From a candidate division WOR-1 bacterium RIFOXYB2_FULL_46_45 (GTDB lineage Bacteria > Margulisbacteria > WOR-1 > XYC2-FULL-46-14), in the NCBI GenBank assembly GCA_001771585.1, contig MEUE01000001.1, forward strand, positions 540,744 to 604,743: 64,000 nt of DNA, in the 5' to 3' direction. Positions 1 through 64,000 of this stretch are shown here, one piece after another. Made by a program: the position numbers and the translations under genes. Positions within the stretch are counted from its first letter, which is position 1; every line of letters begins with the position of its first letter. The notes beneath the pieces were generated by a model. The model did no database searches and was not told where the DNA came from. It saw only the letters and a list, made by a program, of their open reading frames with translations.

Positions 1-204
1 AACGACAGTAAAAAGGGCTTGAATTCGCATCTTGACCGCCACGAGCATATCGGAAAGGGAGAACTTGGTTTAGAACCATTCAGGATGATCTTAAATGACA
101 AGAGATTCGATAATATCCCAATGTGCCTGGAAACACCCAAGGGGCCGGAGCTGGAAGAAGATATAATCAATCTTAAAATACTTGAATCACTGATTAAACC
201 GTAA
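1..204 (+). CDS. nfo: Endonuclease IV (deoxyribonuclease IV), C-terminal part
   Basis: This is the last 67 codons of an AP endonuclease whose start lies outside the window; the frame is open from base 1. The reading NDSKKGL, then DRHEHIGKGELGLEPFR, then PMCLETPKG is the conserved C-terminal zinc-binding part of the Nfo family, including the DRHEHIG metal ligands and the ETPKG segment. Nfo cleaves DNA 5' of abasic sites in base-excision repair in the cytoplasm. It ends at TAA 202-204 and overlaps the convergent phosphatase gene by 11 bases. One divergence is SHLDRHEH where relatives often have SRVDRHEH. The identification is secure although only the tail is visible. Confidence 0.93.
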   Translation, partial: NDSKKGLNSHLDRHEHIGKGELGLEPFRMILNDKRFDNIPMCLETPKGPELEEDIINLKILESLIKP

Positions 205-1054
205 CCAAAACAGCGGTCGCGTTATCCGCCCCAAACTTAACAACCGACTCATCGATTAAAGTGTCTACTTTTTGCTCGCCATTCATGGAACTATCGGATA
301 GTATTTCTCTAATCCTGCCAGGCGGAAGTGCTATCCCGTCCGAACAGACCAAGAATCCGTCTCCGGGCCTGGTGTCAATTTCAAAAACGGACAGATTGAA
401 ATCTTCTCCTTTTAAACAGCTTGTAACGGCTCCCGCGAATCTTCCCATTCCCTTTGACCGCCTAATTCCGGCTTGCAAATTAAAAAGGTCTAACAGCATC
501 GCAAAATCATACGGGGCTCGGGCATCTTCCAACCCCCGAACTTCTTCGCCAAGATTTCCTCCGCAAGCATTAACCATTGAAAACCAAGGAGAAAAATCTC
601 TCATAAATGTAATGTGCGGGGAAGCCAATAAAGACAACTCACCTTCCCTTTGCAGATACACGGGGCTGTCCCCCGCGTGAAAAACTCTGGCGGTTCCTTT
701 TTCAATCGAAAGGACTGAAATGGTTGTCGCGGCGTTTTGCAAAATGTTATCAGGATCGTCACCTTTAAACAGCTTATGGTTTTTTAGCGCCCAGTTCGCA
801 ACTTTTATCGCGTCATCCACTCCGATTAACCACTCTCTTTGTTGGCAATATTTGTCAACAACCAAAGAAGAAGCTTTTTCTCCGTGGAAATGTCCCCCCA
901 TTCCGTCAGCAACAACAACCTCCCGCCCGCCTCTTAAGACGGCGAAACTATCCTGTTGACAATCCCTTCCGCCAATATGGCTCATGCCATATGTACCTCT
1001 ATAGCCTCTTATTTTCCCGCTATTAGGAGCCAACACTTTTGTGTATGCAACCAT
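194..1054 (-). CDS. PP2C-family protein serine/threonine phosphatase
   Basis: A 286-residue cytoplasmic PP2C (PPM) phosphatase that should remove phosphate from Ser/Thr residues with two metal ions. The motifs appear in order: RDCQQDSF (about residues 30-37, the acidic metal-ligand motif), VVADGMGGHFHGEKA (about 46-60), FHAGDSPVYL (about 130, the GDS motif), SDGI (about 239) and GADNATAVLV near the end (DNxT metal ligand). All metal-ligand aspartates are present. There is no membrane segment or signal peptide. ATG 1052-1054 has no Shine-Dalgarno sequence. Instead a sigma-28-like promoter (1061-1087) ends 6 nt before it, so the mRNA is probably leaderless. The same promoter type drives the Ser/Thr kinase at 38201-39571, which makes the pair likely opponents (inference). 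Confidence 0.92.
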   Translation of the reverse strand: MVAYTKVLAPNSGKIRGYRGTYGMSHIGGRDCQQDSFAVLRGGREVVVADGMGGHFHGEKASSLVVDKYCQQREWLIGVDDAIKVANWALKNHKLFKGDDPDNILQNAATTISVLSIEKGTARVFHAGDSPVYLQREGELSLLASPHITFMRDFSPWFSMVNACGGNLGEEVRGLEDARAPYDFAMLLDLFNLQAGIRRSKGMGRFAGAVTSCLKGEDFNLSVFEIDTRPGDGFLVCSDGIALPPGRIREILSDSSMNGEQKVDTLIDESVVKFGADNATAVLVTV

Positions 1055-1060
1055 GTTTTT

Positions 1061-1087
1061 TTATCGAAGTAAAATAAAGAAAATTTC
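1061..1087 (-). promoter_or_regulatory. Sigma-28-like promoter of the PP2C gene
   Basis: Read on the minus strand: GAAATTTT, 11 nt, TTCGATAA. The -10 box ends 6 nt before the ATG, so transcription should begin at or very near the start codon. It matches the nine other sites of this family in the window in sequence and in exact spacing. Confidence 0.75.
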
Positions 1088-1101
1088 ACACAAAAGAATA
1101 G

Positions 1102-1107
1102 TATAAT
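1102..1107 (+). promoter_or_regulatory. -10 box of larB
   Basis: TATAAT ends 6 nt before the larB ATG at 1114, and no Shine-Dalgarno lies between. This points to a leaderless larBC transcript. No convincing -35 box is seen at 16-18 nt. The 59-bp gap 1055-1113 therefore carries two divergent promoters. Confidence 0.55.
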
Positions 1108-1113
1108 TAAAAG

Positions 1114-1782
1114 ATGAAAAACCACTACGAAGAGCTCGGCTTTGCCAAAATCGACCACCACCGCATAAAACGTAAAGGATTTCCGGAAGTGATCTTTGGG
1201 CAGGGAAAAACACCGGAACAGGTCGTAAAGATCGCAAAAAGCATTTGGAATAAGGGCCAAAATGTCTTAATCACCAGAACCGATGAAAAGACCTTTAAAG
1301 CAGTTAAAAAAATCCTCAAAAAAGCCAAGTATCATAAAGAAGCCAGAATTATTAGCGTAAAGAGAGGGGCGCAAAATTTTGCGCCCGTACAAAAGCCGAT
1401 CGCAATCATAACCGCCGGCACCGCCGACATCCCCGTTGCCGAAGAAGCGGCGGTCACCGCCGAATTCCTGGGGATAAAAACCGAAAGATTATATGATGTC
1501 GGAGTCGCCGGAATTCATCGATTAACCAAAAATCTGCATAAGCTCACAAAAGCTAAAGTGATTATTGTTGTTGCCGGAATGGAAGGAGCGCTTCCTTCGG
1601 TGGTTGGCGGATTGGTTTCCGCTCCGGTAATCGCGGTCCCAACCTCGGTCGGCTACGGGGCAAACTTTAAAGGCCTATCGGCCCTTTTGACGATGATGAA
1701 TTCCTGCGCTCCCGGAGTGGCGGTCGTTAATATCGACAACGGCTTCGGAGCGGCGGTGATGGCATATGCTATTATACGTTGA
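1114..1782 (+). CDS. larB: Nickel-pincer cofactor biosynthesis protein LarB
   Basis: A 222-residue protein of the LarB family (AIR-carboxylase-like fold). LarB carboxylates and hydrolyses nicotinic acid adenine dinucleotide, the first step to the nickel-pincer nucleotide cofactor of lactate racemase and related enzymes. Diagnostic segments are the N-terminal [20 protein letters not shown] and the C-terminal [39 protein letters not shown] and [12 protein letters not shown] perfect 20-bp palindrome at 1367-1386 sits in frame (encoding RGAQNFAP) in the linker before the catalytic domain. The gene overlaps larC by 17 nt. larE is not in the window. Confidence 0.95.
1367..1386. repeat. Perfect 20-bp palindrome in frame inside larB
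   Basis: GGGCGCAAAATTTTGCGCCC is its own reverse complement. It lies in the coding frame at the linker between the N-terminal segment and the catalytic domain, a position that tolerates insertion. It looks like an inserted palindromic element rather than a conserved protein motif (inference). Confidence 0.7.
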
Positions 1783-2905
1783 CTGCTCCTCCGGCATTGC
1801 CGGCAATATGATTCTTGGGGCCCTCCTTGATCTGGGAGTCCCCGAAAACTACCTGCGCAAAGAGCTGAAAAAGATCCCTCTCCCGCCCTATCGTCTCATA
1901 ATCAAACCCGTCGACCGGAACGGTCTGAAGGCCAAGTATGTGGATGTAAGGACAGGTCGCGACCTGTCCGATCACGGCACGACCCTCTCCTCCATCATCA
2001 ACCTCATCTCAAAAAGCACTCTCGATAAAGACATCAAAAATAAAGCCATCCAAATCTACAAGAAACTAATTGCCGCAGAGGCAAAGGTACACGGAAGAAC
2101 AATGGATACAGTCCATCTTCATGAGGTCGGCGCAACCGACGCGATAATCGATATCGTCGGAACTTTGATCTGCCTTAAGAAACTGGGAATATCTGAAATC
2201 TATTCCTCCCCGATCAACGTCGGATCAGGAACAATCAAACATTCCCATGGAATCTTGCCCGTTCCCGCTCCCGCAACCGCAGAATTACTTAAAGGAATCC
2301 CCTTTTACGGCAGTGAAACGGGCAAAGAGATGGCGACCCCAACCGGAGTGGTTTTAATAACATCGCTGGCAAAAAGCCCTGCCTCGCCGGCGCAGCAAGG
2401 CGGGTTTGGCGAAATCCCGCGCATGCTATTAGAAAAGGTCGGAATCGGCGCCGGAGGGCACCTGCTTCCCAATCTGCCGAATGCTCTGCGCGTTTATCTT
2501 GGAAAAAAAGAACTGCAGACCGTACCCGACGCGGTTTTGCAGATTGAAGCGAATATTGACGATATGAATCCGAAACTATATAACAAAGCGATTAAAGCAA
2601 TAATGAAAGCCGGGGCGCTGGATGCCTGGATTGAGCCAATTTTGATGAAGAAAAAGAGGCAGGCCGTCAAACTTACGGCACTTTGTGAAATAATTCACAA
2701 ACAAACGGTTTTAGAAAAAATATTTAAAGAAACTACGACTCTGGGAGTGCGGGTATTTCTGGTTAAGCGCGAAGTTCTAAATAGAAAATTTAAAACGATC
2801 AAAACCAGTTACGGAAAAGTAAAGGTTAAGCTGGGAATTTTAGACGGACAAGTTATAACCGCCGCGCCGGAATATGAGGATTTAAAAAAGATCGGCCTGG
2901 GCTAA
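1766..2905 (+). CDS. larC: Nickel-pincer cofactor biosynthesis protein LarC (nickel insertion)
   Basis: A 379-residue full-length LarC, the CTP-dependent nickel cyclometallase that inserts Ni into the pincer nucleotide made by LarB and LarE. It starts [21 protein letters not shown] and carries the family segments [38 protein letters not shown] and [14 protein letters not shown]. In some lactobacilli larC is split and read by frameshift; here it is a single open frame. Two palindromic insertions are visible: a 20-bp perfect one at 1950-1969 (encoding RTGRDLS) and an imperfect one at 2378-2404 (encoding about PASPAQQGG). The ATG lies inside larB, so translation is probably coupled. The 3' end overlaps convergent rfbC by 24 bp. 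Confidence 0.95.
1950..1969. repeat. Perfect 20-bp palindrome in frame inside larC
   Basis: GGACAGGTCGCGACCTGTCC is self-complementary. It lies within larC in a surface-like segment between conserved blocks and keeps the frame open. Confidence 0.7.
2378..2404. repeat. Imperfect inverted repeat in frame inside larC
   Basis: Arms CCTGCCTCGC and GCAAGGCGGG (8 of 10 positions pair) flank a 7-nt loop. The encoded segment is Pro/Ala/Gln/Gly-rich and interrupts the [10 protein letters not shown] to [10 protein letters not shown] region, as an inserted palindromic element would. Confidence 0.5.
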
Positions 2906-3442
2906 GGCGGGATGGACTTTATCCTTATCGGAAAGGTTCGGTTCTCCGTCAATCAAATCAAGCGGCCATTTGATGCCGACGGCCGGATCGTTCCAGATTA
3001 AAGCCCGCTCGTCGTCTTTGGCATACAAACCGGTGCATTTGTAATAGACATAAGTATCGTCCGCCAAACATAAAAAGCCGTGCGCGATGCCGGGCGGAAA
3101 ATAAATCATCTTCATGTTTTGGTCGTCCAGAATCTCACCGTACCATTTTCCCAAAGTCAGCGACCCTTTGCGGACATCAACCCCGACATCAAAAATTTTA
3201 CCCTTGATACAACGGACCAGTTTTCCCATCGGATTCGGATTAATCTGATAGTGCAGTCCCCGCACCACCCCTTTTGACGATTTGCTCAAGTTATCCTGGA
3301 TAAAGGTTTCTTTAAACTTGATTTGATCAAAATTGCCTTTGTTATAGGTTTCGGTGAAAAAACCGCGCTCGTCGTGGAATGCCTTTGAATCTATTACAAT
3401 AACTCCGGGAATATTCGTCTCTTTAAAATTAAAAACACCCAT
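2882..3442 (-). CDS. rfbC: dTDP-4-dehydrorhamnose 3,5-epimerase
   Basis: A 186-residue RmlC-type cupin that makes dTDP-4-dehydro-L-rhamnose for surface polysaccharides. It shows ERGFFTETY, VVRGLHYQ (catalytic His), GKLVRCIKGKIFDVGVDVR, YFPPGIAHGFLCL and YYKCTGLYAKDDERALIWNDP, the usual order for the family. I chose ATG 3440-3442 (MGVFNFKE) because a TATAAT box ends 7 nt upstream of it; the longer frame would start upstream of that box. The transcript would then be leaderless. It stands alone without other rml genes and ends convergently inside larC. Confidence 0.93.
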   Translation of the reverse strand: MGVFNFKETNIPGVIVIDSKAFHDERGFFTETYNKGNFDQIKFKETFIQDNLSKSSKGVVRGLHYQINPNPMGKLVRCIKGKIFDVGVDVRKGSLTLGKWYGEILDDQNMKMIYFPPGIAHGFLCLADDTYVYYKCTGLYAKDDERALIWNDPAVGIKWPLDLIDGEPNLSDKDKVHPALAQADLF

Positions 3443-3449
3443 ATGCCAC

Positions 3450-3458
3450 ATTATAATA
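3450..3458. promoter_or_regulatory. Divergent -10 region between rfbC and hisG
   Basis: The near-palindrome ATTATAAT gives TATAAT on both strands. On the minus strand it ends 7 nt before the rfbC ATG. On the plus strand it lies 35 nt before the hisG ATG, leaving a leader with a GGGGGA Shine-Dalgarno. No clear -35 boxes were found. Confidence 0.45.
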
Positions 3459-3492
3459 TATATGGTAAAATAAATCACGGGGGAATAATATA

Positions 3493-4365
3493 ATGAAAAA
3501 ACTAAAATTGGGAATTCCGAAAGGCAGTTTACAAGAGAGTACGATCGGCCTGCTAAAAAAGGCCGGTTTCAACGTGAAAACCAGCTCAAGGTCGTACTAT
3601 CCGACAATCGATGACGATGAGATCGAATGTATGTTAATCCGCGCGCAGGAGATGCCGCGCTATGTAGAATCAAAGGTATTAGATTGCGGAATAACCGGAA
3701 TTGACTGGATGATGGAGTCCGGCCGCAAAGTCGTTAAGCTGGCCGATTTAATTTACGCGAAACAGGGACTGCGCAAGGTAAAGATCGTCCTGGCGGTGCC
3801 GGCCAATTCAAAGATCAAGAGCATAAAAGACCTGCAAGGAAAAAGGATCGCCACCGAATTTGTCGAGCTGACCAAAAGATATTTAAAGAAAAACGGGGTG
3901 AAAGCGAGTGTTGAGTTCTCCTGGGGAGCCACCGAAGCCAAGCCGCCGCAATTGGCCGACGCGATTGTCGAGCTGACCGAAACCGGCTCTTCGCTTAGAG
4001 CCAATAATTTAAACATTCTCGACACGATTTTGGAATCGAACACCGTTATCATCTCAAACAAAGAGGCATTGAAAGATCCTTTCAAAAAACAAAAGATGGA
4101 TAACCTGATCCTGCTCCTCTCCGGCGCCTTGGCGGCTGAGACCAAAGTCGGGCTGAAGATGAACGTCAAATGCGCTGATTTGAAGAAAATTCTAAGCTTA
4201 CTGCCGGCGCTCCAAACTCCCACTGTTGCTCCCCTCTCAAACCAGAAGTGGGTGGATGTGGATACAATTCTGGAAGAATCGGTAGTGCGTGATCTGATCC
4301 CCCGCCTCAAACGAGCCGGCGCGGAAGGGATCGTCGAATACCCGCTGAATAAAGTAATTTATTGA
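3493..4365 (+). CDS. hisG: ATP phosphoribosyltransferase, long form
   Basis: A 290-residue HisG of the long, self-regulated type. It catalyses the first step of histidine synthesis, ATP plus PRPP to phosphoribosyl-ATP. The N-terminal [12 protein letters not shown], the [10 protein letters not shown] block and the PRPP-binding [16 protein letters not shown] are diagnostic. The last 75 residues ([14 protein letters not shown] through PTVAPL to [13 protein letters not shown]) form the ACT-like C-terminal domain that binds histidine in long-form enzymes and is absent from HisZ-dependent short forms. The start is supported by the GGGGGA Shine-Dalgarno. No other his gene is adjacent. Confidence 0.95.
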
Positions 4366-4366
4366 A

Positions 4367-4432
4367 CTCACCCTAAATCCATCTCCGCTTCTTTTCCCCC
4401 TCTCTAGAATAGAGAGGGGGCCAGGGGGTGAG
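4367..4432. terminator. Nested hairpins between convergent hisG and the Yip1 gene
   Basis: An inner 10-bp stem (CCCCCTCTCT / AGAGAGGGGG, 5-nt loop, 4396-4420) lies within an outer 7-bp stem (CTCACCC 4367-4373 / GGGTGAG 4426-4432). The position between two convergent stop codons suggests a bidirectional terminator. There is no U-run, so it may instead be one of the palindromic insertions seen elsewhere in the window. Confidence 0.5.
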
Positions 4433-4436
4433 TAAG

Positions 4437-5036
4437 TCAGTACGTCAGCAAGTCCGAATAGATCGGTCCGTAGACAAACTGCCCGACCACCGCATTTAGC
4501 AATATCCCCAGGACCAGGGAAGAGATTACCACCGCGATAATAAAGGGCATCGTCTTATCTTCGGGGACCTTTAACAAGATTGGGATCCCGACAAAGAGGA
4601 GATAAACCGAATAAAGCCCAAGGATCGAAAGGAACCCCAGCGACGGAATAATCCCAAAGATCCCTGATATCCAATAGGCAGTCGAAGAATAGACCGCCAG
4701 CTTCATCGCCGGCTTGATTCCCCCTTCCGCCGAAAAATACTGGGAGAGAAAATTAATGATATAACCGCCGGCTAAAACCCCCGCCAAACTCAAAATATAA
4801 GATAAGATGCCCGAAAAAAGGGCGCTCATGATCGGCATGCGATAATAGGTCGGACCCAAACGGAGGCCGACAATCCCGAATCCGATTATCATTGAAACCG
4901 CCGGGATCAAGGCCAGATAGGCGGCATACTTTATAAACATATCCTGGATGGACAGTTCTTCGGCCGCGATCGCTCGCCACTCTTCATGCGGGGACAAAAG
5001 AAGCTTCTTTACCTTTTCAAACAATATCTTTATCAT
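4437..5036 (-). CDS. Yip1-domain integral membrane protein
   Basis: A 199-residue inner-membrane protein of the bacterial Yip1 (PF04893) type, function unknown. The N-terminal amphipathic stretch FEKVKKLLLSPHEEWRAIA is typical of bacterial Yip1 proteins and precedes about five hydrophobic helices (AAYLALIPAVSMIIGFGIVG, ILSYILSLAGVLAGGYII, the AYWISGIFGIIPSLGFL region, LLFVGIPILL, FIIAVVISSLVLGILL). I chose ATG 5036 (MIKILFEK) because GGAGGG lies just upstream; a start 10 codons earlier has weaker support. It is transcribed alone, divergently from the porin-like gene at 5122. Confidence 0.8.
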   Translation of the reverse strand: MIKILFEKVKKLLLSPHEEWRAIAAEELSIQDMFIKYAAYLALIPAVSMIIGFGIVGLRLGPTYYRMPIMSALFSGILSYILSLAGVLAGGYIINFLSQYFSAEGGIKPAMKLAVYSSTAYWISGIFGIIPSLGFLSILGLYSVYLLFVGIPILLKVPEDKTMPFIIAVVISSLVLGILLNAVVGQFVYGPIYSDLLTY

Positions 5037-5082
5037 GATGCCCTCCTTATCCAACTTCCCGGCCATTCTAGCATCTTGGCAA

Positions 5083-5112
5083 TTGACTAGGCAAGAGGTT
5101 ATTTGCTAGAAT
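5083..5112 (+). promoter_or_regulatory. Sigma-70 promoter of the PorV-like gene
   Basis: TTGACT, 18 nt, TAGAAT. The -10 box ends 9 nt before the ATG at 5122, leaving almost no leader and no Shine-Dalgarno. Confidence 0.65.
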
Positions 5113-5121
5113 CAGTCCACC

Positions 5122-6318
5122 ATGAAAAATAAACTTTTTGCCCGGGTTATCGTCTTTTTTCTGCTCCTAAGTTTCCAGTCCGCCTACGCCTTCTACACCG
5201 CCCGCCCGCTGGCAATGGGAGGCGCCTTTACCGCCGTTGCCGACGACGCCAACGCGGTTTACTACAATCCGGCCGGCTTCGCCCGCAATCCGGGAATTGA
5301 TATTTTGGGATCGACCGTCCTCGCCAACCGCAACAACGAAATCGGCGATAACCAGGCCTCGTTGAAGGTCTGTTTTGAAGCGGAGATGAATCCCTTTGCC
5401 TGGGTCCTGGGAATCGGAGCGGCTACGGCCATGGCGCTTGAAGGGGCAAAATATCTCCACGACCAGGGAGTAGTTGATAAGGGGTGGGGACAGCCGAATA
5501 CCTATAAACCGGGAGAAAGCATGTCGGAAGACGTAAAAAAACAGGGATCGGAAAAGAAGGTTGATGTGCACCAACAAGCGAAGGAAAAGGCCAAAGAGGT
5601 CGGCAAAGACGCGGCCGGTAAAGCGGCCGAATTCGGCAAGCAATCCCTTGAAGCGGCTAAGGCCGGCTTTTTGTGGAGCTTGAAAAACCCCTGGTTCTAT
5701 TACGGCGGTCCGTACCATTCATACTATTATGACCGCGGTTATTCTCCACAAGGAAAAGCACAGTTCGCCCTCGGCTTAAGCTGGATGTTCGACAAAAATC
5801 CGGCGCTTAACCAGAACACCAATTGGTACACTTTGACACTCGCTTCCGGTTATGAAGAGAGAATTGCTTTTGGCGGCAACATCAATGTCTACGATCTTTT
5901 GATCCCCTCAACCAACTTGAAAGGATTGGGGGGCGGTTTTGACGTCGGTATGCTCCTCCGCCCGCTCGATCAAATTTCTTTCGGCTTGAGCGTCGCAAAT
6001 TTATTGGTCGCTCCGATCCGTTTTGACAACGGATCCGTCACCAACTACGAAATGGACATAAAAGGCGGGATCTCGATTGCCCCGATCCAAAACGTGATGC
6101 TGGCGGTTGATGTCCATAATTTTATGAAAAAAACCGCGACGATGCACTACGGAGTTGAGCTGTTCCCCATTCCCGGAGTAGCTCTTCGCGCCGGGTTAAA
6201 CGACAACAGCAAGAGCGCCGGCATCGGCATCGCTTTGAACCAGCTTATTCTCGACTACGCCTATCTTGGAGGCTCTTACAATCGCACCCAGGTCGTCGGC
6301 GTGACATGGAAGATTTAA
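5122..6318 (+). CDS. PorV/UPF0164-like outer-membrane beta-barrel protein
   Basis: A 398-residue protein with a clear signal peptide (KNKLFARVIVFFLLLSFQSAYA, cleavage near residue 24). Next comes ARPLAMGGAFTAVADDANAVYYNPAGFA, the hallmark N-terminus of PorV/UPF0164/FadL-like barrels. The rest alternates short amphipathic strands and ends in VVGVTWKI. An odd highly charged helical insertion at about residues 120-190 (EKAKEVGKDAAGKAAEFGKQ and similar) interrupts the barrel and could be a periplasmic or surface arm. The gene overlaps the next by 13 nt, so the two are co-translated. A transport or assembly role in the outer membrane is likely; the substrate is unknown. Confidence 0.82.
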   Translation: MKNKLFARVIVFFLLLSFQSAYAFYTARPLAMGGAFTAVADDANAVYYNPAGFARNPGIDILGSTVLANRNNEIGDNQASLKVCFEAEMNPFAWVLGIGAATAMALEGAKYLHDQGVVDKGWGQPNTYKPGESMSEDVKKQGSEKKVDVHQQAKEKAKEVGKDAAGKAAEFGKQSLEAAKAGFLWSLKNPWFYYGGPYHSYYYDRGYSPQGKAQFALGLSWMFDKNPALNQNTNWYTLTLASGYEERIAFGGNINVYDLLIPSTNLKGLGGGFDVGMLLRPLDQISFGLSVANLLVAPIRFDNGSVTNYEMDIKGGISIAPIQNVMLAVDVHNFMKKTATMHYGVELFPIPGVALRAGLNDNSKSAGIGIALNQLILDYAYLGGSYNRTQVVGVTWKI

Positions 6319-7673
6319 AGGCCTGGCATAAGGTCGGCTTTGCCCACATAAACGAGAACCGCTATAAAGAAGCGGAACAGGTTTATGACCAAATGTTCCA
6401 TCATATGCGTTCGCACCACGGCGACTACGGGACCGCCGCCTACTACCGCGGGATCGCCAAATTTTTGCAGGGACGGCACAAAGAGGCCTATGAGGATTTC
6501 AAGATCGCCCATCAGCTTGACCTGCACATGAAAAGATACGAGGCCCCCTCCTTCTCCGCCCTGCGCTATATGGAAAAGACCCTATTTCCGACCAAAGAGA
6601 TCATCAAGAAAAACCAGGAGAAGCTGATCCATAATCTTAATTCTCCGCGGAACCTGGAATACAAGATGGGAGCGAATGTCTTGCGCACGATTCATAAATG
6701 GAACTCCGCCAGCCCCCTCTACTCCCCCGGCCCCTCGCAGGGAGGGGGCTACTTTTTGACCTTGAGGAATAAAAACGGAGGAGTGAAGGGGATCGCGATC
6801 GATCCCGGCTACGATTTTTTTACGATCTTCCGCGAACTCGGCCTTGGCATTTCCGATATCGACGCAATCCTGATCACCCACGACCACGACGACCACACCG
6901 AATCGGTAGAAGGGATCCTTTCGCTACTGGCAAAATTCAACGACCACAATCATGAAAAAAAGAGTAAGGTGCTCGATATATTCGGCTCTGCCGGAGTGCT
7001 CTTGAAGTTTCACGGGCTCCTCTCCGCCACCGACCTTGTCGGCAACCGCGAGATCAATTTTAAACTGCTGATTCCGGGAAACACCGTCAGCGAGATTGAA
7101 GGACAAAATTTACTTGATAAATACGGATTCATAATCAAGGTCTTCCCCGCCTATCACACCGAGCGCTGGACCAACCAGGAATCGTCGGTGGGGCTGCTGC
7201 TTGAAACCGGCCTGGCGTTAAAAAACGGAGAGCATTTAAAAATCGGGATCACCGGCGACAGCCGTTATGTGGAGGGGATGGGAAAACACTTCAAAGAAGC
7301 CCAGGTCCTTTTGATCAACATCGGTTCCGTTGAGAAGGAGGAAGGGAAACTTTTGGGACAGCATCTTGGCATCTGTGGCTGTATCAATCTTTTAAAGGAG
7401 GCCCGTTTGGGAAAACCGCTCCTGGCAATTTTGACCGAATTTGGGGAAGAGTTTGAAGGGAAGCGGGAAGTTATTTCGGAGATTATCGAAAACTGGGCTC
7501 AGCCGATGGAAGACAACCGCCATCGCGTCTTAAGGCTCATCCCCGCTGATCTCAATCTTGAAGTCCGCCTGTCCGACTTAACCATCCGCGAAACCGACAC
7601 CAATATTTTCTTCCCCTATGACACGATTAAGATTGAGGAAGGGGAGATTTTGAAATACAAGTTTAATGGGTAG
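6306..7673 (+). CDS. TPR plus metallo-beta-lactamase-fold hydrolase
   Basis: A 455-residue soluble protein. Residues 1-90 look like TPR helices (KAWHKVGFAHINENRYKEAE, then YYRGIAKFLQGRHKEAYEDF). From about 155 it has a metallo-beta-lactamase fold: IAIDPG, the metal-binding ITHDHDDHTESV (HxHxDH, about residues 195-206) and ITGDSRYVEGM. It is probably a metal-dependent hydrolase; the substrate is unknown. A C/G-rich hairpin at 6711-6750 inserts SPLYSPGPSQGGG between the two parts. The C-terminus ILKYKFNG overlaps the stop of the convergent DUF4143 ATPase gene by 11 bp. A diverged second copy of this 3' end lies beyond that gene at 8886-8955. Confidence 0.85.
   Translation: MEDLKAWHKVGFAHINENRYKEAEQVYDQMFHHMRSHHGDYGTAAYYRGIAKFLQGRHKEAYEDFKIAHQLDLHMKRYEAPSFSALRYMEKTLFPTKEIIKKNQEKLIHNLNSPRNLEYKMGANVLRTIHKWNSASPLYSPGPSQGGGYFLTLRNKNGGVKGIAIDPGYDFFTIFRELGLGISDIDAILITHDHDDHTESVEGILSLLAKFNDHNHEKKSKVLDIFGSAGVLLKFHGLLSATDLVGNREINFKLLIPGNTVSEIEGQNLLDKYGFIIKVFPAYHTERWTNQESSVGLLLETGLALKNGEHLKIGITGDSRYVEGMGKHFKEAQVLLINIGSVEKEEGKLLGQHLGICGCINLLKEARLGKPLLAILTEFGEEFEGKREVISEIIENWAQPMEDNRHRVLRLIPADLNLEVRLSDLTIRETDTNIFFPYDTIKIEEGEILKYKFNG
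6711..6750. repeat. C/G-rich inverted repeat in frame in the MBL-fold gene
   Basis: Arms AGCCCCCTC and GAGGGGGCT with an inner CCC/GGG pair. It encodes a Pro/Gly/Ser-rich insertion at the domain linker and resembles the hairpin after hisG. Confidence 0.55.
7635..7666 (+). repeat. Left direct repeat flanking DUF4143 cassette 1
   Basis: A 32-bp segment at the 3' end of the MBL-fold gene, 29 of 32 identical to 8917-8948. The last 19 bases (from TTTTGAAATAC to AAGTTTAA) are identical. Confidence 0.8.
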
Positions 7674-8808
7674 GGTTTAATTGGCGCAAAAAACCCTCAC
7701 AGGGCTCTATTGATATGCCGTTACGCAACAGCTTCTCCTGTCCTCTGTAAAGCAATATTTTTTTTGCTTCCGGATATTCTTCCCCAAAAGACTGGAGTCC
7801 GCTTAAATCTTTTGGATGGATATTCGTGCTGTTTTTTACTTCTATCGCCCAAAAAATATCCCCGCCGTATATGACAAAATCCACTTCGTTCCCTGAGCTG
7901 GTGCGCCAAAAATACAATTTACACTCTTTGTTTCTATAATCTATCCATGCTCGTAAATGCTGGGCTACCAATCCTTCCAATGCCAATCCGGAGGTCTCTT
8001 CTTTCCGATCAATCGGACCGGAAGGGCGCAGCATCCTGTAAATGCCTGCGTCAAAATAATAAAATTTTGGATGACTGCTCAATGCCCTTTTTGCTCTTTT
8101 TGAAAAAACCGGAAGCCGGAAAGCCAGTAAAATATCTTCTAAAATATTTATGTACCCTTCAACGACTTTTCTTTCTATTTGGCATTCCCTGGCAATGTTA
8201 CTGACATTCAAAACCGATCCGTGTGAAAAACTTATTGTCTCCAGAAACCTGGAAAAGTTGCCAATATTCCTGGTTAGCCCTTCTATCTGAACCTCTTCCC
8301 TGATATAAAGTTCAATGTACGCTTTCAAAGTTTCTTCCGGATTGCCGCTTGCAACAATCAAAGGAATTAGTCCCGTTTTCAAAGCCGCGTCCAAAACAAA
8401 TTTGTTCCCTAATTCGGACGCCAAAAAGGGGTGCAAATGCTTGACCAGCGCCCTGCCGGCCAATAAATTTACTCCGGTCTTTTTTAGTTTTCTGGCGCTG
8501 GAACCGGTTAGAACAAATTGCCAGCCCTTTTTTTCCTCTATCAAACTATGCACCACCGGCAATAATTCAGTCGCCTTTTGGATCTCGTCCAGAACAAAAG
8601 TTTTTTTGCCGCTGTTGGCATAAACCAGCTCCCGCAACCGCTCGGGTTTGGCAAGGTACGCCCGCAAAACATCGGGCAAAAGAAGGTCAACATAAACAGC
8701 CTCTTTATACAAATTCTTGATTAAAGTGGATTTGCCTGTTCCGCGCGGACCCAACAGGAAAAAACTCTGCTCGCCAACTATTTCCAACAAACGCTGTATT
8801 GTTTCCAT
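7663..8808 (-). CDS. AAA_14/DUF4143 P-loop ATPase (cassette 1)
   Basis: A 381-residue cytoplasmic ATPase. The N-terminal AAA_14 domain has Walker A GPRGTGKSTL (about 20-29), Walker B FVLDEIQ (about 90) and sensor VLTGSSARKLKK. The DUF4143 C-terminal part ends in WRTSSGNEVDFVIY and IFWAIEVKNS, a PD-(D/E)xK-like core. These proteins are multicopy in many bacteria and archaea and their function is not established. This copy stands alone, points against its neighbours, overlaps the stop of the MBL gene and is flanked by direct repeats derived from that gene's 3' end. Three AAAAATGGA repeats occur at its start; I use the third ATG, because the first gives only a short frame ending just before it. 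Confidence 0.9.
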   Translation of the reverse strand: METIQRLLEIVGEQSFFLLGPRGTGKSTLIKNLYKEAVYVDLLLPDVLRAYLAKPERLRELVYANSGKKTFVLDEIQKATELLPVVHSLIEEKKGWQFVLTGSSARKLKKTGVNLLAGRALVKHLHPFLASELGNKFVLDAALKTGLIPLIVASGNPEETLKAYIELYIREEVQIEGLTRNIGNFSRFLETISFSHGSVLNVSNIARECQIERKVVEGYINILEDILLAFRLPVFSKRAKRALSSHPKFYYFDAGIYRMLRPSGPIDRKEETSGLALEGLVAQHLRAWIDYRNKECKLYFWRTSSGNEVDFVIYGGDIFWAIEVKNSTNIHPKDLSGLQSFGEEYPEAKKILLYRGQEKLLRNGISIEPCEGFLRQLNPTH

Positions 8809-8839
8809 TTTTAGTCCATTTTTGGAATTACCAACTCCA

Positions 8840-8867
8840 TTTTTACATGCTTACACAAAAAAGTCAA
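8840..8867 (-). promoter_or_regulatory. Sigma-70 promoter of DUF4143 cassette 1
   Basis: Minus strand: TTGACT, 16 nt, TAAAAA. The imperfect palindrome GGAATTACCAACTCC follows in the leader. The promoter lies inside the repeat-bounded segment, so the cassette carries its own. Confidence 0.5.
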
Positions 8868-8885
8868 GAATAATCCTTTGTTTTA

Positions 8886-8955
8886 AATCGAAGAAGAAGA
8901 AATCGAAGAAGAAGAAGAAGAAGGGGAAGTTTTGAAATACAAGTTTAACGGCTAA
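8886..8955 (+). pseudogene. Displaced remnant of the MBL-fold gene 3' end
   Basis: Read in frame this encodes an Ile/Glu-rich run followed by GEVLKYKFNG and TAA. The intact gene ends GEILKYKFNG and TAG. Codon differences are mostly silent, so both copies evolved as coding sequence before the ATPase gene came to lie between them. An in-frame TAA at about 8883 precedes it, so it is not translated as part of a gene now. Confidence 0.7.
8917..8948 (+). repeat. Right direct repeat flanking DUF4143 cassette 1
   Basis: Partner of 7635-7666 (29 of 32 identical). The two bound about 1.25 kb that contains only the ATPase gene and its promoter. Confidence 0.8.
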
Positions 8956-8956
8956 A

Positions 8957-9073
8957 AAGGCCCGTAAAGGCCCATAAAGAGAAAAAAGGCATAGGGCAAA
9001 AAGGGCTTCCTTTTTTGCCTGCGCCCTTTCCCGCCTTTCCTCCCTTTTCGGCATTACGGGCCTTTATGGGCCC
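8957..9073. repeat. Folded intergenic element with GGCCC-TAAAG repeats
   Basis: This lies in the 317-bp gene-poor stretch 8809-9125. GGCCCATAAAG near 8967 and CTTTATGGGCC near 9061 are an 11-bp inverted pair. Between them AGGGCAAAAAGG pairs imperfectly with CCTTTTTTGCCT and GCCCT. The word GGCCCGTAAAGGCCC also occurs, inverted, inside the coding region near 34920. It could fold into one long hairpin; no known RNA family is recognised. Confidence 0.45.
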
Positions 9074-9091
9074 CTCCCTTTTATCTCTCCG

Positions 9092-9118
9092 CAAGTTTTC
9101 CGCCCCCAAACCCGATAG
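9092..9118 (+). promoter_or_regulatory. Sigma-28-like promoter of the 72-residue protein
   Basis: Plus strand: CAAGTTTT, 11 nt, CCCGATAG. The -10 box ends 7 nt before ATG 9126. It is the only plus-strand member of the ten-site family. Confidence 0.68.
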
Positions 9119-9125
9119 TATCAGT

Positions 9126-9344
9126 ATGACAGAGCTTGATATCCAAACAACCATCGTCCGTCTCCACGGCCACAATCCCAAACCGGTGCTTGAGAAAATC
9201 CTTCAGCAGCCCGAACCGTATAAGGGTGTTGAGGTCCAAAGGGCGATCAGCTATCTTCTGCAATTCGGGAATTTTGATCCGGAGATAAAAAACCTGGCTC
9301 TCCAAGCGGCCGGGATCATAAACCTGTCAACCGAAGCCGCCTGA
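9126..9344 (+). CDS. Small helical protein of the sigma-28-like regulon
   Basis: A 72-residue protein of unknown function, starting TELDIQTTIVRLHG and ending GIINLSTEAA. It is predicted mostly helical, soluble and without Cys. I chose ATG 9126 over longer in-frame starts because the sigma-28-like -10 box ends 7 nt upstream, which implies a leaderless mRNA, and because the upstream codons (Pro/Phe-rich, from the folded element) do not look like protein. No homologue is recognised. Its promoter links it to the kinase, the phosphatase and the giant-protein genes. A small regulator such as an anti-sigma factor or adaptor is possible but unsupported by motif. Confidence 0.65.
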   Translation: MTELDIQTTIVRLHGHNPKPVLEKILQQPEPYKGVEVQRAISYLLQFGNFDPEIKNLALQAAGIINLSTEAA

Positions 9345-9365
9345 ATATGTTAGAATATCCCTATC

Positions 9366-10286
9366 ATGAAAATTCTTGTGACCGGCGGGGCCGGGTTTAT
9401 CGGATCAAATATCGCCGACAGCTACATTGAAGCCGAACACGAAGTCGTAATCGTCGACAACTTGAGCTCCGGGAAAGAAAAAAACATCAATCCGAAAGCC
9501 AAATTCTATCAAGCCGACATACAGGATAAAGAAGCGCTCGAAAAAATTTTTGAAAGCGAGAAGCCGGAGATCATAAACCACCATGCCGCCCAGATTGATG
9601 TCCGAAAATCGGTCACCGACCCGGTTTTTAACGCCAAAGTGAATGAGATTGGGACATTGAACCTGCTTGAACTGGCGGTAAAACATAAAACCAAAAAATT
9701 CATCCTCGCTTCAACCGGCGGAGCGCTCTTTGGAGAAATAAAAGAAAAACGGGGAGCAAAAGAAGACCACGCGCTCGAACCGATCTCTCCCTATGCCATT
9801 ACCAAAAGAGCGGCGGAGCTCTATCTGGCCGCCTATCATGCAAACTACGGTTTAAATTATACGGTTCTAAGGTACGGCAACGTCTTTGGCCCCCGCCAGG
9901 ACCCCCACGGCGAGGCCGGCGTGATCGCAATCTTCATCGGAAAATTAAATGCCAACGAATCTCCTTTTATTTACGGAAACGGCAGACAACTGCGCGATTA
10001 TGTTTATGTGAAAGATGTCTGCGCGGCAAATTTGCTCGCGCTCAAGAAAGGGAACAATAAAATTTACAATGTCGGGACCGGCATCGGGACCTCGGTCAAC
10101 CAATTGTTCGCCGAATTAAAGGATATTATCGGCTTTTCGGGCAAAGCGATTTATAAGCCCCCCAGAGCCGGGGAGCTCTTCCGTTCGGTCCTCAACGCCG
10201 ATAAGATCAAAAAAGAACTCAAGTGGAAACCGCAGACATTTGTCCGCAATGGGCTTGAAAAGACCGTCGAATACTTTAAAAGATGA
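9366..10286 (+). CDS. galE: UDP-glucose 4-epimerase-like SDR sugar epimerase
   Basis: A 306-residue extended short-chain dehydrogenase. It has the Rossmann motif TGGAGFIGSNI (residues 7-17), DNLSSG, HHAAQIDVRKSV, the catalytic ASTGGALFG and SPYAITKRAAE (YxxxK), LRYGNVFGPRQ and GNGRQLRDYVYV. This is the bacterial GalE/nucleotide-sugar epimerase arrangement. It overlaps by 4 nt (ATGA) the following MGDG-synthase-like glycosyltransferase, so the likely job is supplying UDP-galactose for a galactolipid (inference from context). A TAGAAT box ends 9 nt before the ATG, so the mRNA is nearly leaderless. Related UDP-sugar epimerases cannot be excluded. Confidence 0.88.
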   Translation: MKILVTGGAGFIGSNIADSYIEAEHEVVIVDNLSSGKEKNINPKAKFYQADIQDKEALEKIFESEKPEIINHHAAQIDVRKSVTDPVFNAKVNEIGTLNLLELAVKHKTKKFILASTGGALFGEIKEKRGAKEDHALEPISPYAITKRAAELYLAAYHANYGLNYTVLRYGNVFGPRQDPHGEAGVIAIFIGKLNANESPFIYGNGRQLRDYVYVKDVCAANLLALKKGNNKIYNVGTGIGTSVNQLFAELKDIIGFSGKAIYKPPRAGELFRSVLNADKIKKELKWKPQTFVRNGLEKTVEYFKR

Positions 10287-11377
10287 AAAAGATACTTTAT
10301 TTGTTTTCGGATACGGGCGGCGGGCATAGGGCTTCGGCCAATGCCCTGATTGCGGCGGTGGCAAAGATCGATCCAAAAGTCAAACAGGAGATGATCGACG
10401 TCTTTGCCGAATGCTCTTCTTTTCTCAATATTTTCGCCAAACTCTACGCTCCGGTCATCAGGTATTCTCCCAAACTGTGGGGAAACCTTTATCATTTCTG
10501 GGACGACCCGAAAAAACTGGAGCTTTTGGAAAAAGTGGCGACTCCGTTTATCCAAAAAGAGCTGATCGAGCGGATCAACCTGATTAAACCGAACCTGATT
10601 GTTTCGGTCCATCCGATGGTAAACCATCTGGTCGCCAACGGGCTCCCCGGGCTTCCGATTATAACCGTAGCCACCGACCCGATCGCGATCCACAAGGCCT
10701 GGGTCTACCCCAAGGTTGATCTTCTGGTGGTGGCAACCGAAGAGGCGAAAAAACTGGCAATCGAATACGGAATGCCGGAAGAGAAGATCAAAGTTCTGGG
10801 GCTTCCGATCAACCCCCGCTTCATCGAAAAAAAGAAGAAGAGAGAAGTACGTAAAATGCTTGGGCTCCTTGAAAAGGTCCCGACCATCCTTTTTATGGGC
10901 GGAGGAGAAGGGAGCGGCGGAATGGGAAAACTGGTAACGACTGTCGATGAGAAGGTAAAAAATATCCAGATGATCGTGATCTGCGGCAGGAACAATCTCT
11001 TGCTTAACAAGCTTTCAAAAGCCCGTTTTCAGCATCCGGCCAAAGTTGTCGGTTTTACCGACCAGGTCCCCATGCTGATGGATGCCGCCGATATAATCGT
11101 TACCAAAGGGGGTCCGGGCTCAATCGCCGAAGCGATGGCCAAAGACCTGCCGATGATCATCACCTCCTGGCTCCCGGGACAGGAAGAGGCAAACGTCAAG
11201 TTTGTTGAAGAGGCCGGAATCGGCTTTGTGGAAACCGCTCCCGATCGAGTGGCCGACAAAGTCAACATTCTTTTAAAAACCAAAGAGGCGGATAAGATCC
11301 GCCAGAACATTAAAAAGGTCTCCCGCCCCCACGCGAGCATAGATATTGCCAAATGCATATTAAGCTACTTAAAGTAA
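10283..11377 (+). CDS. MGDG-synthase-like lipid glycosyltransferase (GT28)
   Basis: A 364-residue GT-B glycosyltransferase of the MGDG synthase / processive diacylglycerol glucosyltransferase group. The N-terminal YLFSDTGGGHRASANAL matches the acceptor-side motif of MGDG_synth. The C-terminal half has FMGGGEGSGGMGKL, ICGRNN, VVGFTDQVPMLMDAADIIVTKGGPGSIAEAM and LPGQEEANV, the UDP-sugar site of GT28. It should transfer a hexose to diacylglycerol at the inner leaflet. The galE gene directly upstream suggests galactose. It overlaps the SLH porin gene by 25 nt. Confidence 0.88.
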   Translation: MKKILYLFSDTGGGHRASANALIAAVAKIDPKVKQEMIDVFAECSSFLNIFAKLYAPVIRYSPKLWGNLYHFWDDPKKLELLEKVATPFIQKELIERINLIKPNLIVSVHPMVNHLVANGLPGLPIITVATDPIAIHKAWVYPKVDLLVVATEEAKKLAIEYGMPEEKIKVLGLPINPRFIEKKKKREVRKMLGLLEKVPTILFMGGGEGSGGMGKLVTTVDEKVKNIQMIVICGRNNLLLNKLSKARFQHPAKVVGFTDQVPMLMDAADIIVTKGGPGSIAEAMAKDLPMIITSWLPGQEEANVKFVEEAGIGFVETAPDRVADKVNILLKTKEADKIRQNIKKVSRPHASIDIAKCILSYLK

Positions 11378-12666
11378 TTTTAATCGCCGCTCTTCTGGCC
11401 GCCGGAGCTTATTCCTCCTCCGCCGATGACCGGCTCTTTCGCGACATGCAGGAAAAGCACTGGGCCGAAGAGCAGGTTTATTCCCTGGTAAAATTGGGCT
11501 TGACCAACGGCTTTCCCGACGGGACCTTCCGCGGAGAAGAAAAGGTCACCCGTTATGAACTGGCCGGCTTTCTTTCTAAAATCTACTACAAATTCGGACT
11601 AAGCAAAGACGACGCCAAATTGGCGGCGGAGCTTAAGAACGAATTCAACATCGAACTGTACCGGCAAAAATATCCCGACCATCCCAAACTTGAAGGAAAA
11701 ATCAGCGCCGACCTCCTCTACGCTTCCGGATTGGCCCTTGACCCCAGGATCGTCTTATTGCTAAAAAAACAGTTTGAACAGGGAAGTTTCATAAACCTCA
11801 ATTTTGACAGCATCGACGCTTTTTCAAGCGAGACCGCCCGCAATATTATTCCGGACCTCTTTGATTTTGAGGCGGGGATAAAAAACCTCTATTTCAGTTT
11901 CGGCAGCGGCGATCTCCTGCGCGGAAATTCTTCCGTCAATTCTCTCTGGCCGGGAGAAGTTTACCGGAAGCTTAGGCCCGATTTTGGGATGAGGGTCAAG
12001 AATGGAAAGATGAATTTTTTGGCGGGATATTCAATCCCGCAAATCTCAAGCGAGGGGACCGCCCTATTAAACTCCTTCTACGCCGGAGCCGACTATACAC
12101 TGGGAAAAACGGATACAAAGTTAACCGTAAATTATGTTTCAAAAGATTCAAACGACGTTCTTTGGAAATTTAAGGCCGATTCCGATATCTCCGAAAAATT
12201 AAAGGCCGGACTGGAGCTCTCGGGCTCAAAAAACGGACGTTATCTTGGGGCAACGCTTCAAATCATAAATTTGAAGCTCTCCGCCTATAAAGTCGGGAGC
12301 GGCTTTGGTCCCGCTTTCGCCAAATACCCCTTTCTTCCGCTCAACACTTTTAATAAATATATAATGGACGGGACCTGCGACCTGGGGCTCGAATATTTTC
12401 AGCCCTTCGGGAACAAAAACATCAGCGTAAAAATCCTGGCCGACCTGGTCCTCTCCGGAGATTATAAGTACGGAAAAGATTATCCGGGGACTTCTTTGAC
12501 TTCCGAATTCAACTTTTTGATTTCCGCCGGTAAAAACACCGTGCTCAAATTGTTTTATCAGGGCTTTTTTGTCCCCTCCGGCCTGAATTACGCCGACCCC
12601 ACCCTGGCGGTCTCTGTACCGACCAAAACAAATGTGGTAGGATTGGGAGTGCTGGTGAACCTATGA
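11353..12666 (+). CDS. SLH-domain outer-membrane barrel (porin-like)
   Basis: A 437-residue secreted protein. The signal peptide (HIKLLKVILIAALLAAGAYSSSA) is followed by one SLH domain (FRDMQEKHWAEEQVYSLVK, then GFPDGTFRGEEKVTRYELAGFL, about residues 30-75). The rest is a strand-rich barrel (LYFSFGSGDLL, MNFLAGYSIPQ, FYAGADYTLG, TVLKLFYQGFF). N-terminal SLH plus a C-terminal barrel is the layout of SLH porins in cyanobacteria and Negativicutes, where the SLH domain binds peptidoglycan-linked polymers and tethers the outer membrane. It is the third gene of the galE operon, which groups envelope functions. Confidence 0.82.
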   Translation: MHIKLLKVILIAALLAAGAYSSSADDRLFRDMQEKHWAEEQVYSLVKLGLTNGFPDGTFRGEEKVTRYELAGFLSKIYYKFGLSKDDAKLAAELKNEFNIELYRQKYPDHPKLEGKISADLLYASGLALDPRIVLLLKKQFEQGSFINLNFDSIDAFSSETARNIIPDLFDFEAGIKNLYFSFGSGDLLRGNSSVNSLWPGEVYRKLRPDFGMRVKNGKMNFLAGYSIPQISSEGTALLNSFYAGADYTLGKTDTKLTVNYVSKDSNDVLWKFKADSDISEKLKAGLELSGSKNGRYLGATLQIINLKLSAYKVGSGFGPAFAKYPFLPLNTFNKYIMDGTCDLGLEYFQPFGNKNISVKILADLVLSGDYKYGKDYPGTSLTSEFNFLISAGKNTVLKLFYQGFFVPSGLNYADPTLAVSVPTKTNVVGLGVLVNL

Positions 12667-14465
12667 ATATCCTCTTGATACTGATACTGACTTTGGTCTT
12701 CTTCTGGCTCGCTTATCGATTTTACGGAAGCTATATTAGCCGCGCGATCGGCATAGACGAAAAGAAGGCGACTCCGGCGCATACCATGCGCGACAACCAT
12801 GACTATATTCCGGCTCATCCCTATGTTTTGCTGGGACATCATTTTGCCGCCATCGCCGGAGCGGGACCGATCGTCGGTCCAACGATCGCCCTTTTTTACG
12901 GCTATATCCCGGTCTGGCTTTGGATTCTGATTGGGACAATTTTTTTTGGGGCGGTCCACGACTACACCTCCCTTTTTGTTTCGGTAAGAGAAGGAGGCCG
13001 CTCGATGGCGGAGGTCGCCAGCCGGACGATGGGAAAATCTGGCTTCATCCTTTTTATTTTATTCACGATCGTTATGATCGTTCTGGTAACATCCGCCTTT
13101 CTCGGGCTGACCGCCAAAGCGCTGACTTCTCTCGCTCCCCTTTCGATGCTGAAGCTGGGAGCGGATCAGGTCTGGCTTGCAACAGAAATGCAGGACGGGA
13201 TTTTGAAAGCGAAGATCGGCGGGATCGCCTCGACCTCTGTCATCCTGATGACCATGGCGGCGCCGTTGATCGGCTTTTTACTTTATAAAAGAAAAACCAG
13301 CATTTGGATTATGACCGCGCTGGCAGTTTTTATCGCTACCTTTTCGATCATCTTCGGATTTAATTTTCCGCTTTCGGTTGATGTTAATATCTGGATGCTG
13401 ATTCTTTCGATCTATGTCCTCTTTGCCGCCGGAGTTCCGGTTTGGCTTCTTTTACAGCCCCGGGATTTTATCAACGTCCATATCCTCTATGCCGGGTTGG
13501 CGGCACTTGGAGCGGCAATCGTCTCTTCCGGCCTGCAGGGATTGACACTCAAGGCCCCCGCTTTTAATATTGCCGAAGCATCGGGACACTTTTCGTTGGG
13601 GAGTATTTTTCCGGTCCTTTTTATAACTATCGCCTGCGGGGCGATCTCCGGGTTCCATGCTTTGGTTGCGGGAGGAACCTCGTCAAAACAATTGGGGAGC
13701 GAAAAAGAGGCTCGCCCGATCGCCTATGGGGCGATGCTGATCGAGGGGGTTTTGGCGGTCTGTGTTTTTATCGCGGTCGGCGCCGGACTGCAATTTGCCG
13801 ACTATCGCGCACTGGTCTTTCCTATGGAGGCGGCCGCCAGCAACCCGATCCTCGCTTTCGCGATCGCGGTTGGAAATATACTTTACATGGGGCTCCACAT
13901 TCATCCCGCTTTCGGGACAATTCTTGGCATACTTTTGGTAGAAGGTTTTGTGATAACTTCGCTCGACGCGGCGGTCCGCCTGAACCGCTATCTGTTTGAA
14001 GAATTATGGCGGGCGCTTTTTAAAAATCCCCCCGCTTTTTTGAAGTCATATATTTTTAATTCGGGGATCTCGGTTATTCTGATGCTGGGGCTGGGGGCCT
14101 CAAACGCCTATATCACGATCTGGCCGATCTTTGGGACCGCCAACCAGCTTTTGGCGGCGCTGACTTTAACCTGTATTTCCGCCTGGCTTCTGATCAGGAG
14201 AAAGCCGGTCTGGTTCACGGTGATCCCCGCCCTCTTTATGATCGCGTCTACTTTCACGTCGCTTATTATGCTCCTCTTTCAGAAATACCTGCCGACTAAA
14301 AATTATCCGCTGGTCATCGCCGATCTTTTTCTGCTTCTGCTCTCGTTTGCCCTAATCGCCAAAGCGGCCGATCTTTTTACCCGCCATTTCAGGGAAAAGA
14401 GAGGGGAAACTTTGGAGCATGAGGAAGAAGAAGAGCATCTGGCGGATGAGATACATTTGGGATGA
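12663..14465 (+). CDS. cstA: CstA-family carbon starvation transporter
   Basis: A 600-residue multi-spanning inner-membrane protein of the CstA family (pyruvate or peptide uptake during carbon starvation). Family blocks: FWLAYRFYGSYISRAIGID, TPAHTMRDNHDYIPAHPYVLLGHHFAAIAGAGPIVGP, FGAVHDYTSLFVSVREGGRSM, ISGFHALVAGGTSSKQL, RLNRYLFEE and WPIFGTANQLLAAL. About 15 hydrophobic helices are visible, and the acidic tail EEEEEHLADEIHLG is cytoplasmic. Its start overlaps the previous stop by 4 nt (ATGA). It is the last gene of the galE operon and is followed by an AT-rich palindrome cluster. Confidence 0.93.
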   Translation: MNILLILILTLVFFWLAYRFYGSYISRAIGIDEKKATPAHTMRDNHDYIPAHPYVLLGHHFAAIAGAGPIVGPTIALFYGYIPVWLWILIGTIFFGAVHDYTSLFVSVREGGRSMAEVASRTMGKSGFILFILFTIVMIVLVTSAFLGLTAKALTSLAPLSMLKLGADQVWLATEMQDGILKAKIGGIASTSVILMTMAAPLIGFLLYKRKTSIWIMTALAVFIATFSIIFGFNFPLSVDVNIWMLILSIYVLFAAGVPVWLLLQPRDFINVHILYAGLAALGAAIVSSGLQGLTLKAPAFNIAEASGHFSLGSIFPVLFITIACGAISGFHALVAGGTSSKQLGSEKEARPIAYGAMLIEGVLAVCVFIAVGAGLQFADYRALVFPMEAAASNPILAFAIAVGNILYMGLHIHPAFGTILGILLVEGFVITSLDAAVRLNRYLFEELWRALFKNPPAFLKSYIFNSGISVILMLGLGASNAYITIWPIFGTANQLLAALTLTCISAWLLIRRKPVWFTVIPALFMIASTFTSLIMLLFQKYLPTKNYPLVIADLFLLLLSFALIAKAADLFTRHFREKRGETLEHEEEEEHLADEIHLG

Positions 14466-14660
14466 ATTCTATGTCCCAAATTTTTATCTCAAATCAACTT
14501 CTCGAATCAATCCGAATGGGATGGTCTCAAATTAAAGTCACGAATGCTCAAATATATTCTCGAAGGCCTTCGAGATAATATTCGAGTATTTGAGACTTTT
14601 TATTCGGGATCCGCTTATTCGAGTTTATTTGAGATTATTGATTCGCGATAAAAATTCGAG
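14466..14660. repeat. AT-rich palindrome cluster between cstA and metW
   Basis: This gap between convergent genes contains the perfect palindrome CTCGAAGGCCTTCGAG, nested in an outer CTCAAATA / TATTTGAG pair. Several further copies of ATTCGAGT and TTTGAGA words occur in both orientations. It can fold as stacked hairpins and may terminate both operons. No ORF or RNA family is evident. Confidence 0.55.
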
Positions 14661-15254
14661 TCATTTTTTAATCAAAAACACCGCTTCGGCCGCCAGCAGA
14701 TTCGCCAGGAAGGGATGAACCGATTCAAAATGTTCGCCAAAGTAGCGCTGTTTTAAAACCGTGATCCCCTGATCTTTACAAAGAAGCTGAAAATCTTTGA
14801 CGGTCATAAAATGGATATTGGGAGTGTCGTACCACATATGCGGCATCGCCTTTGACATCGGCATCCTGCCCTGAAAAAAAAGATAAAAACGCGGGGTCAA
14901 GTGCGCAAAATTGGGAAACCCGACAATGACTTTTTTGGAAAGCCGCAGCATCGAAAGCAAAACCTCCAGCGGCCGGTGCAGGGCCTGGAGAGTGTCGTTT
15001 AAAATCGCGTAATCGAAGGTCTTGTCGGGAAAATCTTTCAATCCCTCCCCTTGATCGACGTTTGACTGGATCACCGACAGCCCTTTGGTGATGCAAAGGT
15101 CCAAACTTTTCGCATCGTTGTCGACCCCCACCCCGTGGACATTTTTTTCTTTGATCAACCGGTCAAGCAAAAGGCCCTCCCCGCAGCCGACGTCCAGCAC
15201 CCGGCTCCCCGGCTCCACCCATTTGACAATCTGGTCGTAATCGGGCTTAAACAT
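14661..15254 (-). CDS. metW: MetW, methionine biosynthesis methyltransferase-fold protein
   Basis: A 197-residue MetW with a class I SAM-dependent methyltransferase fold. MetW works with MetX in homoserine acylation in several proteobacteria; its chemistry is unsettled. Diagnostic segments: [70 protein letters not shown] and [13 protein letters not shown]-like [20 protein letters not shown] chose ATG 15254 (MFKPDYDQ), which is preceded by GGAGG; the longer frame reads back through metX. It overlaps metX by 8 nt, the usual metXW coupling. Confidence 0.93.
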
Positions 15255-16215
15255 TTGACAAAAAACCTCCGATAATTGTTTTAAGCTGGGGATCATCAAG
15301 TAAAAAAGCGTCGTGGCCGGCGGTTGATCCGATATTGCGGTAGGAGACATTGATCGAGTTGGTCTTCAGCGCCTTAACGATCTCCCACGACTGGTAGGCC
15401 GGGAAGAGCCAATCCGAGGTAAAAGAGACGACCATGAATTTGATCTCTTTTGAACCGGCAAACGCCTCCGCCAATCCGTTATAGTTTTCGGCAAGATCAA
15501 ACCGGTCGATCGCTTTGGTGATGCTGACGTAGGAATTGGCATCAAAGCGCTTGGTAAAGCTTGATCCCTGATGCTTCAGGTAGCTTTCAACTTCAAATTC
15601 AACCCCCCCCTCTTTCTGCCGCCGGCCGAATTTTTTATGCATCGCTTCATCCGATAGATAGGTGATATGTCCGATCATCCTTGCCACCGCCAGGCCGTCT
15701 TTGGGATTTAGCATAATGGCGTGGCGGCCGACTTCGTTGAAAGCGATCCCCTGGGCCGAAAGCTTTGTTGTGGTAGCTATGGGGATGACCGATTTTACCA
15801 TTTGAGGATAGGCGACCGACCACTGCAGTCCCTGCATCCCCCCCATTGAACCGCCGATGACCGAAAGGAGCCTTGAAATACCCAAGTGATCAATTAATTT
15901 TTTCTGGGCGTTGACCATGTCGCTAATGGTGATCGATGGAAAGGGCTGGACCGTCGCCGGGCCGGTTGAACCATAACAGCCGCCGATGACATTGGAACAG
16001 ATGACAAAATATTTTTTTGTATCGATCGGCTTCCCCTCTCCCACCATTTTCCCCCACCATTCCACGACATTTGAATCGCCGGACAAAGCGTGGCAAATCA
16101 AAATGGCGTTGCTTTTCTCTTTGTTTAGAGTGCCGAAAGTTTGGTAGGCGATCGTGACCGGAGCCAAGGTCTCTCCCGATTTGAGTTTGAGCTCGTTGAA
16201 CTTAAAATCCAACAT
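15247..16215 (-). CDS. metX: Homoserine O-acyltransferase
   Basis: A 322-residue alpha/beta-hydrolase that acylates the homoserine hydroxyl using acetyl- or succinyl-CoA. The catalytic triad is visible: Ser in [14 protein letters not shown], Asp in [10 protein letters not shown] and His in STAGHDAFL. Other family blocks are [23 protein letters not shown] and [10 protein letters not shown]-like [18 protein letters not shown]. The acyl donor cannot be told from sequence with certainty. I start at ATG 16215 (MLDFKFNE) because a TATAAT box ends 9 nt upstream, leaving a nearly leaderless mRNA. It forms an operon with metW. Confidence 0.94.
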
Positions 16216-16224
16216 ACGGGATAT

Positions 16225-16230
16225 ATTATA
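16225..16230 (-). promoter_or_regulatory. -10 box of metXW
   Basis: TATAAT on the minus strand, 9 nt before the metX ATG and 7 nt beyond the mature 3' end of tmRNA. Confidence 0.5.
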
Positions 16231-16237
16231 ACACAAG

Positions 16238-16646
16238 TGGAGCAGAGGGGAGTCGAACCCCTGTCCGAAATGAACGATGCGGAAGCGTCTACGAGCGTAG
16301 TTCCTGTTTTTTATCTCGCCTTGAGGTTGACCCGAAACGAGGTCTTCTCAAAGCCAGTCCGCGTTTTAGTTTCTCCGGTTCTCCCGCGGGCGGAAGGCCG
16401 AATAGCCGGTATAATTACACTCTTATCCAATCCTGCCGGCAGAACTGGCGAGTGTGGACGCTAAGCTGTTAAGCCGCGGCCATTGCCAACTGAGGCGCAG
16501 GGCCGAAAACAGCCGCTACGGCATCAGCTAACTTTGCAAAAATGTTTTTTGCGTTTGTTTTTGCCACCAAGTTTTACGAGATTAGATGACATGCTCGGCT
16601 CGCTGCCGCCGCCCCGAAATCACCCCGTCAATACCCTTACTGCCCC
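16238..16646 (-). ncRNA. ssrA: tmRNA (transfer-messenger RNA)
   Basis: About 409 nt. The 5' end GGGGCAGTAAGG...TTGACGGGG matches the tmRNA 5' consensus. The 3' end carries a T-arm with GGGGTTCGACTCCCC and the acceptor strand CTGCTCC, which pairs with GGGGCAG through one G-U pair. CCA is not encoded. The tag frame ends GCGGCTTAA (stop 16471-16469). Read back from there it gives up to 31 residues starting AKTNAKNIFAKL and ending APQLAMAAA, a hydrophobic tail typical of proteolysis tags. The exact resume codon is not certain. It lies downstream of smpB on the same strand. Confidence 0.95.
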
Positions 16647-16649
16647 GTA

Positions 16650-16666
16650 CCCCGACTACGTCGGGG
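16650..16666. repeat. Hairpin just upstream of mature tmRNA
   Basis: CCCCGAC-TAC-GTCGGGG, a 7-bp perfect stem ending 3 nt before the tmRNA 5' end. No promoter box is visible between it and the preceding stop, so it may mark a processing site in a longer transcript. It could also be an inserted palindrome. Confidence 0.55.
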
Positions 16667-16696
16667 AATTTCAAATGACAAATGACAAAATCCAAA

Positions 16697-17140
16697 TTAT
16701 TGCAATTCGTTATTGATTAGGCCAAAGAATTCTTTGAGCTGTTCTTCGGTCATTTGGGATTCCAAAAGCTTGCCAAATTCTTCCCACCCTTCCGCTTCTT
16801 CCATCAGATCCTTGTTTTTCTTGATCTCCTCAATCGTCTCCTCAATCTCTTTTTGTATCCGGCGGTTCGCCTCTTCCATCGCCGCCTGGGGATTGGTCAT
16901 CCCGGTCTCGTCAACTACTCTCCTTATGATCTCTTCAAAAGAGAGCTCTTTTTCTTTTGCCTCTTTCGCCGCGACCGAAAGGGCTACCGCAATGGCATGG
17001 GAATCGAGCTCCGGCCCGCGTCCGGTCCCCTGTGTTTGCTGCCCTTTTCCGGTTCTGGCATCCGTACCCTCTACCTTACTTCTATCTTTGCCGTGTGGTG
17101 CCGGGATGGGATTCGGAACCTGCCCGTGGACTCTAAACAT
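16697..17140 (-). CDS. Hypothetical helical protein between smpB and ssrA
   Basis: A 147-residue protein that I do not recognise. Residues 1-45 are polar and disordered (VPNPIPAPHGKDRSK, TGKGQQTQGTGRG). The remainder is strongly helical and charged: ALSVAAKEAKEKELSFEEIIRRVV, then a coiled-coil-like KEIEETIEEIKKNKDLMEEAE, then SQMTEEQLKEFFGLINNEL. There is no signal peptide or membrane segment. Its ATG lies inside the preceding 62-residue gene (8-nt overlap), which supports real translation in the smpB unit. Confidence 0.65.
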   Translation of the reverse strand: MFRVHGQVPNPIPAPHGKDRSKVEGTDARTGKGQQTQGTGRGPELDSHAIAVALSVAAKEAKEKELSFEEIIRRVVDETGMTNPQAAMEEANRRIQKEIEETIEEIKKNKDLMEEAEGWEEFGKLLESQMTEEQLKEFFGLINNELQ

Positions 17141-17321
17141 GTTTTTGCTCCTTAAGGACCGCGCCGGCCAGAACCGTCGATAGTTTTCTGGCTATGGCCT
17201 CTACTTTAGAATTTTTGTCGCCCAAGAGCGCGCGCAGTTCCTTTTTGACCATCAACTGTGCCATCCGCCGCACATCCGCCCCGGAATAACTTTTATGGTT
17301 ATTATTAATATTATTGATCAT
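17133..17321 (-). CDS. Hypothetical 62-residue protein in the smpB unit
   Basis: A small basic, helical protein (MINNINNNHKSYSG, then DVRRMAQLMVKKELRALLG and VEAIARKLSTVLAGAVLKE) with no recognised family. It starts in a 4-nt overlap with the smpB stop and overlaps the next gene by 8 nt, so translational coupling is expected. Confidence 0.62.
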   Translation of the reverse strand: MINNINNNHKSYSGADVRRMAQLMVKKELRALLGDKNSKVEAIARKLSTVLAGAVLKEQKHV

Positions 17322-17791
17322 CTGCTTCCCTTCTTCAGAGCGTTCTCTATTTCGCGAACGTTCATTTTTTTCTTTAGTGTTTCTCTCTTTTCGAATAATT
17401 TTTTAGCCTTTCCAAGGCCTATTTCAACCTTTATCCAATCGCCCTCTATGAAGAGCTTCAACGGAACCGCCGTCATCCCCCGTTCATTTATCCTGCTACT
17501 GATCTTTAAAATTTCACCCTTTTTTAAGAGCAGCTTCCTCTTCCGATCCGGCCTCCCATCCCCCTGATCCTCTGATGTTCTGATATTCTGATATTCTGAT
17601 ACATGCATATTATATAGCCAAAGTTCTTCTTTATCAACTCGAACAAAAGAATCTTTAAAATTCACCCTCCCTAGGCGGATCGATTTTACCTCGGCACCCG
17701 ACAAGACCAGTCCGGCTTTCCAGGTCTCGGTGATGTTGAAATCATGGAACGCGCGGCGGTTTGAGATGATTGGTTTGTAGTAGTTGGCCAT
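17318..17791 (-). CDS. smpB: SsrA-binding protein SmpB
   Basis: A 157-residue SmpB, the partner that delivers tmRNA to stalled ribosomes. It shows SNRRAFHDFNITETWKAGLVLSGAEVKSIR, VNFKDSFVRVDKEELWLYNMHVSEY, RKRKLLLKKGEI, MTAVPLKLFIEGDWIKVEIGLGKAKKLFEKRE and a basic C-terminal tail. The loop after SEYQN, usually the short NHDPxR type, is lengthened here by a DNA repeat of ATCAG words (17563-17602). TATAAT at 17800-17805 ends 8 nt before the ATG with no Shine-Dalgarno, so the mRNA is probably leaderless. Two small genes and ssrA follow. Confidence 0.96.
   Translation of the reverse strand: MANYYKPIISNRRAFHDFNITETWKAGLVLSGAEVKSIRLGRVNFKDSFVRVDKEELWLYNMHVSEYQNIRTSEDQGDGRPDRKRKLLLKKGEILKISSRINERGMTAVPLKLFIEGDWIKVEIGLGKAKKLFEKRETLKKKMNVREIENALKKGSR
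17563..17602. repeat. ATCAG-word repeat inside smpB
   Basis: On the coding strand, repeats of the type ATCAGAATATCAGA lie in frame in a surface loop of SmpB. Related words occur at 38085-38165 and 53500-53535. Confidence 0.6.
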
Positions 17792-17805
17792 GATTATTGA
17801 TTATA

Positions 17806-17827
17806 CAATAAAAAGGGGGCAACCGGC
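17806..17827 (-). repeat. Left direct repeat of DUF4143 cassette 2
   Basis: 22 bp identical to 19137-19158. On the minus strand it is the distal arm and U-run of the giant gene's terminator (starts GCCGGTTGCCCCC, ends TTTTTATTG). It abuts the smpB -10 box. Confidence 0.9.
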
Positions 17828-17870
17828 TCGCCTCGCTGAGCTTGGCGAAGCGGGCCTGTCCTTAGACAAA

Positions 17871-19100
17871 TTACAAACAATGCCAGGGCAACGCGATGAT
17901 GTTTTCGGCTAAAACCTCTTTTTTGCCGCCCATGGTAATCACATAGCCCTTGTCCGCAAGATCACCATAATCTTTTAAGAAACTTTTTAGCCCCAGCAAT
18001 TCCGATTGGGCGATGTTGTTTGACGCTTTTATTTCTATAGGTATAATCTTATCCTCCAAATCTATGACGCAATCGACCTCCGCCCCTCCGGAAGTCCTCC
18101 AATAATAAACCTTGTAAGCTTTGCCAAGAGAACGGATCCTTCTGATAATTTCCAGCATTACCGCGTGTTCAAAAAGACGGCCCTTTTGGGCATTGACCAG
18201 TTTTTGGCTTAAAGGAAGGCGAGATAAAGCATTCCTGACGCCAAGGTCAAAGAAATAATATCTTGATGAAGATAAAATCCTTTTCCGCGCATTTTTCAAA
18301 TAAGGATCAACTCTTTCAACAACAAGGGTATCTTCCAAAATACGATAAAACTCTTTAATTGCCGGCTGGCTCACTCCGGATTCGTTGGATAATTTTGTAA
18401 AGTTAGGGTTTGTCCCAGATTCGTTGGCGGCCAATTCCAAAAAGCGGGAAAAGGCCCCGATTTTCCGGCTTAAAGCTTCCGCCCGGATCTCTTCTTCCAG
18501 GTATATACTGGTATAACTCTTTAAAAAATCTTCTTTGTCTTTAGCCGGAAGCATGACAATGCCGGGAAGCGAACCATAAACCAGGCTCTCTTCAAAGGAT
18601 GACCAGCCGGATTTATTGATATTTTTAATGGCAAGCGGCTTGATCGTATTCTCTTTGATTAAACCCAATTCGCCCCAGGATAAGGGATCGAGGTGAAAGT
18701 ACTTTACCCTGCCGGGGAGCAGGTTGGCGGAACTTTTTCTGATCTTCCTGGCCGAAGATCCGGTTAAAATACAGGAAGCGGTTTTTTCGTCGATTAACAT
18801 CTGTACTGCGTCAAAAATCTCCGGTATTTTCTGGGCTTCATCGATAAAAACATAGGGCTTGGGCGGCAAGGCCTTAACCTGTCCGATAATTTTTGACGGA
18901 TTGGACTCCAGCTCAATCCTTAACTTGGGATTCTGCAGGGCATATTCCACCGTGTTTTTATGCCCTTTTAAAACTTCTTTTACAAGGGTCGTTTTTCCGG
19001 TTTGTCGTGGACCCAGTATTAACGCGGAGTAGCTATCCTTTATTAATTGGCTTATGTCCGCTTCCAGATAACGATGCAGATGCTTATTTTTACCTTGCAT
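17871..19100 (-). CDS. AAA_14/DUF4143 P-loop ATPase (cassette 2)
   Basis: A 409-residue ATPase related in layout, but not closely in sequence, to the one at 7663-8808. Walker A LGPRQTGKTTLV, Walker B YVFIDEAQK and the LTGSSARKIRKS sensor lie in the AAA_14 domain. The DUF4143 part ends YYWRTSGGAEVDCVI and IIPIEIKASNN (nuclease-like core). I start at ATG 19100 (MQGKNKHL) because a near-consensus sigma-70 promoter ends 6 nt upstream. The longer frame runs back through the giant gene's terminator. The gene and promoter sit between perfect 22-bp direct repeats, as in a single-gene mobile insertion. Confidence 0.9.
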   Translation of the reverse strand: MQGKNKHLHRYLEADISQLIKDSYSALILGPRQTGKTTLVKEVLKGHKNTVEYALQNPKLRIELESNPSKIIGQVKALPPKPYVFIDEAQKIPEIFDAVQMLIDEKTASCILTGSSARKIRKSSANLLPGRVKYFHLDPLSWGELGLIKENTIKPLAIKNINKSGWSSFEESLVYGSLPGIVMLPAKDKEDFLKSYTSIYLEEEIRAEALSRKIGAFSRFLELAANESGTNPNFTKLSNESGVSQPAIKEFYRILEDTLVVERVDPYLKNARKRILSSSRYYFFDLGVRNALSRLPLSQKLVNAQKGRLFEHAVMLEIIRRIRSLGKAYKVYYWRTSGGAEVDCVIDLEDKIIPIEIKASNNIAQSELLGLKSFLKDYGDLADKGYVITMGGKKEVLAENIIALPWHCL

Positions 19101-19106
19101 ATCTAA

Positions 19107-19135
19107 AGTATATGTTATTTTTGTCCGACTGTCAA
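19107..19135 (-). promoter_or_regulatory. Strong sigma-70 promoter of DUF4143 cassette 2
   Basis: Minus strand: TTGACA, 17 nt, TATACT, then 6 nt and ATG. It is the best sigma-70 match in the window and predicts a leaderless mRNA. It lies just inside the right direct repeat. Confidence 0.82.
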
Positions 19136-19136
19136 G

Positions 19137-19158
19137 CAATAAAAAGGGGGCAACCGGC
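19137..19158 (-). repeat. Right direct repeat of DUF4143 cassette 2
   Basis: Identical to 17806-17827 over 22 bp. This copy is part of a complete terminator hairpin; the left copy has lost the other arm. Confidence 0.9.
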
Positions 19159-19176
19159 CTGTTTTCGGCTGCCCCC
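19141..19176 (-). terminator. Rho-independent terminator of the giant gene
   Basis: Minus strand: GGGGGCAGCCG, 8-nt loop, CCGGTTGCCCCC (one bulge or mismatch), then TTTTTATTG. It begins 8 nt after the giant gene's TAA. Confidence 0.88.
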
Positions 19177-19184
19177 ATGAAAAG

Positions 19185-22100
19185 TTACGCGACTAATCGG
19201 ACCAGCTTTTCAATTATTTCAACATACTTCTGAGGCTCTTTTTTGTAGTCAGTTGTTTCCAACGCTTTTAATCCCTTGCCAACAGTTTCACAATATTCTT
19301 TTGTAACCTTATCTGTATTTCCGCCTAATGCCTTGATCTGCATAGCAAACATCTGTTTTTTAAGCGGCTCTTTTTCTTCAAACCATTTCTTCTGCAAAGC
19401 GGCAATCTGTATTTTTAACCTGTTAACCTGCGCCCTGGCCCGGTCAAGCTTTAAATATGCCGATTCTAATTTCTTTTGAACAAAAACCAACGCTTTCTGC
19501 AGTCTGGGGGAAATAGCTTTTCCTCCAATTTGCAATTTGTTCGCCAGGCGAAAATATCTCAAGTGCTTCTCCTGCCATTTGACGCTTTCTGCCCTTGCCC
19601 TTGCCAAAGAAGCATAAACCGATGCCCTTTCCTTCTCCAACGCCAACCTGGTCTCTTTGAACATCTCATTAAACGCAACTACAATATGTCGATTATTAAA
19701 ATTAAGCAAACCGGACTGGGTAACCAATCCCAAAGCTTTGTCTTCTTTGGTAACCATTTGAGCCAACACTAAATGGGCATTTTCGGGATCGGAAGAACAT
19801 TTTGCTTGAACCCATGCCTGGTAATATTCACTTTCATAATCAACGCTCCAATGCGTCAAACCATAGCGGACCACCAGACCCGCCTCTATGTCACTTTGTG
19901 AGGGTTGCATAAAAATCACTCCGTTTAATCCTCCTTGCTGTTTTAAAAGTTCAAGCATCCTTTGCGCGGTATAATAACGGGAGATTAGCTGTAAAGGCCG
20001 GTCAAAAACCGTCTTTTGAAAACTCTTTCCATTAACTTTCTGGTTTAAAATCCGTTCGGCAAACTGCCTGATTTTATCCCTTTTTAAGGTCCCGTCCGGA
20101 TTAAAATAGTAGGCAAACACATCATGATTGTCCTGAACCCTGCTCCGCTTCGCGATTGCCGTTCCCGCGTAAATACTTCCCCCACCCAAAACCGCCATTT
20201 TTTCCGGCCCGTCAAGAATAAAACCGATCGAGCTCGGATTAACCGAAAGCGCTTGTTTGATCTGGCTCTGCCGGCAATATTTGGCGATTTTTTCCAATAC
20301 CGCCGAAGCTTCTTTTTTGTCTTTAACAATACGACCGGAAATCAGGCCGGAAACAAATTTTTCGTCAAACCAATCCTTCGGATTGGCTTCTTGTATTTTG
20401 GCAAAAACTCTGCTTTCCGTACCATTTAATACTATCTCAGAAGTTAACTCTCCCAATGCTCCGCAAAGATAATCTAACCCAGCAGATAATACCGCACGAG
20501 GATCGTTTAATTTTATTTGACTACTTCTTCTTAGTACGGCTTCGGCCGCTTGCGCAATATAGTTTTGATAAAAATTATCGGCAAAAGACAAGGTTTCTTC
20601 AAAATCCCTGCCGATATTTTTCAATATGCTGTTATATACCAGTTCCTCTCCATGAGTAATGCTTCCCTGATGAAAAAGCTGTCCAAGAAATTCTTCAAAT
20701 TTAACTTTCTGAAGCGATTTCGCTCCGGTAAAGTCCCCTATCCACTCCAATGCTTTGGGGTTTTCTCCTTTTAAATCTTCCATAATCCTTTCCATCGTAT
20801 GCCTTTGATAATCGCCGTAAGAAAGCCGATAATAAGCGCTAACGCCAAGGTTGGCCGCCGCCAATACCGCCATAGGTCCGCCGACATAACTACCCAACAC
20901 CCTGGCTCCAATAGTTGTCAATCCTCTTTTTGCCAGAAACCTGCCGGCAATTGAAGCGGTTGACCAGGCCGCAATGGTAGTATTGCTGTCTCCTAAAATA
21001 TCTCCAACCGCCTGTCCAACCGGATGGGTCATAATTCTGCGAAGCTTAGGAGAATAACTCATCGCATCTTCCATATAACTTGATACCCCTTCATTCGCAA
21101 GCATCCCCAGCGCCAACGGAACTCCTTCAAGCATAAAGCTTATTCCCTTCATCCATTTTGGGGAAGCAACCCCTAATACCTTAAGTAACCACGGAGAAAC
21201 TTTGCTAATTCCCACTCCAGTTGGCGCCGACACCGCCATAAAAGCTCCAATCCCGGCAAGGCCTTGCGTTAAAACAACACCCCTTTGCCCGGATCCGGCC
21301 TCGCCCAAACTCCATAAAATAGGCAGTCCAAGCGCAAAACCCTGCGCTCCCAACCGCCCCAATTTCCCATATTTCCCCAACCCAATCGTAGCCACGGAAT
21401 TCATAGCTTCAAACTGCACAAACCCCTTGGCATGGTCAAAACTATCCATCGCACTGCTACCAACCAACTCCCAACCTCTTTCCCCTTTTATCAAACGTTT
21501 GCCGGCAGAAATAAGTCCCCCCAGAAGAATTCCAAACCCGGCTCCCCGCCCCATACTCTTACCAACAACCTTAACCTTTAAACCGATACTTGCTCCGGGC
21601 AATCCGTAATGAAGGGATCTTTTTAATTCTTGATGATCAGAGGGTTTACTTAATCTTTCATATTCCATTCTGAACGACTCGGCAGAAGCGTCGATTTCCC
21701 TCTGCATCCCGTCGGCATCAAGCGGCGCAACCTTGTCCGCTTTCGCCCTGACTTTTTGAGACGCCTCTTCGGCAACCTTGCGCAATTCTTCATCCGTCAT
21801 CGAAGCAACGTCCCGGTCCCTGGTCCTTCTAAACATCTCTTCAAAGGCGGTCCGTTGAAGCAATTCCGCCGCCTTGCGAGCCGCTTTATGCGCCTTAATA
21901 AATTCTTTTTGATATTTGGACCGCGGCAGATTAGGATCAATGGCCGAGAGTTTTGCTTCAAGCACCCTCAATGCTTCACGCTCACAAATGGATTTAAAAT
22001 GGGCCTGCATTCCTAAAGAAACCATCTCTCCCTTAATCGCCTGTTTTAATTCCTCCATGCTTTTATCAAGATCGGCATCTGGAATCGCTTCTTTGATTGC

Positions 22101-25100
22101 GCCGCGAATTCTCTCAATCGCTTCTTTATACTCATTACTTTCCGGCGAAACCGATCCAGCGAAGGCCTGAATATCCTTTCTGTAAACCGCAACTTCTACT
22201 ATTTTCCCGTCACCCATTTTTATTCCGACAACCGTTTTAAAAAGTTCCACTTCCAGCGCCGCTTTCGTTCCCTCAAAAACAACCTCCCCGCTTTCATAAA
22301 CAATTTCAACGTTATCCGGAAGGGTCTTCAATATCCTCTCCAAATCATCCAGACCCTTTATTTTTTTCTCGGTAATTTTTATTCTTCCGTCCAAAAGCTG
22401 GCTGAGCGCCTTTTCTCCGGGATCCGGAATAAAACCAATCTCCGCTTTGGGATCAACGATTAAAGACCTCTCTAAAGATATTCCTCCTGTTCCAACAAAA
22501 GAGAGGGTTGAAGGGTTAAGTTTTATGGCGCGGGTTCCCGGCGTAAGTTCGGCGGTAAACCCCTTCACCGGAACACCCAAAATCATTGCGCCATTATCAA
22601 CTCCCCTTACTAATCCAGTCCTGGTAAATCTCTGGCTCTTCCCATTTTCATCAGTAAAAACCAGGGCCTTCCCGTCTCGCTTCCATTCCAATTCACGATC
22701 AAGCTCTACAATGTATCCCTGCCCTTTTAATGTAAAAATAATACGCCGGTTATCTTTGACAACCATTTCGCTTTGGCCAAGCATTACCCTTTCCGCATCG
22801 GTTAATCTTATTTGCCGCGGAACAGACCTTTTTCCGGAAGGGGTTCTGGCCTCTCCTTCCGGTCGGACTTTTGCTGCTTCGGCACTTGCTTCAGTATCTG
22901 CTTTCGTAAAAAGTTTTTCCACCTCTCCTTCATATCGTTCGGCAGCTTTTGTAACAATCGTTTCTCTCTTTTCCGGATCAGTTTCCCCTTTCAGTTCTTC
23001 CAATACCGGGGTAAAACTTGTTTGTAAAAGCCGATACCCCTTCTCCCTGGCAGATTTTAATTTTTCCAAATTAATCCTTCCGGTGGTCTTATCAATTACT
23101 TCTCCAAGTAATACGTGCGCCATTTTCCGATAAATCGGGTTATTGCTGTTGATCCCCTCAAATAAAAAGCTGTAAACGGCAAATCTGGCCAGATTCAAGT
23201 CCTGACTCGAAGCGGCAAAACCAAGCCGTCCGCCCTCATGAAATTCGGCCATTAATTCGTAAATAGAATCAAGATGCCCTCCCGCCATAAGATAGAAATC
23301 GGCGGTCCGTTCGGGAATATTTTCGGATAAAGTTGAAAAATGCCCTTTTTCGTGGGCTTCAATTGCGGCGGTGTAACGAGCCATCAAGGCCGCCCTTTCT
23401 CTCTTTGCGTCAGCCGCAGTTAAAACCCCCATGCCGCGGAACATTATCAGCGCCAGGGCGGAACGATGCGGGTCACCGGCAAAAGATTTTCCGGCGTCAA
23501 AAGCGGCCTCCACCATATGATCAAACGATTTTGCGATCTGTTCCGGCCGGGAGATAATTTCATAAGCTTCGGTCTCACCTAAAAAGGTCCGCTTTTGCGG
23601 GACAATAAAAGCCAGGCTTTCGCCATAATGGGAAACAATTTCTTTTGTAAGCCTTAACAGGCGGAAACCCCGCTCCGTTTCCATCGGATCAGTTTCCCCA
23701 TAAATAAAACGAATCTGGCCGCTCGAATCTTTGGTCCAAAATATTCTGAGATTAGAACTGTTCTTTTCCAGCGCGCTGTTTAATTTCTTAACATCTCCTT
23801 CTTTTCCAAGGTCATACTCTTGCCCTTCATAAGAAACCTTAAGCTCAACTCCTTCCGCTATTCTGCCGCCGGTGGATTTTAATGCCTCCAGCTTCCCCTT
23901 CATCTCTTCCTCAAATAATACCTCTGAAGTAACAGCAGTAAGATCAATTTCAGCCAAACCGAGGCGATATTCCGTTCTTGAAAGGCCGATCCGTTCAAGA
24001 GACAGCTTGCTCTCACGTTTGTATCTTCCGGAAATGGGGTCTACCTCTCCCTCCTGCTCAAGACCCAAAACCGGTCCCCGAGCAATACCCAGCATAACTC
24101 TTTGATCAATAACTCTGGCCAAAAATTCGCCGCTTAAGATGTGCTCCATTGTCGCTCCGCCGGCAAAAAAGATCCTGGCTTGCGGATTATCAATGTCATG
24201 TGATAGAGCTGACAGGTAATCGCGAGCCTGGGCAATTCTTTTTAAGATTACTTCCGCAATCTTTTCTCTATCCAACTTCCCTTCCGGATTGTCCGGATAG
24301 GATGCAAAATGTTTTTTAACCGCTTTTTCTATTTCCTGTTTTATCTGCCAGGGTTCTATGCCGGGCGGAAGTTTAATTTTTAATCCATATTCCCTTTCTA
24401 TTTTTTTAAGAAAAAGGGCAATTCTCTCATCCTGTCCTGAAGCCACATCGGTTATCCCCAACCCTTCCAGCTCCAGATCCAACGCTTTCAAGAGGGCTCT
24501 CTGCAAGATCGGGGCGATCGATTTACCTTGTTCCAAAAGAACTTTAATTTCCAGATCCAGTTCCCTTAAAAACTTCTCTGCATCCGTCTTCCTTTCGCTA
24601 AACAACGCTTCGTTGACCTCTTTATCCTGGGCCAGCTTAAGCCGGGAAACAAGTTCTATGGCATCCCGCGCCTCCGCCGGCATTGTCCCGTCTTTAGCAT
24701 AAGCATCAGCCTGTTCTTTGGTAAGCACCCCACGTCTTAAGAGCCACTCCGCTTCCAGCTTAAGCGTTTCCGCTTTCTTGTCCCACGGTTTTTCCCCTGT
24801 CGGATCGGTTTCCGGATGTTCGGCATTGCTTACCGGAATAGCTTCGACACCGGATTTAAGCAGGCCTTTTTCAAAAAAGGCCCTGACCTCCGGATGTCTG
24901 TCGAAATTGCGGTCTTCCAAAGAATAGATTGCGAAAAGTGAACCCGGGTCGCGAACATCCCCGTTGGGGCGGGCAACGCGGGCAATTTCTTGTAAATAAT
25001 GCCGGGTGGTGGTCTTCCATTCGGTAGTAACGCAGGCAAATCCTGCTTGAACAATTTTTCCGGCTTCAGCCAGTTTCCGTATATTCTCTTTTAATTTCGG

Positions 25101-28100
25101 ATCTGTCCCGCGGTTGGCGACATCGGAATAAGTTACAACTCCGGCCCGTCCCATCTTCCTTAAATTACTTTCTTCTTTTTTATCGTCAGTTAACGAGATA
25201 TCTTCAATCCCGGTTCTTCCCTCTTCTTTAATAATCCGCATAAGAGCATCGTATTTAGCCCTCAAAGGATGTTGAGGATTGTTTTTAATCTCTCCTATCT
25301 GACGCATTACCTCCGCATGTACCTCTTGCGAATTCAATCCCCTGCTATTAGCACCGGCAGGAGCGTTTTTACCTTTAGGGACAACCTGTGGAACATGCGC
25401 CAAAACCGGCTTCCCTTCCAGAAGTTGTTCGACAATTGTTTCGGCAACCTGTCTTACATGAGCCGCATGGTCCCTGACCATAATCGCGGGGTAATCGATT
25501 CTGGTTCGCGCGAAATCAGATTCGTTTGGAATGGATAAATATCCTTCCTGCGCCAGATGTGAGGCAAGCGGGAAAATCGATCCGGAATAAAGGGCGACCG
25601 CTCCATAAGGAGCCAGGGCGTCGGGAACAACCAAAGCGATCGAAGAGAGCCCCGGCTCGGTGATCTTTCCCAGCCCAATCTTGGCCTGCAGGGCTTTATG
25701 GCGGCTCCCTTCCAGCTGTTCGCTCGGTTTTGACCTTCCAGTCCCGACATCGCGAACCACGTAACATCTTAAAAGCCGGTCATGTTTATAGTGTGTCCCC
25801 TCAACCATAAATTTATGCGCGTGCAGAGCATGGCGCAAATATTCATGCAGTGACCGGTCAACCGCCTTTCTGGTTTTTTCCTTAATCTTGTTAAACCCCT
25901 CCGGCTTTATCTTGACCTCTTCCGCAACGCTGTCTACTTCAAGATATTTTTCCCCTTCGACGGTCAAATTCCCGCTCGTATCGATCCATTTCGTTGCGCG
26001 GACAATCCGATCGGCCTCCCTGACCAGGTCGGAATCCGCCGCTTTGCTCCCGGTCGCCGAAGAAATGATTGCCGGCGAGTTGCGCAAATCGGCGACCAGA
26101 TAATCTCCTTCATCCAGAAAGATAAATATTTTTGATTTATCGGCCGGAAGGACCGTTCCATAGGTCCCTCTTGCCAATCCGTCAAAAAGCTGTCTGAACC
26201 GAACCGTATCAAAACTGCAGTACAAAACCACCCTATTTCCTTGTGCCAGAGTTCTAAATACTGAATCGGACATCCCGGAACGGGGAATATAAGAACTTTC
26301 AATCCCCAGCAATTCATAAATTTTTCCTGTCTCTCCTAAATCCTTTTTGGAAAGAGTTTCGGTGGTAGTATTGACAAAACTAACCTTTTTGCCGTTTAAA
26401 AATTGCAGGAAAACTGCCAGCGGAGTAGTTACGGTTTTCCCTTCTCCCGTCCCCTGGTCAACCGCAACCTTGTGTTCGGGACCGGCCAGCGATCCGGCAT
26501 AGGCGGCCTTTAACTGTCCTCTCCTTAAACCATTTTTGTACCCTTTCGCCCTGCGTACCGCTTCCTGGAAATAAACCGCCGCCTGGATTTTTTCAGCCCA
26601 GGTCAATTTCCCGGCCTTGGGATAAAATTCGCTTACCTTTACCCGTAATTCCCGGTCGGACAATTTTTTTAATTGGTCTTTTTGTTTGACAAAACCCGCT
26701 TCCACTTCTTGGGCAAAAAGGTTCATCTCAATTTCGTATTCAACCTGTTTGCCGACCTGTTCCACCAGAGCAAATCCGGCCTCCGGACCCGCTATTCCAG
26801 ATAATGCTTTTCTTCCCACATCCGTTAAAGCGACCCGCGGGCGGCCATTTTCTATGTTTTCTGTTGGAGTCGGATTATAATCGATTCCTTCTTTAAGCTC
26901 TTTCCCAGCTTTCCAGATCAGCTTTGCCAGTTCGGTGCTGGCGGTCCCCTCTCCCTCAACCAGGGTACGGGCCAGATTTTTCCTGACCTCTTCCCAATTC
27001 TCCGCATTGATTTCGGTAATTCCCAAATCCTCCGCCACCTTTTGCAGTTTCCAGAAATTTTCTTCGTTGAAAACATTTTCCAGCCGCGGCTGCAGGGCAT
27101 CCGCTATTTGTAATTTGGCCTTATCGCTCAATTCTGCCGCGGTTAAAAATTTGGGAGCGGAATAAAGCATCGGATGATTAATTCCTTTGGTTTTCAATTC
27201 GATAATCTTTTGTTCAACCATCGCTTTGAGCTGATCATAGGAAAGACCCAAGCAACGGCTATCTATATGTAATTCGAGGTATCCCTGCTCGTTGGGGGTC
27301 AAAGCGCTCGGTTTTGAAAAACCGATCGCGATCCCGTCTTCAAAAAACTGCGCGGGAAAACTGTCGATCTTAATGTGTTTAAGCTTTAACTTTAATTTTT
27401 GCTCCCTGGGATTCTTTCCTCCGCTGTTCAAGGAGATTAATATCTCCGGATTCGCAAAATCTTTTTGTAGCTGATATAAAGCTTTCTTTTCGGCATCGCT
27501 ACTGAATGAACCGAGTTCGGGGGCGGGAGGCGAATTAATTACAAAGACCCTTTCGTTTGGATTTAATTCTCCAACCAGATTATCACTGCGCTGCGCCTGG
27601 CGCAGGCGAAATTCCCGTTCAGCCGGGGTTTTGGCCCCGCGGGTAGCAAGGCGATCCCCAATTTTCTTTTTGCCGTGCTTAATTCCTTTCCATAACCACA
27701 TATCCGCCCGCGAAAGATTGAAGAAAATATTAAAAAGACCCCTTTGTAAAACGATGTTGCCGTAATGCGCGGCGACACTTCCATCCTGGGCCCACTCTCC
27801 CAGCTTTTCCATCCCATTGCCTAGCGGGTTTATAAGGTCACCAGCTACTCTGACGGCCCCCTTAACAAGAGACTTGCGCATAAACCAGGCAAAGGCCCTC
27901 CTCTCGGCAACCGTTTCACCCAAAACACCCAAGATTCCCTTTTCCGGCAGGTATTCAATCTTTTCAATTACCGCACGCAAACGGGAGTGCTTATTCAAAA
28001 ATCTTCTAAACCTGCGCAGAGAGGGATCGGAATTTATAAGACCCCTGTTTTTTAGCCCCAATTTTATAAGTCTGGCTATAGCCCTTAACGCTTTAAAGGC

Positions 28101-31100
28101 ATGGCGGTCCAAAGTAATTCCTCTTCCAAAAGTGCTGTTCAGAAAACGGCCGTCGGGAGAGGTCATGACAAAGAAATTAGCGATCCAGAATTTTAAGGCG
28201 AAGGCAAGAAGATGCAGCGCGACTTGTGAATTATCGTCTCTTTTCCATGCTTTTCCAATCTGCCGGATGTTTTCCCACATATTTAACATCCCGTAGAACA
28301 TTACCGGCGTGTTGCGGAAAAGAAACATTGCCAATGGAAGCTGGATCATCGTGTTAAGCAGTTCTTGCGGTCCCAATTTGCGTGATTTGAGGTTCCCTTG
28401 GTCATCAATCATCGGCTGCATATTCTCGTCCAGTTCAAGGGTTTCGTCTCCACCCCCAAAAAGAACCCCGATACTTCTACCCAAATTTCTAATAAGTGTC
28501 GCCGGCAAACCCACCCCAAAATAAAAACCCATCCAGGGACCAAAGGAAGCCGGAACACCAACTAATGGACTTGCCGCTTCTGCTAAAGAAGCCTTTTGAT
28601 CCGTCCCGCTATTGTGCCAGGCAGAAGAAAATAATTCCGGAGGTATTGGCGAAAGATATCCAAGAATCTTTCCTCCCTTACTAACTAATCCTTCCTCTCC
28701 GCTTTCTTTCGATCTTCCCTCTCCTTCGACAATTCGCAAGGTCCCGTTGTTTGATTCGATCTTTGCCCCCGAATAAAGGAGATTGATCAGGAAGTAGGCG
28801 CTGAAGATAATTTTTGCCGCGTCCTTAAAATCATTGCTAGTCAAAAGAATCTTTTTCCCCTGGTATTCTTTCGCTATTTTAAGAAGCCCCTGATGGGTCG
28901 CTTTGTATTTTTCAAAGAGCCCCTTTCTGGCGGCGGTCTGCCGAAAAATCTCCGCCAAACGATAGACATCGCTTGAATCAAGCTCATTTAATCCCTTTGT
29001 AAAACTGGCCGACCAGATTTCCATTCTTTCCAGAGGATTGGTTCCCTGGGTCAAATAAAGAGCGGTATTGCGCACCATCTCCCCAAAGTTCTGCGCGGGA
29101 GGGATCCCGCCAAAAACGCCCGAGGCAATTTGGCCGGATTGTCCTGTTACGGGAGAAACGTTTTCCTTCTCACCGCTTTTTAACTCTTCTTCGGACACAT
29201 AAGTAACAAAAAGTCCGAAGAGTTGTTCCGCGGAAGCTGTTTCACTGTCCAGTTTTCTAAGTTTTGAACCGATCTGCCAGCCGGAATAATTTAACTTGGG
29301 ATCGTCTTTGGCCTTGACCAGCAATTCCTTCAGCCTGTCAAACGATATCTGTTTTTTTGCATAAGGATCCTCATAAGCGCGGACATCAAAAAACTCGCGG
29401 TTGATCCAGCTTAAGAATCCGACATAATATTTTTCTTTGCCGTCGCCAAGGTACTTGTTCGCAAACCAATCAAAAAAATCCTTATCAATAAAACCGATAG
29501 TCGCGAACTGAGCCTGCAGCTGGGAAGAAATGACATTATACTCTTCAAGAGATTCTGCCAGCTCTTTTTTTCTCGTGGGATCTTTGCTTTTTTCAATTTG
29601 ATCTATTTTTGCTTTAAGCTCTTTGGCCTTCACCAGCTTGGCGGAAAAAATATCTTTGATTTTTCGATCGGCCCAATACTGCCTTTTTAAAACCAACAGC
29701 CGGTCGTCCGGAACTCCGCCCGGAACGCCGACCTGAACACTCTGGGGGTTGACGCTAAAAAACAGAGTTTGTTTGGCAATTCCCAGAACCCGGCTAAAAG
29801 TATTTGACCAAAACCCCCTGTCACGAACTACTCCGTCCCCAATTGAAAAACCGATTCTGGCGGCATTGGCCATGGTTCGAATTACTGCAATACCCTCCAA
29901 ATAAGAGGGATCGTTAGATTGATCCTTGCGGTAATCATCGTTTGAATTCAAAGAAAAAACACCATGGGTTTTCATCCAATCGCGTAAAGCAACCAGCTTA
30001 CCGCGTGTTTCCCAAGAAATTTCATAATCGGCCGAAAAGGAAGTGCGGACCCAAAAAAGAATATCCGACAATTCCCCCGGTTCCGTTTCCAAAGAAACCA
30101 TATCAAGCAGCAATTTGTCCGTTTCGCTTAAAAAGACCCGGTAACCCAGCATTTCCGGCTCGGCCGGATTATGCGGCTTCTGGGCAATTAACCGTTTTAA
30201 AATTGAAATCAGTTGGGGGTTGTCGGATTTCGCGATGACTTTTTCCAATACCGCTTTTTCCCTTTTGCTTAACAGATAATGGACATAGGGGCGGTAGGCG
30301 GCGGAATTTTCTTCTCCTTGTGGATAAAGAAAGTCAATAATCCTGTCAATTTGGGGTCTGGTGATGACATCATTCACCTGCTCCGGATTTTTCCCCTGTT
30401 CCTTACTTATTGCATAGATCAACGAAGCAAAAGGATGTTCGGAAGCCGCGGAAGAGGCGGTAGTCACATCAAACACTCGGGATGGAGATGCCGGACCACG
30501 ATACGCTTCAACCTCAAGCGCCTTCTGTTTTTTATAGGCGGCTTCAAGGACTTTGTTAAAAGCCGGCCCAAGCCGCAGACAGGTATACTCTTTAAGTTTT
30601 TGTTCTCCTTCAAAACCAAGTTCTTTACGGATGGCCTTTTCAATCCCGTCCGCGAATTTTAGGTTGTCTTTCAACCGTTCGCCCGTGGTCAACAGGGATT
30701 CCGCGATTCTTTTACTCGAAACACGGTCTCCTTTCTTGCCGGTTATCTCTTCGGCATTTTCCATGTAAAACACGTAAATTGCCTTGACAAATTCACCGCG
30801 GTTTTGCGCTTCCAGCGCTTTTTCGGGACTGCAGGCCAGATAGGGTTGCCCGGATTTTGACCGGATTTTTGAAAGGTATTCGGCTATTTTTTTGAATTCG
30901 GCGTATCTTCCGCCGGCCAAAGAAATAGTTGAAACTTTCCCCCCTTCAATTTCAAACAGATAGCTTTCCACAACCTTGCTCAAAGCTCCAGAAACTTTAT
31001 CGGCATCGGTTTTAAAGTAAACCGCCAGGCCGGTTTTTTGGTATTCCTCATAGGCCTTGGTCAACCTTGCGATATTTTCGGGGTTAAAACGGGCATCGAT

Positions 31101-32324
31101 CTGCTGGTGTTTTGCCGTTTCTTCAAGCACTTCGCGGTAGGTCTGCGGATCAAGGCATCCCATGATATTCTCAAGAGGAGTCAGATCCCCTGTACCTTTC
31201 GCTTCGGCCAGCGGCAAAAGCTTGAGGTATAACTGTAAATTCCAGTTTTTAATGTGACCAAGGTAGAGAGGACTCTCTTTGTCTTTTAACAGCAAGCCGG
31301 CGTAAAAAAGCCCCATCGCCTGCTTGGTCGCGTGGCAGTATCTCCCCTCCACCCATCCCACCCTCACCTGGACAAGAAGCTCTACGCCATCTCTTTTAAA
31401 CTTTGAAGAAGTAAGGTCGGCTTCGTCCTGCAAAAAGCCCAGTTCCCTTAACATTTTTTGATGTTTGGGATCAACCGTTGAATAGAGAAGGTCTTCTTTC
31501 CATTCGTCCCCCTCTCCAATTTTCTCTACCTTGACCCTGATCTCTCCAATATCCCGAAGAGAATAGGTCGAGCCGGAAAGGGAAAGTCCGACCTGGTCTT
31601 TATCTTTTGTATCAAGGTCTTTGAGGGAGACCTGGCCTAAAAGATTGTCAGCGGCAACTCTGTCCTCTTTTTTATCCGAATTTACCAGGATCGTAATACC
31701 GCGTGGATTCAAAAGGACTTGTTTTCCGCCTCTAGGAATTCCTGCAGCAGGGACTTTAGAATGGTCCTTTTCTACCATTTTTTGGGCTAGTTTAAAGATT
31801 TTTATGGTTTGTGAGATGCCGCCGTCTTTTTCGCTTTCTGCGACAGTTTTAAGCAGGTCTTTGGCGTTTTGCGCCGAGAGTTTTCCTTCCTTCTGCGCCT
31901 GCCCGATCAATTTGCGGACTTCACCAAATTTACCGTCGGCAAGCAATTCTTCAAAATTGCTTTCGATGGTGAATATAAGCAGGTCAACTTTTAACCCTAA
32001 CGCTTTTAAACGGGCCTCGTTTGAACGGAGGTAATCTAATTTATCTCTGTCAAGTTTGAATTCATTGATCTTTGCGTCTTCTTCCGCACCGGCGATAGAT
32101 TTTAAAATTTTTACTCTAACCCGTTCGATAGGAATATTGAGGGCTTCCCTGCGAGCTTGTTCAAAATTCTTGTTTTTAACCAGCTCCTGGATTCTTTTAT
32201 ACCCCTGTTCAGTCCTAGTGCCGGATGTAGTAACAACGGCATTGGTATTCCATCCGCCGCCGGGGTTATCCGCCTTACCGCTATTAGGTTTGTTTTTTAC
32301 CTCAAATTCCCAACCTTCTGCCAT
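19185..32324 (-). CDS. Giant 4,379-residue protein with an embedded SecA-like ATPase
   Basis: ATG 32324 (MAEGWEFEVK) is chosen because GGGAGGAAGAA directly precedes it. No signal peptide. Residues about 1255-1390 contain hydrophobic helices (FGPWMGFYFGVGLPATLI, LPLAMFLFRNTPVMFYGML, LLAFALKFWIANFFVM). Residues about 1910-2470 are SecA-like: DQGTGEGKTVTTPLA (Walker A, about 1956-1970), FIFLDEGDYLV (Walker B, about 2071, DEGD instead of SecA's DEVD), CYVVRDVGTGR (PPXD-like), VVTYSDVANRGTD (motif V) and ARVARPNGDVRDPGS...YSLEDR (motif VI, both Arg kept). HEKGH at about 2991 is a possible zincin motif. Residues about 3585-3835 are Gly/Ala-rich and hydrophobic, and the last 150 are coiled coil. A motor for protein movement is inferred; the substrate is unknown. 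Its own sigma-28-like promoter lies at 32437-32463. Confidence 0.88.
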   Translation of the reverse strand: MAEGWEFEVKNKPNSGKADNPGGGWNTNAVVTTSGTRTEQGYKRIQELVKNKNFEQARREALNIPIERVRVKILKSIAGAEEDAKINEFKLDRDKLDYLRSNEARLKALGLKVDLLIFTIESNFEELLADGKFGEVRKLIGQAQKEGKLSAQNAKDLLKTVAESEKDGGISQTIKIFKLAQKMVEKDHSKVPAAGIPRGGKQVLLNPRGITILVNSDKKEDRVAADNLLGQVSLKDLDTKDKDQVGLSLSGSTYSLRDIGEIRVKVEKIGEGDEWKEDLLYSTVDPKHQKMLRELGFLQDEADLTSSKFKRDGVELLVQVRVGWVEGRYCHATKQAMGLFYAGLLLKDKESPLYLGHIKNWNLQLYLKLLPLAEAKGTGDLTPLENIMGCLDPQTYREVLEETAKHQQIDARFNPENIARLTKAYEEYQKTGLAVYFKTDADKVSGALSKVVESYLFEIEGGKVSTISLAGGRYAEFKKIAEYLSKIRSKSGQPYLACSPEKALEAQNRGEFVKAIYVFYMENAEEITGKKGDRVSSKRIAESLLTTGERLKDNLKFADGIEKAIRKELGFEGEQKLKEYTCLRLGPAFNKVLEAAYKKQKALEVEAYRGPASPSRVFDVTTASSAASEHPFASLIYAISKEQGKNPEQVNDVITRPQIDRIIDFLYPQGEENSAAYRPYVHYLLSKREKAVLEKVIAKSDNPQLISILKRLIAQKPHNPAEPEMLGYRVFLSETDKLLLDMVSLETEPGELSDILFWVRTSFSADYEISWETRGKLVALRDWMKTHGVFSLNSNDDYRKDQSNDPSYLEGIAVIRTMANAARIGFSIGDGVVRDRGFWSNTFSRVLGIAKQTLFFSVNPQSVQVGVPGGVPDDRLLVLKRQYWADRKIKDIFSAKLVKAKELKAKIDQIEKSKDPTRKKELAESLEEYNVISSQLQAQFATIGFIDKDFFDWFANKYLGDGKEKYYVGFLSWINREFFDVRAYEDPYAKKQISFDRLKELLVKAKDDPKLNYSGWQIGSKLRKLDSETASAEQLFGLFVTYVSEEELKSGEKENVSPVTGQSGQIASGVFGGIPPAQNFGEMVRNTALYLTQGTNPLERMEIWSASFTKGLNELDSSDVYRLAEIFRQTAARKGLFEKYKATHQGLLKIAKEYQGKKILLTSNDFKDAAKIIFSAYFLINLLYSGAKIESNNGTLRIVEGEGRSKESGEEGLVSKGGKILGYLSPIPPELFSSAWHNSGTDQKASLAEAASPLVGVPASFGPWMGFYFGVGLPATLIRNLGRSIGVLFGGGDETLELDENMQPMIDDQGNLKSRKLGPQELLNTMIQLPLAMFLFRNTPVMFYGMLNMWENIRQIGKAWKRDDNSQVALHLLAFALKFWIANFFVMTSPDGRFLNSTFGRGITLDRHAFKALRAIARLIKLGLKNRGLINSDPSLRRFRRFLNKHSRLRAVIEKIEYLPEKGILGVLGETVAERRAFAWFMRKSLVKGAVRVAGDLINPLGNGMEKLGEWAQDGSVAAHYGNIVLQRGLFNIFFNLSRADMWLWKGIKHGKKKIGDRLATRGAKTPAEREFRLRQAQRSDNLVGELNPNERVFVINSPPAPELGSFSSDAEKKALYQLQKDFANPEILISLNSGGKNPREQKLKLKLKHIKIDSFPAQFFEDGIAIGFSKPSALTPNEQGYLELHIDSRCLGLSYDQLKAMVEQKIIELKTKGINHPMLYSAPKFLTAAELSDKAKLQIADALQPRLENVFNEENFWKLQKVAEDLGITEINAENWEEVRKNLARTLVEGEGTASTELAKLIWKAGKELKEGIDYNPTPTENIENGRPRVALTDVGRKALSGIAGPEAGFALVEQVGKQVEYEIEMNLFAQEVEAGFVKQKDQLKKLSDRELRVKVSEFYPKAGKLTWAEKIQAAVYFQEAVRRAKGYKNGLRRGQLKAAYAGSLAGPEHKVAVDQGTGEGKTVTTPLAVFLQFLNGKKVSFVNTTTETLSKKDLGETGKIYELLGIESSYIPRSGMSDSVFRTLAQGNRVVLYCSFDTVRFRQLFDGLARGTYGTVLPADKSKIFIFLDEGDYLVADLRNSPAIISSATGSKAADSDLVREADRIVRATKWIDTSGNLTVEGEKYLEVDSVAEEVKIKPEGFNKIKEKTRKAVDRSLHEYLRHALHAHKFMVEGTHYKHDRLLRCYVVRDVGTGRSKPSEQLEGSRHKALQAKIGLGKITEPGLSSIALVVPDALAPYGAVALYSGSIFPLASHLAQEGYLSIPNESDFARTRIDYPAIMVRDHAAHVRQVAETIVEQLLEGKPVLAHVPQVVPKGKNAPAGANSRGLNSQEVHAEVMRQIGEIKNNPQHPLRAKYDALMRIIKEEGRTGIEDISLTDDKKEESNLRKMGRAGVVTYSDVANRGTDPKLKENIRKLAEAGKIVQAGFACVTTEWKTTTRHYLQEIARVARPNGDVRDPGSLFAIYSLEDRNFDRHPEVRAFFEKGLLKSGVEAIPVSNAEHPETDPTGEKPWDKKAETLKLEAEWLLRRGVLTKEQADAYAKDGTMPAEARDAIELVSRLKLAQDKEVNEALFSERKTDAEKFLRELDLEIKVLLEQGKSIAPILQRALLKALDLELEGLGITDVASGQDERIALFLKKIEREYGLKIKLPPGIEPWQIKQEIEKAVKKHFASYPDNPEGKLDREKIAEVILKRIAQARDYLSALSHDIDNPQARIFFAGGATMEHILSGEFLARVIDQRVMLGIARGPVLGLEQEGEVDPISGRYKRESKLSLERIGLSRTEYRLGLAEIDLTAVTSEVLFEEEMKGKLEALKSTGGRIAEGVELKVSYEGQEYDLGKEGDVKKLNSALEKNSSNLRIFWTKDSSGQIRFIYGETDPMETERGFRLLRLTKEIVSHYGESLAFIVPQKRTFLGETEAYEIISRPEQIAKSFDHMVEAAFDAGKSFAGDPHRSALALIMFRGMGVLTAADAKRERAALMARYTAAIEAHEKGHFSTLSENIPERTADFYLMAGGHLDSIYELMAEFHEGGRLGFAASSQDLNLARFAVYSFLFEGINSNNPIYRKMAHVLLGEVIDKTTGRINLEKLKSAREKGYRLLQTSFTPVLEELKGETDPEKRETIVTKAAERYEGEVEKLFTKADTEASAEAAKVRPEGEARTPSGKRSVPRQIRLTDAERVMLGQSEMVVKDNRRIIFTLKGQGYIVELDRELEWKRDGKALVFTDENGKSQRFTRTGLVRGVDNGAMILGVPVKGFTAELTPGTRAIKLNPSTLSFVGTGGISLERSLIVDPKAEIGFIPDPGEKALSQLLDGRIKITEKKIKGLDDLERILKTLPDNVEIVYESGEVVFEGTKAALEVELFKTVVGIKMGDGKIVEVAVYRKDIQAFAGSVSPESNEYKEAIERIRGAIKEAIPDADLDKSMEELKQAIKGEMVSLGMQAHFKSICEREALRVLEAKLSAIDPNLPRSKYQKEFIKAHKAARKAAELLQRTAFEEMFRRTRDRDVASMTDEELRKVAEEASQKVRAKADKVAPLDADGMQREIDASAESFRMEYERLSKPSDHQELKRSLHYGLPGASIGLKVKVVGKSMGRGAGFGILLGGLISAGKRLIKGERGWELVGSSAMDSFDHAKGFVQFEAMNSVATIGLGKYGKLGRLGAQGFALGLPILWSLGEAGSGQRGVVLTQGLAGIGAFMAVSAPTGVGISKVSPWLLKVLGVASPKWMKGISFMLEGVPLALGMLANEGVSSYMEDAMSYSPKLRRIMTHPVGQAVGDILGDSNTTIAAWSTASIAGRFLAKRGLTTIGARVLGSYVGGPMAVLAAANLGVSAYYRLSYGDYQRHTMERIMEDLKGENPKALEWIGDFTGAKSLQKVKFEEFLGQLFHQGSITHGEELVYNSILKNIGRDFEETLSFADNFYQNYIAQAAEAVLRRSSQIKLNDPRAVLSAGLDYLCGALGELTSEIVLNGTESRVFAKIQEANPKDWFDEKFVSGLISGRIVKDKKEASAVLEKIAKYCRQSQIKQALSVNPSSIGFILDGPEKMAVLGGGSIYAGTAIAKRSRVQDNHDVFAYYFNPDGTLKRDKIRQFAERILNQKVNGKSFQKTVFDRPLQLISRYYTAQRMLELLKQQGGLNGVIFMQPSQSDIEAGLVVRYGLTHWSVDYESEYYQAWVQAKCSSDPENAHLVLAQMVTKEDKALGLVTQSGLLNFNNRHIVVAFNEMFKETRLALEKERASVYASLARARAESVKWQEKHLRYFRLANKLQIGGKAISPRLQKALVFVQKKLESAYLKLDRARAQVNRLKIQIAALQKKWFEEKEPLKKQMFAMQIKALGGNTDKVTKEYCETVGKGLKALETTDYKKEPQKYVEIIEKLVRLVA

Positions 32325-32344
32325 TTCTTCCTCCCAAAAACAAA

Positions 32345-32372
32345 AAAACACGTCCTGTTAATAACGTGTTTT
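32345..32372 (-). promoter_or_regulatory. Attenuator-like hairpin in the giant gene leader
   Basis: Minus strand: AAAACACG, 12-nt loop, CGTGTTTT followed by more T. It lies in the roughly 106-nt leader, about 18 nt upstream of the start and just before the Shine-Dalgarno. It resembles a weak intrinsic terminator and could attenuate transcription of the 13-kb gene. Confidence 0.5.
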
Positions 32373-32436
32373 ATTTTTAAATTTCCCAATTTAACAGGCA
32401 AAATCAAGAAATTTATCCTATTCTCTATCCATCTAT

Positions 32437-32463
32437 ATATCGAAACGATGAGCATAAATCTTG
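32437..32463 (-). promoter_or_regulatory. Sigma-28-like promoter of the giant gene
   Basis: Minus strand: CAAGATTT, 11 nt, TTCGATAT. It starts a leader of about 106 nt with the hairpin at 32345-32372. Confidence 0.72.
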
Positions 32464-32498
32464 CATCAAAATAGGGGTTTTACAAACTTGTTAATAGG

Positions 32499-34559
32499 TT
32501 ATTTTTCTGATAATAACCTTATAAAATCGGCGGCAGATTTAAAGTCTTCGAATTTGCCTTTGGGGTCCACAGGGGTATTTCTGAGAGATTTCTTTAACTT
32601 TACGCTGACACTCGCTCCCCATTGTTGCATTGTTCTAAAAAAGTTTTTATTGTCTTTGTTTTTTTCTAAGGAGCAAAGAATTTGCATAGCCAAGTTTTGT
32701 TTTCGCTCGGAAGACATATATAACGGGTTTGTAACCTGTTTGTCGTCTTTTGTAATAGTAGCAGTTTGGCCTACCGCCACACCCAAAAATCCGATATTTG
32801 CTTGTATATCATCATAATCAGTAGAAACCTTCCCTTTTGTAGCTGCCACATCAGAATATTTTACGGTTATCTTATTATCGTTCTTATCCAGGTCAATTTC
32901 TATTTCTTCTTCGCTTTTTACCTGTCTATAAGCATCAAATATCGCTTTGGCGACAGTTAATCTTCGACTGTCTCTCTCTTGATTTCCTCGCGATTTAAAC
33001 TCATAAAGTTGGATAATAAGAAACTTTGCCTGTTTAAGCAACAAATCCTTAACTGCTTCGTCTTTTAAGCCTATTGCCAGTTCAAGGGCGGCAACCATAT
33101 TTTCTTGAGTAGCGTTAAAATCCATCTTTGCATAGCTTAATTCAGCCAATTTTGCACGCATCCTGGCTAATTTCAGGTTCTCTTCTTCATTTCGGTTTGG
33201 TTTGTCAGACAAAGTGCTAATCTCTTTTTTTAATACGACTACGTAATTATCGTAAGCTTGTTTTTTTTCAAGAAGGTCTTTCTCTTTGTCGGAAACAATT
33301 TTTTGGAAATCAATCTCTCCCGGCAAACCTTCCTGTTTCAAGCTGCCATACATGGCAGCCAATGCTACAATTTTGGATTTAAGTTCGTCGCTCTCACTTG
33401 CATTGTCCGCGATGGTTTTTAATAACCCCTGAACTTCAGCGGCCAGCTCCCTTTGTTCTTTTGTTAGATGTTTATTGACACTCTCGTTCGCCCATTGTCC
33501 TGCGGAGATAAAAATCGATCTTTTCCTGTCCTCTGTTGGATCTTTCCTGTAGGCAAAGATGACGTCTTTCAATGCCTCTTCATATCTCTTTTTATCGAGG
33601 TAACATTTCACCAGTAGATCCCTAACCCTTAAATTGTTCTGATCGCTTCTTTTGTAGCTTTCCAAAGCATCTATCGTTCCCTGAATATCCCCTCGATTAT
33701 ATTTTTCCTGAGCCTCTTGCAATTTTCCCTGTGAAACACTTCCCCCCGCCCCTTCGCCCGCCGCACTCGTTTCCCCCGCCTCCGCCGTTTTCTTCCCCTC
33801 CTTGCTCACCCAGGCCAACAAATTATCTTCCTCCGGCTTTCCCCCCTTCGCGGCATCGGGCAATCCGTACTTTGACGGATCGGCCGCATGGGCGGCAAAA
33901 GCCAGCGCGTATAAGAGAGAAGTAAATTGCTCAACCGTAAATCGGGTCTTTCCGTCTATCGTCCCGCCGTTTAGGCGCTCGGCAATAGTCCTTGCCGTCC
34001 CTCTTATACTCTCATTGCAATCGTTATTGAGCCATTGGTCTAGTTTAAGTTTTCCCCCCTCAAAATTGGAGCTGTACCGGTCGGCATATTCTTTTGCCGC
34101 CACTTCACAGGCAACCCATCTTATGCTCTTACAGGTCTTAAAATCCTTAACGATCTGAAGCGCAATCGCATGAGGAGTTTTGCTGTTACCGGTTAAGGCC
34201 TTTATTGTGTCTTGCTGTACCAAGACCGCCATAGCGGCCTTAAGTTCGGCCGGAGTGATTACATCATCGGCTCCCCCACCTTCTACCCCGCCGGAAGAGA
34301 AAAATAAAAATCCTTCTCTGGAAAAACCCATTTTTTTAGCTTGTTCCCAGGTTAAATTTTTATTTAAATCTTTTATCTTTAGCTCTTCACGGATTGCTTG
34401 TTCTCGTAATTGCTCAATTTTAGGATCCGGAGGATTTTGTGCCGGAGGAGTGGCCGCCTTCGGCGGTTGCGGAGAGGCATTCTCGGCCGGTCTCGTCTGT
34501 CCGCCCGGGACGATCGTTACTCTTGGGCCAATCGGCGCTATTGAACCACCGGGTGCCAT
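32499..34559 (-). CDS. Large TPR protein with Pro-rich N-terminus
   Basis: A 686-residue protein of no named family. Residues 1-45 are Gly/Pro-rich (APGGSIAPIGPRVTIVPGG, SPQPPKAATPPAQNPPDPK). Residues about 60-230 form a helical domain (SGGVEGGGADDVITPAELKAAM resembles an EF-hand-like loop; Cys pairs at CKSIRWVAC). From about 275 there are TPR-like helices (QEKYNRGDIQGTIDALESYKR, VKCYLDKKRYEEALKDVIFAYR), followed by long helices. The start at ATG 34559 is supported by GGGAGGAAAC. No signal peptide. Its own sigma-28-like promoter lies 24 nt upstream. Scaffold role is inference. Confidence 0.82.
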   Translation of the reverse strand: MAPGGSIAPIGPRVTIVPGGQTRPAENASPQPPKAATPPAQNPPDPKIEQLREQAIREELKIKDLNKNLTWEQAKKMGFSREGFLFFSSGGVEGGGADDVITPAELKAAMAVLVQQDTIKALTGNSKTPHAIALQIVKDFKTCKSIRWVACEVAAKEYADRYSSNFEGGKLKLDQWLNNDCNESIRGTARTIAERLNGGTIDGKTRFTVEQFTSLLYALAFAAHAADPSKYGLPDAAKGGKPEEDNLLAWVSKEGKKTAEAGETSAAGEGAGGSVSQGKLQEAQEKYNRGDIQGTIDALESYKRSDQNNLRVRDLLVKCYLDKKRYEEALKDVIFAYRKDPTEDRKRSIFISAGQWANESVNKHLTKEQRELAAEVQGLLKTIADNASESDELKSKIVALAAMYGSLKQEGLPGEIDFQKIVSDKEKDLLEKKQAYDNYVVVLKKEISTLSDKPNRNEEENLKLARMRAKLAELSYAKMDFNATQENMVAALELAIGLKDEAVKDLLLKQAKFLIIQLYEFKSRGNQERDSRRLTVAKAIFDAYRQVKSEEEIEIDLDKNDNKITVKYSDVAATKGKVSTDYDDIQANIGFLGVAVGQTATITKDDKQVTNPLYMSSERKQNLAMQILCSLEKNKDNKNFFRTMQQWGASVSVKLKKSLRNTPVDPKGKFEDFKSAADFIRLLSEK

Positions 34560-34582
34560 AATTAGTTTCCTCCCCTATCCAT

Positions 34583-34609
34583 ATATCGCAATATCACACT
34601 AAAAACTTG
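34583..34609 (-). promoter_or_regulatory. Sigma-28-like promoter of the 686-residue TPR protein
   Basis: Minus strand: CAAGTTTT, 11 nt, TGCGATAT. It starts 5 nt after the stop of the preceding gene. Confidence 0.75.
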
Positions 34610-34614
34610 CATTG

Positions 34615-35568
34615 TTATTTATTTTTTGATGTTTCTACTATTATCTGTCTTACTTTTTTCTGTCTTTCTTCTCCTTGAACCTCGGACATCCTCTTCTTAA
34701 TTTCTTCTTTTATTTTTTTAGCCTCTTTCCATTTTTTTTCTCTAATTTTTGTTTCCGCATCTCTGATTAAATCATCAATAGATCCCCCCGGTTTTTTTAC
34801 GGGTTTATCTTCTACTTTCGCCGCTGGTGCCGGAGTAGGAGAAGTAGGTGGATCTGCCGCTTTGGCTGGTGCAGTCGGTGCCGGTGTTGGAGGAGGCGCT
34901 GCCGGTTGCCCTTTCCTCACTTTACGGGCCTTTACGGGCCTTTCTGCCTTTACAGTTGGTTTTTCTACCGCCGGCGGAGCGGGAGGAGGAGCAGTCAGCG
35001 GTTCCAATTTAAAAAAGTTGGCTTGAACTGCCGGCTCATACTTTAATGCTTCCGTTACCCAAAGAACATATTTGGCGGCTTTTACAGGTTCTATGTTTTT
35101 ATGCGCTTCAACATAAGCTTTAACTTGTCCCCAAAGCGGACCGGCCTCTTCAGTGAGCTTCACTTTTCCATCGGGAGAAGTAATCGCAGCAGCCTGATCT
35201 CGAATCGCCGCATCGGCGTTGAGTTCTCTTGCTTCAAAATTGGTTCCGGAGGCATAAAGCTCCCGCGCTTGTAGCATGGCATCTTCATCGGTCAAAGATT
35301 CTGGGCTTATTTTTTGAAGATAATCGGCATAGGCCTTGATATCGGCTTCCCGTTTTTGCAGGGCATCGATGGTGATTGCCTGAGTTGAAGCTCCATCCAA
35401 CTGCCACCCTTTTCTCAAGAGATCGGCTTCGGATTTATTTTTATCGACGATGCCAAGCTTTTTTTCTTCGACTTCGTTAAGACCATCATTAAGATTAACT
35501 TGCGAAAGCTTCGATGAATCTGCTCCACGCTTCGTTAAATAAGCGGTCCAAAGCGGGCTTATTGTCAT
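34615..35568 (-). CDS. Pro/Ala-linker helical protein, function unknown
   Basis: A 317-residue protein. I chose ATG 35568 (MTISPLWTAYLTKRGAD) because AGGAGAAAGAT precedes it; 23 upstream codons of the longer frame run into leader repeats. Residues 1-190 are a helical domain (VNLNDGLNEVEEKKLGIVDKN, LADYLQKISPESL-like YADYLQKISPESLTDEDAML). Residues about 190-260 are a Pro/Ala/Lys linker (APPPAPPAVEKP, KGQPAAPPPTPAPTAPA). The C-terminus is a charged helix (AETKIREKKWKEAKKIKEEIKKRM). No signal peptide. Promoter at 35651-35677. No family recognised. Confidence 0.75.
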   Translation of the reverse strand: MTISPLWTAYLTKRGADSSKLSQVNLNDGLNEVEEKKLGIVDKNKSEADLLRKGWQLDGASTQAITIDALQKREADIKAYADYLQKISPESLTDEDAMLQARELYASGTNFEARELNADAAIRDQAAAITSPDGKVKLTEEAGPLWGQVKAYVEAHKNIEPVKAAKYVLWVTEALKYEPAVQANFFKLEPLTAPPPAPPAVEKPTVKAERPVKARKVRKGQPAAPPPTPAPTAPAKAADPPTSPTPAPAAKVEDKPVKKPGGSIDDLIRDAETKIREKKWKEAKKIKEEIKKRMSEVQGEERQKKVRQIIVETSKNK

Positions 35569-35650
35569 TATCTTTCTCCTTAAAATATAATACAGCCCAT
35601 TACAGGCACTGTCCCGAGCTCCGTCGAGGGAGCCCACCCATCCGTCTATT

Positions 35651-35677
35651 TTATCGTAACAACCCCCGCGGAACTTG
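35651..35677 (-). promoter_or_regulatory. Sigma-28-like promoter of the 317-residue protein
   Basis: Minus strand: CAAGTTCC, 11 nt, TACGATAA. It lies between the stop at 35688 and the gene. The leader of about 75 nt contains a GCTCC/GGAGC hairpin. Confidence 0.65.
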
Positions 35678-35687
35678 CATGGAATTA

Positions 35688-37982
35688 TTAAATTTTCACC
35701 GGCACGTCCGTTACTCTCATTTTTGCCCTTCCCTGCTCTTTTTGAAAGCCGTTTACCCTGACAGTTTTAGGCAAATTATTATTAACCATTGAGTACGGGT
35801 TACCTTGTGCACTTAAGTCCATCGTTCCAACATACGTAAACTCTACTACCCCTTCTTTAGGAATATAAACACCACGGTAAAGATGTTTCCCTCTCCAGTC
35901 CCCTTTCTCCACACTGCGTACACGATTAAACGCTCTTGCAACTTCCCGGTTTAAAAGATTTGCGGCCCTTTGGTCGACATCCGCCACAACGAGTTCAAGC
36001 CGCAGCTCTTCCTGTCTTCCCCTGAACTGCGGAGCAGCGGGATCCTCACCTTTTCTATCTGGAGTGCTAACCTCCTGCGGACCTGCAACACGACCGCCTA
36101 AATCTCCAATGGCGGCGGTTCTGCCAGGAGAAACTTCTCCTTTTCCCGTTAATCCGCCCCCTCTTGATCCAACCGTCAAACTGTCAGTCCCACTAAAATC
36201 AGCCTGGCGAGCCCCTGCTTTGAGCAACTCCGTCGCTCCTGCAGATCCCCTCCTTAATTGTCCAAGCGCTCCCATCCCGGTAACCATTCTAGCCAAAGCT
36301 GCTCTCCTTTTTTCATCAGCAGTTGTAACAGGAGCTGGCGCTATTGTTCCAGCCGGGACACTATCCGATTCATCGGCCTCATCAAAACGTACTACCCTTC
36401 CCCCGGTTGCTTTTTTTGCTGCTTCCAGTCCCCTGGTCTGTTCGGCCGCATCTTCATCCTGCGCTTTTTTAGCCGCTAAGGCTTCTTGCAGTTTTTCTCT
36501 AATCCCCGACAGCTCTGCTCTATCCTTATATTTCTCATAAAGCGCTATCGCCGAAGTATAATCTTTCCTCTCCATTGCCTCCCTTGCTTCTTTTAACTCC
36601 CTTTCCATTGTCCTCCTCGCCTCAGCTTGTGTTCTGGATTGCTCCGTCGGTTGCGCCGTAAAAAGCTCTTCCATTAGATCAGCAACTCCATCCGCTCTCT
36701 CCGGTTCCGCCCGGAGAGGGGGCTGGTCCTGCTCTGTTGTGGGATCTATGTCTCTAAGTGTTCCCGGCGATAACGGAGCGATCGGATCCGCTGGCGGCGG
36801 TGCGGCAGGATGTGGCGCCACAGAAGGAACCGGCGGCGGGACAGAAACTGCAGGGATAGAAACAGCCTTCGGTTTTGGATTATCATATTGCCAAGGTTTT
36901 TCCCCATATTCTCTTTGAGAATAATACCTTGAAGAAATTCTTACTTGCTGATGTTGCTCAGGTCCTTCTAGGCTGGTAAATCTTCTGTCGTCAGCCTTCT
37001 GTGATACTGTCGCTGGAACGGCCGGGGCTGGCCGAGGAGCCGGTTCAGTCGCCCCATTTTTACTCACTCCTAATTCGTTAAGAAATCTAGTCGTAGCAGT
37101 ATATCCTCTTGTTGCATATCCTCCAACAGCCTCCCCAATAGATCTCATCCTTTGCGTCGCCGCTCTAATTTGCTCTGCAGGATTTGCTTCCGGCACAGTC
37201 GGCGGCGGCACTGGCTTAGGATTCGGTACAGTCCTAGGCGGAGCAGAAGGTCTGGCTGTTGCCGCAGGAGGAGGGGGTGCTGTAGGAGCCGGTGCAGGTG
37301 GCGGCGAAGGCGCTGGTTTAGAAGCCGGCTGTTCCGCTGTTCCTGGATTATACTCTGTTAATTTGCTGTCAATCGATCCTTTCGAAAAATCGGTTATCCC
37401 TTTTTCATAGGCAAAACGCAATACGTGCCGAGTCCCGATTATTCCATCAGCATTGGCAGGCAGATATTCAAGCATAACGCTTGTTTCTGCAACTTTTTTA
37501 TTTTGAACCAAAAATGAACGGTAGCTTTTTTCTCCTCTTGCGGGGGGAGTATAAGCATTATATTCGCTCTTATATTCTTCCGAGGTCTTCTCCGCTTCTT
37601 TGAGGTCAATCCTACCAAGGTTTCCTGTAAAATAAAGCTCCCATGCCTTCTGTTTTGAATAGCCGAAGACGGAGGCAAAGCTCTCCACATCCTTCTCCAT
37701 CTTCTCCATCTCTTCAGGAGAAAGATCGTCAGCGCCTGCGATTGCCTCTCCCGTTTCCATTTCCGAAGCCAGTTTCCCTCCGCGGGCGTAGGCCTCAAAC
37801 AGGCCATTGCCGGAAGTTAGGCCAAGTTCATTTCTCTCCTGCGAGGTTAATTTATCGTCTTTTGCCGCTTCTTCTATTTTTTTATTCTTCGCCTCGTCAA
37901 CCTTCACGCCGCGGGCGGTTAAATGCCTGAGGATAGCATTAGAATAATTATTGCCGGAACCGGCTCCGGAAACTGCAGACAT
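35688..37982 (-). CDS. Large Pro-rich multidomain protein, function unknown
   Basis: A 764-residue protein. The N-terminus is MSAVSGAGSGNNYSNAIL, then an acidic helical domain (DEAKNKKIEEAAKDDKLTSQERNELG, residues 30-180). A long Pro/Ala linker (PAPSPPPAPAPTAPPPPAA, about 215-280), a TPR-like stretch (EAREAMERKDYTSAIALYEKYK, about 465) and low-complexity regions follow. The C-terminal domain (about 660-764: ELVVADVDQRAANLLNREV, VYIPKEGVVEFTYVGTMDLSA) is compact and strand-rich. ATG 37982 has an AGAGGTG Shine-Dalgarno. No signal peptide. It is driven by the promoter at 38039-38065. No family recognised. Confidence 0.78.
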   Translation of the reverse strand: MSAVSGAGSGNNYSNAILRHLTARGVKVDEAKNKKIEEAAKDDKLTSQERNELGLTSGNGLFEAYARGGKLASEMETGEAIAGADDLSPEEMEKMEKDVESFASVFGYSKQKAWELYFTGNLGRIDLKEAEKTSEEYKSEYNAYTPPARGEKSYRSFLVQNKKVAETSVMLEYLPANADGIIGTRHVLRFAYEKGITDFSKGSIDSKLTEYNPGTAEQPASKPAPSPPPAPAPTAPPPPAATARPSAPPRTVPNPKPVPPPTVPEANPAEQIRAATQRMRSIGEAVGGYATRGYTATTRFLNELGVSKNGATEPAPRPAPAVPATVSQKADDRRFTSLEGPEQHQQVRISSRYYSQREYGEKPWQYDNPKPKAVSIPAVSVPPPVPSVAPHPAAPPPADPIAPLSPGTLRDIDPTTEQDQPPLRAEPERADGVADLMEELFTAQPTEQSRTQAEARRTMERELKEAREAMERKDYTSAIALYEKYKDRAELSGIREKLQEALAAKKAQDEDAAEQTRGLEAAKKATGGRVVRFDEADESDSVPAGTIAPAPVTTADEKRRAALARMVTGMGALGQLRRGSAGATELLKAGARQADFSGTDSLTVGSRGGGLTGKGEVSPGRTAAIGDLGGRVAGPQEVSTPDRKGEDPAAPQFRGRQEELRLELVVADVDQRAANLLNREVARAFNRVRSVEKGDWRGKHLYRGVYIPKEGVVEFTYVGTMDLSAQGNPYSMVNNNLPKTVRVNGFQKEQGRAKMRVTDVPVKI

Positions 37983-38038
37983 GCCAAAACACCTCTTTTT
38001 AGAACTCTATGGTCCAATTTTGGGTTTCTATATAATAA

Positions 38039-38065
38039 TTATCGTAATTTGCGGTAAAAAACTTG
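38039..38065 (-). promoter_or_regulatory. Sigma-28-like promoter of the 764-residue protein
   Basis: Minus strand: CAAGTTTT, 11 nt, TACGATAA, one of the best matches to the family consensus. The leader is about 50 nt. Confidence 0.78.
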
Positions 38066-38084
38066 CACTAAATTTTAAGGGAGG

Positions 38085-38165
38085 AATCCCCTTCCGTTCT
38101 GATTCTCTGGTTCCCTGCTTCTCTGATATTCTGGCCCTGATTAACTGATCGCCTGATATTCTATT
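38085..38165. repeat. ATCAG-word repeat downstream of the kinase gene
   Basis: On the minus strand, irregular repeats such as GAATATCAG, GATCAG and GAATCAG lie between the kinase stop and the next promoter. The rest of the 218-bp gap holds only that promoter. Confidence 0.5.
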
Positions 38166-38200
38166 ATCGCGTTTAGATGGGAAAAAGCTGCGGGGAGAAT

Positions 38201-39571
38201 TTAAGGCAGGGCAACTACAGTCGGCGCATCAGAGTCATTCTCACCAATCCCGGCCAAAAAGAAAATTTTGGCAATCCTGCTTTGAACTTCTTCCGCCGTA
38301 ATCCTTGCTTCAGGATTAATCCTGGTCATATCAAAAAGAAGTTCTTTTAATGCGTTTCTCGCATTTTCGGAAACAGCCCCTAATGCTTTATTCAGTTTTT
38401 CCTTTGTCTCCTCTTCTAAAACGATATCTATAAGACTATCTGTAAGATTATAAGTCCTTGATGGGTTGGTTTCCGATAAAATTATCCCGTTGACAAGCTT
38501 CCTTTCGGTCTCCGACAACGGGGATGCGCGATCCAAAAACAAAAACAAAAACAAAAGTGCCAATTGGAAAACATCTCCCGGCGCACCGTAATCTTCCGTT
38601 TTATCCGGCGGAAAATACGCCTCTGTCCCCAGCGTCATACCAATCATGGTCGGGGCTGCCTGCATAACAACCGTATCAGCATCCGAAGAAATTTCCGGCG
38701 GTTGTATCTTTGCAATCCCAAAATCCAAAAGTTTAACTTCCCCCGAATCGTCAACCATCACATTCTGCGGCTTAAGATCCCTATGGAAAATATCCTGCTT
38801 ATGCAGTTCAACAAGCCCCCGGGAAATCCTCTGCAGAATAAATAGTTTTTCCTGCCAATTTATTCTGTTTTTTAGTGCGACAAGGTCTCTCCCTCTTATA
38901 TACTCTAAAACCTGAAAACTCCCATCCCCGTTTTCATGAAACGAGTACGTCCGTGCCAAATTGGGATGGCAAAATCTCATCCCTATCTCCGCTTCTTGCC
39001 TGAAGCGCGTTACTATGATATCCCTCCCCGCATCGTCTAATTTATCAAGTTCTTTTCTCAAAAGCTTCTTCAAAACCACCTGCCCCCTCCCTTCATCCAC
39101 CGGACCAACCCCAAGGACTATCATCCCCATCCCCCCCCGTCCGATCTGGCTTACCAGCTCATAGTCCCCCCATTTTTTAGTGGTACCATCGGGTTCTTTA
39201 ATCCTGCCATCAAGATCAACCTTCGCCGGATCAATCTTATCCGCCAGTTCCGCACGGATTTTACCAACCGTCGGCCAATCCACATCTGTCGCTACTTCCC
39301 TTCTTGCCGGCAGTCCAAATTTAATTTGTCTGCCAAGTAAAACTTTGACGGCAGTTTTTACTCCCGTCCATAAAACATAAGCGGCCAGCCCAAAACAGAA
39401 ACCGGCTTCGGTTGGAGCGGCAATATCACTTTTAAAATAAGATTGGTGAACTTGAATTTGTTGAAGGGATCTCGAACGTATGCCGGAACCGCGATAAACC
39501 ACATGGCCAACCGGCGCTCCCGCCAGGCCAAAAGCTCCCGCCCTTACAAGCTCTCTATATATTGGTTTCAT
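38201..39571 (-). CDS. Serine/threonine protein kinase (Hanks type)
   Basis: A 456-residue kinase. The N-terminal 90 residues contain two hydrophobic segments (about 12-27 and FCFGLAAYVLWTGVKTAVKVLL, about 56-78), so it is probably membrane-anchored. The kinase domain starts at about 130: GRGGMGMIVLG (P-loop), VVLKKLL (ATP Lys), HRDLKPQNVMVDDSGEVKLLDFGIAKI (catalytic loop and DFG), then TEAYFPPDK in place of the usual GTxxYMAPE. All catalytic residues are present. ATG 39571 lies 9 nt from a sigma-28-like -10 box and has no Shine-Dalgarno, so it is nearly leaderless like the PP2C gene at 194-1054, its probable antagonist (inference). Confidence 0.93.
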   Translation of the reverse strand: MKPIYRELVRAGAFGLAGAPVGHVVYRGSGIRSRSLQQIQVHQSYFKSDIAAPTEAGFCFGLAAYVLWTGVKTAVKVLLGRQIKFGLPARREVATDVDWPTVGKIRAELADKIDPAKVDLDGRIKEPDGTTKKWGDYELVSQIGRGGMGMIVLGVGPVDEGRGQVVLKKLLRKELDKLDDAGRDIIVTRFRQEAEIGMRFCHPNLARTYSFHENGDGSFQVLEYIRGRDLVALKNRINWQEKLFILQRISRGLVELHKQDIFHRDLKPQNVMVDDSGEVKLLDFGIAKIQPPEISSDADTVVMQAAPTMIGMTLGTEAYFPPDKTEDYGAPGDVFQLALLFLFLFLDRASPLSETERKLVNGIILSETNPSRTYNLTDSLIDIVLEEETKEKLNKALGAVSENARNALKELLFDMTRINPEARITAEEVQSRIAKIFFLAGIGENDSDAPTVVALP

Positions 39572-39580
39572 GCTATATAT

Positions 39581-39607
39581 GTATCGTCAGATAAAACAAA
39601 AAATTTC
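39581..39607 (-). promoter_or_regulatory. Sigma-28-like promoter of the kinase
   Basis: Minus strand: GAAATTTT, 11 nt, GACGATAC. The -35 part overlaps the stop codon and terminator-like palindrome of the preceding gene. Confidence 0.72.
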
Positions 39608-39626
39608 ACTTTGAAAGTGAAATTTT
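39600..39626 (-). terminator. Palindromic terminator overlapping a stop codon and a promoter
   Basis: Minus strand: AAAATTTCAC, TTTCAAA, GTGAAATTTT, then more T. The 13-bp-armed palindrome covers the last codons and the TGA of the 345-residue gene. It also supplies the -35 element of the kinase promoter. Confidence 0.62.
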
Positions 39627-40643
39627 TACGGCAACCCGGAAAACACGCGGTCGAAAAAAGGGGGGGAATTTGAGTGCTTCCGGCTCATTGAGGTGGCCGG
39701 AAACCAGTTCTTCAAACGCTTTGTCCGAAACCGGCCTATCTTTCTGGTCTCTACATTCAAAACCATTGGAATTAACCTGAACTCTTGCAACCTTCAACTC
39801 CCCTTTTTTCGTAATCGTAACGCTCATACTTAAGTCGGCCGCAACTTTGTTATAAGACAACCTTTTGCCAAAATAGCGATTAAGTTTCGCGGTGATTTTT
39901 TCCAATAATATGTCTTTCACCTCACTGGCGCTTTTCCCTTTTATATCAATAACCCCTTTGTTTTTTTTCTCGTTTAATTCCCGGTTTATTTCCCCCTCAC
40001 AGGATGCCCCTTTTGCCCTTTCGGCGGCCAATTTATAATATTTGTCGTTTTTCAGTTTTTCCGCCACCTCCATGTAAATTCCCGCTTCTTTACAAATCTG
40101 CTGGTCTTTTTCTGTTTTGTCTGTAAGTTGCTCCGAAGGAGTCCGATTGATAAAAGCCATTAATCTTGCGTGTTCTTGCTTATAGGCATTGTATTTTCGT
40201 GCAAATTCGTCTATCGAAGAAGACATCGGAATATCCCGCAAATTTTTATCGGCCAATTGCATAAAAAGTTTACGGGCAGTGCATTGAGGGGAGTTTTGAT
40301 CGGGGCATTCCTTTATTTTTTGGTTTGTTGTTTTTATATATTCCGTCAGTTTCTTATCTGCCCGTTGACTAAGATCCCAAAGAAGCAGTTCGTAAATCTG
40401 CCGATAGGCCGGCCGAACTTCGTGTTCTAAAACCCACAGGGGATTTTTTTGTCCATTTTCAGCATACCTCTGGCTACTTTTTATTTCGGCTAATTTTTTA
40501 CCGGCATCTTCTTTACTTTTGGGGTCATTAATGTTGGGGATCATCCTTTTTTCGGCCCAACAGAGAGCCCTTTTGATGCGATCGGTGTTATAGGTAGGAC
40601 TGCTCGCTTCTGCCGGCTTATTAAGTGGGCAAACTTCTCCCAT
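39606..40643 (-). CDS. Hypothetical protein with possible TonB/AgmX-like C-terminus
   Basis: A 345-residue protein. Residues 1-220 are charged helices with scattered Cys (MGEVCPLNKP, IKECPDQNSPQC, QICKEAG). The C-terminal 110 residues are strand-rich: LSMSVTITKKGELKVARVQVNSNGF, then ALKFPPFFRPRVFRVAVKISL. This resembles the TonB/AgmX-type C-terminal fold, in which a strand pattern of KGxVxxVxVxSS precedes a final VxVxL strand (tentative). It lacks a signal anchor. It starts 8 nt after the barrel gene's stop, so it is expressed from the promoter at 43364-43390. Confidence 0.7.
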   Translation of the reverse strand: MGEVCPLNKPAEASSPTYNTDRIKRALCWAEKRMIPNINDPKSKEDAGKKLAEIKSSQRYAENGQKNPLWVLEHEVRPAYRQIYELLLWDLSQRADKKLTEYIKTTNQKIKECPDQNSPQCTARKLFMQLADKNLRDIPMSSSIDEFARKYNAYKQEHARLMAFINRTPSEQLTDKTEKDQQICKEAGIYMEVAEKLKNDKYYKLAAERAKGASCEGEINRELNEKKNKGVIDIKGKSASEVKDILLEKITAKLNRYFGKRLSYNKVAADLSMSVTITKKGELKVARVQVNSNGFECRDQKDRPVSDKAFEELVSGHLNEPEALKFPPFFRPRVFRVAVKISLSK

Positions 40644-40651
40644 GTTATGCC

Positions 40652-43342
40652 TTACAAATCATAATCCGGCGGAATATCTTGCAGACCACCTGTAGGCGTA
40701 GCCGCAGGCTTTGCCGCTGGTTTAGCCGCAGGCTTTGCCGCTGGTTTAGCCGCTGGCTTTGCCGCTGGTTTAGCCACTGGCGTAGCCTTTTTATCTGTCG
40801 AGCATCTATATTCTTCCTCAATTACCGGCTTATGCTTTTCTTCAAGATCGTCCGTCCCCTCTTTTAATTCGCATACCGGCAAATCACCCGCTTTGGCGCT
40901 GGCGTAGCATTCCAGCTTTTCAACCAAATTTTCATCCAATTCTTTTACGTTTATAATCGAACCGTACATCTCCAAACTCAACAGGTGCGAAGCCAAAATC
41001 AACGTATAGGTGAGTTTATTTTTTCCGCTCAGTTCCGCGTTAACATTATCCTCAAATTCTTTCCTTTCTTTCGCGCTGTAGAGAGAAACCTTTTGTTTTG
41101 GATCTCCGAGAACCCCCAAAATCATCTCCCTGTTTTCGGCTAAAAGGCCGCTCTTCTCCGCAAACCCGCTAAAGAGGGCTTCTTCCTTTTTGCACCTTAC
41201 GCAATAGACCATGCCGGTTCTGCTTATAAACCCTTTCTTATACAAAGCGGCAAAAATCTCTTTTCCTTTATCTCCAAAATCTTCCGGCTTAACTCCCGCG
41301 ATTGTACTGGAAACGGCCCTTTTTACCAGTTCGGAGAGGGCAGTTGAATTGTCCCCTTCTTTTACTTTGGATAATTTATTAAAGACCGCCAAAAATCTTT
41401 TTTCTAGATCGGTCAATGCCACCGGCATAGCCTCACCCTTATATCCCGCCGGCTTTAGCTGTCCCCTTAGAGGATCAGCCACCCGGTATTGGGTTTTGGT
41501 AAAGGTTGACGCGGTAGGCGATCCAAGGATCTCGCTCATGTTCAAATCCTGCCTGCCGCCGGCACGCTGCAAGGAAGAAGTTTCTGCCCTGACACCGGCC
41601 GCAACTTCGAGGCCGACATTATGATCTTTATTCTCAAATTTCGATCCGGCTTCTCCCGCCCCTCTTACTGCCGCCCCGCCAAAAAGACCAAAGACCGAAT
41701 TCTTAATCCGATCAAAATTGACCTCTACCCCAATGGTTCCGGACAAAACGTGCGTTGAGTAGCTGTCGGAACTGGCGGCATAACCAAGCCGTCCGACAAC
41801 ATTCATCCAAGACAATACTCCAACTCTTCCTTCCGCTTCAAGTCCACCGCCATACGAGGCCGGCTTAAGGGGCTGGTCTTCCAATCCTATAAGGGCATAT
41901 CCTTTTAGAGCCAGCAATCCTTTGTCGCCCCAACGCTTCAAATATCTGACGGAAGGGCCCATAGAATGGAATCTATTCAGATTGAGCTCTTGTATTTTTG
42001 TATCGTCGGTTCCGTTTTCGGTATAACTGTACATGGGACCCAAAATAAGCGTCCCGGCCGTCCCTTCCCAAGGAGATAAACCAAGCCCTCCGTATAAGCT
42101 AATCTGGGTCCGGCTTTGCGTAATATCAGAAATTTGGTAATTCGGAAAATACTGCGCGTCCAATCCGGCCGTCCCGAAAACGCTTTGTTTCCCGGCGCTG
42201 ATTGTTCCGGCAACATCGAGCGACGTCCCGTCCGGAAATTGAGAACTGGCCTCTTCCGAATTTAATTTTCCGGTTACTCCGATCCTGGCGGAAAGATCAA
42301 CATGCGGAGTTTGAAGGACTACTCCCGTTCTTGCCTTCACTTCGCCGTCAGCCCCTTCGCTTTCGTATTGGACGGAAGCAAAAGGCATAACTTGATTTTC
42401 TTTCCCGTTAAAAACATAGGCGGCATGCAGGGCGGCGGAACCGGACAGGCTTGTTGCGCCGCCGCCGGTCAACTCCTGGTTTCCCGTCTCTCCTCCTCCC
42501 AACAATCCCTTCCCCATCAATCCGATACTGTATCCGTGCCTGGGTTCTACCTCTTTCTTCCCTTCTGTCATCGATTCGGCGGGGCTGGCCGCTTTTGGCT
42601 GAAAAGCCTTAAGCTTTTCTTGCAACTCTTTTGTGGAAACTGTGGTTTTATTGGTTGCAAAAGAGACAATCTCTTTTATTTGCTCAAGTGTTGCCTTATT
42701 GGGATCAATGCCATAAGCACTAAACAATGCCCTAAGCTTGGGATTCTCTTGTATTCTTATCGCAATGCCCCTTTTTTGGGACGAGAAACCGTCGGACAAC
42801 TTATCCGCTGTTTGTTTATGCTCAACAAATTCGTATTCCAACCCGCTGAAGGTTTTTGATGCGATTTCTCCCAGGCTCGTGGTCTTACTTTTCAATATAA
42901 TTTGCGCGCGACCTGCCACCAATCTGGATTCCGCCCTACTTCTAATCATCTTCTTTTCCGCCGGAGAAAAAGAAACGGACTTGTTGGCAAACAAAGAAAC
43001 CAGCTTTTTGGCGAGTTCTTTCCCCGCTTTATTACGGCCAAAAATGGCAACCAGGCCATGATAAGTCATGGGTAGCTTTCTTTGTTTTCTTCCTCTGCCA
43101 ACTGTTCTTACAAGCGCTTCTTTGGCAATTTCTTTGGTGTAATCTTCTTCAATTGAAGCCTTTTGTTCTTCCCATTTTTTCAACAACGCGTCTAATTGTT
43201 CCCAACTTGAGTTCAGCTTTGTTGTATCTTCAATAAGCTTGAGCAACGCCTCCAAACCATCCTCTTTCTTACGAAACGGGCTCAAAGAAAAAACTTTTAC
43301 CCTATTGTCAACCGATCCTGTTCCTCCTATTCCTGGTGCCAT
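40652..43342 (-). CDS. Signal-less protein with internal beta-barrel and AAKP repeats
   Basis: An 896-residue protein. The N-terminus MAPGIGGTGSVDNRVKVF is not a signal peptide. Residues about 20-260 are helical. Residues about 270-600 form an evident outer-membrane-type barrel of alternating strands (GYSIGLMGKGLLGGGE, AALHAAYVFNGKE, VMPFASVQYESEG, TRTQISLYGGLGLSPWEG-like SRTQISLYGGLGL, YGGGLEAEGRVGVL). A helical C-terminal part carries YCVRCKK (CxxC, about 713) and ends in about six AAKP repeats. ATG 43342 has AGGAGG upstream. The promoter at 43364-43390 lies next to it. Barrel prediction is by eye. Confidence 0.78.
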   Translation of the reverse strand: MAPGIGGTGSVDNRVKVFSLSPFRKKEDGLEALLKLIEDTTKLNSSWEQLDALLKKWEEQKASIEEDYTKEIAKEALVRTVGRGRKQRKLPMTYHGLVAIFGRNKAGKELAKKLVSLFANKSVSFSPAEKKMIRSRAESRLVAGRAQIILKSKTTSLGEIASKTFSGLEYEFVEHKQTADKLSDGFSSQKRGIAIRIQENPKLRALFSAYGIDPNKATLEQIKEIVSFATNKTTVSTKELQEKLKAFQPKAASPAESMTEGKKEVEPRHGYSIGLMGKGLLGGGETGNQELTGGGATSLSGSAALHAAYVFNGKENQVMPFASVQYESEGADGEVKARTGVVLQTPHVDLSARIGVTGKLNSEEASSQFPDGTSLDVAGTISAGKQSVFGTAGLDAQYFPNYQISDITQSRTQISLYGGLGLSPWEGTAGTLILGPMYSYTENGTDDTKIQELNLNRFHSMGPSVRYLKRWGDKGLLALKGYALIGLEDQPLKPASYGGGLEAEGRVGVLSWMNVVGRLGYAASSDSYSTHVLSGTIGVEVNFDRIKNSVFGLFGGAAVRGAGEAGSKFENKDHNVGLEVAAGVRAETSSLQRAGGRQDLNMSEILGSPTASTFTKTQYRVADPLRGQLKPAGYKGEAMPVALTDLEKRFLAVFNKLSKVKEGDNSTALSELVKRAVSSTIAGVKPEDFGDKGKEIFAALYKKGFISRTGMVYCVRCKKEEALFSGFAEKSGLLAENREMILGVLGDPKQKVSLYSAKERKEFEDNVNAELSGKNKLTYTLILASHLLSLEMYGSIINVKELDENLVEKLECYASAKAGDLPVCELKEGTDDLEEKHKPVIEEEYRCSTDKKATPVAKPAAKPAAKPAAKPAAKPAAKPAATPTGGLQDIPPDYDL
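40692..40790. repeat. Tandem repeat encoding AAKP units
   Basis: A 12/24-bp period repeat (GCCGCTGGTTTAGCC / GCCGCAGGCTTTGCC on the plus strand) encodes a Lys-Pro-Ala-Ala run near the C-terminus. Length polymorphism is likely. Confidence 0.85.
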
Positions 43343-43363
43343 TGTATTTATCCTCCTGTATAT

Positions 43364-43390
43364 TTATCGTCAAAATCCGACAAAAATTTC
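43364..43390 (-). promoter_or_regulatory. Sigma-28-like promoter of the 896-residue barrel gene
   Basis: Minus strand: GAAATTTT, 11 nt, GACGATAA. Its -35 element overlaps the TGA stop of the preceding gene, as at 39600. Confidence 0.78.
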
Positions 43391-43952
43391 ACTCTTCTTT
43401 GCATTTCCCTTTTTGAATATCCCAGACAAGCCCCTCGTCCTCACGGCACCATCCTGGCCTCGTATAAACACATTTGCCGTCCATTAACTTTCGAGAAACC
43501 ATTCTGATGTTCCCTGCCATATCTTCTATTGTTTTTGTTTGCGGTGTGCAGGCTGGTTCTGTTCTTTTTGTTGCTCTAATTACTATCGCATCCTTCCTGC
43601 GTAAATCCGGTGCAATAACCCCGCCATCCGGAACGTTAACTTTTGCATCCGGCGTTGGAGCCAATGGCAATGGTTGGCTGACCGGATCGGGATTTGTTTT
43701 TTTACCCGCATCACTGCAAATTTCCACATAAACAACCGGGTTCCCTATATCGGAGCTAAACAAATTAAAGACTTTCTCCAGCCAGCTCTGCGCGTCGGCT
43801 GGATTGGGAAGCGTTTCTCCTCTTAATCTTTCGTTAAGCGCCTTCAGCTTGCCGGCCTTGGATTTGTCGCCATAGTAAGCGGCAGCCGCGTCTTCCCAGC
43901 TTTTTATCCTATCCCCGGCGCCAAGCGCCTTTTGGTAGATAGTACAGGTCAT
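43389..43952 (-). CDS. Hypothetical Cys-containing protein, possible LysM-like N-terminus
   Basis: A 187-residue protein. The N-terminal WEDAAAAYYGDKSKAGKLKALNERL resembles the LysM-type pattern (A..YYGD...W..L...N) but I would not name it. A Pro-rich linker (QPLPLAPTPDAKVNV) leads to a small C-terminal part with five Cys (EPACTPQTK, GKCVYTRPGWCRED, KGKCKEE). No signal peptide is visible. It begins 3 nt after the SLH-barrel gene stop, so it is the last gene of that operon. The promoter of the next gene overlaps its stop. Confidence 0.68.
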   Translation of the reverse strand: MTCTIYQKALGAGDRIKSWEDAAAAYYGDKSKAGKLKALNERLRGETLPNPADAQSWLEKVFNLFSSDIGNPVVYVEICSDAGKKTNPDPVSQPLPLAPTPDAKVNVPDGGVIAPDLRRKDAIVIRATKRTEPACTPQTKTIEDMAGNIRMVSRKLMDGKCVYTRPGWCREDEGLVWDIQKGKCKEE

Positions 43953-43955
43953 CTA

Positions 43956-45845
43956 TTATAACCCCGCCCTGATCGTCGGCCTCGTGATCTCAAACTGGAA
44001 CCCTTTGTCCCAGGAGAGGAGGTCGTCGACCATCTTGACTGCCAGCGATGTTTTGGAGAGCATCTGCACCGATTCGGCGCGGGAAATGCTCTTCTCCGGC
44101 TTCAGCTCGGTATCGTTGATGTATGAGAGCATCCCGGCCTCGGAGGCGGCATTGACATAGCCGGCCGCCCAGTGCTTTTTGCTGACATCGGAGTATGCGG
44201 TTTTGGCGTCATATTTCTTCTGCAGTCCGTCGAAACGGGCCACTACCGTGATCGCTTCGGCGTTGCTGATCCGATTGTTCGGGCGGAACTTCCCGTCCGG
44301 ATAACCTTTGATCAGACCAGTCCGCTTCGCGATCTCAACATATCCCGCCGCCCAGTGGGAAGAGGCAACATCTTTAAACACTTTGACTGGCCGTCCGGGG
44401 ACTTTGTACTCTTTCGCGCGGACCAAAAGAGCGGCCAGTTCGGCGCGGGTCAAGCTCCGGTCCGGTTTGAAGGTCCCGTCCGGGTACCCCTGGACCAGTC
44501 CGACCGTTCCGGTGTTCTCAATCGGCGCTTTCGCCCAGTAGCCGGAATTGACGTCAGTAAAGCTGACCAATCTTAAGACCCGGCGGTCTTCGGTAAGCTT
44601 TCTTCCTTTGCTGTCGCTCGCTTCAACATGGACCAATTTTTTTCCGACTTTTTCGATCGGAACCGAAGCGGTGAAGGTCCCGTCGGCTGAAAGCGGAGCG
44701 CTAACTCCGTTGGCCAAAACGGTTATCCCGCTGATATTTCCCGATAATTTTCCGGCAACTTTGACGTTGTCGGTGTAAACCGTCGCTTTATCCGATGGCG
44801 AAGTAAGGGACATTTCAAGATCGAGCTTCTTGGGCTCATCCGCGCCGACATAGCCGATCGAGAAATAGTAGGTCGCGTTCTCGGCGACCTCCCCGTAGGG
44901 GTGATAGGCAAAATCAAAAGCGATCCCCTGCATCCTCAAACCGAGTCCGGCAGAGAGATTGGTAACTGTTCCGCCCGGGGCCGGATCCTGATCAAGCCCT
45001 GCTCTCAAGGCGAATGACGGAGTGACAAAAAATTCCGCGCCGGCATGGAGCGTGTTCGCGCGCTTGCTCATTAAATCATAATCGGCCGCTAAAGTAAGTT
45101 TGCGGTTCCCTTCCATCGGAACACAGTAAGAAACACCGGTCTTTATCGTTGGGACCATCGCGTTTCCAACTCCGTTGCCGGATTGTAATTTGGTGCCGAG
45201 CGGGTTTTGAGCCACTACACCGACGGTCAATTGGTCGTTAACCGAATATAAGGCGCCGGCATCAAGTCCGAGAGCTGAACCGTTGGTCCCTTCAGCCGTT
45301 GTAGCACCGGAAGCCCCCTGGCTGTAATATTTCGCCGAGGCGCCCAGCTTGGTCTTCCCGTCTGGAAGAGCGATTCCATATGAAGCAAAGATCGCGTTGT
45401 TGCTCCAGTTGGCCGATCCGATTGAAGCTTGAGAACTGTCGTAAAGAGGAATTGCTCCGACATTGGAGGTTACAATCCCCGCTCCGATCGCACTGTTAGC
45501 GTTCAAAGGATAAGCGCCGCCGAAGACGACATAATTTACATCGCCAAGAAGTGAAGTGTACATGCTGGTCAGTTTAAGAGATTTGATCCCGCCCAAGCCG
45601 GCCGGGTTGGTGAAGACCGTTTCGGCATCTTCGGCCACCGCCGTGTAGGCACGGCCCATACCGAGCGTCCTTGCTCCAACGCCGATCCTAAGCGGATCGG
45701 TTGCAGTTGTATCGGCAGCCAGCGCCGAAGTAGCTACAAGAATAAATCCCAAAACCAAAATCCCAATGAATCTTTTAATCTTTAAATCTTTAAATGATTT
45801 AATTTTTTTTGATTCATTTGTCATTTGAAATTTGTCATTTGTCAT
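43956..45845 (-). CDS. PorV-like barrel with three C-terminal SLH domains
   Basis: A 629-residue secreted outer-membrane protein. A hydrophobic signal (KRFIGILVLGFILVATSALAAD, ending near 45) is preceded by a polar extension derived from CAAATGACAAATG-type repeats (MTNDKFQMTNES). GGAGGGG supports ATG 45845. The barrel follows: GARTLGMGRAYTAVAEDAETVFTNPAGLGG and strands to about 330. An Ig-like segment (LTSPSDKATVYTDNVKVAGKL) follows, then three SLH domains (FTDVNSGYWAKAPIE, FKDVASSHWAAGYVE, YSDVSKKHWAAGYVN). SLH domains should tether it to the cell wall. It is co-transcribed with the two upstream secreted proteins. Confidence 0.87.
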   Translation of the reverse strand: MTNDKFQMTNESKKIKSFKDLKIKRFIGILVLGFILVATSALAADTTATDPLRIGVGARTLGMGRAYTAVAEDAETVFTNPAGLGGIKSLKLTSMYTSLLGDVNYVVFGGAYPLNANSAIGAGIVTSNVGAIPLYDSSQASIGSANWSNNAIFASYGIALPDGKTKLGASAKYYSQGASGATTAEGTNGSALGLDAGALYSVNDQLTVGVVAQNPLGTKLQSGNGVGNAMVPTIKTGVSYCVPMEGNRKLTLAADYDLMSKRANTLHAGAEFFVTPSFALRAGLDQDPAPGGTVTNLSAGLGLRMQGIAFDFAYHPYGEVAENATYYFSIGYVGADEPKKLDLEMSLTSPSDKATVYTDNVKVAGKLSGNISGITVLANGVSAPLSADGTFTASVPIEKVGKKLVHVEASDSKGRKLTEDRRVLRLVSFTDVNSGYWAKAPIENTGTVGLVQGYPDGTFKPDRSLTRAELAALLVRAKEYKVPGRPVKVFKDVASSHWAAGYVEIAKRTGLIKGYPDGKFRPNNRISNAEAITVVARFDGLQKKYDAKTAYSDVSKKHWAAGYVNAASEAGMLSYINDTELKPEKSISRAESVQMLSKTSLAVKMVDDLLSWDKGFQFEITRPTIRAGL

Positions 45846-45859
45846 TTTTCCATCCCCTC

Positions 45860-47743
45860 CTATTTATTCACCACAAGTATTTTGCCTTTGGCAATTAATT
45901 TCGATCCCGCGGCAACACGGTAGAGATAGGCGCCGTCGCCCAGTGTCTCTCCGTAAGCGTTTTTACCGTTCCAGGTGACCGTCGCGGATTGATTCGGTAT
46001 TGCTGGTGTTGCTGAAGTCCAGCTTAATTTTTCAACCATCTCCGCCGCGGTGTTGAAGATATAGATTGTGGCGGTGGTATCGGTTCCGGAATCAAATACG
46101 ATTGTGGTGCTCTCCCCGCCGTTCGGGTTGAACGGGTTCGGATAGTTGTAGGAGCCGGTTCCGGTTGCCTGGCTAGTAACCTCGAAGGTTACAGCGTTTG
46201 ACTGTTTAAGGTCCGATGTACGGATTGCCGAAAGCTGCATTGTTCCGCTTAGTCCGGCCGGGACTTTGAAAACGATCTGGCTTACCGCCCATGAAGTGAT
46301 GGCGGAATTGGCCGCGGCGCTTTCGATATAGGTCTTGGATTGGGCTCCGGAGAATTCCACCTTTCCGGCGGTTCCCAAATTGGTTCCGGTAATGGTCACA
46401 GTATCCCCCGTTTTCGCCTTGGCCGGGCTGATGCTTATGATGCTGGGAGCATCGGAGGTTGGAGTTGGGGTTGTTCCTTTCGTCGCGACAACATAGTCAA
46501 GCAAGACTCCTGACGATGCCGCTTTACCGGTGAAGACCATCTGGTATTCGATAACTTTTGACCAATCCATGTTGGCGTCGCCGGCAGTTGAACCGGTGAC
46601 TCTGGCCATTTTGGTCTTGAAGGAAGCAAGTTCATATTTGGTCCAGGAACCGGACGATTGCGCCGCCGCGTCGGCGTCGGCAACCGCGAAGTTGGTCCCG
46701 TCGGCATCCTTGAACTGGATTTTTACTTTGTTGGTGGTTGAACCGTCCCCTTTCACATAGAAAGAGAGGGTGTCAACGTTGGATAAGTCCTGGGTCGCGG
46801 CCAAAATACCGCCCCAGCCTCTCCACGAATCGGTATCGGTTGAAGCCAAGGCATAAGAGGTTTGCATTGAATAACTTTTTTCGTATTTGTCGGAGGTTAT
46901 TCTGGTATAAGTCGGGTTCGAATACCCCGTCGGCGCGAAGCCGTAGTAACCGGTAGTCGGATTGACCGCGGTCCCTTCGAAGTCGTCGATGACAACCGTG
47001 GTGGCGCCGCCGCCGGAAGTGTTGACGGTGAAAGCCGCGGTTCCGGAAGCCCCGGTAATCGAAACCGTTCCCGCTCCTGTTACAGCGGTACTTGCGATCG
47101 TAATATTAGCCGCGATGGTGGTTGCAGTAGAAGCGCTCGCACTGTTTACGGTAATTCCCGCGTTAGAAAATTTAACCGATGATTTCATGTCGCCGGTCCA
47201 GCTGGTGCCGGAACCGGAAATAGTGACACTTAAAGTTTCTCCCTGCTTCCCGCTGGTTGGGGAGATGGAGGAGATGGAAGGACCAGCGATTATATTGGTG
47301 CCCGTTGAAAAAGAGACCGGACGATAAATATAGGAAACTGCCGTCATGGCGGAAGAAATCGCCGATATCCCGTATTTACCGGTCGGAGTTCCGGTTCCAT
47401 TCCAGGTTTCCCACGCGACAATGTAAACATAATTTCCGGTCGGAATACTGGCACCGGATTTGGTAAACGTCCCGGCGGCGCTTAGCGTCCCGCTTAAAAT
47501 AACTGTGTCCGTAGAGCTTGAAGGAAGACCGTCGGTAGTTTTGGGAGCGCTGGTTGAAGAATCGGTTGATTTCACAACCTGCACATACGCCCCGCTGGCC
47601 AAATTGGCATTTGAACTGTTCAAGATCGGATTGGGCGTAGTATTGCTCGGACTGCAGGAAACAGAAACCACCGCCGCCTGCGCCATGCCGGCCAATAAAA
47701 ACAGAATAACCGCCAAGCCGCCGATTTTAAAAATACTTTTCAT
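45860..47743 (-). CDS. Secreted IPT/TIG protein with PNPFNP-type C-terminal domain
   Basis: A 627-residue secreted protein. Signal peptide (KSIFKIGGLAVILFLLAGMAQA). IPT/TIG Ig-like domain (SISSISPTSGKQGETLSVTISG, about 155-245), a carbohydrate-binding-like jelly roll (VIDDFEGTAVNPTTGYYGF, about 250-430), a second IPT/TIG (APSIISISPAKAKTGDTVTITG), and a C-terminal FlgD/T9SS-type domain (YNYPNPFNPNGGESTTI to GDGAYLYRVAAGSKLIAKGKILVV). PNPFNP...YLYRV domains serve as secretion or surface-anchoring tails in several phyla; no type IX component is seen here. The ATG has a GGAGG Shine-Dalgarno, 15 nt after the preceding gene. Confidence 0.87.
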   Translation of the reverse strand: MKSIFKIGGLAVILFLLAGMAQAAVVSVSCSPSNTTPNPILNSSNANLASGAYVQVVKSTDSSTSAPKTTDGLPSSSTDTVILSGTLSAAGTFTKSGASIPTGNYVYIVAWETWNGTGTPTGKYGISAISSAMTAVSYIYRPVSFSTGTNIIAGPSISSISPTSGKQGETLSVTISGSGTSWTGDMKSSVKFSNAGITVNSASASTATTIAANITIASTAVTGAGTVSITGASGTAAFTVNTSGGGATTVVIDDFEGTAVNPTTGYYGFAPTGYSNPTYTRITSDKYEKSYSMQTSYALASTDTDSWRGWGGILAATQDLSNVDTLSFYVKGDGSTTNKVKIQFKDADGTNFAVADADAAAQSSGSWTKYELASFKTKMARVTGSTAGDANMDWSKVIEYQMVFTGKAASSGVLLDYVVATKGTTPTPTSDAPSIISISPAKAKTGDTVTITGTNLGTAGKVEFSGAQSKTYIESAAANSAITSWAVSQIVFKVPAGLSGTMQLSAIRTSDLKQSNAVTFEVTSQATGTGSYNYPNPFNPNGGESTTIVFDSGTDTTATIYIFNTAAEMVEKLSWTSATPAIPNQSATVTWNGKNAYGETLGDGAYLYRVAAGSKLIAKGKILVVNK

Positions 47744-47758
47744 CTTTTCCTCCTCCTT

Positions 47759-50700
47759 TTACTTGGACTGTGTCCAGCTGAATGAAGTTATCGTCGGATC
47801 GTTCACTATATACCCTCGACCGGGCAATAGCATCAAAGTTGAGGTCTTTGTGTTAGAATCAACCCAGCTTGCGGACCCGTTGTGCCAGGCGTAACCGTCG
47901 CCGATTATCGAAGCATTGGCGTCAATTATCGAAACCTGCGCCGCGTCAAGACCGCCGCCTTGAGTACCGAAAGTTAACCCATTCAAACCCGTCTTAGAAT
48001 CGGATATTAATACCGGTGTCGGAAAGGCGTTGGCAATTAACTCAAGATTTAAGCCGGTCTTTGTCGAATCCAATCCTAAAGCCAATGTTAAATTGTTTGA
48101 TTTTTCCATTAATTTTCCGACTACCGTAAGGTGCTTGGCGGTAAAAGTGGTATAGACATAACTGCGGCCTGCCTGTAAGCTGTCCAAGGCGGTTATTCCG
48201 GATATGTCCGCCCAAGCGCTTTTTGAATAGGTCTTCCCTTTGGTAATTGAGAAATTATTATCGATCACCGCAATTGCGTCGTCATCACTCGGCTGGGCGC
48301 CAAAAACGGTTGAGAGCGTATAGCCAGTCGGTTCCAACGGAAGCGAAATGAATGCCCTTTCCGGATTAGTATCCGACGGGCCGACTCCCAGATCAAACTT
48401 CCCTACCACATCCAAACTTAATGCTGTCGCGGTCAAAGTTGTTCCGGTCGGAACGACTTTGTAATATTTCTGGTATCCGGCACCAACCAATCCCTCTTTT
48501 GCTTTATCGGTATAAGTGGTAGCCGAAACATTGGTGCTTTCCGCTTTCCACTTGGTGGTATCGGTTGTATAAACCGCGGTGGTTGATTCCGAAGTTCCGG
48601 AGACGGAATAGATGTCAACCGCGGTAACTCCCGCTTTATTGATCATCCAACTTAAAGTTACGGAAGACCCAACAGTATCCGCGTCGCGCTTGATGGAGGT
48701 AACAATATCGCCGATAACCGGCGCGGTATATCCTTCCGCCGCGACAAAGTCGGCTCTGATTGGTCCGGCCGAAGCGTCATTGCCGGTAAAGACCAGCTGA
48801 TAATCGGTGATGCGGGCCTGGAAACTCTTAAAATCAACTCCGGCAACTTTTTCCACCCCTTTGTCGTCAACCTCTTTCAAGGCCGACATCGGAATAGTAT
48901 GTTTGGTGAAGGTTGTATCGCTTAACTTAATATTATAGGTTGTGGTCGGCATACCGCCAAAATTGGCAGTGGTCTTCCCGTCGGTGCTTTTTCCGGTTAC
49001 CTGCAGTTTTAATTCCCCCGTGCTGGTTGTGTCAACCATGGTATAAATAACCAGGGTGTCGAAAGCCGAAAGGTCCTGCTCGGTTTTTAGCGTGGCATTA
49101 TACCCCCTGAATCCCTGCAGGGTCTTCAGATAGGTTATCTCCGCCGCCTGATCCCCTTCGTATTTTTTGGTTGTGGACATGGCAACCGTGATATCTCCGC
49201 CGGTCGCGAACTTATTGTAGCCGACAACCGAGATTGGCTTTCCTTTGCTGTCATACTCAAAATCATCGATTATCTGCGATATTTTTGTCGCGCTGTCCGC
49301 GATGGTAAACCCTTTTTCAAGTGTCCCTTTCTTTGCTTCCGCCTTATTTTCCACCACCAGATCCCATTTGCCGATTTGCGCGGTGGTCGCGGAAGTCAGG
49401 TCAAAGGTGCAATTAATCTTGCTTGAACTTGTCGAATTTACAACAGCCGAAAGATTGGTCTGTCCGGTTTTTGAAAGAGAAACCGTCGCGTCGGAAGCAA
49501 AATTACTCCCTTCTATATTTACGGTGATCTTCCCGCCGATCGGAGCAACGTTTGGAACTACCCGCTTAATATCGGGAGTCCCCGCCGTTTTAACTTCAAA
49601 CTCAACATCGCTGTTGCTCTTTTGACTGTCGATTGTAACCTCTATCGCGTATTTACCAACCGCCAGAGCCGCGGGCGATAAGACGGCCAACTGGTCGTTT
49701 GCTCCCGTCCCATCCGGTGAGTTTCCACTCTTTCTTGGAGTGGTTAAAGTTCCCGCTCCGGCAGAAGTAGAACCGAAAGCAACGGTATTGGTCCCGCTTA
49801 ACGCCGTCCCCTCTATGGTAACCAGAACGGATGTTCCCTGGGCGGTTGAAGTCGGGTTTATTGAGTAAATCTTCGGCTTTACGTTCAAAGCCATTTTATT
49901 GCTGGCTCCCAAGACATTGGTAACCACCAATTCATTCTTGCCGGAATCAATAAAAGTGGTCCCGATGCTCCTTGGTATGCCGATCTTAATCTTTTTATCG
50001 CTCCATTCCCAAACCTGCAATCCATCATAACTCACGTCGGTATCATCTCTTATTGTAAGTCCGCCGGAATAATTGGTGTGATAGATTTTGACGTTGTTGG
50101 TTGCGGTATCCTTCTTTCCTTTTCCGGGATCGGATCCAAACCCTTCTCCCGTAATAACTATTGTGTCATAAACATAGGCATCGGTAGTTGCAGTACCGGA
50201 AGCATTTTCGAGCCCGATTATTTTTGCAATGCCGGGAGCAGTCCCCCCCCCCATCGTAAACGGTCCGACCGAATCGGGCAAGCTCTGTAATCCCTCGCTG
50301 TCTTTCGCAATAACTTTTAAATAATAACTTGTTCCGGCCAGCAGTTTGGTTGAATCCATCGCGATTGAAGTGGTCGAAACGTTTGATCCCAAAACTTTCC
50401 ACATCCCGGATCCCACTTCGCTCGTTCCTATATAATAAACATCGTAAACAGGGGTGCCGTTGTCGTCGATTGCCGCTTCCCAGGTTGCATTACCCGAAAC
50501 ATCTTTTTGTCCGGTTACCGGGGTAATAATGCGCGGCTTGCCGGGAGGAGTATTCAACTCTCCCGTGTCCTTGTCATAAAAACCGGTCGCGTAGCTAAAA
50601 TCATAAAAACCACCGTCGCTGTAAGCATACCAGAGAATTGAACCGTCGGGAGAAAGGACGGCACTGTCCGATTCGGACAAATACTTAAACGGGCCGTAAG

Positions 50701-51778
50701 CCAGCCAACCGTTGCCGGTTTTTTGATTTGTATCCAAATCGGTTACCGAAGGCATATCCCATCCCGACCATTTTATGCTTTCCGTCTTAAAAACATAGCT
50801 GTAAACTCCCGTGCCGTCTTTCGCGCTGGTGCGGTAATGGTTGACATAAAGATATTTGCCGTTGGGAGAAACATCCATCCCTTCCCAAATATTGTTTGCC
50901 GTATCCTGCTCGTTGGCATTTACAACTCTGGCTACGCCAAGCAATTCATAGGGAACCAGCGCCGTACTGGAATAAATCCTAACGTCGGCATTGTCACCGC
51001 TAACCTCATGCACCCTGACATACAACAATTCAACCGGAACAGTAGAATAAGAATCGGTATAACCGGAATATTTCAAATAAGTCGGATTATATAAATTAGA
51101 GATAGTTTCAACTTTGGTAAAGGTACCGCCAACCGCCTGGCTGATGTCATAAATCAAGACCGATCCGTCGGTCCTGGCAACCGAAACCGCCAGGCGCGAT
51201 CCGTCTTCTTTTATCGCCAATCCGTAAATACCAAATTCGCCGGTATTGATTGAAGAGGCCAGATATTGATTTTTAACTATGTCGATAACATAAACCTGTT
51301 TGCTTCCGCCGTCCGCTATATAAAGGAACCTGCCATCCGGAGTAAGCGCGATCTGCCGGGGCGACTGCATTGAAGAAGGCTTGTTGGACGCGAAAGCGGT
51401 ATCTTCTTTAATGCTTGAGATATTTGAAATGTCGTACGCCCTTACCGTTGAAAAAGACATTCCGGCGGCCAATGAAACATACAGTTTTTTTCCGTCCGGT
51501 GAAACTACCATCCCGTACGGCTTCCCGGAAAGCGGCCCGATTGAAGCGACATTGGCAGTCAAAGTAAGCTTCCCACCTACAAGGACCCCTCTATGCACAA
51601 AAATCTTGGAAGAATTGGTGTCGGGAACAAACACATAATGATATGTCCCCCCGCCCGGGTTTGCCTTGACCGGCGAACAAACCGGCTGAGACGGTACCGC
51701 CACCGCAAAGGCCTGGACCGAGGTTAAAGCCAAAATCACCGCCGACAATAAAATTAAACCGAATTTACCCAATTTCAT
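47759..51778 (-). CDS. Large secreted beta-propeller / FN3 / IPT surface protein
   Basis: A 1,339-residue secreted protein. Signal peptide (KLGKFGLILLSAVILALTSVQAFA). YVTN-type beta-propeller repeats (KPYGMVVSPDGKKLYVSLA, SPRQIALTPDGRFLYIADGG, YGLAIKEDGSRLAVSV, about residues 30-390), an FN3-like domain (RIITPVTGQKDVSGNATWEA), three IPT/TIG domains (about 520-840), a jelly-roll domain shared with the next protein (IIDDFEYDSKGKPISVVGYN, about 840-1050), an FN3-like segment and a C-terminal strand-rich region. It probably forms an adhesin-like surface structure. It is co-transcribed with its neighbours. Confidence 0.86.
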   Translation of the reverse strand: MKLGKFGLILLSAVILALTSVQAFAVAVPSQPVCSPVKANPGGGTYHYVFVPDTNSSKIFVHRGVLVGGKLTLTANVASIGPLSGKPYGMVVSPDGKKLYVSLAAGMSFSTVRAYDISNISSIKEDTAFASNKPSSMQSPRQIALTPDGRFLYIADGGSKQVYVIDIVKNQYLASSINTGEFGIYGLAIKEDGSRLAVSVARTDGSVLIYDISQAVGGTFTKVETISNLYNPTYLKYSGYTDSYSTVPVELLYVRVHEVSGDNADVRIYSSTALVPYELLGVARVVNANEQDTANNIWEGMDVSPNGKYLYVNHYRTSAKDGTGVYSYVFKTESIKWSGWDMPSVTDLDTNQKTGNGWLAYGPFKYLSESDSAVLSPDGSILWYAYSDGGFYDFSYATGFYDKDTGELNTPPGKPRIITPVTGQKDVSGNATWEAAIDDNGTPVYDVYYIGTSEVGSGMWKVLGSNVSTTSIAMDSTKLLAGTSYYLKVIAKDSEGLQSLPDSVGPFTMGGGTAPGIAKIIGLENASGTATTDAYVYDTIVITGEGFGSDPGKGKKDTATNNVKIYHTNYSGGLTIRDDTDVSYDGLQVWEWSDKKIKIGIPRSIGTTFIDSGKNELVVTNVLGASNKMALNVKPKIYSINPTSTAQGTSVLVTIEGTALSGTNTVAFGSTSAGAGTLTTPRKSGNSPDGTGANDQLAVLSPAALAVGKYAIEVTIDSQKSNSDVEFEVKTAGTPDIKRVVPNVAPIGGKITVNIEGSNFASDATVSLSKTGQTNLSAVVNSTSSSKINCTFDLTSATTAQIGKWDLVVENKAEAKKGTLEKGFTIADSATKISQIIDDFEYDSKGKPISVVGYNKFATGGDITVAMSTTKKYEGDQAAEITYLKTLQGFRGYNATLKTEQDLSAFDTLVIYTMVDTTSTGELKLQVTGKSTDGKTTANFGGMPTTTYNIKLSDTTFTKHTIPMSALKEVDDKGVEKVAGVDFKSFQARITDYQLVFTGNDASAGPIRADFVAAEGYTAPVIGDIVTSIKRDADTVGSSVTLSWMINKAGVTAVDIYSVSGTSESTTAVYTTDTTKWKAESTNVSATTYTDKAKEGLVGAGYQKYYKVVPTGTTLTATALSLDVVGKFDLGVGPSDTNPERAFISLPLEPTGYTLSTVFGAQPSDDDAIAVIDNNFSITKGKTYSKSAWADISGITALDSLQAGRSYVYTTFTAKHLTVVGKLMEKSNNLTLALGLDSTKTGLNLELIANAFPTPVLISDSKTGLNGLTFGTQGGGLDAAQVSIIDANASIIGDGYAWHNGSASWVDSNTKTSTLMLLPGRGYIVNDPTITSFSWTQSK

Positions 51779-51790
51779 CTTTTCTCCTCC

Positions 51791-53485
51791 TTAATCCGAA
51801 CCTTTATCCGCCTCCGCCTTCCCGGCATCCGCTCTTCCCGCTTCCAATGATTTTCCCGCTTCACTTATCCCAAGATCAAAACGATTCCCTTCCTTTGAAA
51901 TTCCCGAATCACCGACTTTGGGTGGAACAACTTTTACCCTGGTTCTCAATTGCAGCAAATGTCCAAGATCGGTAATTTGGGTCAAAGCGGCTCCCGAACG
52001 GTCAATGTCTCCTTCAACTACCACCCTAACCGTAACCGTTTCCTCCACGGGGGTTCCTGTCCCGCGAAAAACAAATGCCGGGGACAAGATCCAGGGCAAA
52101 GCAGAGTTATTAATATCAAGCAGAGAAGAGGTAACTGGAATCTGTATCGGTTCTATTTTCTGGTTGACAGTTTTATTCGGCCCGAGGGCTACCAGCGTTA
52201 CTTTTGTAATCTTAAACGGAACCGCCTGGGCCAGCAAAGCGTCTTTTGCCGTTTTGGAAGAAGACAAAGCTGAAGTTACGGTATCGACAACAATCTCGGC
52301 CGTGGCGTTCTTGTCAAAAACCGCCTGCTTGGAACGATCTTCCTCTTCTGTCAGCGAAACAGCAACACTCTTCCCTTCCGTATTTTTTAACACCTTATAA
52401 GGAGGTTTTCCCGACAAATTCTTTTCTACTTTAACATATTGATTTTCGGCAGCCAAAGAAACTTCTTTGCTTTTGTCAAGAGCGATAAGTTTTGACGACT
52501 TGTCGATCGCGGCGCATTCTTCGGTTCCGCCCCCGTCTTTCCTGCAAAGCAGTTTGCCATTGGAGTCCACTCTATAATAAGCCATTACGATCTCTTGCAT
52601 CGGATCGCCGTACTTGACATAATATTCCTTATTAAAATTAGAATCATACAAATAAAACAGCGGATAGTCCCTTGAGCCGATCTTTACTTTCTTTTGTTCG
52701 GGCGAAACATAGATTGTTTCGCCGTTCCGTGCGAATTCATAAACCGCGTTGCCGCCTTCTACCTTAGCCAAAATCCCTCCCGGGACCGCCTTGCCTTCCA
52801 CTCCCTTATAAAAAGTGCAATCGGTGCTTGCTTTGTCTTTACATTCGGCGGTTTTGCCGGGATCCTGCAGGCGGGGATCGCTATTGTCTTCCAAAGAAAC
52901 AAATTGGCCGTTTTTATCTACTATAATAGAAGAGAGCTGTGTCCCTATTTTTAATCCCAAAGAATATCCCGCCTTCAAACCAATTCCCTCATTGACGTCA
53001 ACAATGGCGGAAAAAGGGATCTTTGCTCCACCCTGATTGGAGTTAACTCGCTGGGTAACCGCCCCTTCCACTACTTTTTCTTTGTCTCTCCCCACTCCCT
53101 GATCATTGTAAATTTCCTCCACTCCATCCGGAGTGCAATTTGCCAATGCAAGAGCCATTCCTAATCCAGTCGATTTAGTAGCTCCTCCAGCAATTAGCAC
53201 TTTAGCCGCTATCCCTGCCGTTGCAACCGTTAATGCCACTGCTGCAGTCCCATACCCACCATAGTAAGCAACTTTCGAAACCGTTTCTTGTGTTCTTGTG
53301 GTCATAATACTGTCAACTGCTCTGGCAAATCTATATGCAGTGCTTTTTACTCGAAATGGTTCTTGTGGATTTTTTGCTTCTTTTTTACCTGCCGTGTTTT
53401 TTTGATGTCCCGGCTTGTCCAAACCAAAATAAGCATCAAATTTTTTAGGATCATTTAAACTATAACTAGAATTTACTCCACCCAT
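51791..53485 (-). CDS. Hypothetical protein with hydrophobic hairpin and repetitive tail
   Basis: A 564-residue protein of unknown family, first gene of the secreted-protein operon. N-terminus MGGVNSSYSLNDPKKFDAYFG, no signal peptide. A Gly/Ala-rich hydrophobic stretch lies at about 75-125 (YYGGYGTAAVALTVATAGIAAKVLIAGG). The central region is strand-rich (GGILAKVEGGNAVYEFARNGETIYV) and looks extracytoplasmic. Cys residues occur in pairs (AECKDKASTDC). The tail repeats EAGK/EAGRADAGK units. ATG 53485 is supported by AGGAGGG. Two tandem sigma-28-like promoters lie upstream. Confidence 0.75.
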   Translation of the reverse strand: MGGVNSSYSLNDPKKFDAYFGLDKPGHQKNTAGKKEAKNPQEPFRVKSTAYRFARAVDSIMTTRTQETVSKVAYYGGYGTAAVALTVATAGIAAKVLIAGGATKSTGLGMALALANCTPDGVEEIYNDQGVGRDKEKVVEGAVTQRVNSNQGGAKIPFSAIVDVNEGIGLKAGYSLGLKIGTQLSSIIVDKNGQFVSLEDNSDPRLQDPGKTAECKDKASTDCTFYKGVEGKAVPGGILAKVEGGNAVYEFARNGETIYVSPEQKKVKIGSRDYPLFYLYDSNFNKEYYVKYGDPMQEIVMAYYRVDSNGKLLCRKDGGGTEECAAIDKSSKLIALDKSKEVSLAAENQYVKVEKNLSGKPPYKVLKNTEGKSVAVSLTEEEDRSKQAVFDKNATAEIVVDTVTSALSSSKTAKDALLAQAVPFKITKVTLVALGPNKTVNQKIEPIQIPVTSSLLDINNSALPWILSPAFVFRGTGTPVEETVTVRVVVEGDIDRSGAALTQITDLGHLLQLRTRVKVVPPKVGDSGISKEGNRFDLGISEAGKSLEAGRADAGKAEADKGSD

Positions 53486-53541
53486 TTTATTTCCCTCCTG
53501 TTTTTCTGGTATCCCGATATCCTGTTATCCTATCTATATAT

Positions 53542-53568
53542 TTATCGTGAGCATTTCCGGAAAATTTC
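53542..53568 (-). promoter_or_regulatory. Sigma-28-like promoter (proximal) of the five-gene operon
   Basis: Minus strand: GAAATTTT, 11 nt, CACGATAA. The leader is about 50 nt. It drives 53485 down to 43389, whose genes are separated by only 3-15 nt. Confidence 0.77.
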
Positions 53569-53636
53569 ACACTATTTTGCATTTCTAAAAAAATACCCAA
53601 AACAGCACAAAACAGACCTGGTCCCGCCTAACGGCC

Positions 53637-53663
53637 TAATCGTAATAACAGAGGTAAAACTTG
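53637..53663 (-). promoter_or_regulatory. Sigma-28-like promoter (distal) of the five-gene operon
   Basis: Minus strand: CAAGTTTT, 11 nt, TACGATTA. It starts 12 nt after the Omp85 gene stop and 95 bp upstream of the proximal promoter. Its transcript would carry a 31-codon frame (53582-53487) ending 1 nt before the operon's first ATG. Confidence 0.65.
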
Positions 53664-53674
53664 CATTTTTTGTC

Positions 53675-56600
53675 TCAATTCCATCCGCCGATATCAAAAC
53701 CGAATCCGCCGCCGGCTCCAATCGGGATCCCGTAAAAAACGTTAACCGGCATCCCGAAAACATAGACGCGCACTCCGGCGCCAACCCCGTAACCAAGCGG
53801 ACTGCGGGTTTGATAATCTTCAAACGTAAAACTAAAATCGGCGTAGAGATAAAATTGGACAAACATCCCGTAATCGCGGCTAATTGTTATAAGCGGAGCG
53901 CGAAACTCTCCGTTAAAAGCCAGGAAGCCCGATCCGATCCCCAGACCGGACGGATAGCCCCTCACAAAATTATTTCCGCCTAAAATAAACTGATTGCTGT
54001 AGGTTAAATTATAGCCGTAGCCAAGACTGGCCCTCAAAACAGCGCCGGTCCCCCAGAACAAAGGGAAATACTGGCGCCCTTCTCCACCGACTTTCACATA
54101 ACCACCTTTGTCGTAATAGCCCCCGTCAACATACGCCCTTAAAAAAGTTCCACTGGTTGCTCCGACAGCATTATCCCTGGTATCGTATTCGACAAACGGG
54201 ACTACCCCGACATTTCCAAAATAACGGTTCTCTTTGGAAAAATTAAAGGTCTGGCCAAAAGCTTCGATTATATCCTGTTCCTCGATAATATTTAATCCGC
54301 CTTTAACTTCCGCTCCCGCTTTCAGGTTTTTACCGACAAAGACCGAAAGGCGGACCAACGCCTGGATATAATCCTGCCCAAAAACTTTGCTTAGATCTTT
54401 TTTGTCGTAATAATAAGACATCCCTTTGCTCGCGGAAAAAGAGGCGGCGACAATTTTTCGGCCCACTTTAAAGAGATAGGGTGTGGAATAAGAAAGGTGC
54501 GCTCCCCAGTTCCATTTGTCGCTCAGCTTATAGGCGTATCCGCCGGCACCAAGCCTTTCTCCTCCGCCAAAGAGATTGATCAGTCCGACATCGGCGCCAA
54601 ATTTAAAATAATCGGCGCCAAATCCATAGGCGCCGCTGATATTGGCCCAAAAATTATTGTTTCTTTCTTTTATATGTATTTCCAGTTCAACTTTGCCGTC
54701 TTTTACTTTTACTTTCCAGCCGGCAATTTCAAATGTCCCAATGTTTCTTGCCGCCGCAGCCAAAGCGTCCCGTAATTCAAAGACATTAAAGTCCGAACCC
54801 GCCTCCACTTTTAGCATTTTCAGATGGTCCAGGATGTTTTGGACTCCGGTCTTTTTCGCCCCGACAATCTTGATCTTAGCCAATTTCCCGCTTCCCCCAA
54901 AAAGTATTTCCGACGCCGCCCGGGGAGCGACTTCTCTTTTTTGCAGGATATCAAGCAAGGCCAGGTGCGCCTGAAAAACGCCCGCTCCGCCCAAGTCTTT
55001 CAATACTTCCACGTTTTCCGTTTTTACCGCGATTTCAAGGTCGCTCTTTGCGATCTCGGCCAGGGCATCGGAAACTTTTTTCTGTTTCTGTGCCTCCCCT
55101 TTCAGCTCCTGCATGCCTCCATAAACCAGCCGGCTCATAACCAAGAGCATGCGGTGCAGGGAATCGGAATCCTTATTCTTTTCCGCCAGCTTATATGCCC
55201 GCCGGCCCAGCTCCATCATTTGGGAAAAAAACCACTCCGCCCGTTCTTTTAAATGGGTTGATTTTGAATTTATGATAAAAATTTCAAGTTTCAGATATTC
55301 CCGATAAAGGATGCCGGCCGACTGCCATAACTGCTCAAAATTTTCTTCCCCTCCTTTTATCCCTTCCACCATGCCTTCGGCCATTTTCCTGACTTGAGCC
55401 AACAAACCGGGATCTTTTTCCGAATAATATACTGTAATCGCCTCTTCAACCGCCAGGCAGCTGCCAAGGTCTTCCGAATCAAATTTTGCTCCCCGGTAAA
55501 GTTCCAGGGATTTCTCGGTCAGCCGGACCGCCTGCCGAAAAACCTTTTCCATGCGTTTTTTTATTTTTTCCGACAATTCCGGGCGGTCTTTTTTTACTTG
55601 CATTTCCAGCAACTTCAGGTAAGCATGGTATTCAAACAGCGCCGCGGCACAGGATAAAACCGTCTTAAATTGGCGCGGGCGGGCAAGAAAATCCCCAACC
55701 AGTTTTTCGATCTTATTTTCGTCGCTTTCAACCGCCACCGCGTAGCGCAGTTCCGAATACGCCCCGATATCATCCGCTTTTCCGGCAATCGCGGCAATAA
55801 AACCGTTAAGATAGTCGGCAATTTCCGGCTTTAGCGGACTGTTCCCTGTTTTTTCTTTCAGCGCGCCGCAAAAGGCTTTTAGCTCTTTGGCCGCCAGCGC
55901 CGAAGCTTCCGGAGATCTTTTTATTTTGGAAATTACCCTGCCGATGGAATTCCACAATGATTGAACCGCCGACAATACCTCTTTCTCCCGAAAATCTCCG
56001 GGATCGCGCCGGCCGGTAATCGCTTTCACGATCAGCGCAATAAATTTTAAGGGGTTCAAGATCAAACCGTTCCATAAATTGGAAACAAGATTTAAGACCC
56101 AATGGTTCTTTTTCCAGCAAAACTCGCCCAAAAGCACCTGCAAATCGGCATTCAACCGGACCAGGCTCATGAGGGCCTGCATCAGTTCTTCCGGGTTTTT
56201 TGCCTGGTCGGCCGCGCGGGCATACGTTTTTACCGCCTGTTCCAGGTTCCCCAGCCCAAGATGGCACTGGGCCAGCTCCAAAAGGGCCGGGATATTCCCG
56301 GGCTTCAACCGGATAAGCGCGTTATACTCCTTGATCGCCTCCTTAAAATCACGATTGGAAGCGTAAAACCGCGCCAAACGAAGTCGGGCCGGAAAATTTC
56401 CGGGATCGGCCTCCAAAACCTTATTAAGATGTAACTCCATCAAACGAGGGTCGGTTTTTGAAGCCTTGGAAAGCGAATTTATAAGAAGCAGCAGCATTTT
56501 GGCTTTCAGCTTTTTATCCGGCAATTTATCAATATAATGTTCTATGTCCCTTATCTGTTCATAGGGAGGGGTCTTTTGGGGGAGATTGGCGCATTGGTCG

Positions 56601-56935
56601 ATTTTAAAGATAATCTCCAGTACCGGATCGAAAATTTGCAGTGTGGCGTTTTCATCCTTCATATTGCGGCGCACAATCCCGGCCAGCGCCATGTACCTGG
56701 CGACCTCGGAATCGTGCTCACCCAATTCTTCTTTGGTTATTTCATGAAAGCTGCCGTCGGAGTTAACGATTGTCGCCACGACTGTTTTTTCCGCGGCCGG
56801 GGGAGGAGGAGAAACCGGGGGAGAAACAATCGGAAGATCGCCCGCGCAGGCGTAAACTTTGGCCGGAGCCGTTTCGATCCCAGCGTTCGAAACCGAATGG
56901 GTTCTGGTAAAAGATATTCCGCTTACACCGCTCAA
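53675..56935 (-). CDS. TPR-Omp85 fusion, BamA-like outer-membrane protein without signal peptide
   Basis: A 1,086-residue protein starting at TTG 56935 (Shine-Dalgarno GGAG 8 nt upstream). N-terminus SGVSGISFTRTHSVSNAG, no signal peptide. Residues about 125-680 are TPR and long helices (NFPARLRLARFYASNRDFKEAI, IPALLELAQCHLGLGNLEQAVK). A POTRA domain lies at about 680-765 (IVGAKKTGVQNILDHL...FNVFELRDALAAAARNIG...VELEIHIKER). The Omp85 16-strand-type barrel follows to the end, with the hallmark L6 motif NFVRGYPSG (about 992). Omp85 proteins insert or secrete proteins at the outer membrane. One POTRA plus cytoplasmic-type TPRs and no signal is unusual. Confidence 0.88.
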   Translation of the reverse strand: MSGVSGISFTRTHSVSNAGIETAPAKVYACAGDLPIVSPPVSPPPPAAEKTVVATIVNSDGSFHEITKEELGEHDSEVARYMALAGIVRRNMKDENATLQIFDPVLEIIFKIDQCANLPQKTPPYEQIRDIEHYIDKLPDKKLKAKMLLLLINSLSKASKTDPRLMELHLNKVLEADPGNFPARLRLARFYASNRDFKEAIKEYNALIRLKPGNIPALLELAQCHLGLGNLEQAVKTYARAADQAKNPEELMQALMSLVRLNADLQVLLGEFCWKKNHWVLNLVSNLWNGLILNPLKFIALIVKAITGRRDPGDFREKEVLSAVQSLWNSIGRVISKIKRSPEASALAAKELKAFCGALKEKTGNSPLKPEIADYLNGFIAAIAGKADDIGAYSELRYAVAVESDENKIEKLVGDFLARPRQFKTVLSCAAALFEYHAYLKLLEMQVKKDRPELSEKIKKRMEKVFRQAVRLTEKSLELYRGAKFDSEDLGSCLAVEEAITVYYSEKDPGLLAQVRKMAEGMVEGIKGGEENFEQLWQSAGILYREYLKLEIFIINSKSTHLKERAEWFFSQMMELGRRAYKLAEKNKDSDSLHRMLLVMSRLVYGGMQELKGEAQKQKKVSDALAEIAKSDLEIAVKTENVEVLKDLGGAGVFQAHLALLDILQKREVAPRAASEILFGGSGKLAKIKIVGAKKTGVQNILDHLKMLKVEAGSDFNVFELRDALAAAARNIGTFEIAGWKVKVKDGKVELEIHIKERNNNFWANISGAYGFGADYFKFGADVGLINLFGGGERLGAGGYAYKLSDKWNWGAHLSYSTPYLFKVGRKIVAASFSASKGMSYYYDKKDLSKVFGQDYIQALVRLSVFVGKNLKAGAEVKGGLNIIEEQDIIEAFGQTFNFSKENRYFGNVGVVPFVEYDTRDNAVGATSGTFLRAYVDGGYYDKGGYVKVGGEGRQYFPLFWGTGAVLRASLGYGYNLTYSNQFILGGNNFVRGYPSGLGIGSGFLAFNGEFRAPLITISRDYGMFVQFYLYADFSFTFEDYQTRSPLGYGVGAGVRVYVFGMPVNVFYGIPIGAGGGFGFDIGGWN

Positions 56936-56966
56936 GGCAATTTCTCCTTACTCTCTGGGAGTAATA

Positions 56967-59900
56967 TTAAAACTCCAAACCGATCCCGCCGCCAATCTCG
57001 TCAAAGGAGACATTGTCTCCCCTGTATCCTGAAAATCCCAGTTTTCCCTTCAGTACCGTCCCGTTATTGAACTTGTATCCGGCACCAAACGATCCTTCCC
57101 AATATTGATAGTTACCAACCTGGTATAAGCCGCCGGCAAAGAACTGCCAAGGGCCCCTTGACCTGAATTTTAAATCCATCCCGAAGGCCTGCGCGATTCT
57201 TCCCGCCTTGCTCCTTTCAACCGCAAAGAAACCGTTGGAGGAGGTTTCGTCATATCCTCCGCGGGTGGCGGAATAGAAGGTGGGGCTAAGCGCCCAGCTG
57301 TCGCTCAATTTAACGTAAGGCAATATAACCCTCAAGCCAATCTCTCCGTAACCTGAACCCAGCGGCTCGGTTGAATCGGGAAGAGCATTGATCTTATCGT
57401 TATATTCACCGATCGCCTTTGTCCTTTCGTCGGCCGGGCCGCCGGAAGGATATTTGTCGTTTAAGCGTTGAAGTGAATCCCGGGCATCCACCATTCCCTG
57501 ACGGCGGACGTCGATTTCATTTTCGCCTTCGCGCAAAAGAACCGCCCCTTCGGCGGAAACAAAAGGCATAAGCATAACGTCCCCATCGGCCACCTGCCAT
57601 TTTGGGGCGAATTCAAGCTTGGCTCCCAACGTATTGGCATTATAAGATCCGTTCTTCTCAACCTGCCCACTGTTTTCGTCGTTCTGGTAGTAGTTGAAAG
57701 AAGTGTTTTCTCCCCTAAAAAACGGCGTGACTTCAAAGTTAAAAGAGGGCCTTTCCAGCTTGTATTTTCCCCACAGGTCATAGCCCACGCTCTGGTTGTA
57801 GGTCAGATATTTAACCCGGTTACCCTTGTCGGCGGTATAAGAGCTCTCCGGCATGCCAAAGCCGACTGACAAACCTCCTCCCATCCTGAAATCTTTTGAG
57901 ACGGGATAAGAGCCCCTCATGTTTAATTTGTTGAACCCGGTATCGGAACTTTTTTTCTTGTCGTCAACGTATTCCCCTTTATTATAAGAGAAGGAAACAG
58001 CTGCCTCGCCCGAATCTTCTTCAACTGTCCTCTCTGTATCAAAAAATTCTTTTGCCGCGCTTCTAGCGATTTTGGGCTTATCGTCCATATCCCCGGGGAT
58101 TTTAGCCAATAGATCTTCCGCGTTTTTGACCCTGGCCTTTGATAACGCGTATTCCCTGTCTTGTTTGTATACCCTCGCCAATCCCAATTCGGATTCAATC
58201 AGGATCGACAGGATCGCCCATTCTTTATCGGCAATGAGCTTGTCGATGCTGTGGCCGTCGGCGCGGATCGCCTTGATGGCGTTAAAATAATAATCTTTAG
58301 CCCCCTTATAATCCCTAACTTGGTATAAGGCATTGGCCAGAGAATAATAAAGCTGGGACCGTTCCTGTTTCAAGCTGCGGAAACGGTCGTAATAAACCAT
58401 CGCCTTTTTGTAGTTTTGAACCGCATCCGCCCACTTCTCCTGTTCGCCCCGCAGGTCTCCCATCTGGGCCCAGGCCTTGCCGAGCCGGACAAAATGATTG
58501 CGGCGGGCGGACGAAAGTTTTCCGATAACTTCATTAAGCTTCTCCTCCGCTTCGGCAATCTTATCCTGTTTGATCAAAATATGAATGATGCCGAAGGCGG
58601 AATCAAAACAGATATTTTCAATATTCTTGTCCTGCCCGGAACAATTTGCCAGTATCTTTTCGGCAATTCGGAGCGCCTCCTCAAAATCGGCCTGTGCTTT
58701 TTTGTAATACGATTCGGACATCTTGATGTTGTTTTTGGCCATTTTCCAGCAGTAAAGATTGGCGCGGGCCAAAAGGGCATTGGCCTTGAAACGTTCTTTT
58801 TCCGCCGTCTCTCTCTTCTGTTCTTCCGGACTTTCTTTTTTCAGCGCGGCAAGTTCTTTTTCTACCGTCGCCAGCAGTTTTTGCGAATCGGAAACATTGT
58901 AAATCGTGTTAAGATAAGCGGTCTTGATGTCCCAGGTTGAAACCTCTCCTTCTTCCAGAACCTCCACATGCATAATTTCTCCTCGGTGGTCCCTTATGAA
59001 AGACATTATCCTGGAAAATGATCCGGGTTCAATATTCAAGAAACGCTCCATGGCCGTTTCATCAATTCGCAGACCGTTCCTTTCCCCAAGCAAAGCTTCA
59101 TAAATCATAAAAGCGGCCTTCTTTAGATCATCTTTACTAACCGATTCAGCCCCGATCCTGGAGAGCTCGGACAAAACCCATCCCAACCCTCTGACAGCAG
59201 AGAGAACAACCAATCCATCTTTAACTTTAACAATCCTTTGCCCGGACAATTTCTCCAAAGCCTTCGCCATTCTTTCGGCAGCGGGAACAAACTGATCCTT
59301 TAAAGCGGCGCTTTCTATGTCGGAAAATTCCTGCTGCCGCTCCATCCTCACCTTGCCGTATTCGGCATACATTTCGGCAATCGCGATCCTGGCTTCCGGA
59401 ATATGCTCAAGCCTCTGATAAATAATAAGGGCAGACTGGTATTGACGGGCAGCCTTAAGCATTCCGGCATAAGCCAGCAATATTTTTTGCGGCGAGCTCT
59501 TTAATTCGGTCAAAGCATCGTTATCTTCCCGGGTTAACCCCCTCAACTTCTCCACTATCTCGGACCTGTATTTTGCGGCCGTTTCAGAGAACATCTTAAC
59601 CGCCTCAATCTCTTTTCCCTCTTTTTTAAGCTTGCCGGCAATGATCCCTCTGGCCCAGGCCCAGGCGGAGATCGCCTTAAACTTATCTTCAAATTTAGAA
59701 GCGGATAAGTTCGCCAGATCGGCATATTTTTCCGCTTCCCGGGCTTGTTTTTCCGCCTCCTCGGTTTCGCCTGCCTTCATTTTAAGCTGTGCGTCGCGGG
59801 CATAGGCCTCGGCCAGGCCGATGCGGATCGCCATCAGCTTCTCGGCATCCAAATCTGAAGCGCTCTTGCTTAAAATCCAGTTATAGATACCGATGGCTCC

Positions 59901-62570
59901 CTCTGCCTTGTCGTTTGCCTTGAACAACCCCGCCAGATTTATAGAAATTTCGGTCCGAACCAACTCCAGCTCCGACAGGTTCTCCTCCGCCATCAGCTGA
60001 TCTCTTTGTTCAATGATCTTGTCTAAAATGGCAGTCATCTGGGGATCTTGCAAGGCAGTCTTTTTTTTATGAACTAGCGCTCTAATCAGGGCAGCCGCAA
60101 TTTGTATATGACGCATTGAATCTTCTTTCCGTCCAAGAAATGGCTTAAGATAAGAAGCATAAGAAGAGTAGAGCCACGATAAATTCTGGATTCCGCTAAG
60201 AAAAGCCGGCAGGTTTGATCCGGAAGACAAATCGATGCTCTCCATAAGCAGAGCCTTGGCTTCTTTATAGTCGGCATATTGTTTTTTCCGGATCAGGTAA
60301 GGGACCATCCCCATGATCGTCATCGGGAAATTGTCGGGTTTGACAAGCCGAGGGTTTTCTTTGTAAAATTTATAAATCACCTTGAATTCTTTATATGCTT
60401 CTTCATATTTTTTAAGCTTATTCAAGACGTTGGCCAAGCCGGACCTCAATGACATCTCTACTTCTTTTGCCGAAATTTCCATTTCCTTAAAATATTTACC
60501 CTTATCAAGCCCTATGGCCGTTTCTTCATAAGTAACATTAAATTCCCCGGTTGCTTTTGCCAAAAGTTTTTTAAACTTATCGTCACTCCCAACATATTCG
60601 TCGGTCTTACCGTCAAGGATTAAATTGTAGAGTCTGCGGGCAAAGTCAAGATATTGGAGCCCTTTCTCTTTTGTGGCGGCTTCCCGGCTGTAGATGAAAC
60701 CGAGACGCTCGTAGATTTGGGTAAGGTTCTTTAGGGCAACGAAGCGATCCTGGACAACCTTAAGCTTTTTTCCTTTGTCAATATAATAGTCATAAGCGGT
60801 ATCAAGCAAAGCGGCAAAAAGGTTTTCGGCCAGCCTTTTTAATCCCGGCGTCTTCTTTCCCCTTTCATAGATCGCCCAGGCAAAATTGAGCTGGTCGTTA
60901 ACCCTGGTCTTTTTAAAAATTTCCGATCCGGAGAACTTGCCAATCCTTACAAAATCCAATCCCGAATTGTTTTCGGCAGCCAACTTGCTCCATTCCCTGT
61001 TTTTGGTAACCAGTTTAGTGGCCCTATCACCAAGGGGATCTTTCCCAAGAATATGCCAATATAAAAGCGCGACCGTCGCGTAATCCTTTTCTTTGCCGTA
61101 ATACCCTATCAATTTCCCAATAAACGACGGGAGATAGGTATTCCCTTTTTTAGAAAACATCAGATGCGCCGGAGGGGAATCCGACAAAGCCCCTTTTACA
61201 AAGCCCACAAATTTATTTTTGTATGTTTTGTCTTTTTTTATGGCTCCGATTAAGCTAAAGATGTCAACCAGTATAAAAATGGCATCGTCGCTCAAATGGT
61301 TCTTTTCCCTGCCGGTATCCCTGAAAAAATCTTCCTTCCGCTCATCGGAAATAGTGGCCTTGCTTGCAAAATTAAAAAGATTTGCCAATCTATCTCCTTC
61401 CGCAAAGACCTGGCCGACATTATTTCCCGGGAAAGGATTCTCTCTTTCAAAAAAGCTCTTAACAACCAATGTATCGTGATTGCCAGACGATACTTTCCCC
61501 AGAAGAAAAAGCATCAGCATATACGCCTTCCTTAAATACTCCTCGCTTTGCAGGGTCTTCCCCTGGTTATAATACGCCCATGCCAGCGCGGCGATTACCC
61601 TGAAGCATTGCACCTTTAATGTTTCGGGATGGTCTTTTATTTCGGGGGTGGCTTGAAATTCTTTTGACAATTTGCCGACATCCACAAATGGAGCGGTAAA
61701 ATCAAACTTAGAAGCTCTTTCAATCGCTTCCCCGTATCGCTTGTCATGGACCAGATCTTCTATTTCTTTGACTTTCTTTTCGCGCGCTATCACTTTTTCG
61801 AGTACTCTGGCGCGGGCCTGGAAGCCGTAGTATATCTTACCATCGATGGTAATTGTTTTATGGGCTTCCCGATCATCAATGGGAGTAAAATTACCTGTTT
61901 TTTCAATCTGTTGGAAGCCCAAAGCCTTTTTTAAATATTCCTCTGCCAGGGAAATTGAATCCGGCCGATCCATTCCCATTGCCGCTTCCGCCAGGTTATA
62001 GGTTAGTTCCCCTTCAACAAAAACAACATATCCAAAAGCATTTGAAGTAAAACACGGCCCTTTAAATGAAGGGTTGTCCTTGCACTGGTCTGATGAAAAC
62101 CGAAAACTTTTTGAATAAATGCCGACAAAATTGTTTAACCGCGCTTCAGGTATTCCGCATTGCTTGGGAAGGTTGAAATTAAATTCGCTTTTATTATAAA
62201 GCGCATAGCCAATTTCGTGGGCTTTGGTATAATAGATTTTGGCGGCAGGATCTTTTTTTCTGCTCAACATTTGCGCTTTCTTTAGATAAACCTGCATCAG
62301 GCGGACAAGAACGCCTTGAGGCAAAGTATTGTAATTACGCTCTTGAATTTTTTGTTGCCCAATCTTTTCCAATGCCAACAATATTGAAACAAGCTCAGTC
62401 TCATACACATCAATATTGCCTAAATTGGTTGAATCCAAAAATATATTAGAGCTTATCTCTTGGAGTTTTCTGGACATTTCTTTTAACGCTGTATAAACGG
62501 ATGCGTCATCTAATGCCGTTGGGGCATAATTGCTTACCCTGGAGCAAATTTTTGGAATTTCTCCTCCCAT
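56967..62570 (-). CDS. Giant TPR protein with C-terminal beta-barrel
   Basis: A 1,867-residue protein. N-terminus MGGEIPKICSRVSNYAPT, no signal peptide. Residues about 30-1490 are TPR/helical repeats (VKCFRVIAALAWAYYNQGKT-like QCFRVIAALAWAYYNQGKT, RSGLANVLNKLKKYEEAYKEF, LGKAWAQMGDLRGEQEKWADAV, YSLANALYQVRDYKGAKDYYF). Residues about 1530-1867 are a predicted barrel (RGSYPVSKDFRMGGGLSVGFG, FNFEVTPFFRGEN, GYGEIGLRVILPYVKL, WEGSFGAGYKFNNG) ending GGGIGLEF with a terminal Phe, as in outer-membrane beta-signals. ATG 62570 has a GGAG Shine-Dalgarno overlapping the previous stop. It is co-transcribed with the Omp85 fusion 31 nt downstream. Confidence 0.87.
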   Translation of the reverse strand: MGGEIPKICSRVSNYAPTALDDASVYTALKEMSRKLQEISSNIFLDSTNLGNIDVYETELVSILLALEKIGQQKIQERNYNTLPQGVLVRLMQVYLKKAQMLSRKKDPAAKIYYTKAHEIGYALYNKSEFNFNLPKQCGIPEARLNNFVGIYSKSFRFSSDQCKDNPSFKGPCFTSNAFGYVVFVEGELTYNLAEAAMGMDRPDSISLAEEYLKKALGFQQIEKTGNFTPIDDREAHKTITIDGKIYYGFQARARVLEKVIAREKKVKEIEDLVHDKRYGEAIERASKFDFTAPFVDVGKLSKEFQATPEIKDHPETLKVQCFRVIAALAWAYYNQGKTLQSEEYLRKAYMLMLFLLGKVSSGNHDTLVVKSFFERENPFPGNNVGQVFAEGDRLANLFNFASKATISDERKEDFFRDTGREKNHLSDDAIFILVDIFSLIGAIKKDKTYKNKFVGFVKGALSDSPPAHLMFSKKGNTYLPSFIGKLIGYYGKEKDYATVALLYWHILGKDPLGDRATKLVTKNREWSKLAAENNSGLDFVRIGKFSGSEIFKKTRVNDQLNFAWAIYERGKKTPGLKRLAENLFAALLDTAYDYYIDKGKKLKVVQDRFVALKNLTQIYERLGFIYSREAATKEKGLQYLDFARRLYNLILDGKTDEYVGSDDKFKKLLAKATGEFNVTYEETAIGLDKGKYFKEMEISAKEVEMSLRSGLANVLNKLKKYEEAYKEFKVIYKFYKENPRLVKPDNFPMTIMGMVPYLIRKKQYADYKEAKALLMESIDLSSGSNLPAFLSGIQNLSWLYSSYASYLKPFLGRKEDSMRHIQIAAALIRALVHKKKTALQDPQMTAILDKIIEQRDQLMAEENLSELELVRTEISINLAGLFKANDKAEGAIGIYNWILSKSASDLDAEKLMAIRIGLAEAYARDAQLKMKAGETEEAEKQAREAEKYADLANLSASKFEDKFKAISAWAWARGIIAGKLKKEGKEIEAVKMFSETAAKYRSEIVEKLRGLTREDNDALTELKSSPQKILLAYAGMLKAARQYQSALIIYQRLEHIPEARIAIAEMYAEYGKVRMERQQEFSDIESAALKDQFVPAAERMAKALEKLSGQRIVKVKDGLVVLSAVRGLGWVLSELSRIGAESVSKDDLKKAAFMIYEALLGERNGLRIDETAMERFLNIEPGSFSRIMSFIRDHRGEIMHVEVLEEGEVSTWDIKTAYLNTIYNVSDSQKLLATVEKELAALKKESPEEQKRETAEKERFKANALLARANLYCWKMAKNNIKMSESYYKKAQADFEEALRIAEKILANCSGQDKNIENICFDSAFGIIHILIKQDKIAEAEEKLNEVIGKLSSARRNHFVRLGKAWAQMGDLRGEQEKWADAVQNYKKAMVYYDRFRSLKQERSQLYYSLANALYQVRDYKGAKDYYFNAIKAIRADGHSIDKLIADKEWAILSILIESELGLARVYKQDREYALSKARVKNAEDLLAKIPGDMDDKPKIARSAAKEFFDTERTVEEDSGEAAVSFSYNKGEYVDDKKKSSDTGFNKLNMRGSYPVSKDFRMGGGLSVGFGMPESSYTADKGNRVKYLTYNQSVGYDLWGKYKLERPSFNFEVTPFFRGENTSFNYYQNDENSGQVEKNGSYNANTLGAKLEFAPKWQVADGDVMLMPFVSAEGAVLLREGENEIDVRRQGMVDARDSLQRLNDKYPSGGPADERTKAIGEYNDKINALPDSTEPLGSGYGEIGLRVILPYVKLSDSWALSPTFYSATRGGYDETSSNGFFAVERSKAGRIAQAFGMDLKFRSRGPWQFFAGGLYQVGNYQYWEGSFGAGYKFNNGTVLKGKLGFSGYRGDNVSFDEIGGGIGLEF

Positions 62571-62571
62571 G

Positions 62572-63981
62572 TTATTTCACTCCTTTCAAGCCGAGCGCTC
62601 CTTCCATAACTATCTGCTCATTGCCACTGTAAGACCCGATGATCCTGGCTATAATTTCTTGATTGTTGGGATTGGTCAAAAGCCCTTTATACTCGGCTAT
62701 TTCTTTGTCCAGTCCGGAAGAATCTTCCGAAAGGTTAAGCGCCCTCCGCAAATATCTGCGACCTTCGACTCCACGGTTAGCCGCTATGTACATTTTGGCC
62801 AGCTCCTTTAATAATCCGCTCCGTTGGTAGGGATCGCCGTTCACCAGCAAACGGATAAAACCGTTGCTTTCAATATCGCCGATCAATTCAACCATCTTTT
62901 CTTCCAAACTCCCCGCACTGAACCCGATTGCCGCGTCTTCATCCAAAATCCGGTGCATCATGCCAATGGCATTCTTCTTCCCTTCTTCCGAACGGTTAAA
63001 TACCAGCCAGGCAACCGATTGGTAGGCCCCGATAATCCTCTTAAACCAATCGGTCGTATAGGGAGTGTCTCCATAAAATTTCCGATAGGCCTCCGCCAAA
63101 AGCTTTTCTGCCGCGCCAAGGGCTTCGGTGGTGTTGCTTCCCAAAACCTTTTTTACTTGTTCAACTTCCGCGAGCAATTCCAGCTCTTCCATAACTTTTG
63201 CCCTCTCCCCTTTTCCCATCCTTTCTTCATACGAGCGCAAGCTCTGAGAAAAATCCAAAAGCCGCTCCATAGAATCGGAAAAAGCTTCATAATCGTCATC
63301 CTCAAGCGCTTTTTCCGCGCTGCTTAAAAACGCCCTTTCAAATTCGGTCAACCCTGTTTTTAGTTCGGCTATGACCGCTTTAACCTTCTTTATAATGAGC
63401 ACCCTTCCCTTAATCCTTTCTTCGAGATAAGTAGAGGTAATTCTTGCATCAAAATCAAACTGCTTCTCCTCAAAAATGGTCACTTCTTTACCAAGCCTGG
63501 CAAGGTGCTCTTCCATTTTTCTCTTGTTGATCTGCCTGGTGTAGTCCGGACCGTATACCAGCGCCTGAATGGTGCGCCCAATAAAACCAAGCGTCCTTAC
63601 CCGGCTTAAAACCGCTGGAGAAGAAACCCTGGTTGCGCCCGCGCGCACACTCTTTATCATCCGTAAAATGCCGACACAATCTTCTTCCGCCCGTTTTGAT
63701 TCTTCCCTTTCCAGAAAATAGACCACCCGTTCCAAAAAGGCCCTAACGCGAACCATGGGAGACAACTCTCTTACTCGTTCAAAATCGGACGCCACCTGCC
63801 TGGTTGCCGCTTCGGCTTCCGATTCCGTCTCGCTGACAAACTCAATCTTGGCCGCTGCCAAAGCAAGTTTCGCATAACGAACATAATCGGCTATTTTTGC
63901 TTTGTTTTTGGTATCCCAATCGGCCACAGCTCCTTCAACCCCGGAAACTTCTAACTTCCCCTCCAGTATGGTTTTGGCCAC
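62572..63981 (-). CDS. Helical TPR-like protein, 5' end uncertain
   Basis: A helical repeat protein of at least 469 residues (IADYVRYAKLALAAAKIEF, FLERVVYFLEREESKRAEE, ELAKMYIAANRGVEGRRYLRRALNL). GTG 63981 is preceded by GGGAGGGG at 9 nt and can be the start. However, the frame stays open to the window edge, so the gene may be longer. It ends 1 nt before the 1,867-residue gene and is the first visible gene of that operon; its promoter is outside the window. No family beyond TPR-like. Confidence 0.75.
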   Translation of the reverse strand: MAKTILEGKLEVSGVEGAVADWDTKNKAKIADYVRYAKLALAAAKIEFVSETESEAEAATRQVASDFERVRELSPMVRVRAFLERVVYFLEREESKRAEEDCVGILRMIKSVRAGATRVSSPAVLSRVRTLGFIGRTIQALVYGPDYTRQINKRKMEEHLARLGKEVTIFEEKQFDFDARITSTYLEERIKGRVLIIKKVKAVIAELKTGLTEFERAFLSSAEKALEDDDYEAFSDSMERLLDFSQSLRSYEERMGKGERAKVMEELELLAEVEQVKKVLGSNTTEALGAAEKLLAEAYRKFYGDTPYTTDWFKRIIGAYQSVAWLVFNRSEEGKKNAIGMMHRILDEDAAIGFSAGSLEEKMVELIGDIESNGFIRLLVNGDPYQRSGLLKELAKMYIAANRGVEGRRYLRRALNLSEDSSGLDKEIAEYKGLLTNPNNQEIIARIIGSYSGNEQIVMEGALGLKGVK

Positions 63982-64000
63982 TCTTGCAATCCCCTCCCGT

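What the first reader, a model, noticed from the sequence alone, without database searches (positions are those of the whole stretch)
32437..53663. Ten-site sigma-28-like promoter family controls the giant-protein cluster
Ten sites share [CG]AA[GA]TTTT (variants CAAGTTCC, CAAGATTT), exactly 11 nt, then nnCGATAA/T/G/C or CGATTA: 1061-1087, 9092-9118(+), 32437-32463, 34583-34609, 35651-35677, 38039-38065, 39581-39607, 43364-43390, 53542-53568, 53637-53663. Each precedes a gene in the right orientation, and most fit into gaps of under 60 bp. The form resembles FliA/sigmaD promoters (TAAAGTTT-N11-GCCGATAA in E. coli, one nucleotide different in register). An alternative sigma factor dedicated to these surface or giant proteins would define a new regulon.
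Basis: partly seen in the sequence, partly recalled or inferred. Interest (0 to 1): 0.92.

Follow-up and report, generated by a model that had tools for sequence, protein, structure and literature searches.

The report
Two-class sigma-28 regulon, flagellin-less secretion system
The ten sites are real promoters of the flagellar (sigma-28) type, but they form two families scattered over the whole genome of an uncultured Saganbacteria species, and they probably switch on the proteins exported by a flagellum-like machine that has neither a filament protein nor the motor-coupling domain.

Summary
All ten sites exist at the stated coordinates and exceed chance. They are two promoter families, not one: GCAAGTTT-N14-CGATAW (6 sites) and TGAAATTT-N14-CGATAW (4 sites), which share the -10 box, spacing and orientation. 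Genome-wide there are 22 and 56 exact copies, against 0 for the reversed patterns. 57 of 67 exact copies examined lie outside genes. Both families occur in all 31 genomes of the class (Saganbacteria/WOR-1, Margulisiibacteriota). In 15 TGAAATTT promoters ATG starts exactly 6 nt after the -10 box, as expected for leaderless transcripts.

The regulon is not confined to the giant-protein cluster. The phylum carries two distinct FliA-like sigma genes, each inside a flagellar-type export operon: flgF-G-A-H-I-J-sigma-flgBC-fliEFGHIJ, and (mostly) fliPQR-flhBA-F4-F1-sigma. The class has no detectable flagellin and no FliG C-terminal motor domain (0 of 31 each). CAAG sites precede the first operon and GAAA sites precede F4-F1-sigma in several genomes. 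Most regulon products lack signal peptides and have S/T/N/P/G/Q-rich N-termini, as type III substrates do.

Best reading: two sigma-28-type factors run a staged regulon feeding a flagellum-derived, non-motile type III secretion system. Which sigma reads which -35 box, and secretion itself, are inferred and untested.

The parts
1061..1087 (-). GAAA-class promoter (TGAAATTT-N14-CGATAA); ATG 6 nt downstream, predicted leaderless
194..1054 (-). 286-aa protein; sequence reads like a PP2C-type phosphatase (inspection only, not scanned), first gene after the site at 1061
9092..9118 (+). CAAG-class promoter (GCAAGTTT-N14-CGATAG)
9126..9344 (+). 72-aa ORF starting 7 nt after the site at 9092; followed by an NAD-dependent epimerase (9366-10286)
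32437..32463 (-). CAAG-class promoter (CAAGATTT variant)
19185..32351 (-). giant protein, 4388 aa (GTG start) or 4379 aa (ATG start); no obvious N-terminal signal peptide
34583..34609 (-). CAAG-class promoter
32499..34559 (-). 686-aa protein, G/S/P-rich N-terminus, no Pfam hit
35651..35677 (-). CAAG-class promoter (CAAGTTCC variant)
34615..35637 (-). 340-aa (GTG) or 317-aa (ATG) protein, no Pfam hit
38039..38065 (-). CAAG-class promoter
35688..37982 (-). 764-aa protein, S/G/N-rich N-terminus, no Pfam hit above its curated cut-off
39581..39607 (-). GAAA-class promoter
38201..39571 (-). 456-aa protein with a Ser/Thr protein kinase domain (PF00069, E=8e-32)
43364..43390 (-). GAAA-class promoter
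40652..43342 (-). 896-aa protein, G/S-rich N-terminus, no Pfam hit
53542..53568 (-). GAAA-class promoter, second of a tandem pair
53637..53663 (-). CAAG-class promoter (CGATTA variant), first of a tandem pair
51791..53485 (-). 564-aa protein served by both tandem promoters; S/N/G-rich N-terminus, no Pfam hit

Best explanation
The sites are promoters read by two FliA-like (group 3) sigma factors that differ in -35 specificity (GCAAGTTT and TGAAATTT) and share the -10 element CGATAW. The sigma genes lie inside the operons of a flagellum-derived type III secretion apparatus that the class keeps although it has no detectable flagellin and its FliG lacks the motor C-domain. The CAAG sigma drives an apparatus operon (FliK-like, rod, rings, MS-ring, ATPase) plus surface, structural and giant proteins. 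The GAAA sigma drives a larger set of mostly cytosolic-looking proteins that are probably exported substrates or effectors (Ser/Thr kinases, RelA/SpoT-HD, AAA, glucanotransferase, adenylosuccinate synthetase, acyl- and acetyltransferases), many from leaderless mRNAs. By analogy with FliA-FlgM, completion of the apparatus may export a small anti-sigma (candidates F4 or F1, encoded just upstream of one sigma) and so release the late sigma. Shown by sequence: the two promoter families, position and orientation, class-wide conservation, the two sigma genes in export operons, and no flagellin or FliG_C matches. Inferred: promoter activity, start sites, which sigma reads which box (I slightly favour the 202-aa sigma after flhA for GAAA and the flgJ-flgB sigma for CAAG, by autoregulation), secretion of the products, and the checkpoint.
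For: Two -35 families with fixed spacing: AARTTTT-N{10-14}-CGATA gives 63 hits against 5 reversed-pattern controls, 55 of the 63 with N13. Class-wide counts are 3-22 (GCAAG) and 5-166 (TGAAA) per genome, against 1 and 2 reversed-control matches in all 31 genomes. TGAAATTT-N14-CGATAA also occurs in G043, outside the class: 19 of 22 sites inspected have TG before AAATTTT. 57 of 67 exact motifs lie outside genes. 15 GAAA promoters have ATG at +6, and an A at that position is 87% conserved in the class. The own genome has two FliA-like sigmas, conserved at 59-79% identity in the class. One sits between flgJ and flgB in an operon running from flgG to fliJ. The other follows fliPQR-flhB-flhA-F4-F1 in many relatives. 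Related operons also hold FliO-, FliM-, FliN-, FliK- and FlgE/F/G-like genes. Flagellin (PF00669) and FliG_C (PF01706) are found in 0 of 31 genomes while the known-genome controls ring. The own FliG is 172 aa with N and M domains only. CAAG sites precede the sigma-flgBC operon in 6 of 8 genomes (p=3e-9) and GAAA sites precede F4-F1-sigma in 4 of 10 (p=3e-5). Product N-termini are enriched in STNPGQ (p=2.5e-6 and 2.6e-4) while the protein cores are not; only 8% (GAAA) and 19% (CAAG) have a strongly hydrophobic N-terminal stretch, against 28% of background.
Against: No transcript start, no binding and no secretion data. FliPQR/FlhAB/FliMN were seen in relatives, not located in the window's own genome, where the 202-aa sigma is separated from flhA. 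A FlgB-FliE-FliF-FliI backbone could still make an unusual appendage if an unrecognised filament protein exists. Absence of flagellin and FliG_C is absence of a profile match. Several CAAG products have signal peptides or SLH domains and would go by Sec. Several GAAA products (two NtrC-like regulators, enzymes) could be ordinary cytosolic proteins. Background ORF calls include some spurious ORFs. Many regulon products have no Pfam family. The -35 to sigma assignment has conflicting hints: autoregulation and phylum conservation point one way, the similarity of the recognition helix SESQVSRI to that of a typical FliA (SESRVSQL) points the other.
Confidence: 0.6

Rival explanations
1. One or two sigma-28-type factors run a broad lifestyle or cell-surface regulon (as FliA does for Bdellovibrio attack phase) that has no functional tie to secretion; the flagellar operons simply keep their ancestral sigma genes.
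For: A FliA global regulon with the same AAG-N17-CGATA spacing is known in Bdellovibrio (PMC3627812). The regulon includes Sec-type lipoproteins, an SLH protein, an L,D-transpeptidase-like protein and two NtrC-like regulators (sequences; Pfam for others).
Against: Each promoter class also precedes an export-apparatus or sigma operon in several genomes. Most products lack signal peptides and have biased N-termini. The apparatus is kept class-wide without flagellin.
Confidence: 0.25
2. A single sigma factor reads both -35 versions; the CAAG/GAAA split reflects a second regulator that overlaps the -35 region.
For: The -10 element and spacing are identical, and tandem pairs of the two classes occur before one gene (window 53542/53637; C1:507604/507707).
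Against: Linked positions of the -35 box change together with essentially no intermediates, and the +1 regions differ. Two sigmas with different, internally conserved region 4.2 helices (SESQVSRI versus S[RK]PKVCRLL) are present.
Confidence: 0.2
3. The sites are operators of a transcription factor or another DNA signal rather than promoters.
For: No expression data are available, so promoter activity itself is not shown (no call can show it).
Against: Two asymmetric boxes at fixed spacing, fixed orientation to genes, a fixed distance to leaderless ATGs, and a FliA-like -10.
Confidence: 0.04
4. Chance matches in an AT-rich spacer context.
For: One-mismatch forms do include some intragenic chance hits.
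Against: Shuffles and reversed-pattern controls are near zero in the window, the genome and 31 genomes.
Confidence: 0.01

Closest known systems
E. coli FliA/sigma-28 promoters (TAAAGTTT-n11-GCCGATAA; PMC2859248)
   Same: AAGTTT core in the CAAG class, CGATAA -10, a FliA-type sigma encoded with flagellar genes
   Different: AAGTTT to CGATAW is 14 nt here, 13 in E. coli; two linked -35 types instead of one; no flagellin or motor-coupling domain; many leaderless starts
Bdellovibrio bacteriovorus FliA attack-phase regulon (TTAAG-N16-CCGATA; PMC3627812)
   Same: same AAG-N17-CGATA spacing; FliA as global regulator of surface and uncharacterised genes
   Different: Bdellovibrio is flagellated and one FliA motif was found; here there are two sigmas, two motifs and no flagellin
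Flagellin-less flagellar export apparatus of Lysobacter enzymogenes (PMC9927559) and Buchnera basal bodies (PMC3459982)
   Same: flagellar export genes kept without filament and motility, proposed or shown to export proteins
   Different: here conserved over a whole class, with FliE/FlgB/C/F/G rods, L and P rings and FliK-like genes, a truncated FliG, and its own two-sigma regulon
Non-flagellar T3SS (injectisome; Abby and Rocha 2012, PMC3459982)
   Same: type III export repurposed away from motility
   Different: rod and L/P-ring genes of flagellar type (FlgG/H/I) in the operon; no secretin seen there; secretin not searched genome-wide

Membership tests
sigma-28 (FliA-type) promoter | -35 with AAGTTT-like core, -10 CGATAA, rigid spacing of about 13-14 nt | tested here: met
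   one nt longer than the E. coli consensus
sigma-28 (FliA-type) promoter | transcription by a FliA-type holoenzyme starting 6-8 nt after the -10 | not testable with these tools
   indirect only: leaderless ATG at +6 in 15 promoters
FliA/WhiG sigma family (TIGR02479) | match above the curated family cut-off (189.6 bits) | tested here: not met
   137.2 and 73.7 bits; FliA_WhiG is the best family for both, but below cut-off
FliA/WhiG sigma family (TIGR02479) | sigma-70 regions 2 and 4 over Pfam cut-off; gene located with flagellar genes | tested here: met
FlgM anti-sigma checkpoint | FlgM homologue (PF04316) | tested here: not met
   no match in own genome, controls ring; F1/F4 are unidentified small proteins without a Pfam hit
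motile bacterial flagellum | flagellin (PF00669) | tested here: not met
   0 of 31 genomes of the class
motile bacterial flagellum | FliG C-terminal torque domain (PF01706) | tested here: not met
   0 of 31; short FliG in the operons read
flagellar-type type III export apparatus | FliPQR, FlhAB, FliF, FliHIJ, rod and L/P ring genes | tested here: met
   FliPQR-FlhAB seen in relatives only
injectisome (NF-T3SS) | secretin SctC | not tested

The most novel reading that the evidence does not exclude
A whole uncultured class has turned the flagellum into a non-motile secretion machine and given it a two-step sigma-28 cascade with two -35 codes, controlling roughly 75-150 genes in this genome, many of them new secreted effectors or giant proteins, some translated from leaderless mRNAs.
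Probability: 0.45. Interest if true: 0.88.

Novelty: new variant of a known kind. Interest (0 to 1): 0.76.

Why it matters
It gives a sequence handle on an unstudied phylum next to Cyanobacteria: the promoter motif alone predicts which hypothetical proteins belong together. If the products are exported, this is a class-wide exaptation of the flagellum for secretion, apparently separate from the injectisome, with its own dedicated regulation. It would make testable how a motility machine becomes a secretion machine and how two FliA paralogues split promoter recognition. Members are uncultured; possible targets (other microbes, a matrix, a host) are unknown.

Tried and rejected

FlgM by Pfam: none.

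A single merged consensus: rejected after the two linked -35 classes appeared.

L006 and L007 as sigma factors: on reading, an Xre-type regulator with a site upstream, and a small DNA-binding protein.

Presence/absence of either sigma as a natural knock-out: both are class-wide, and the few absences are in incomplete genomes that keep both motifs.

Assigning sigma to motif by recognition-helix comparison across the phylum: inconclusive.

Pfam for the CAAG-driven cluster at C1:163-177 kb: no families.

Literature on Saganbacteria/Margulisbacteria with flagella or type III secretion: mentions only, no description of this system.

Full report
OBSERVATION. Searched with one mismatch, the two cores GCAAGTTT-N14-CGATA and TGAAATTT-N14-CGATA return exactly these ten in the window, 6 and 4, against shuffle means of 0.09 and 0.40. 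Downstream genes were checked one by one. The site at 9092 serves a 72-aa ORF at 9126, not the epimerase. The sites at 53542 and 53637 are a tandem pair, one of each class, before the same gene. By the ORF table, five of nine intergenic regions are shorter than 60 bp.

GENOME-WIDE. The window lies in a 1.70-Mb, 99.5% complete genome. The loose pattern AARTTTTN{10,14}CGATA gives 63 matches against 5 for the reversed pattern, and 55 of the 63 have exactly N13. With one mismatch the N13 form gives 159 against 19. In the stretches fetched around sites, all sites outside genes but one (CAAT) begin CAAG or GAAA, and all other -35 variants lie inside genes. The weight matrices differ at linked -35 positions and in the initial region but share CGATAW. 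For the exact motifs, 57 of 67 lie outside called genes. This sample was drawn around sites, but the position test is independent of that choice.

START SITE. In 15 GAAA promoters an ATG begins exactly 6 nt after the -10 hexamer; that position is an A in 87% of the class. By the usual -10 to +1 distance (established knowledge) this ATG would be +1, a leaderless transcript. This is inference from sequence.

WHO ELSE HAS IT. A protein search names the relatives: Candidatus Saganbacteria / WOR-1 / Margulisiibacteriota. Both motifs occur in all 31 genomes of the class, 3-22 GCAAG and 5-166 TGAAA per genome, with three reversed-control matches in total. Outside the class the combined motif is near background in most genomes, and clearly above it in one family, where 19 of 22 sites inspected are TGAAATTT.

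SIGMA FACTORS. Region-4 search gives RpoD, an ECF, and two FliA-like factors: 222 aa at C3:15.6 kb and 202 aa at C3:139.9 kb. Both have FliA_WhiG as best NCBIfam model, both below its cut-off. Both are conserved through the class and have relatives in the phylum at the same gene positions. Their recognition helices differ and are each conserved: SESQVSRI and S[RK]PKVCRLL.

THE MACHINE. The 222-aa sigma lies between flgJ and flgB in an operon running from flgG to fliJ. The same order, preceded by a FliK-like gene, an FlhB-C-like gene and flgF, is found in most relatives read; a few genes there were masked by longer opposite-strand ORF calls. The 202-aa sigma follows fliP-fliQ-fliR-flhB-flhA and two small genes (F4, F1) in many relatives. 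FliO-, FliN-, FliM-, FliK- and FlgE/F/G-like genes lie upstream of fliP. Flagellin is not found in any of 31 genomes of the class and FliG_C in none, while control genomes ring. FliG in these operons is about 155-186 aa and in the own genome has N and M domains only. Flagellin is present in 8 other genomes of the phylum.

LINK. CAAG sites stand before the FliK-like to sigma(222) operon in 6 of 8 genomes (the own genome's copy is weak); GAAA sites stand before F4-F1-sigma(202) in 4 of 10; in background upstream windows the rates are about 2%. If FliA-type autoregulation holds, GAAA pairs with the 202-aa sigma and CAAG with the 222-aa sigma. Helix resemblance to FliA (alignment) would pair them the other way. 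I leave this open, slightly favouring the first.

PRODUCTS. GAAA genes include Ser/Thr kinases, a PEP-utiliser domain protein, adenylosuccinate synthetase with a 45-residue N-terminal extension, GH8, GH77, HD/RelA-SpoT, AAA, acyl- and acetyltransferase domains. CAAG genes are mostly without Pfam families. N-termini of both sets are rich in S/T/N/P/G/Q and poor in hydrophobic residues relative to background; protein cores do not show the S/T/N/P/G/Q shift. That is the composition expected of type III signals (established knowledge), not proof of export.

COMPARISON. E. coli consensus is TAAAGTTT-n11-GCCGATAA (PMC2859248). Bdellovibrio FliA is TTAAG-N16-CCGATA and controls the attack phase (PMC3627812); its spacing equals the one here. 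Secretion by flagellin-less flagellar systems has precedents in Lysobacter (PMC9927559), and was proposed for Buchnera and for other flagella-like loci (PMC3459982). The parts are known kinds; the combination, its class-wide conservation and the double -35 code are, as far as my literature searches reach, undescribed.

VERDICT.

Noticed in passing
G000:C1:163.5-177 kb (L123): Cluster under four or more CAAG promoters with a 1526-aa protein, 592- and 525-aa proteins and several small proteins, none of those scanned with a Pfam family; candidate external or structural substrates of the secretion system.
   Followed up: partly
G000:C3:19.5-34.5 kb (L122:10529-14770): 1413-aa protein reading like a Clp/AAA-type ATPase fused to long unknown regions, near the basal-body operon.
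   Followed up: no
L008-L026, upstream of the 202-aa sigma: Two small conserved genes (F4, about 88 aa; F1, about 70 aa) between flhA and the sigma gene; possible anti-sigma factors, no Pfam hit.
   Followed up: partly
G034 (L148) and other flagellin-bearing relatives: Genomes that have flagellin also carry the two-sigma, short-FliG operon type and extra FliA-like genes, so the non-motile system may coexist with a true flagellum.
   Followed up: partly
window 19185-64000: Long unidirectional run of very large genes (4388, 1867, 1339, 1086 aa), some with Sec-type signal sequences and SLH/TIG domains (43956-51778) next to signal-less ones.
   Followed up: partly
G000:C3:311096 (L071): CAAG site before an Xre-family regulator with a second domain, followed by a RelE-like small gene; a toxin-antitoxin-like pair by inspection only.
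   Followed up: no
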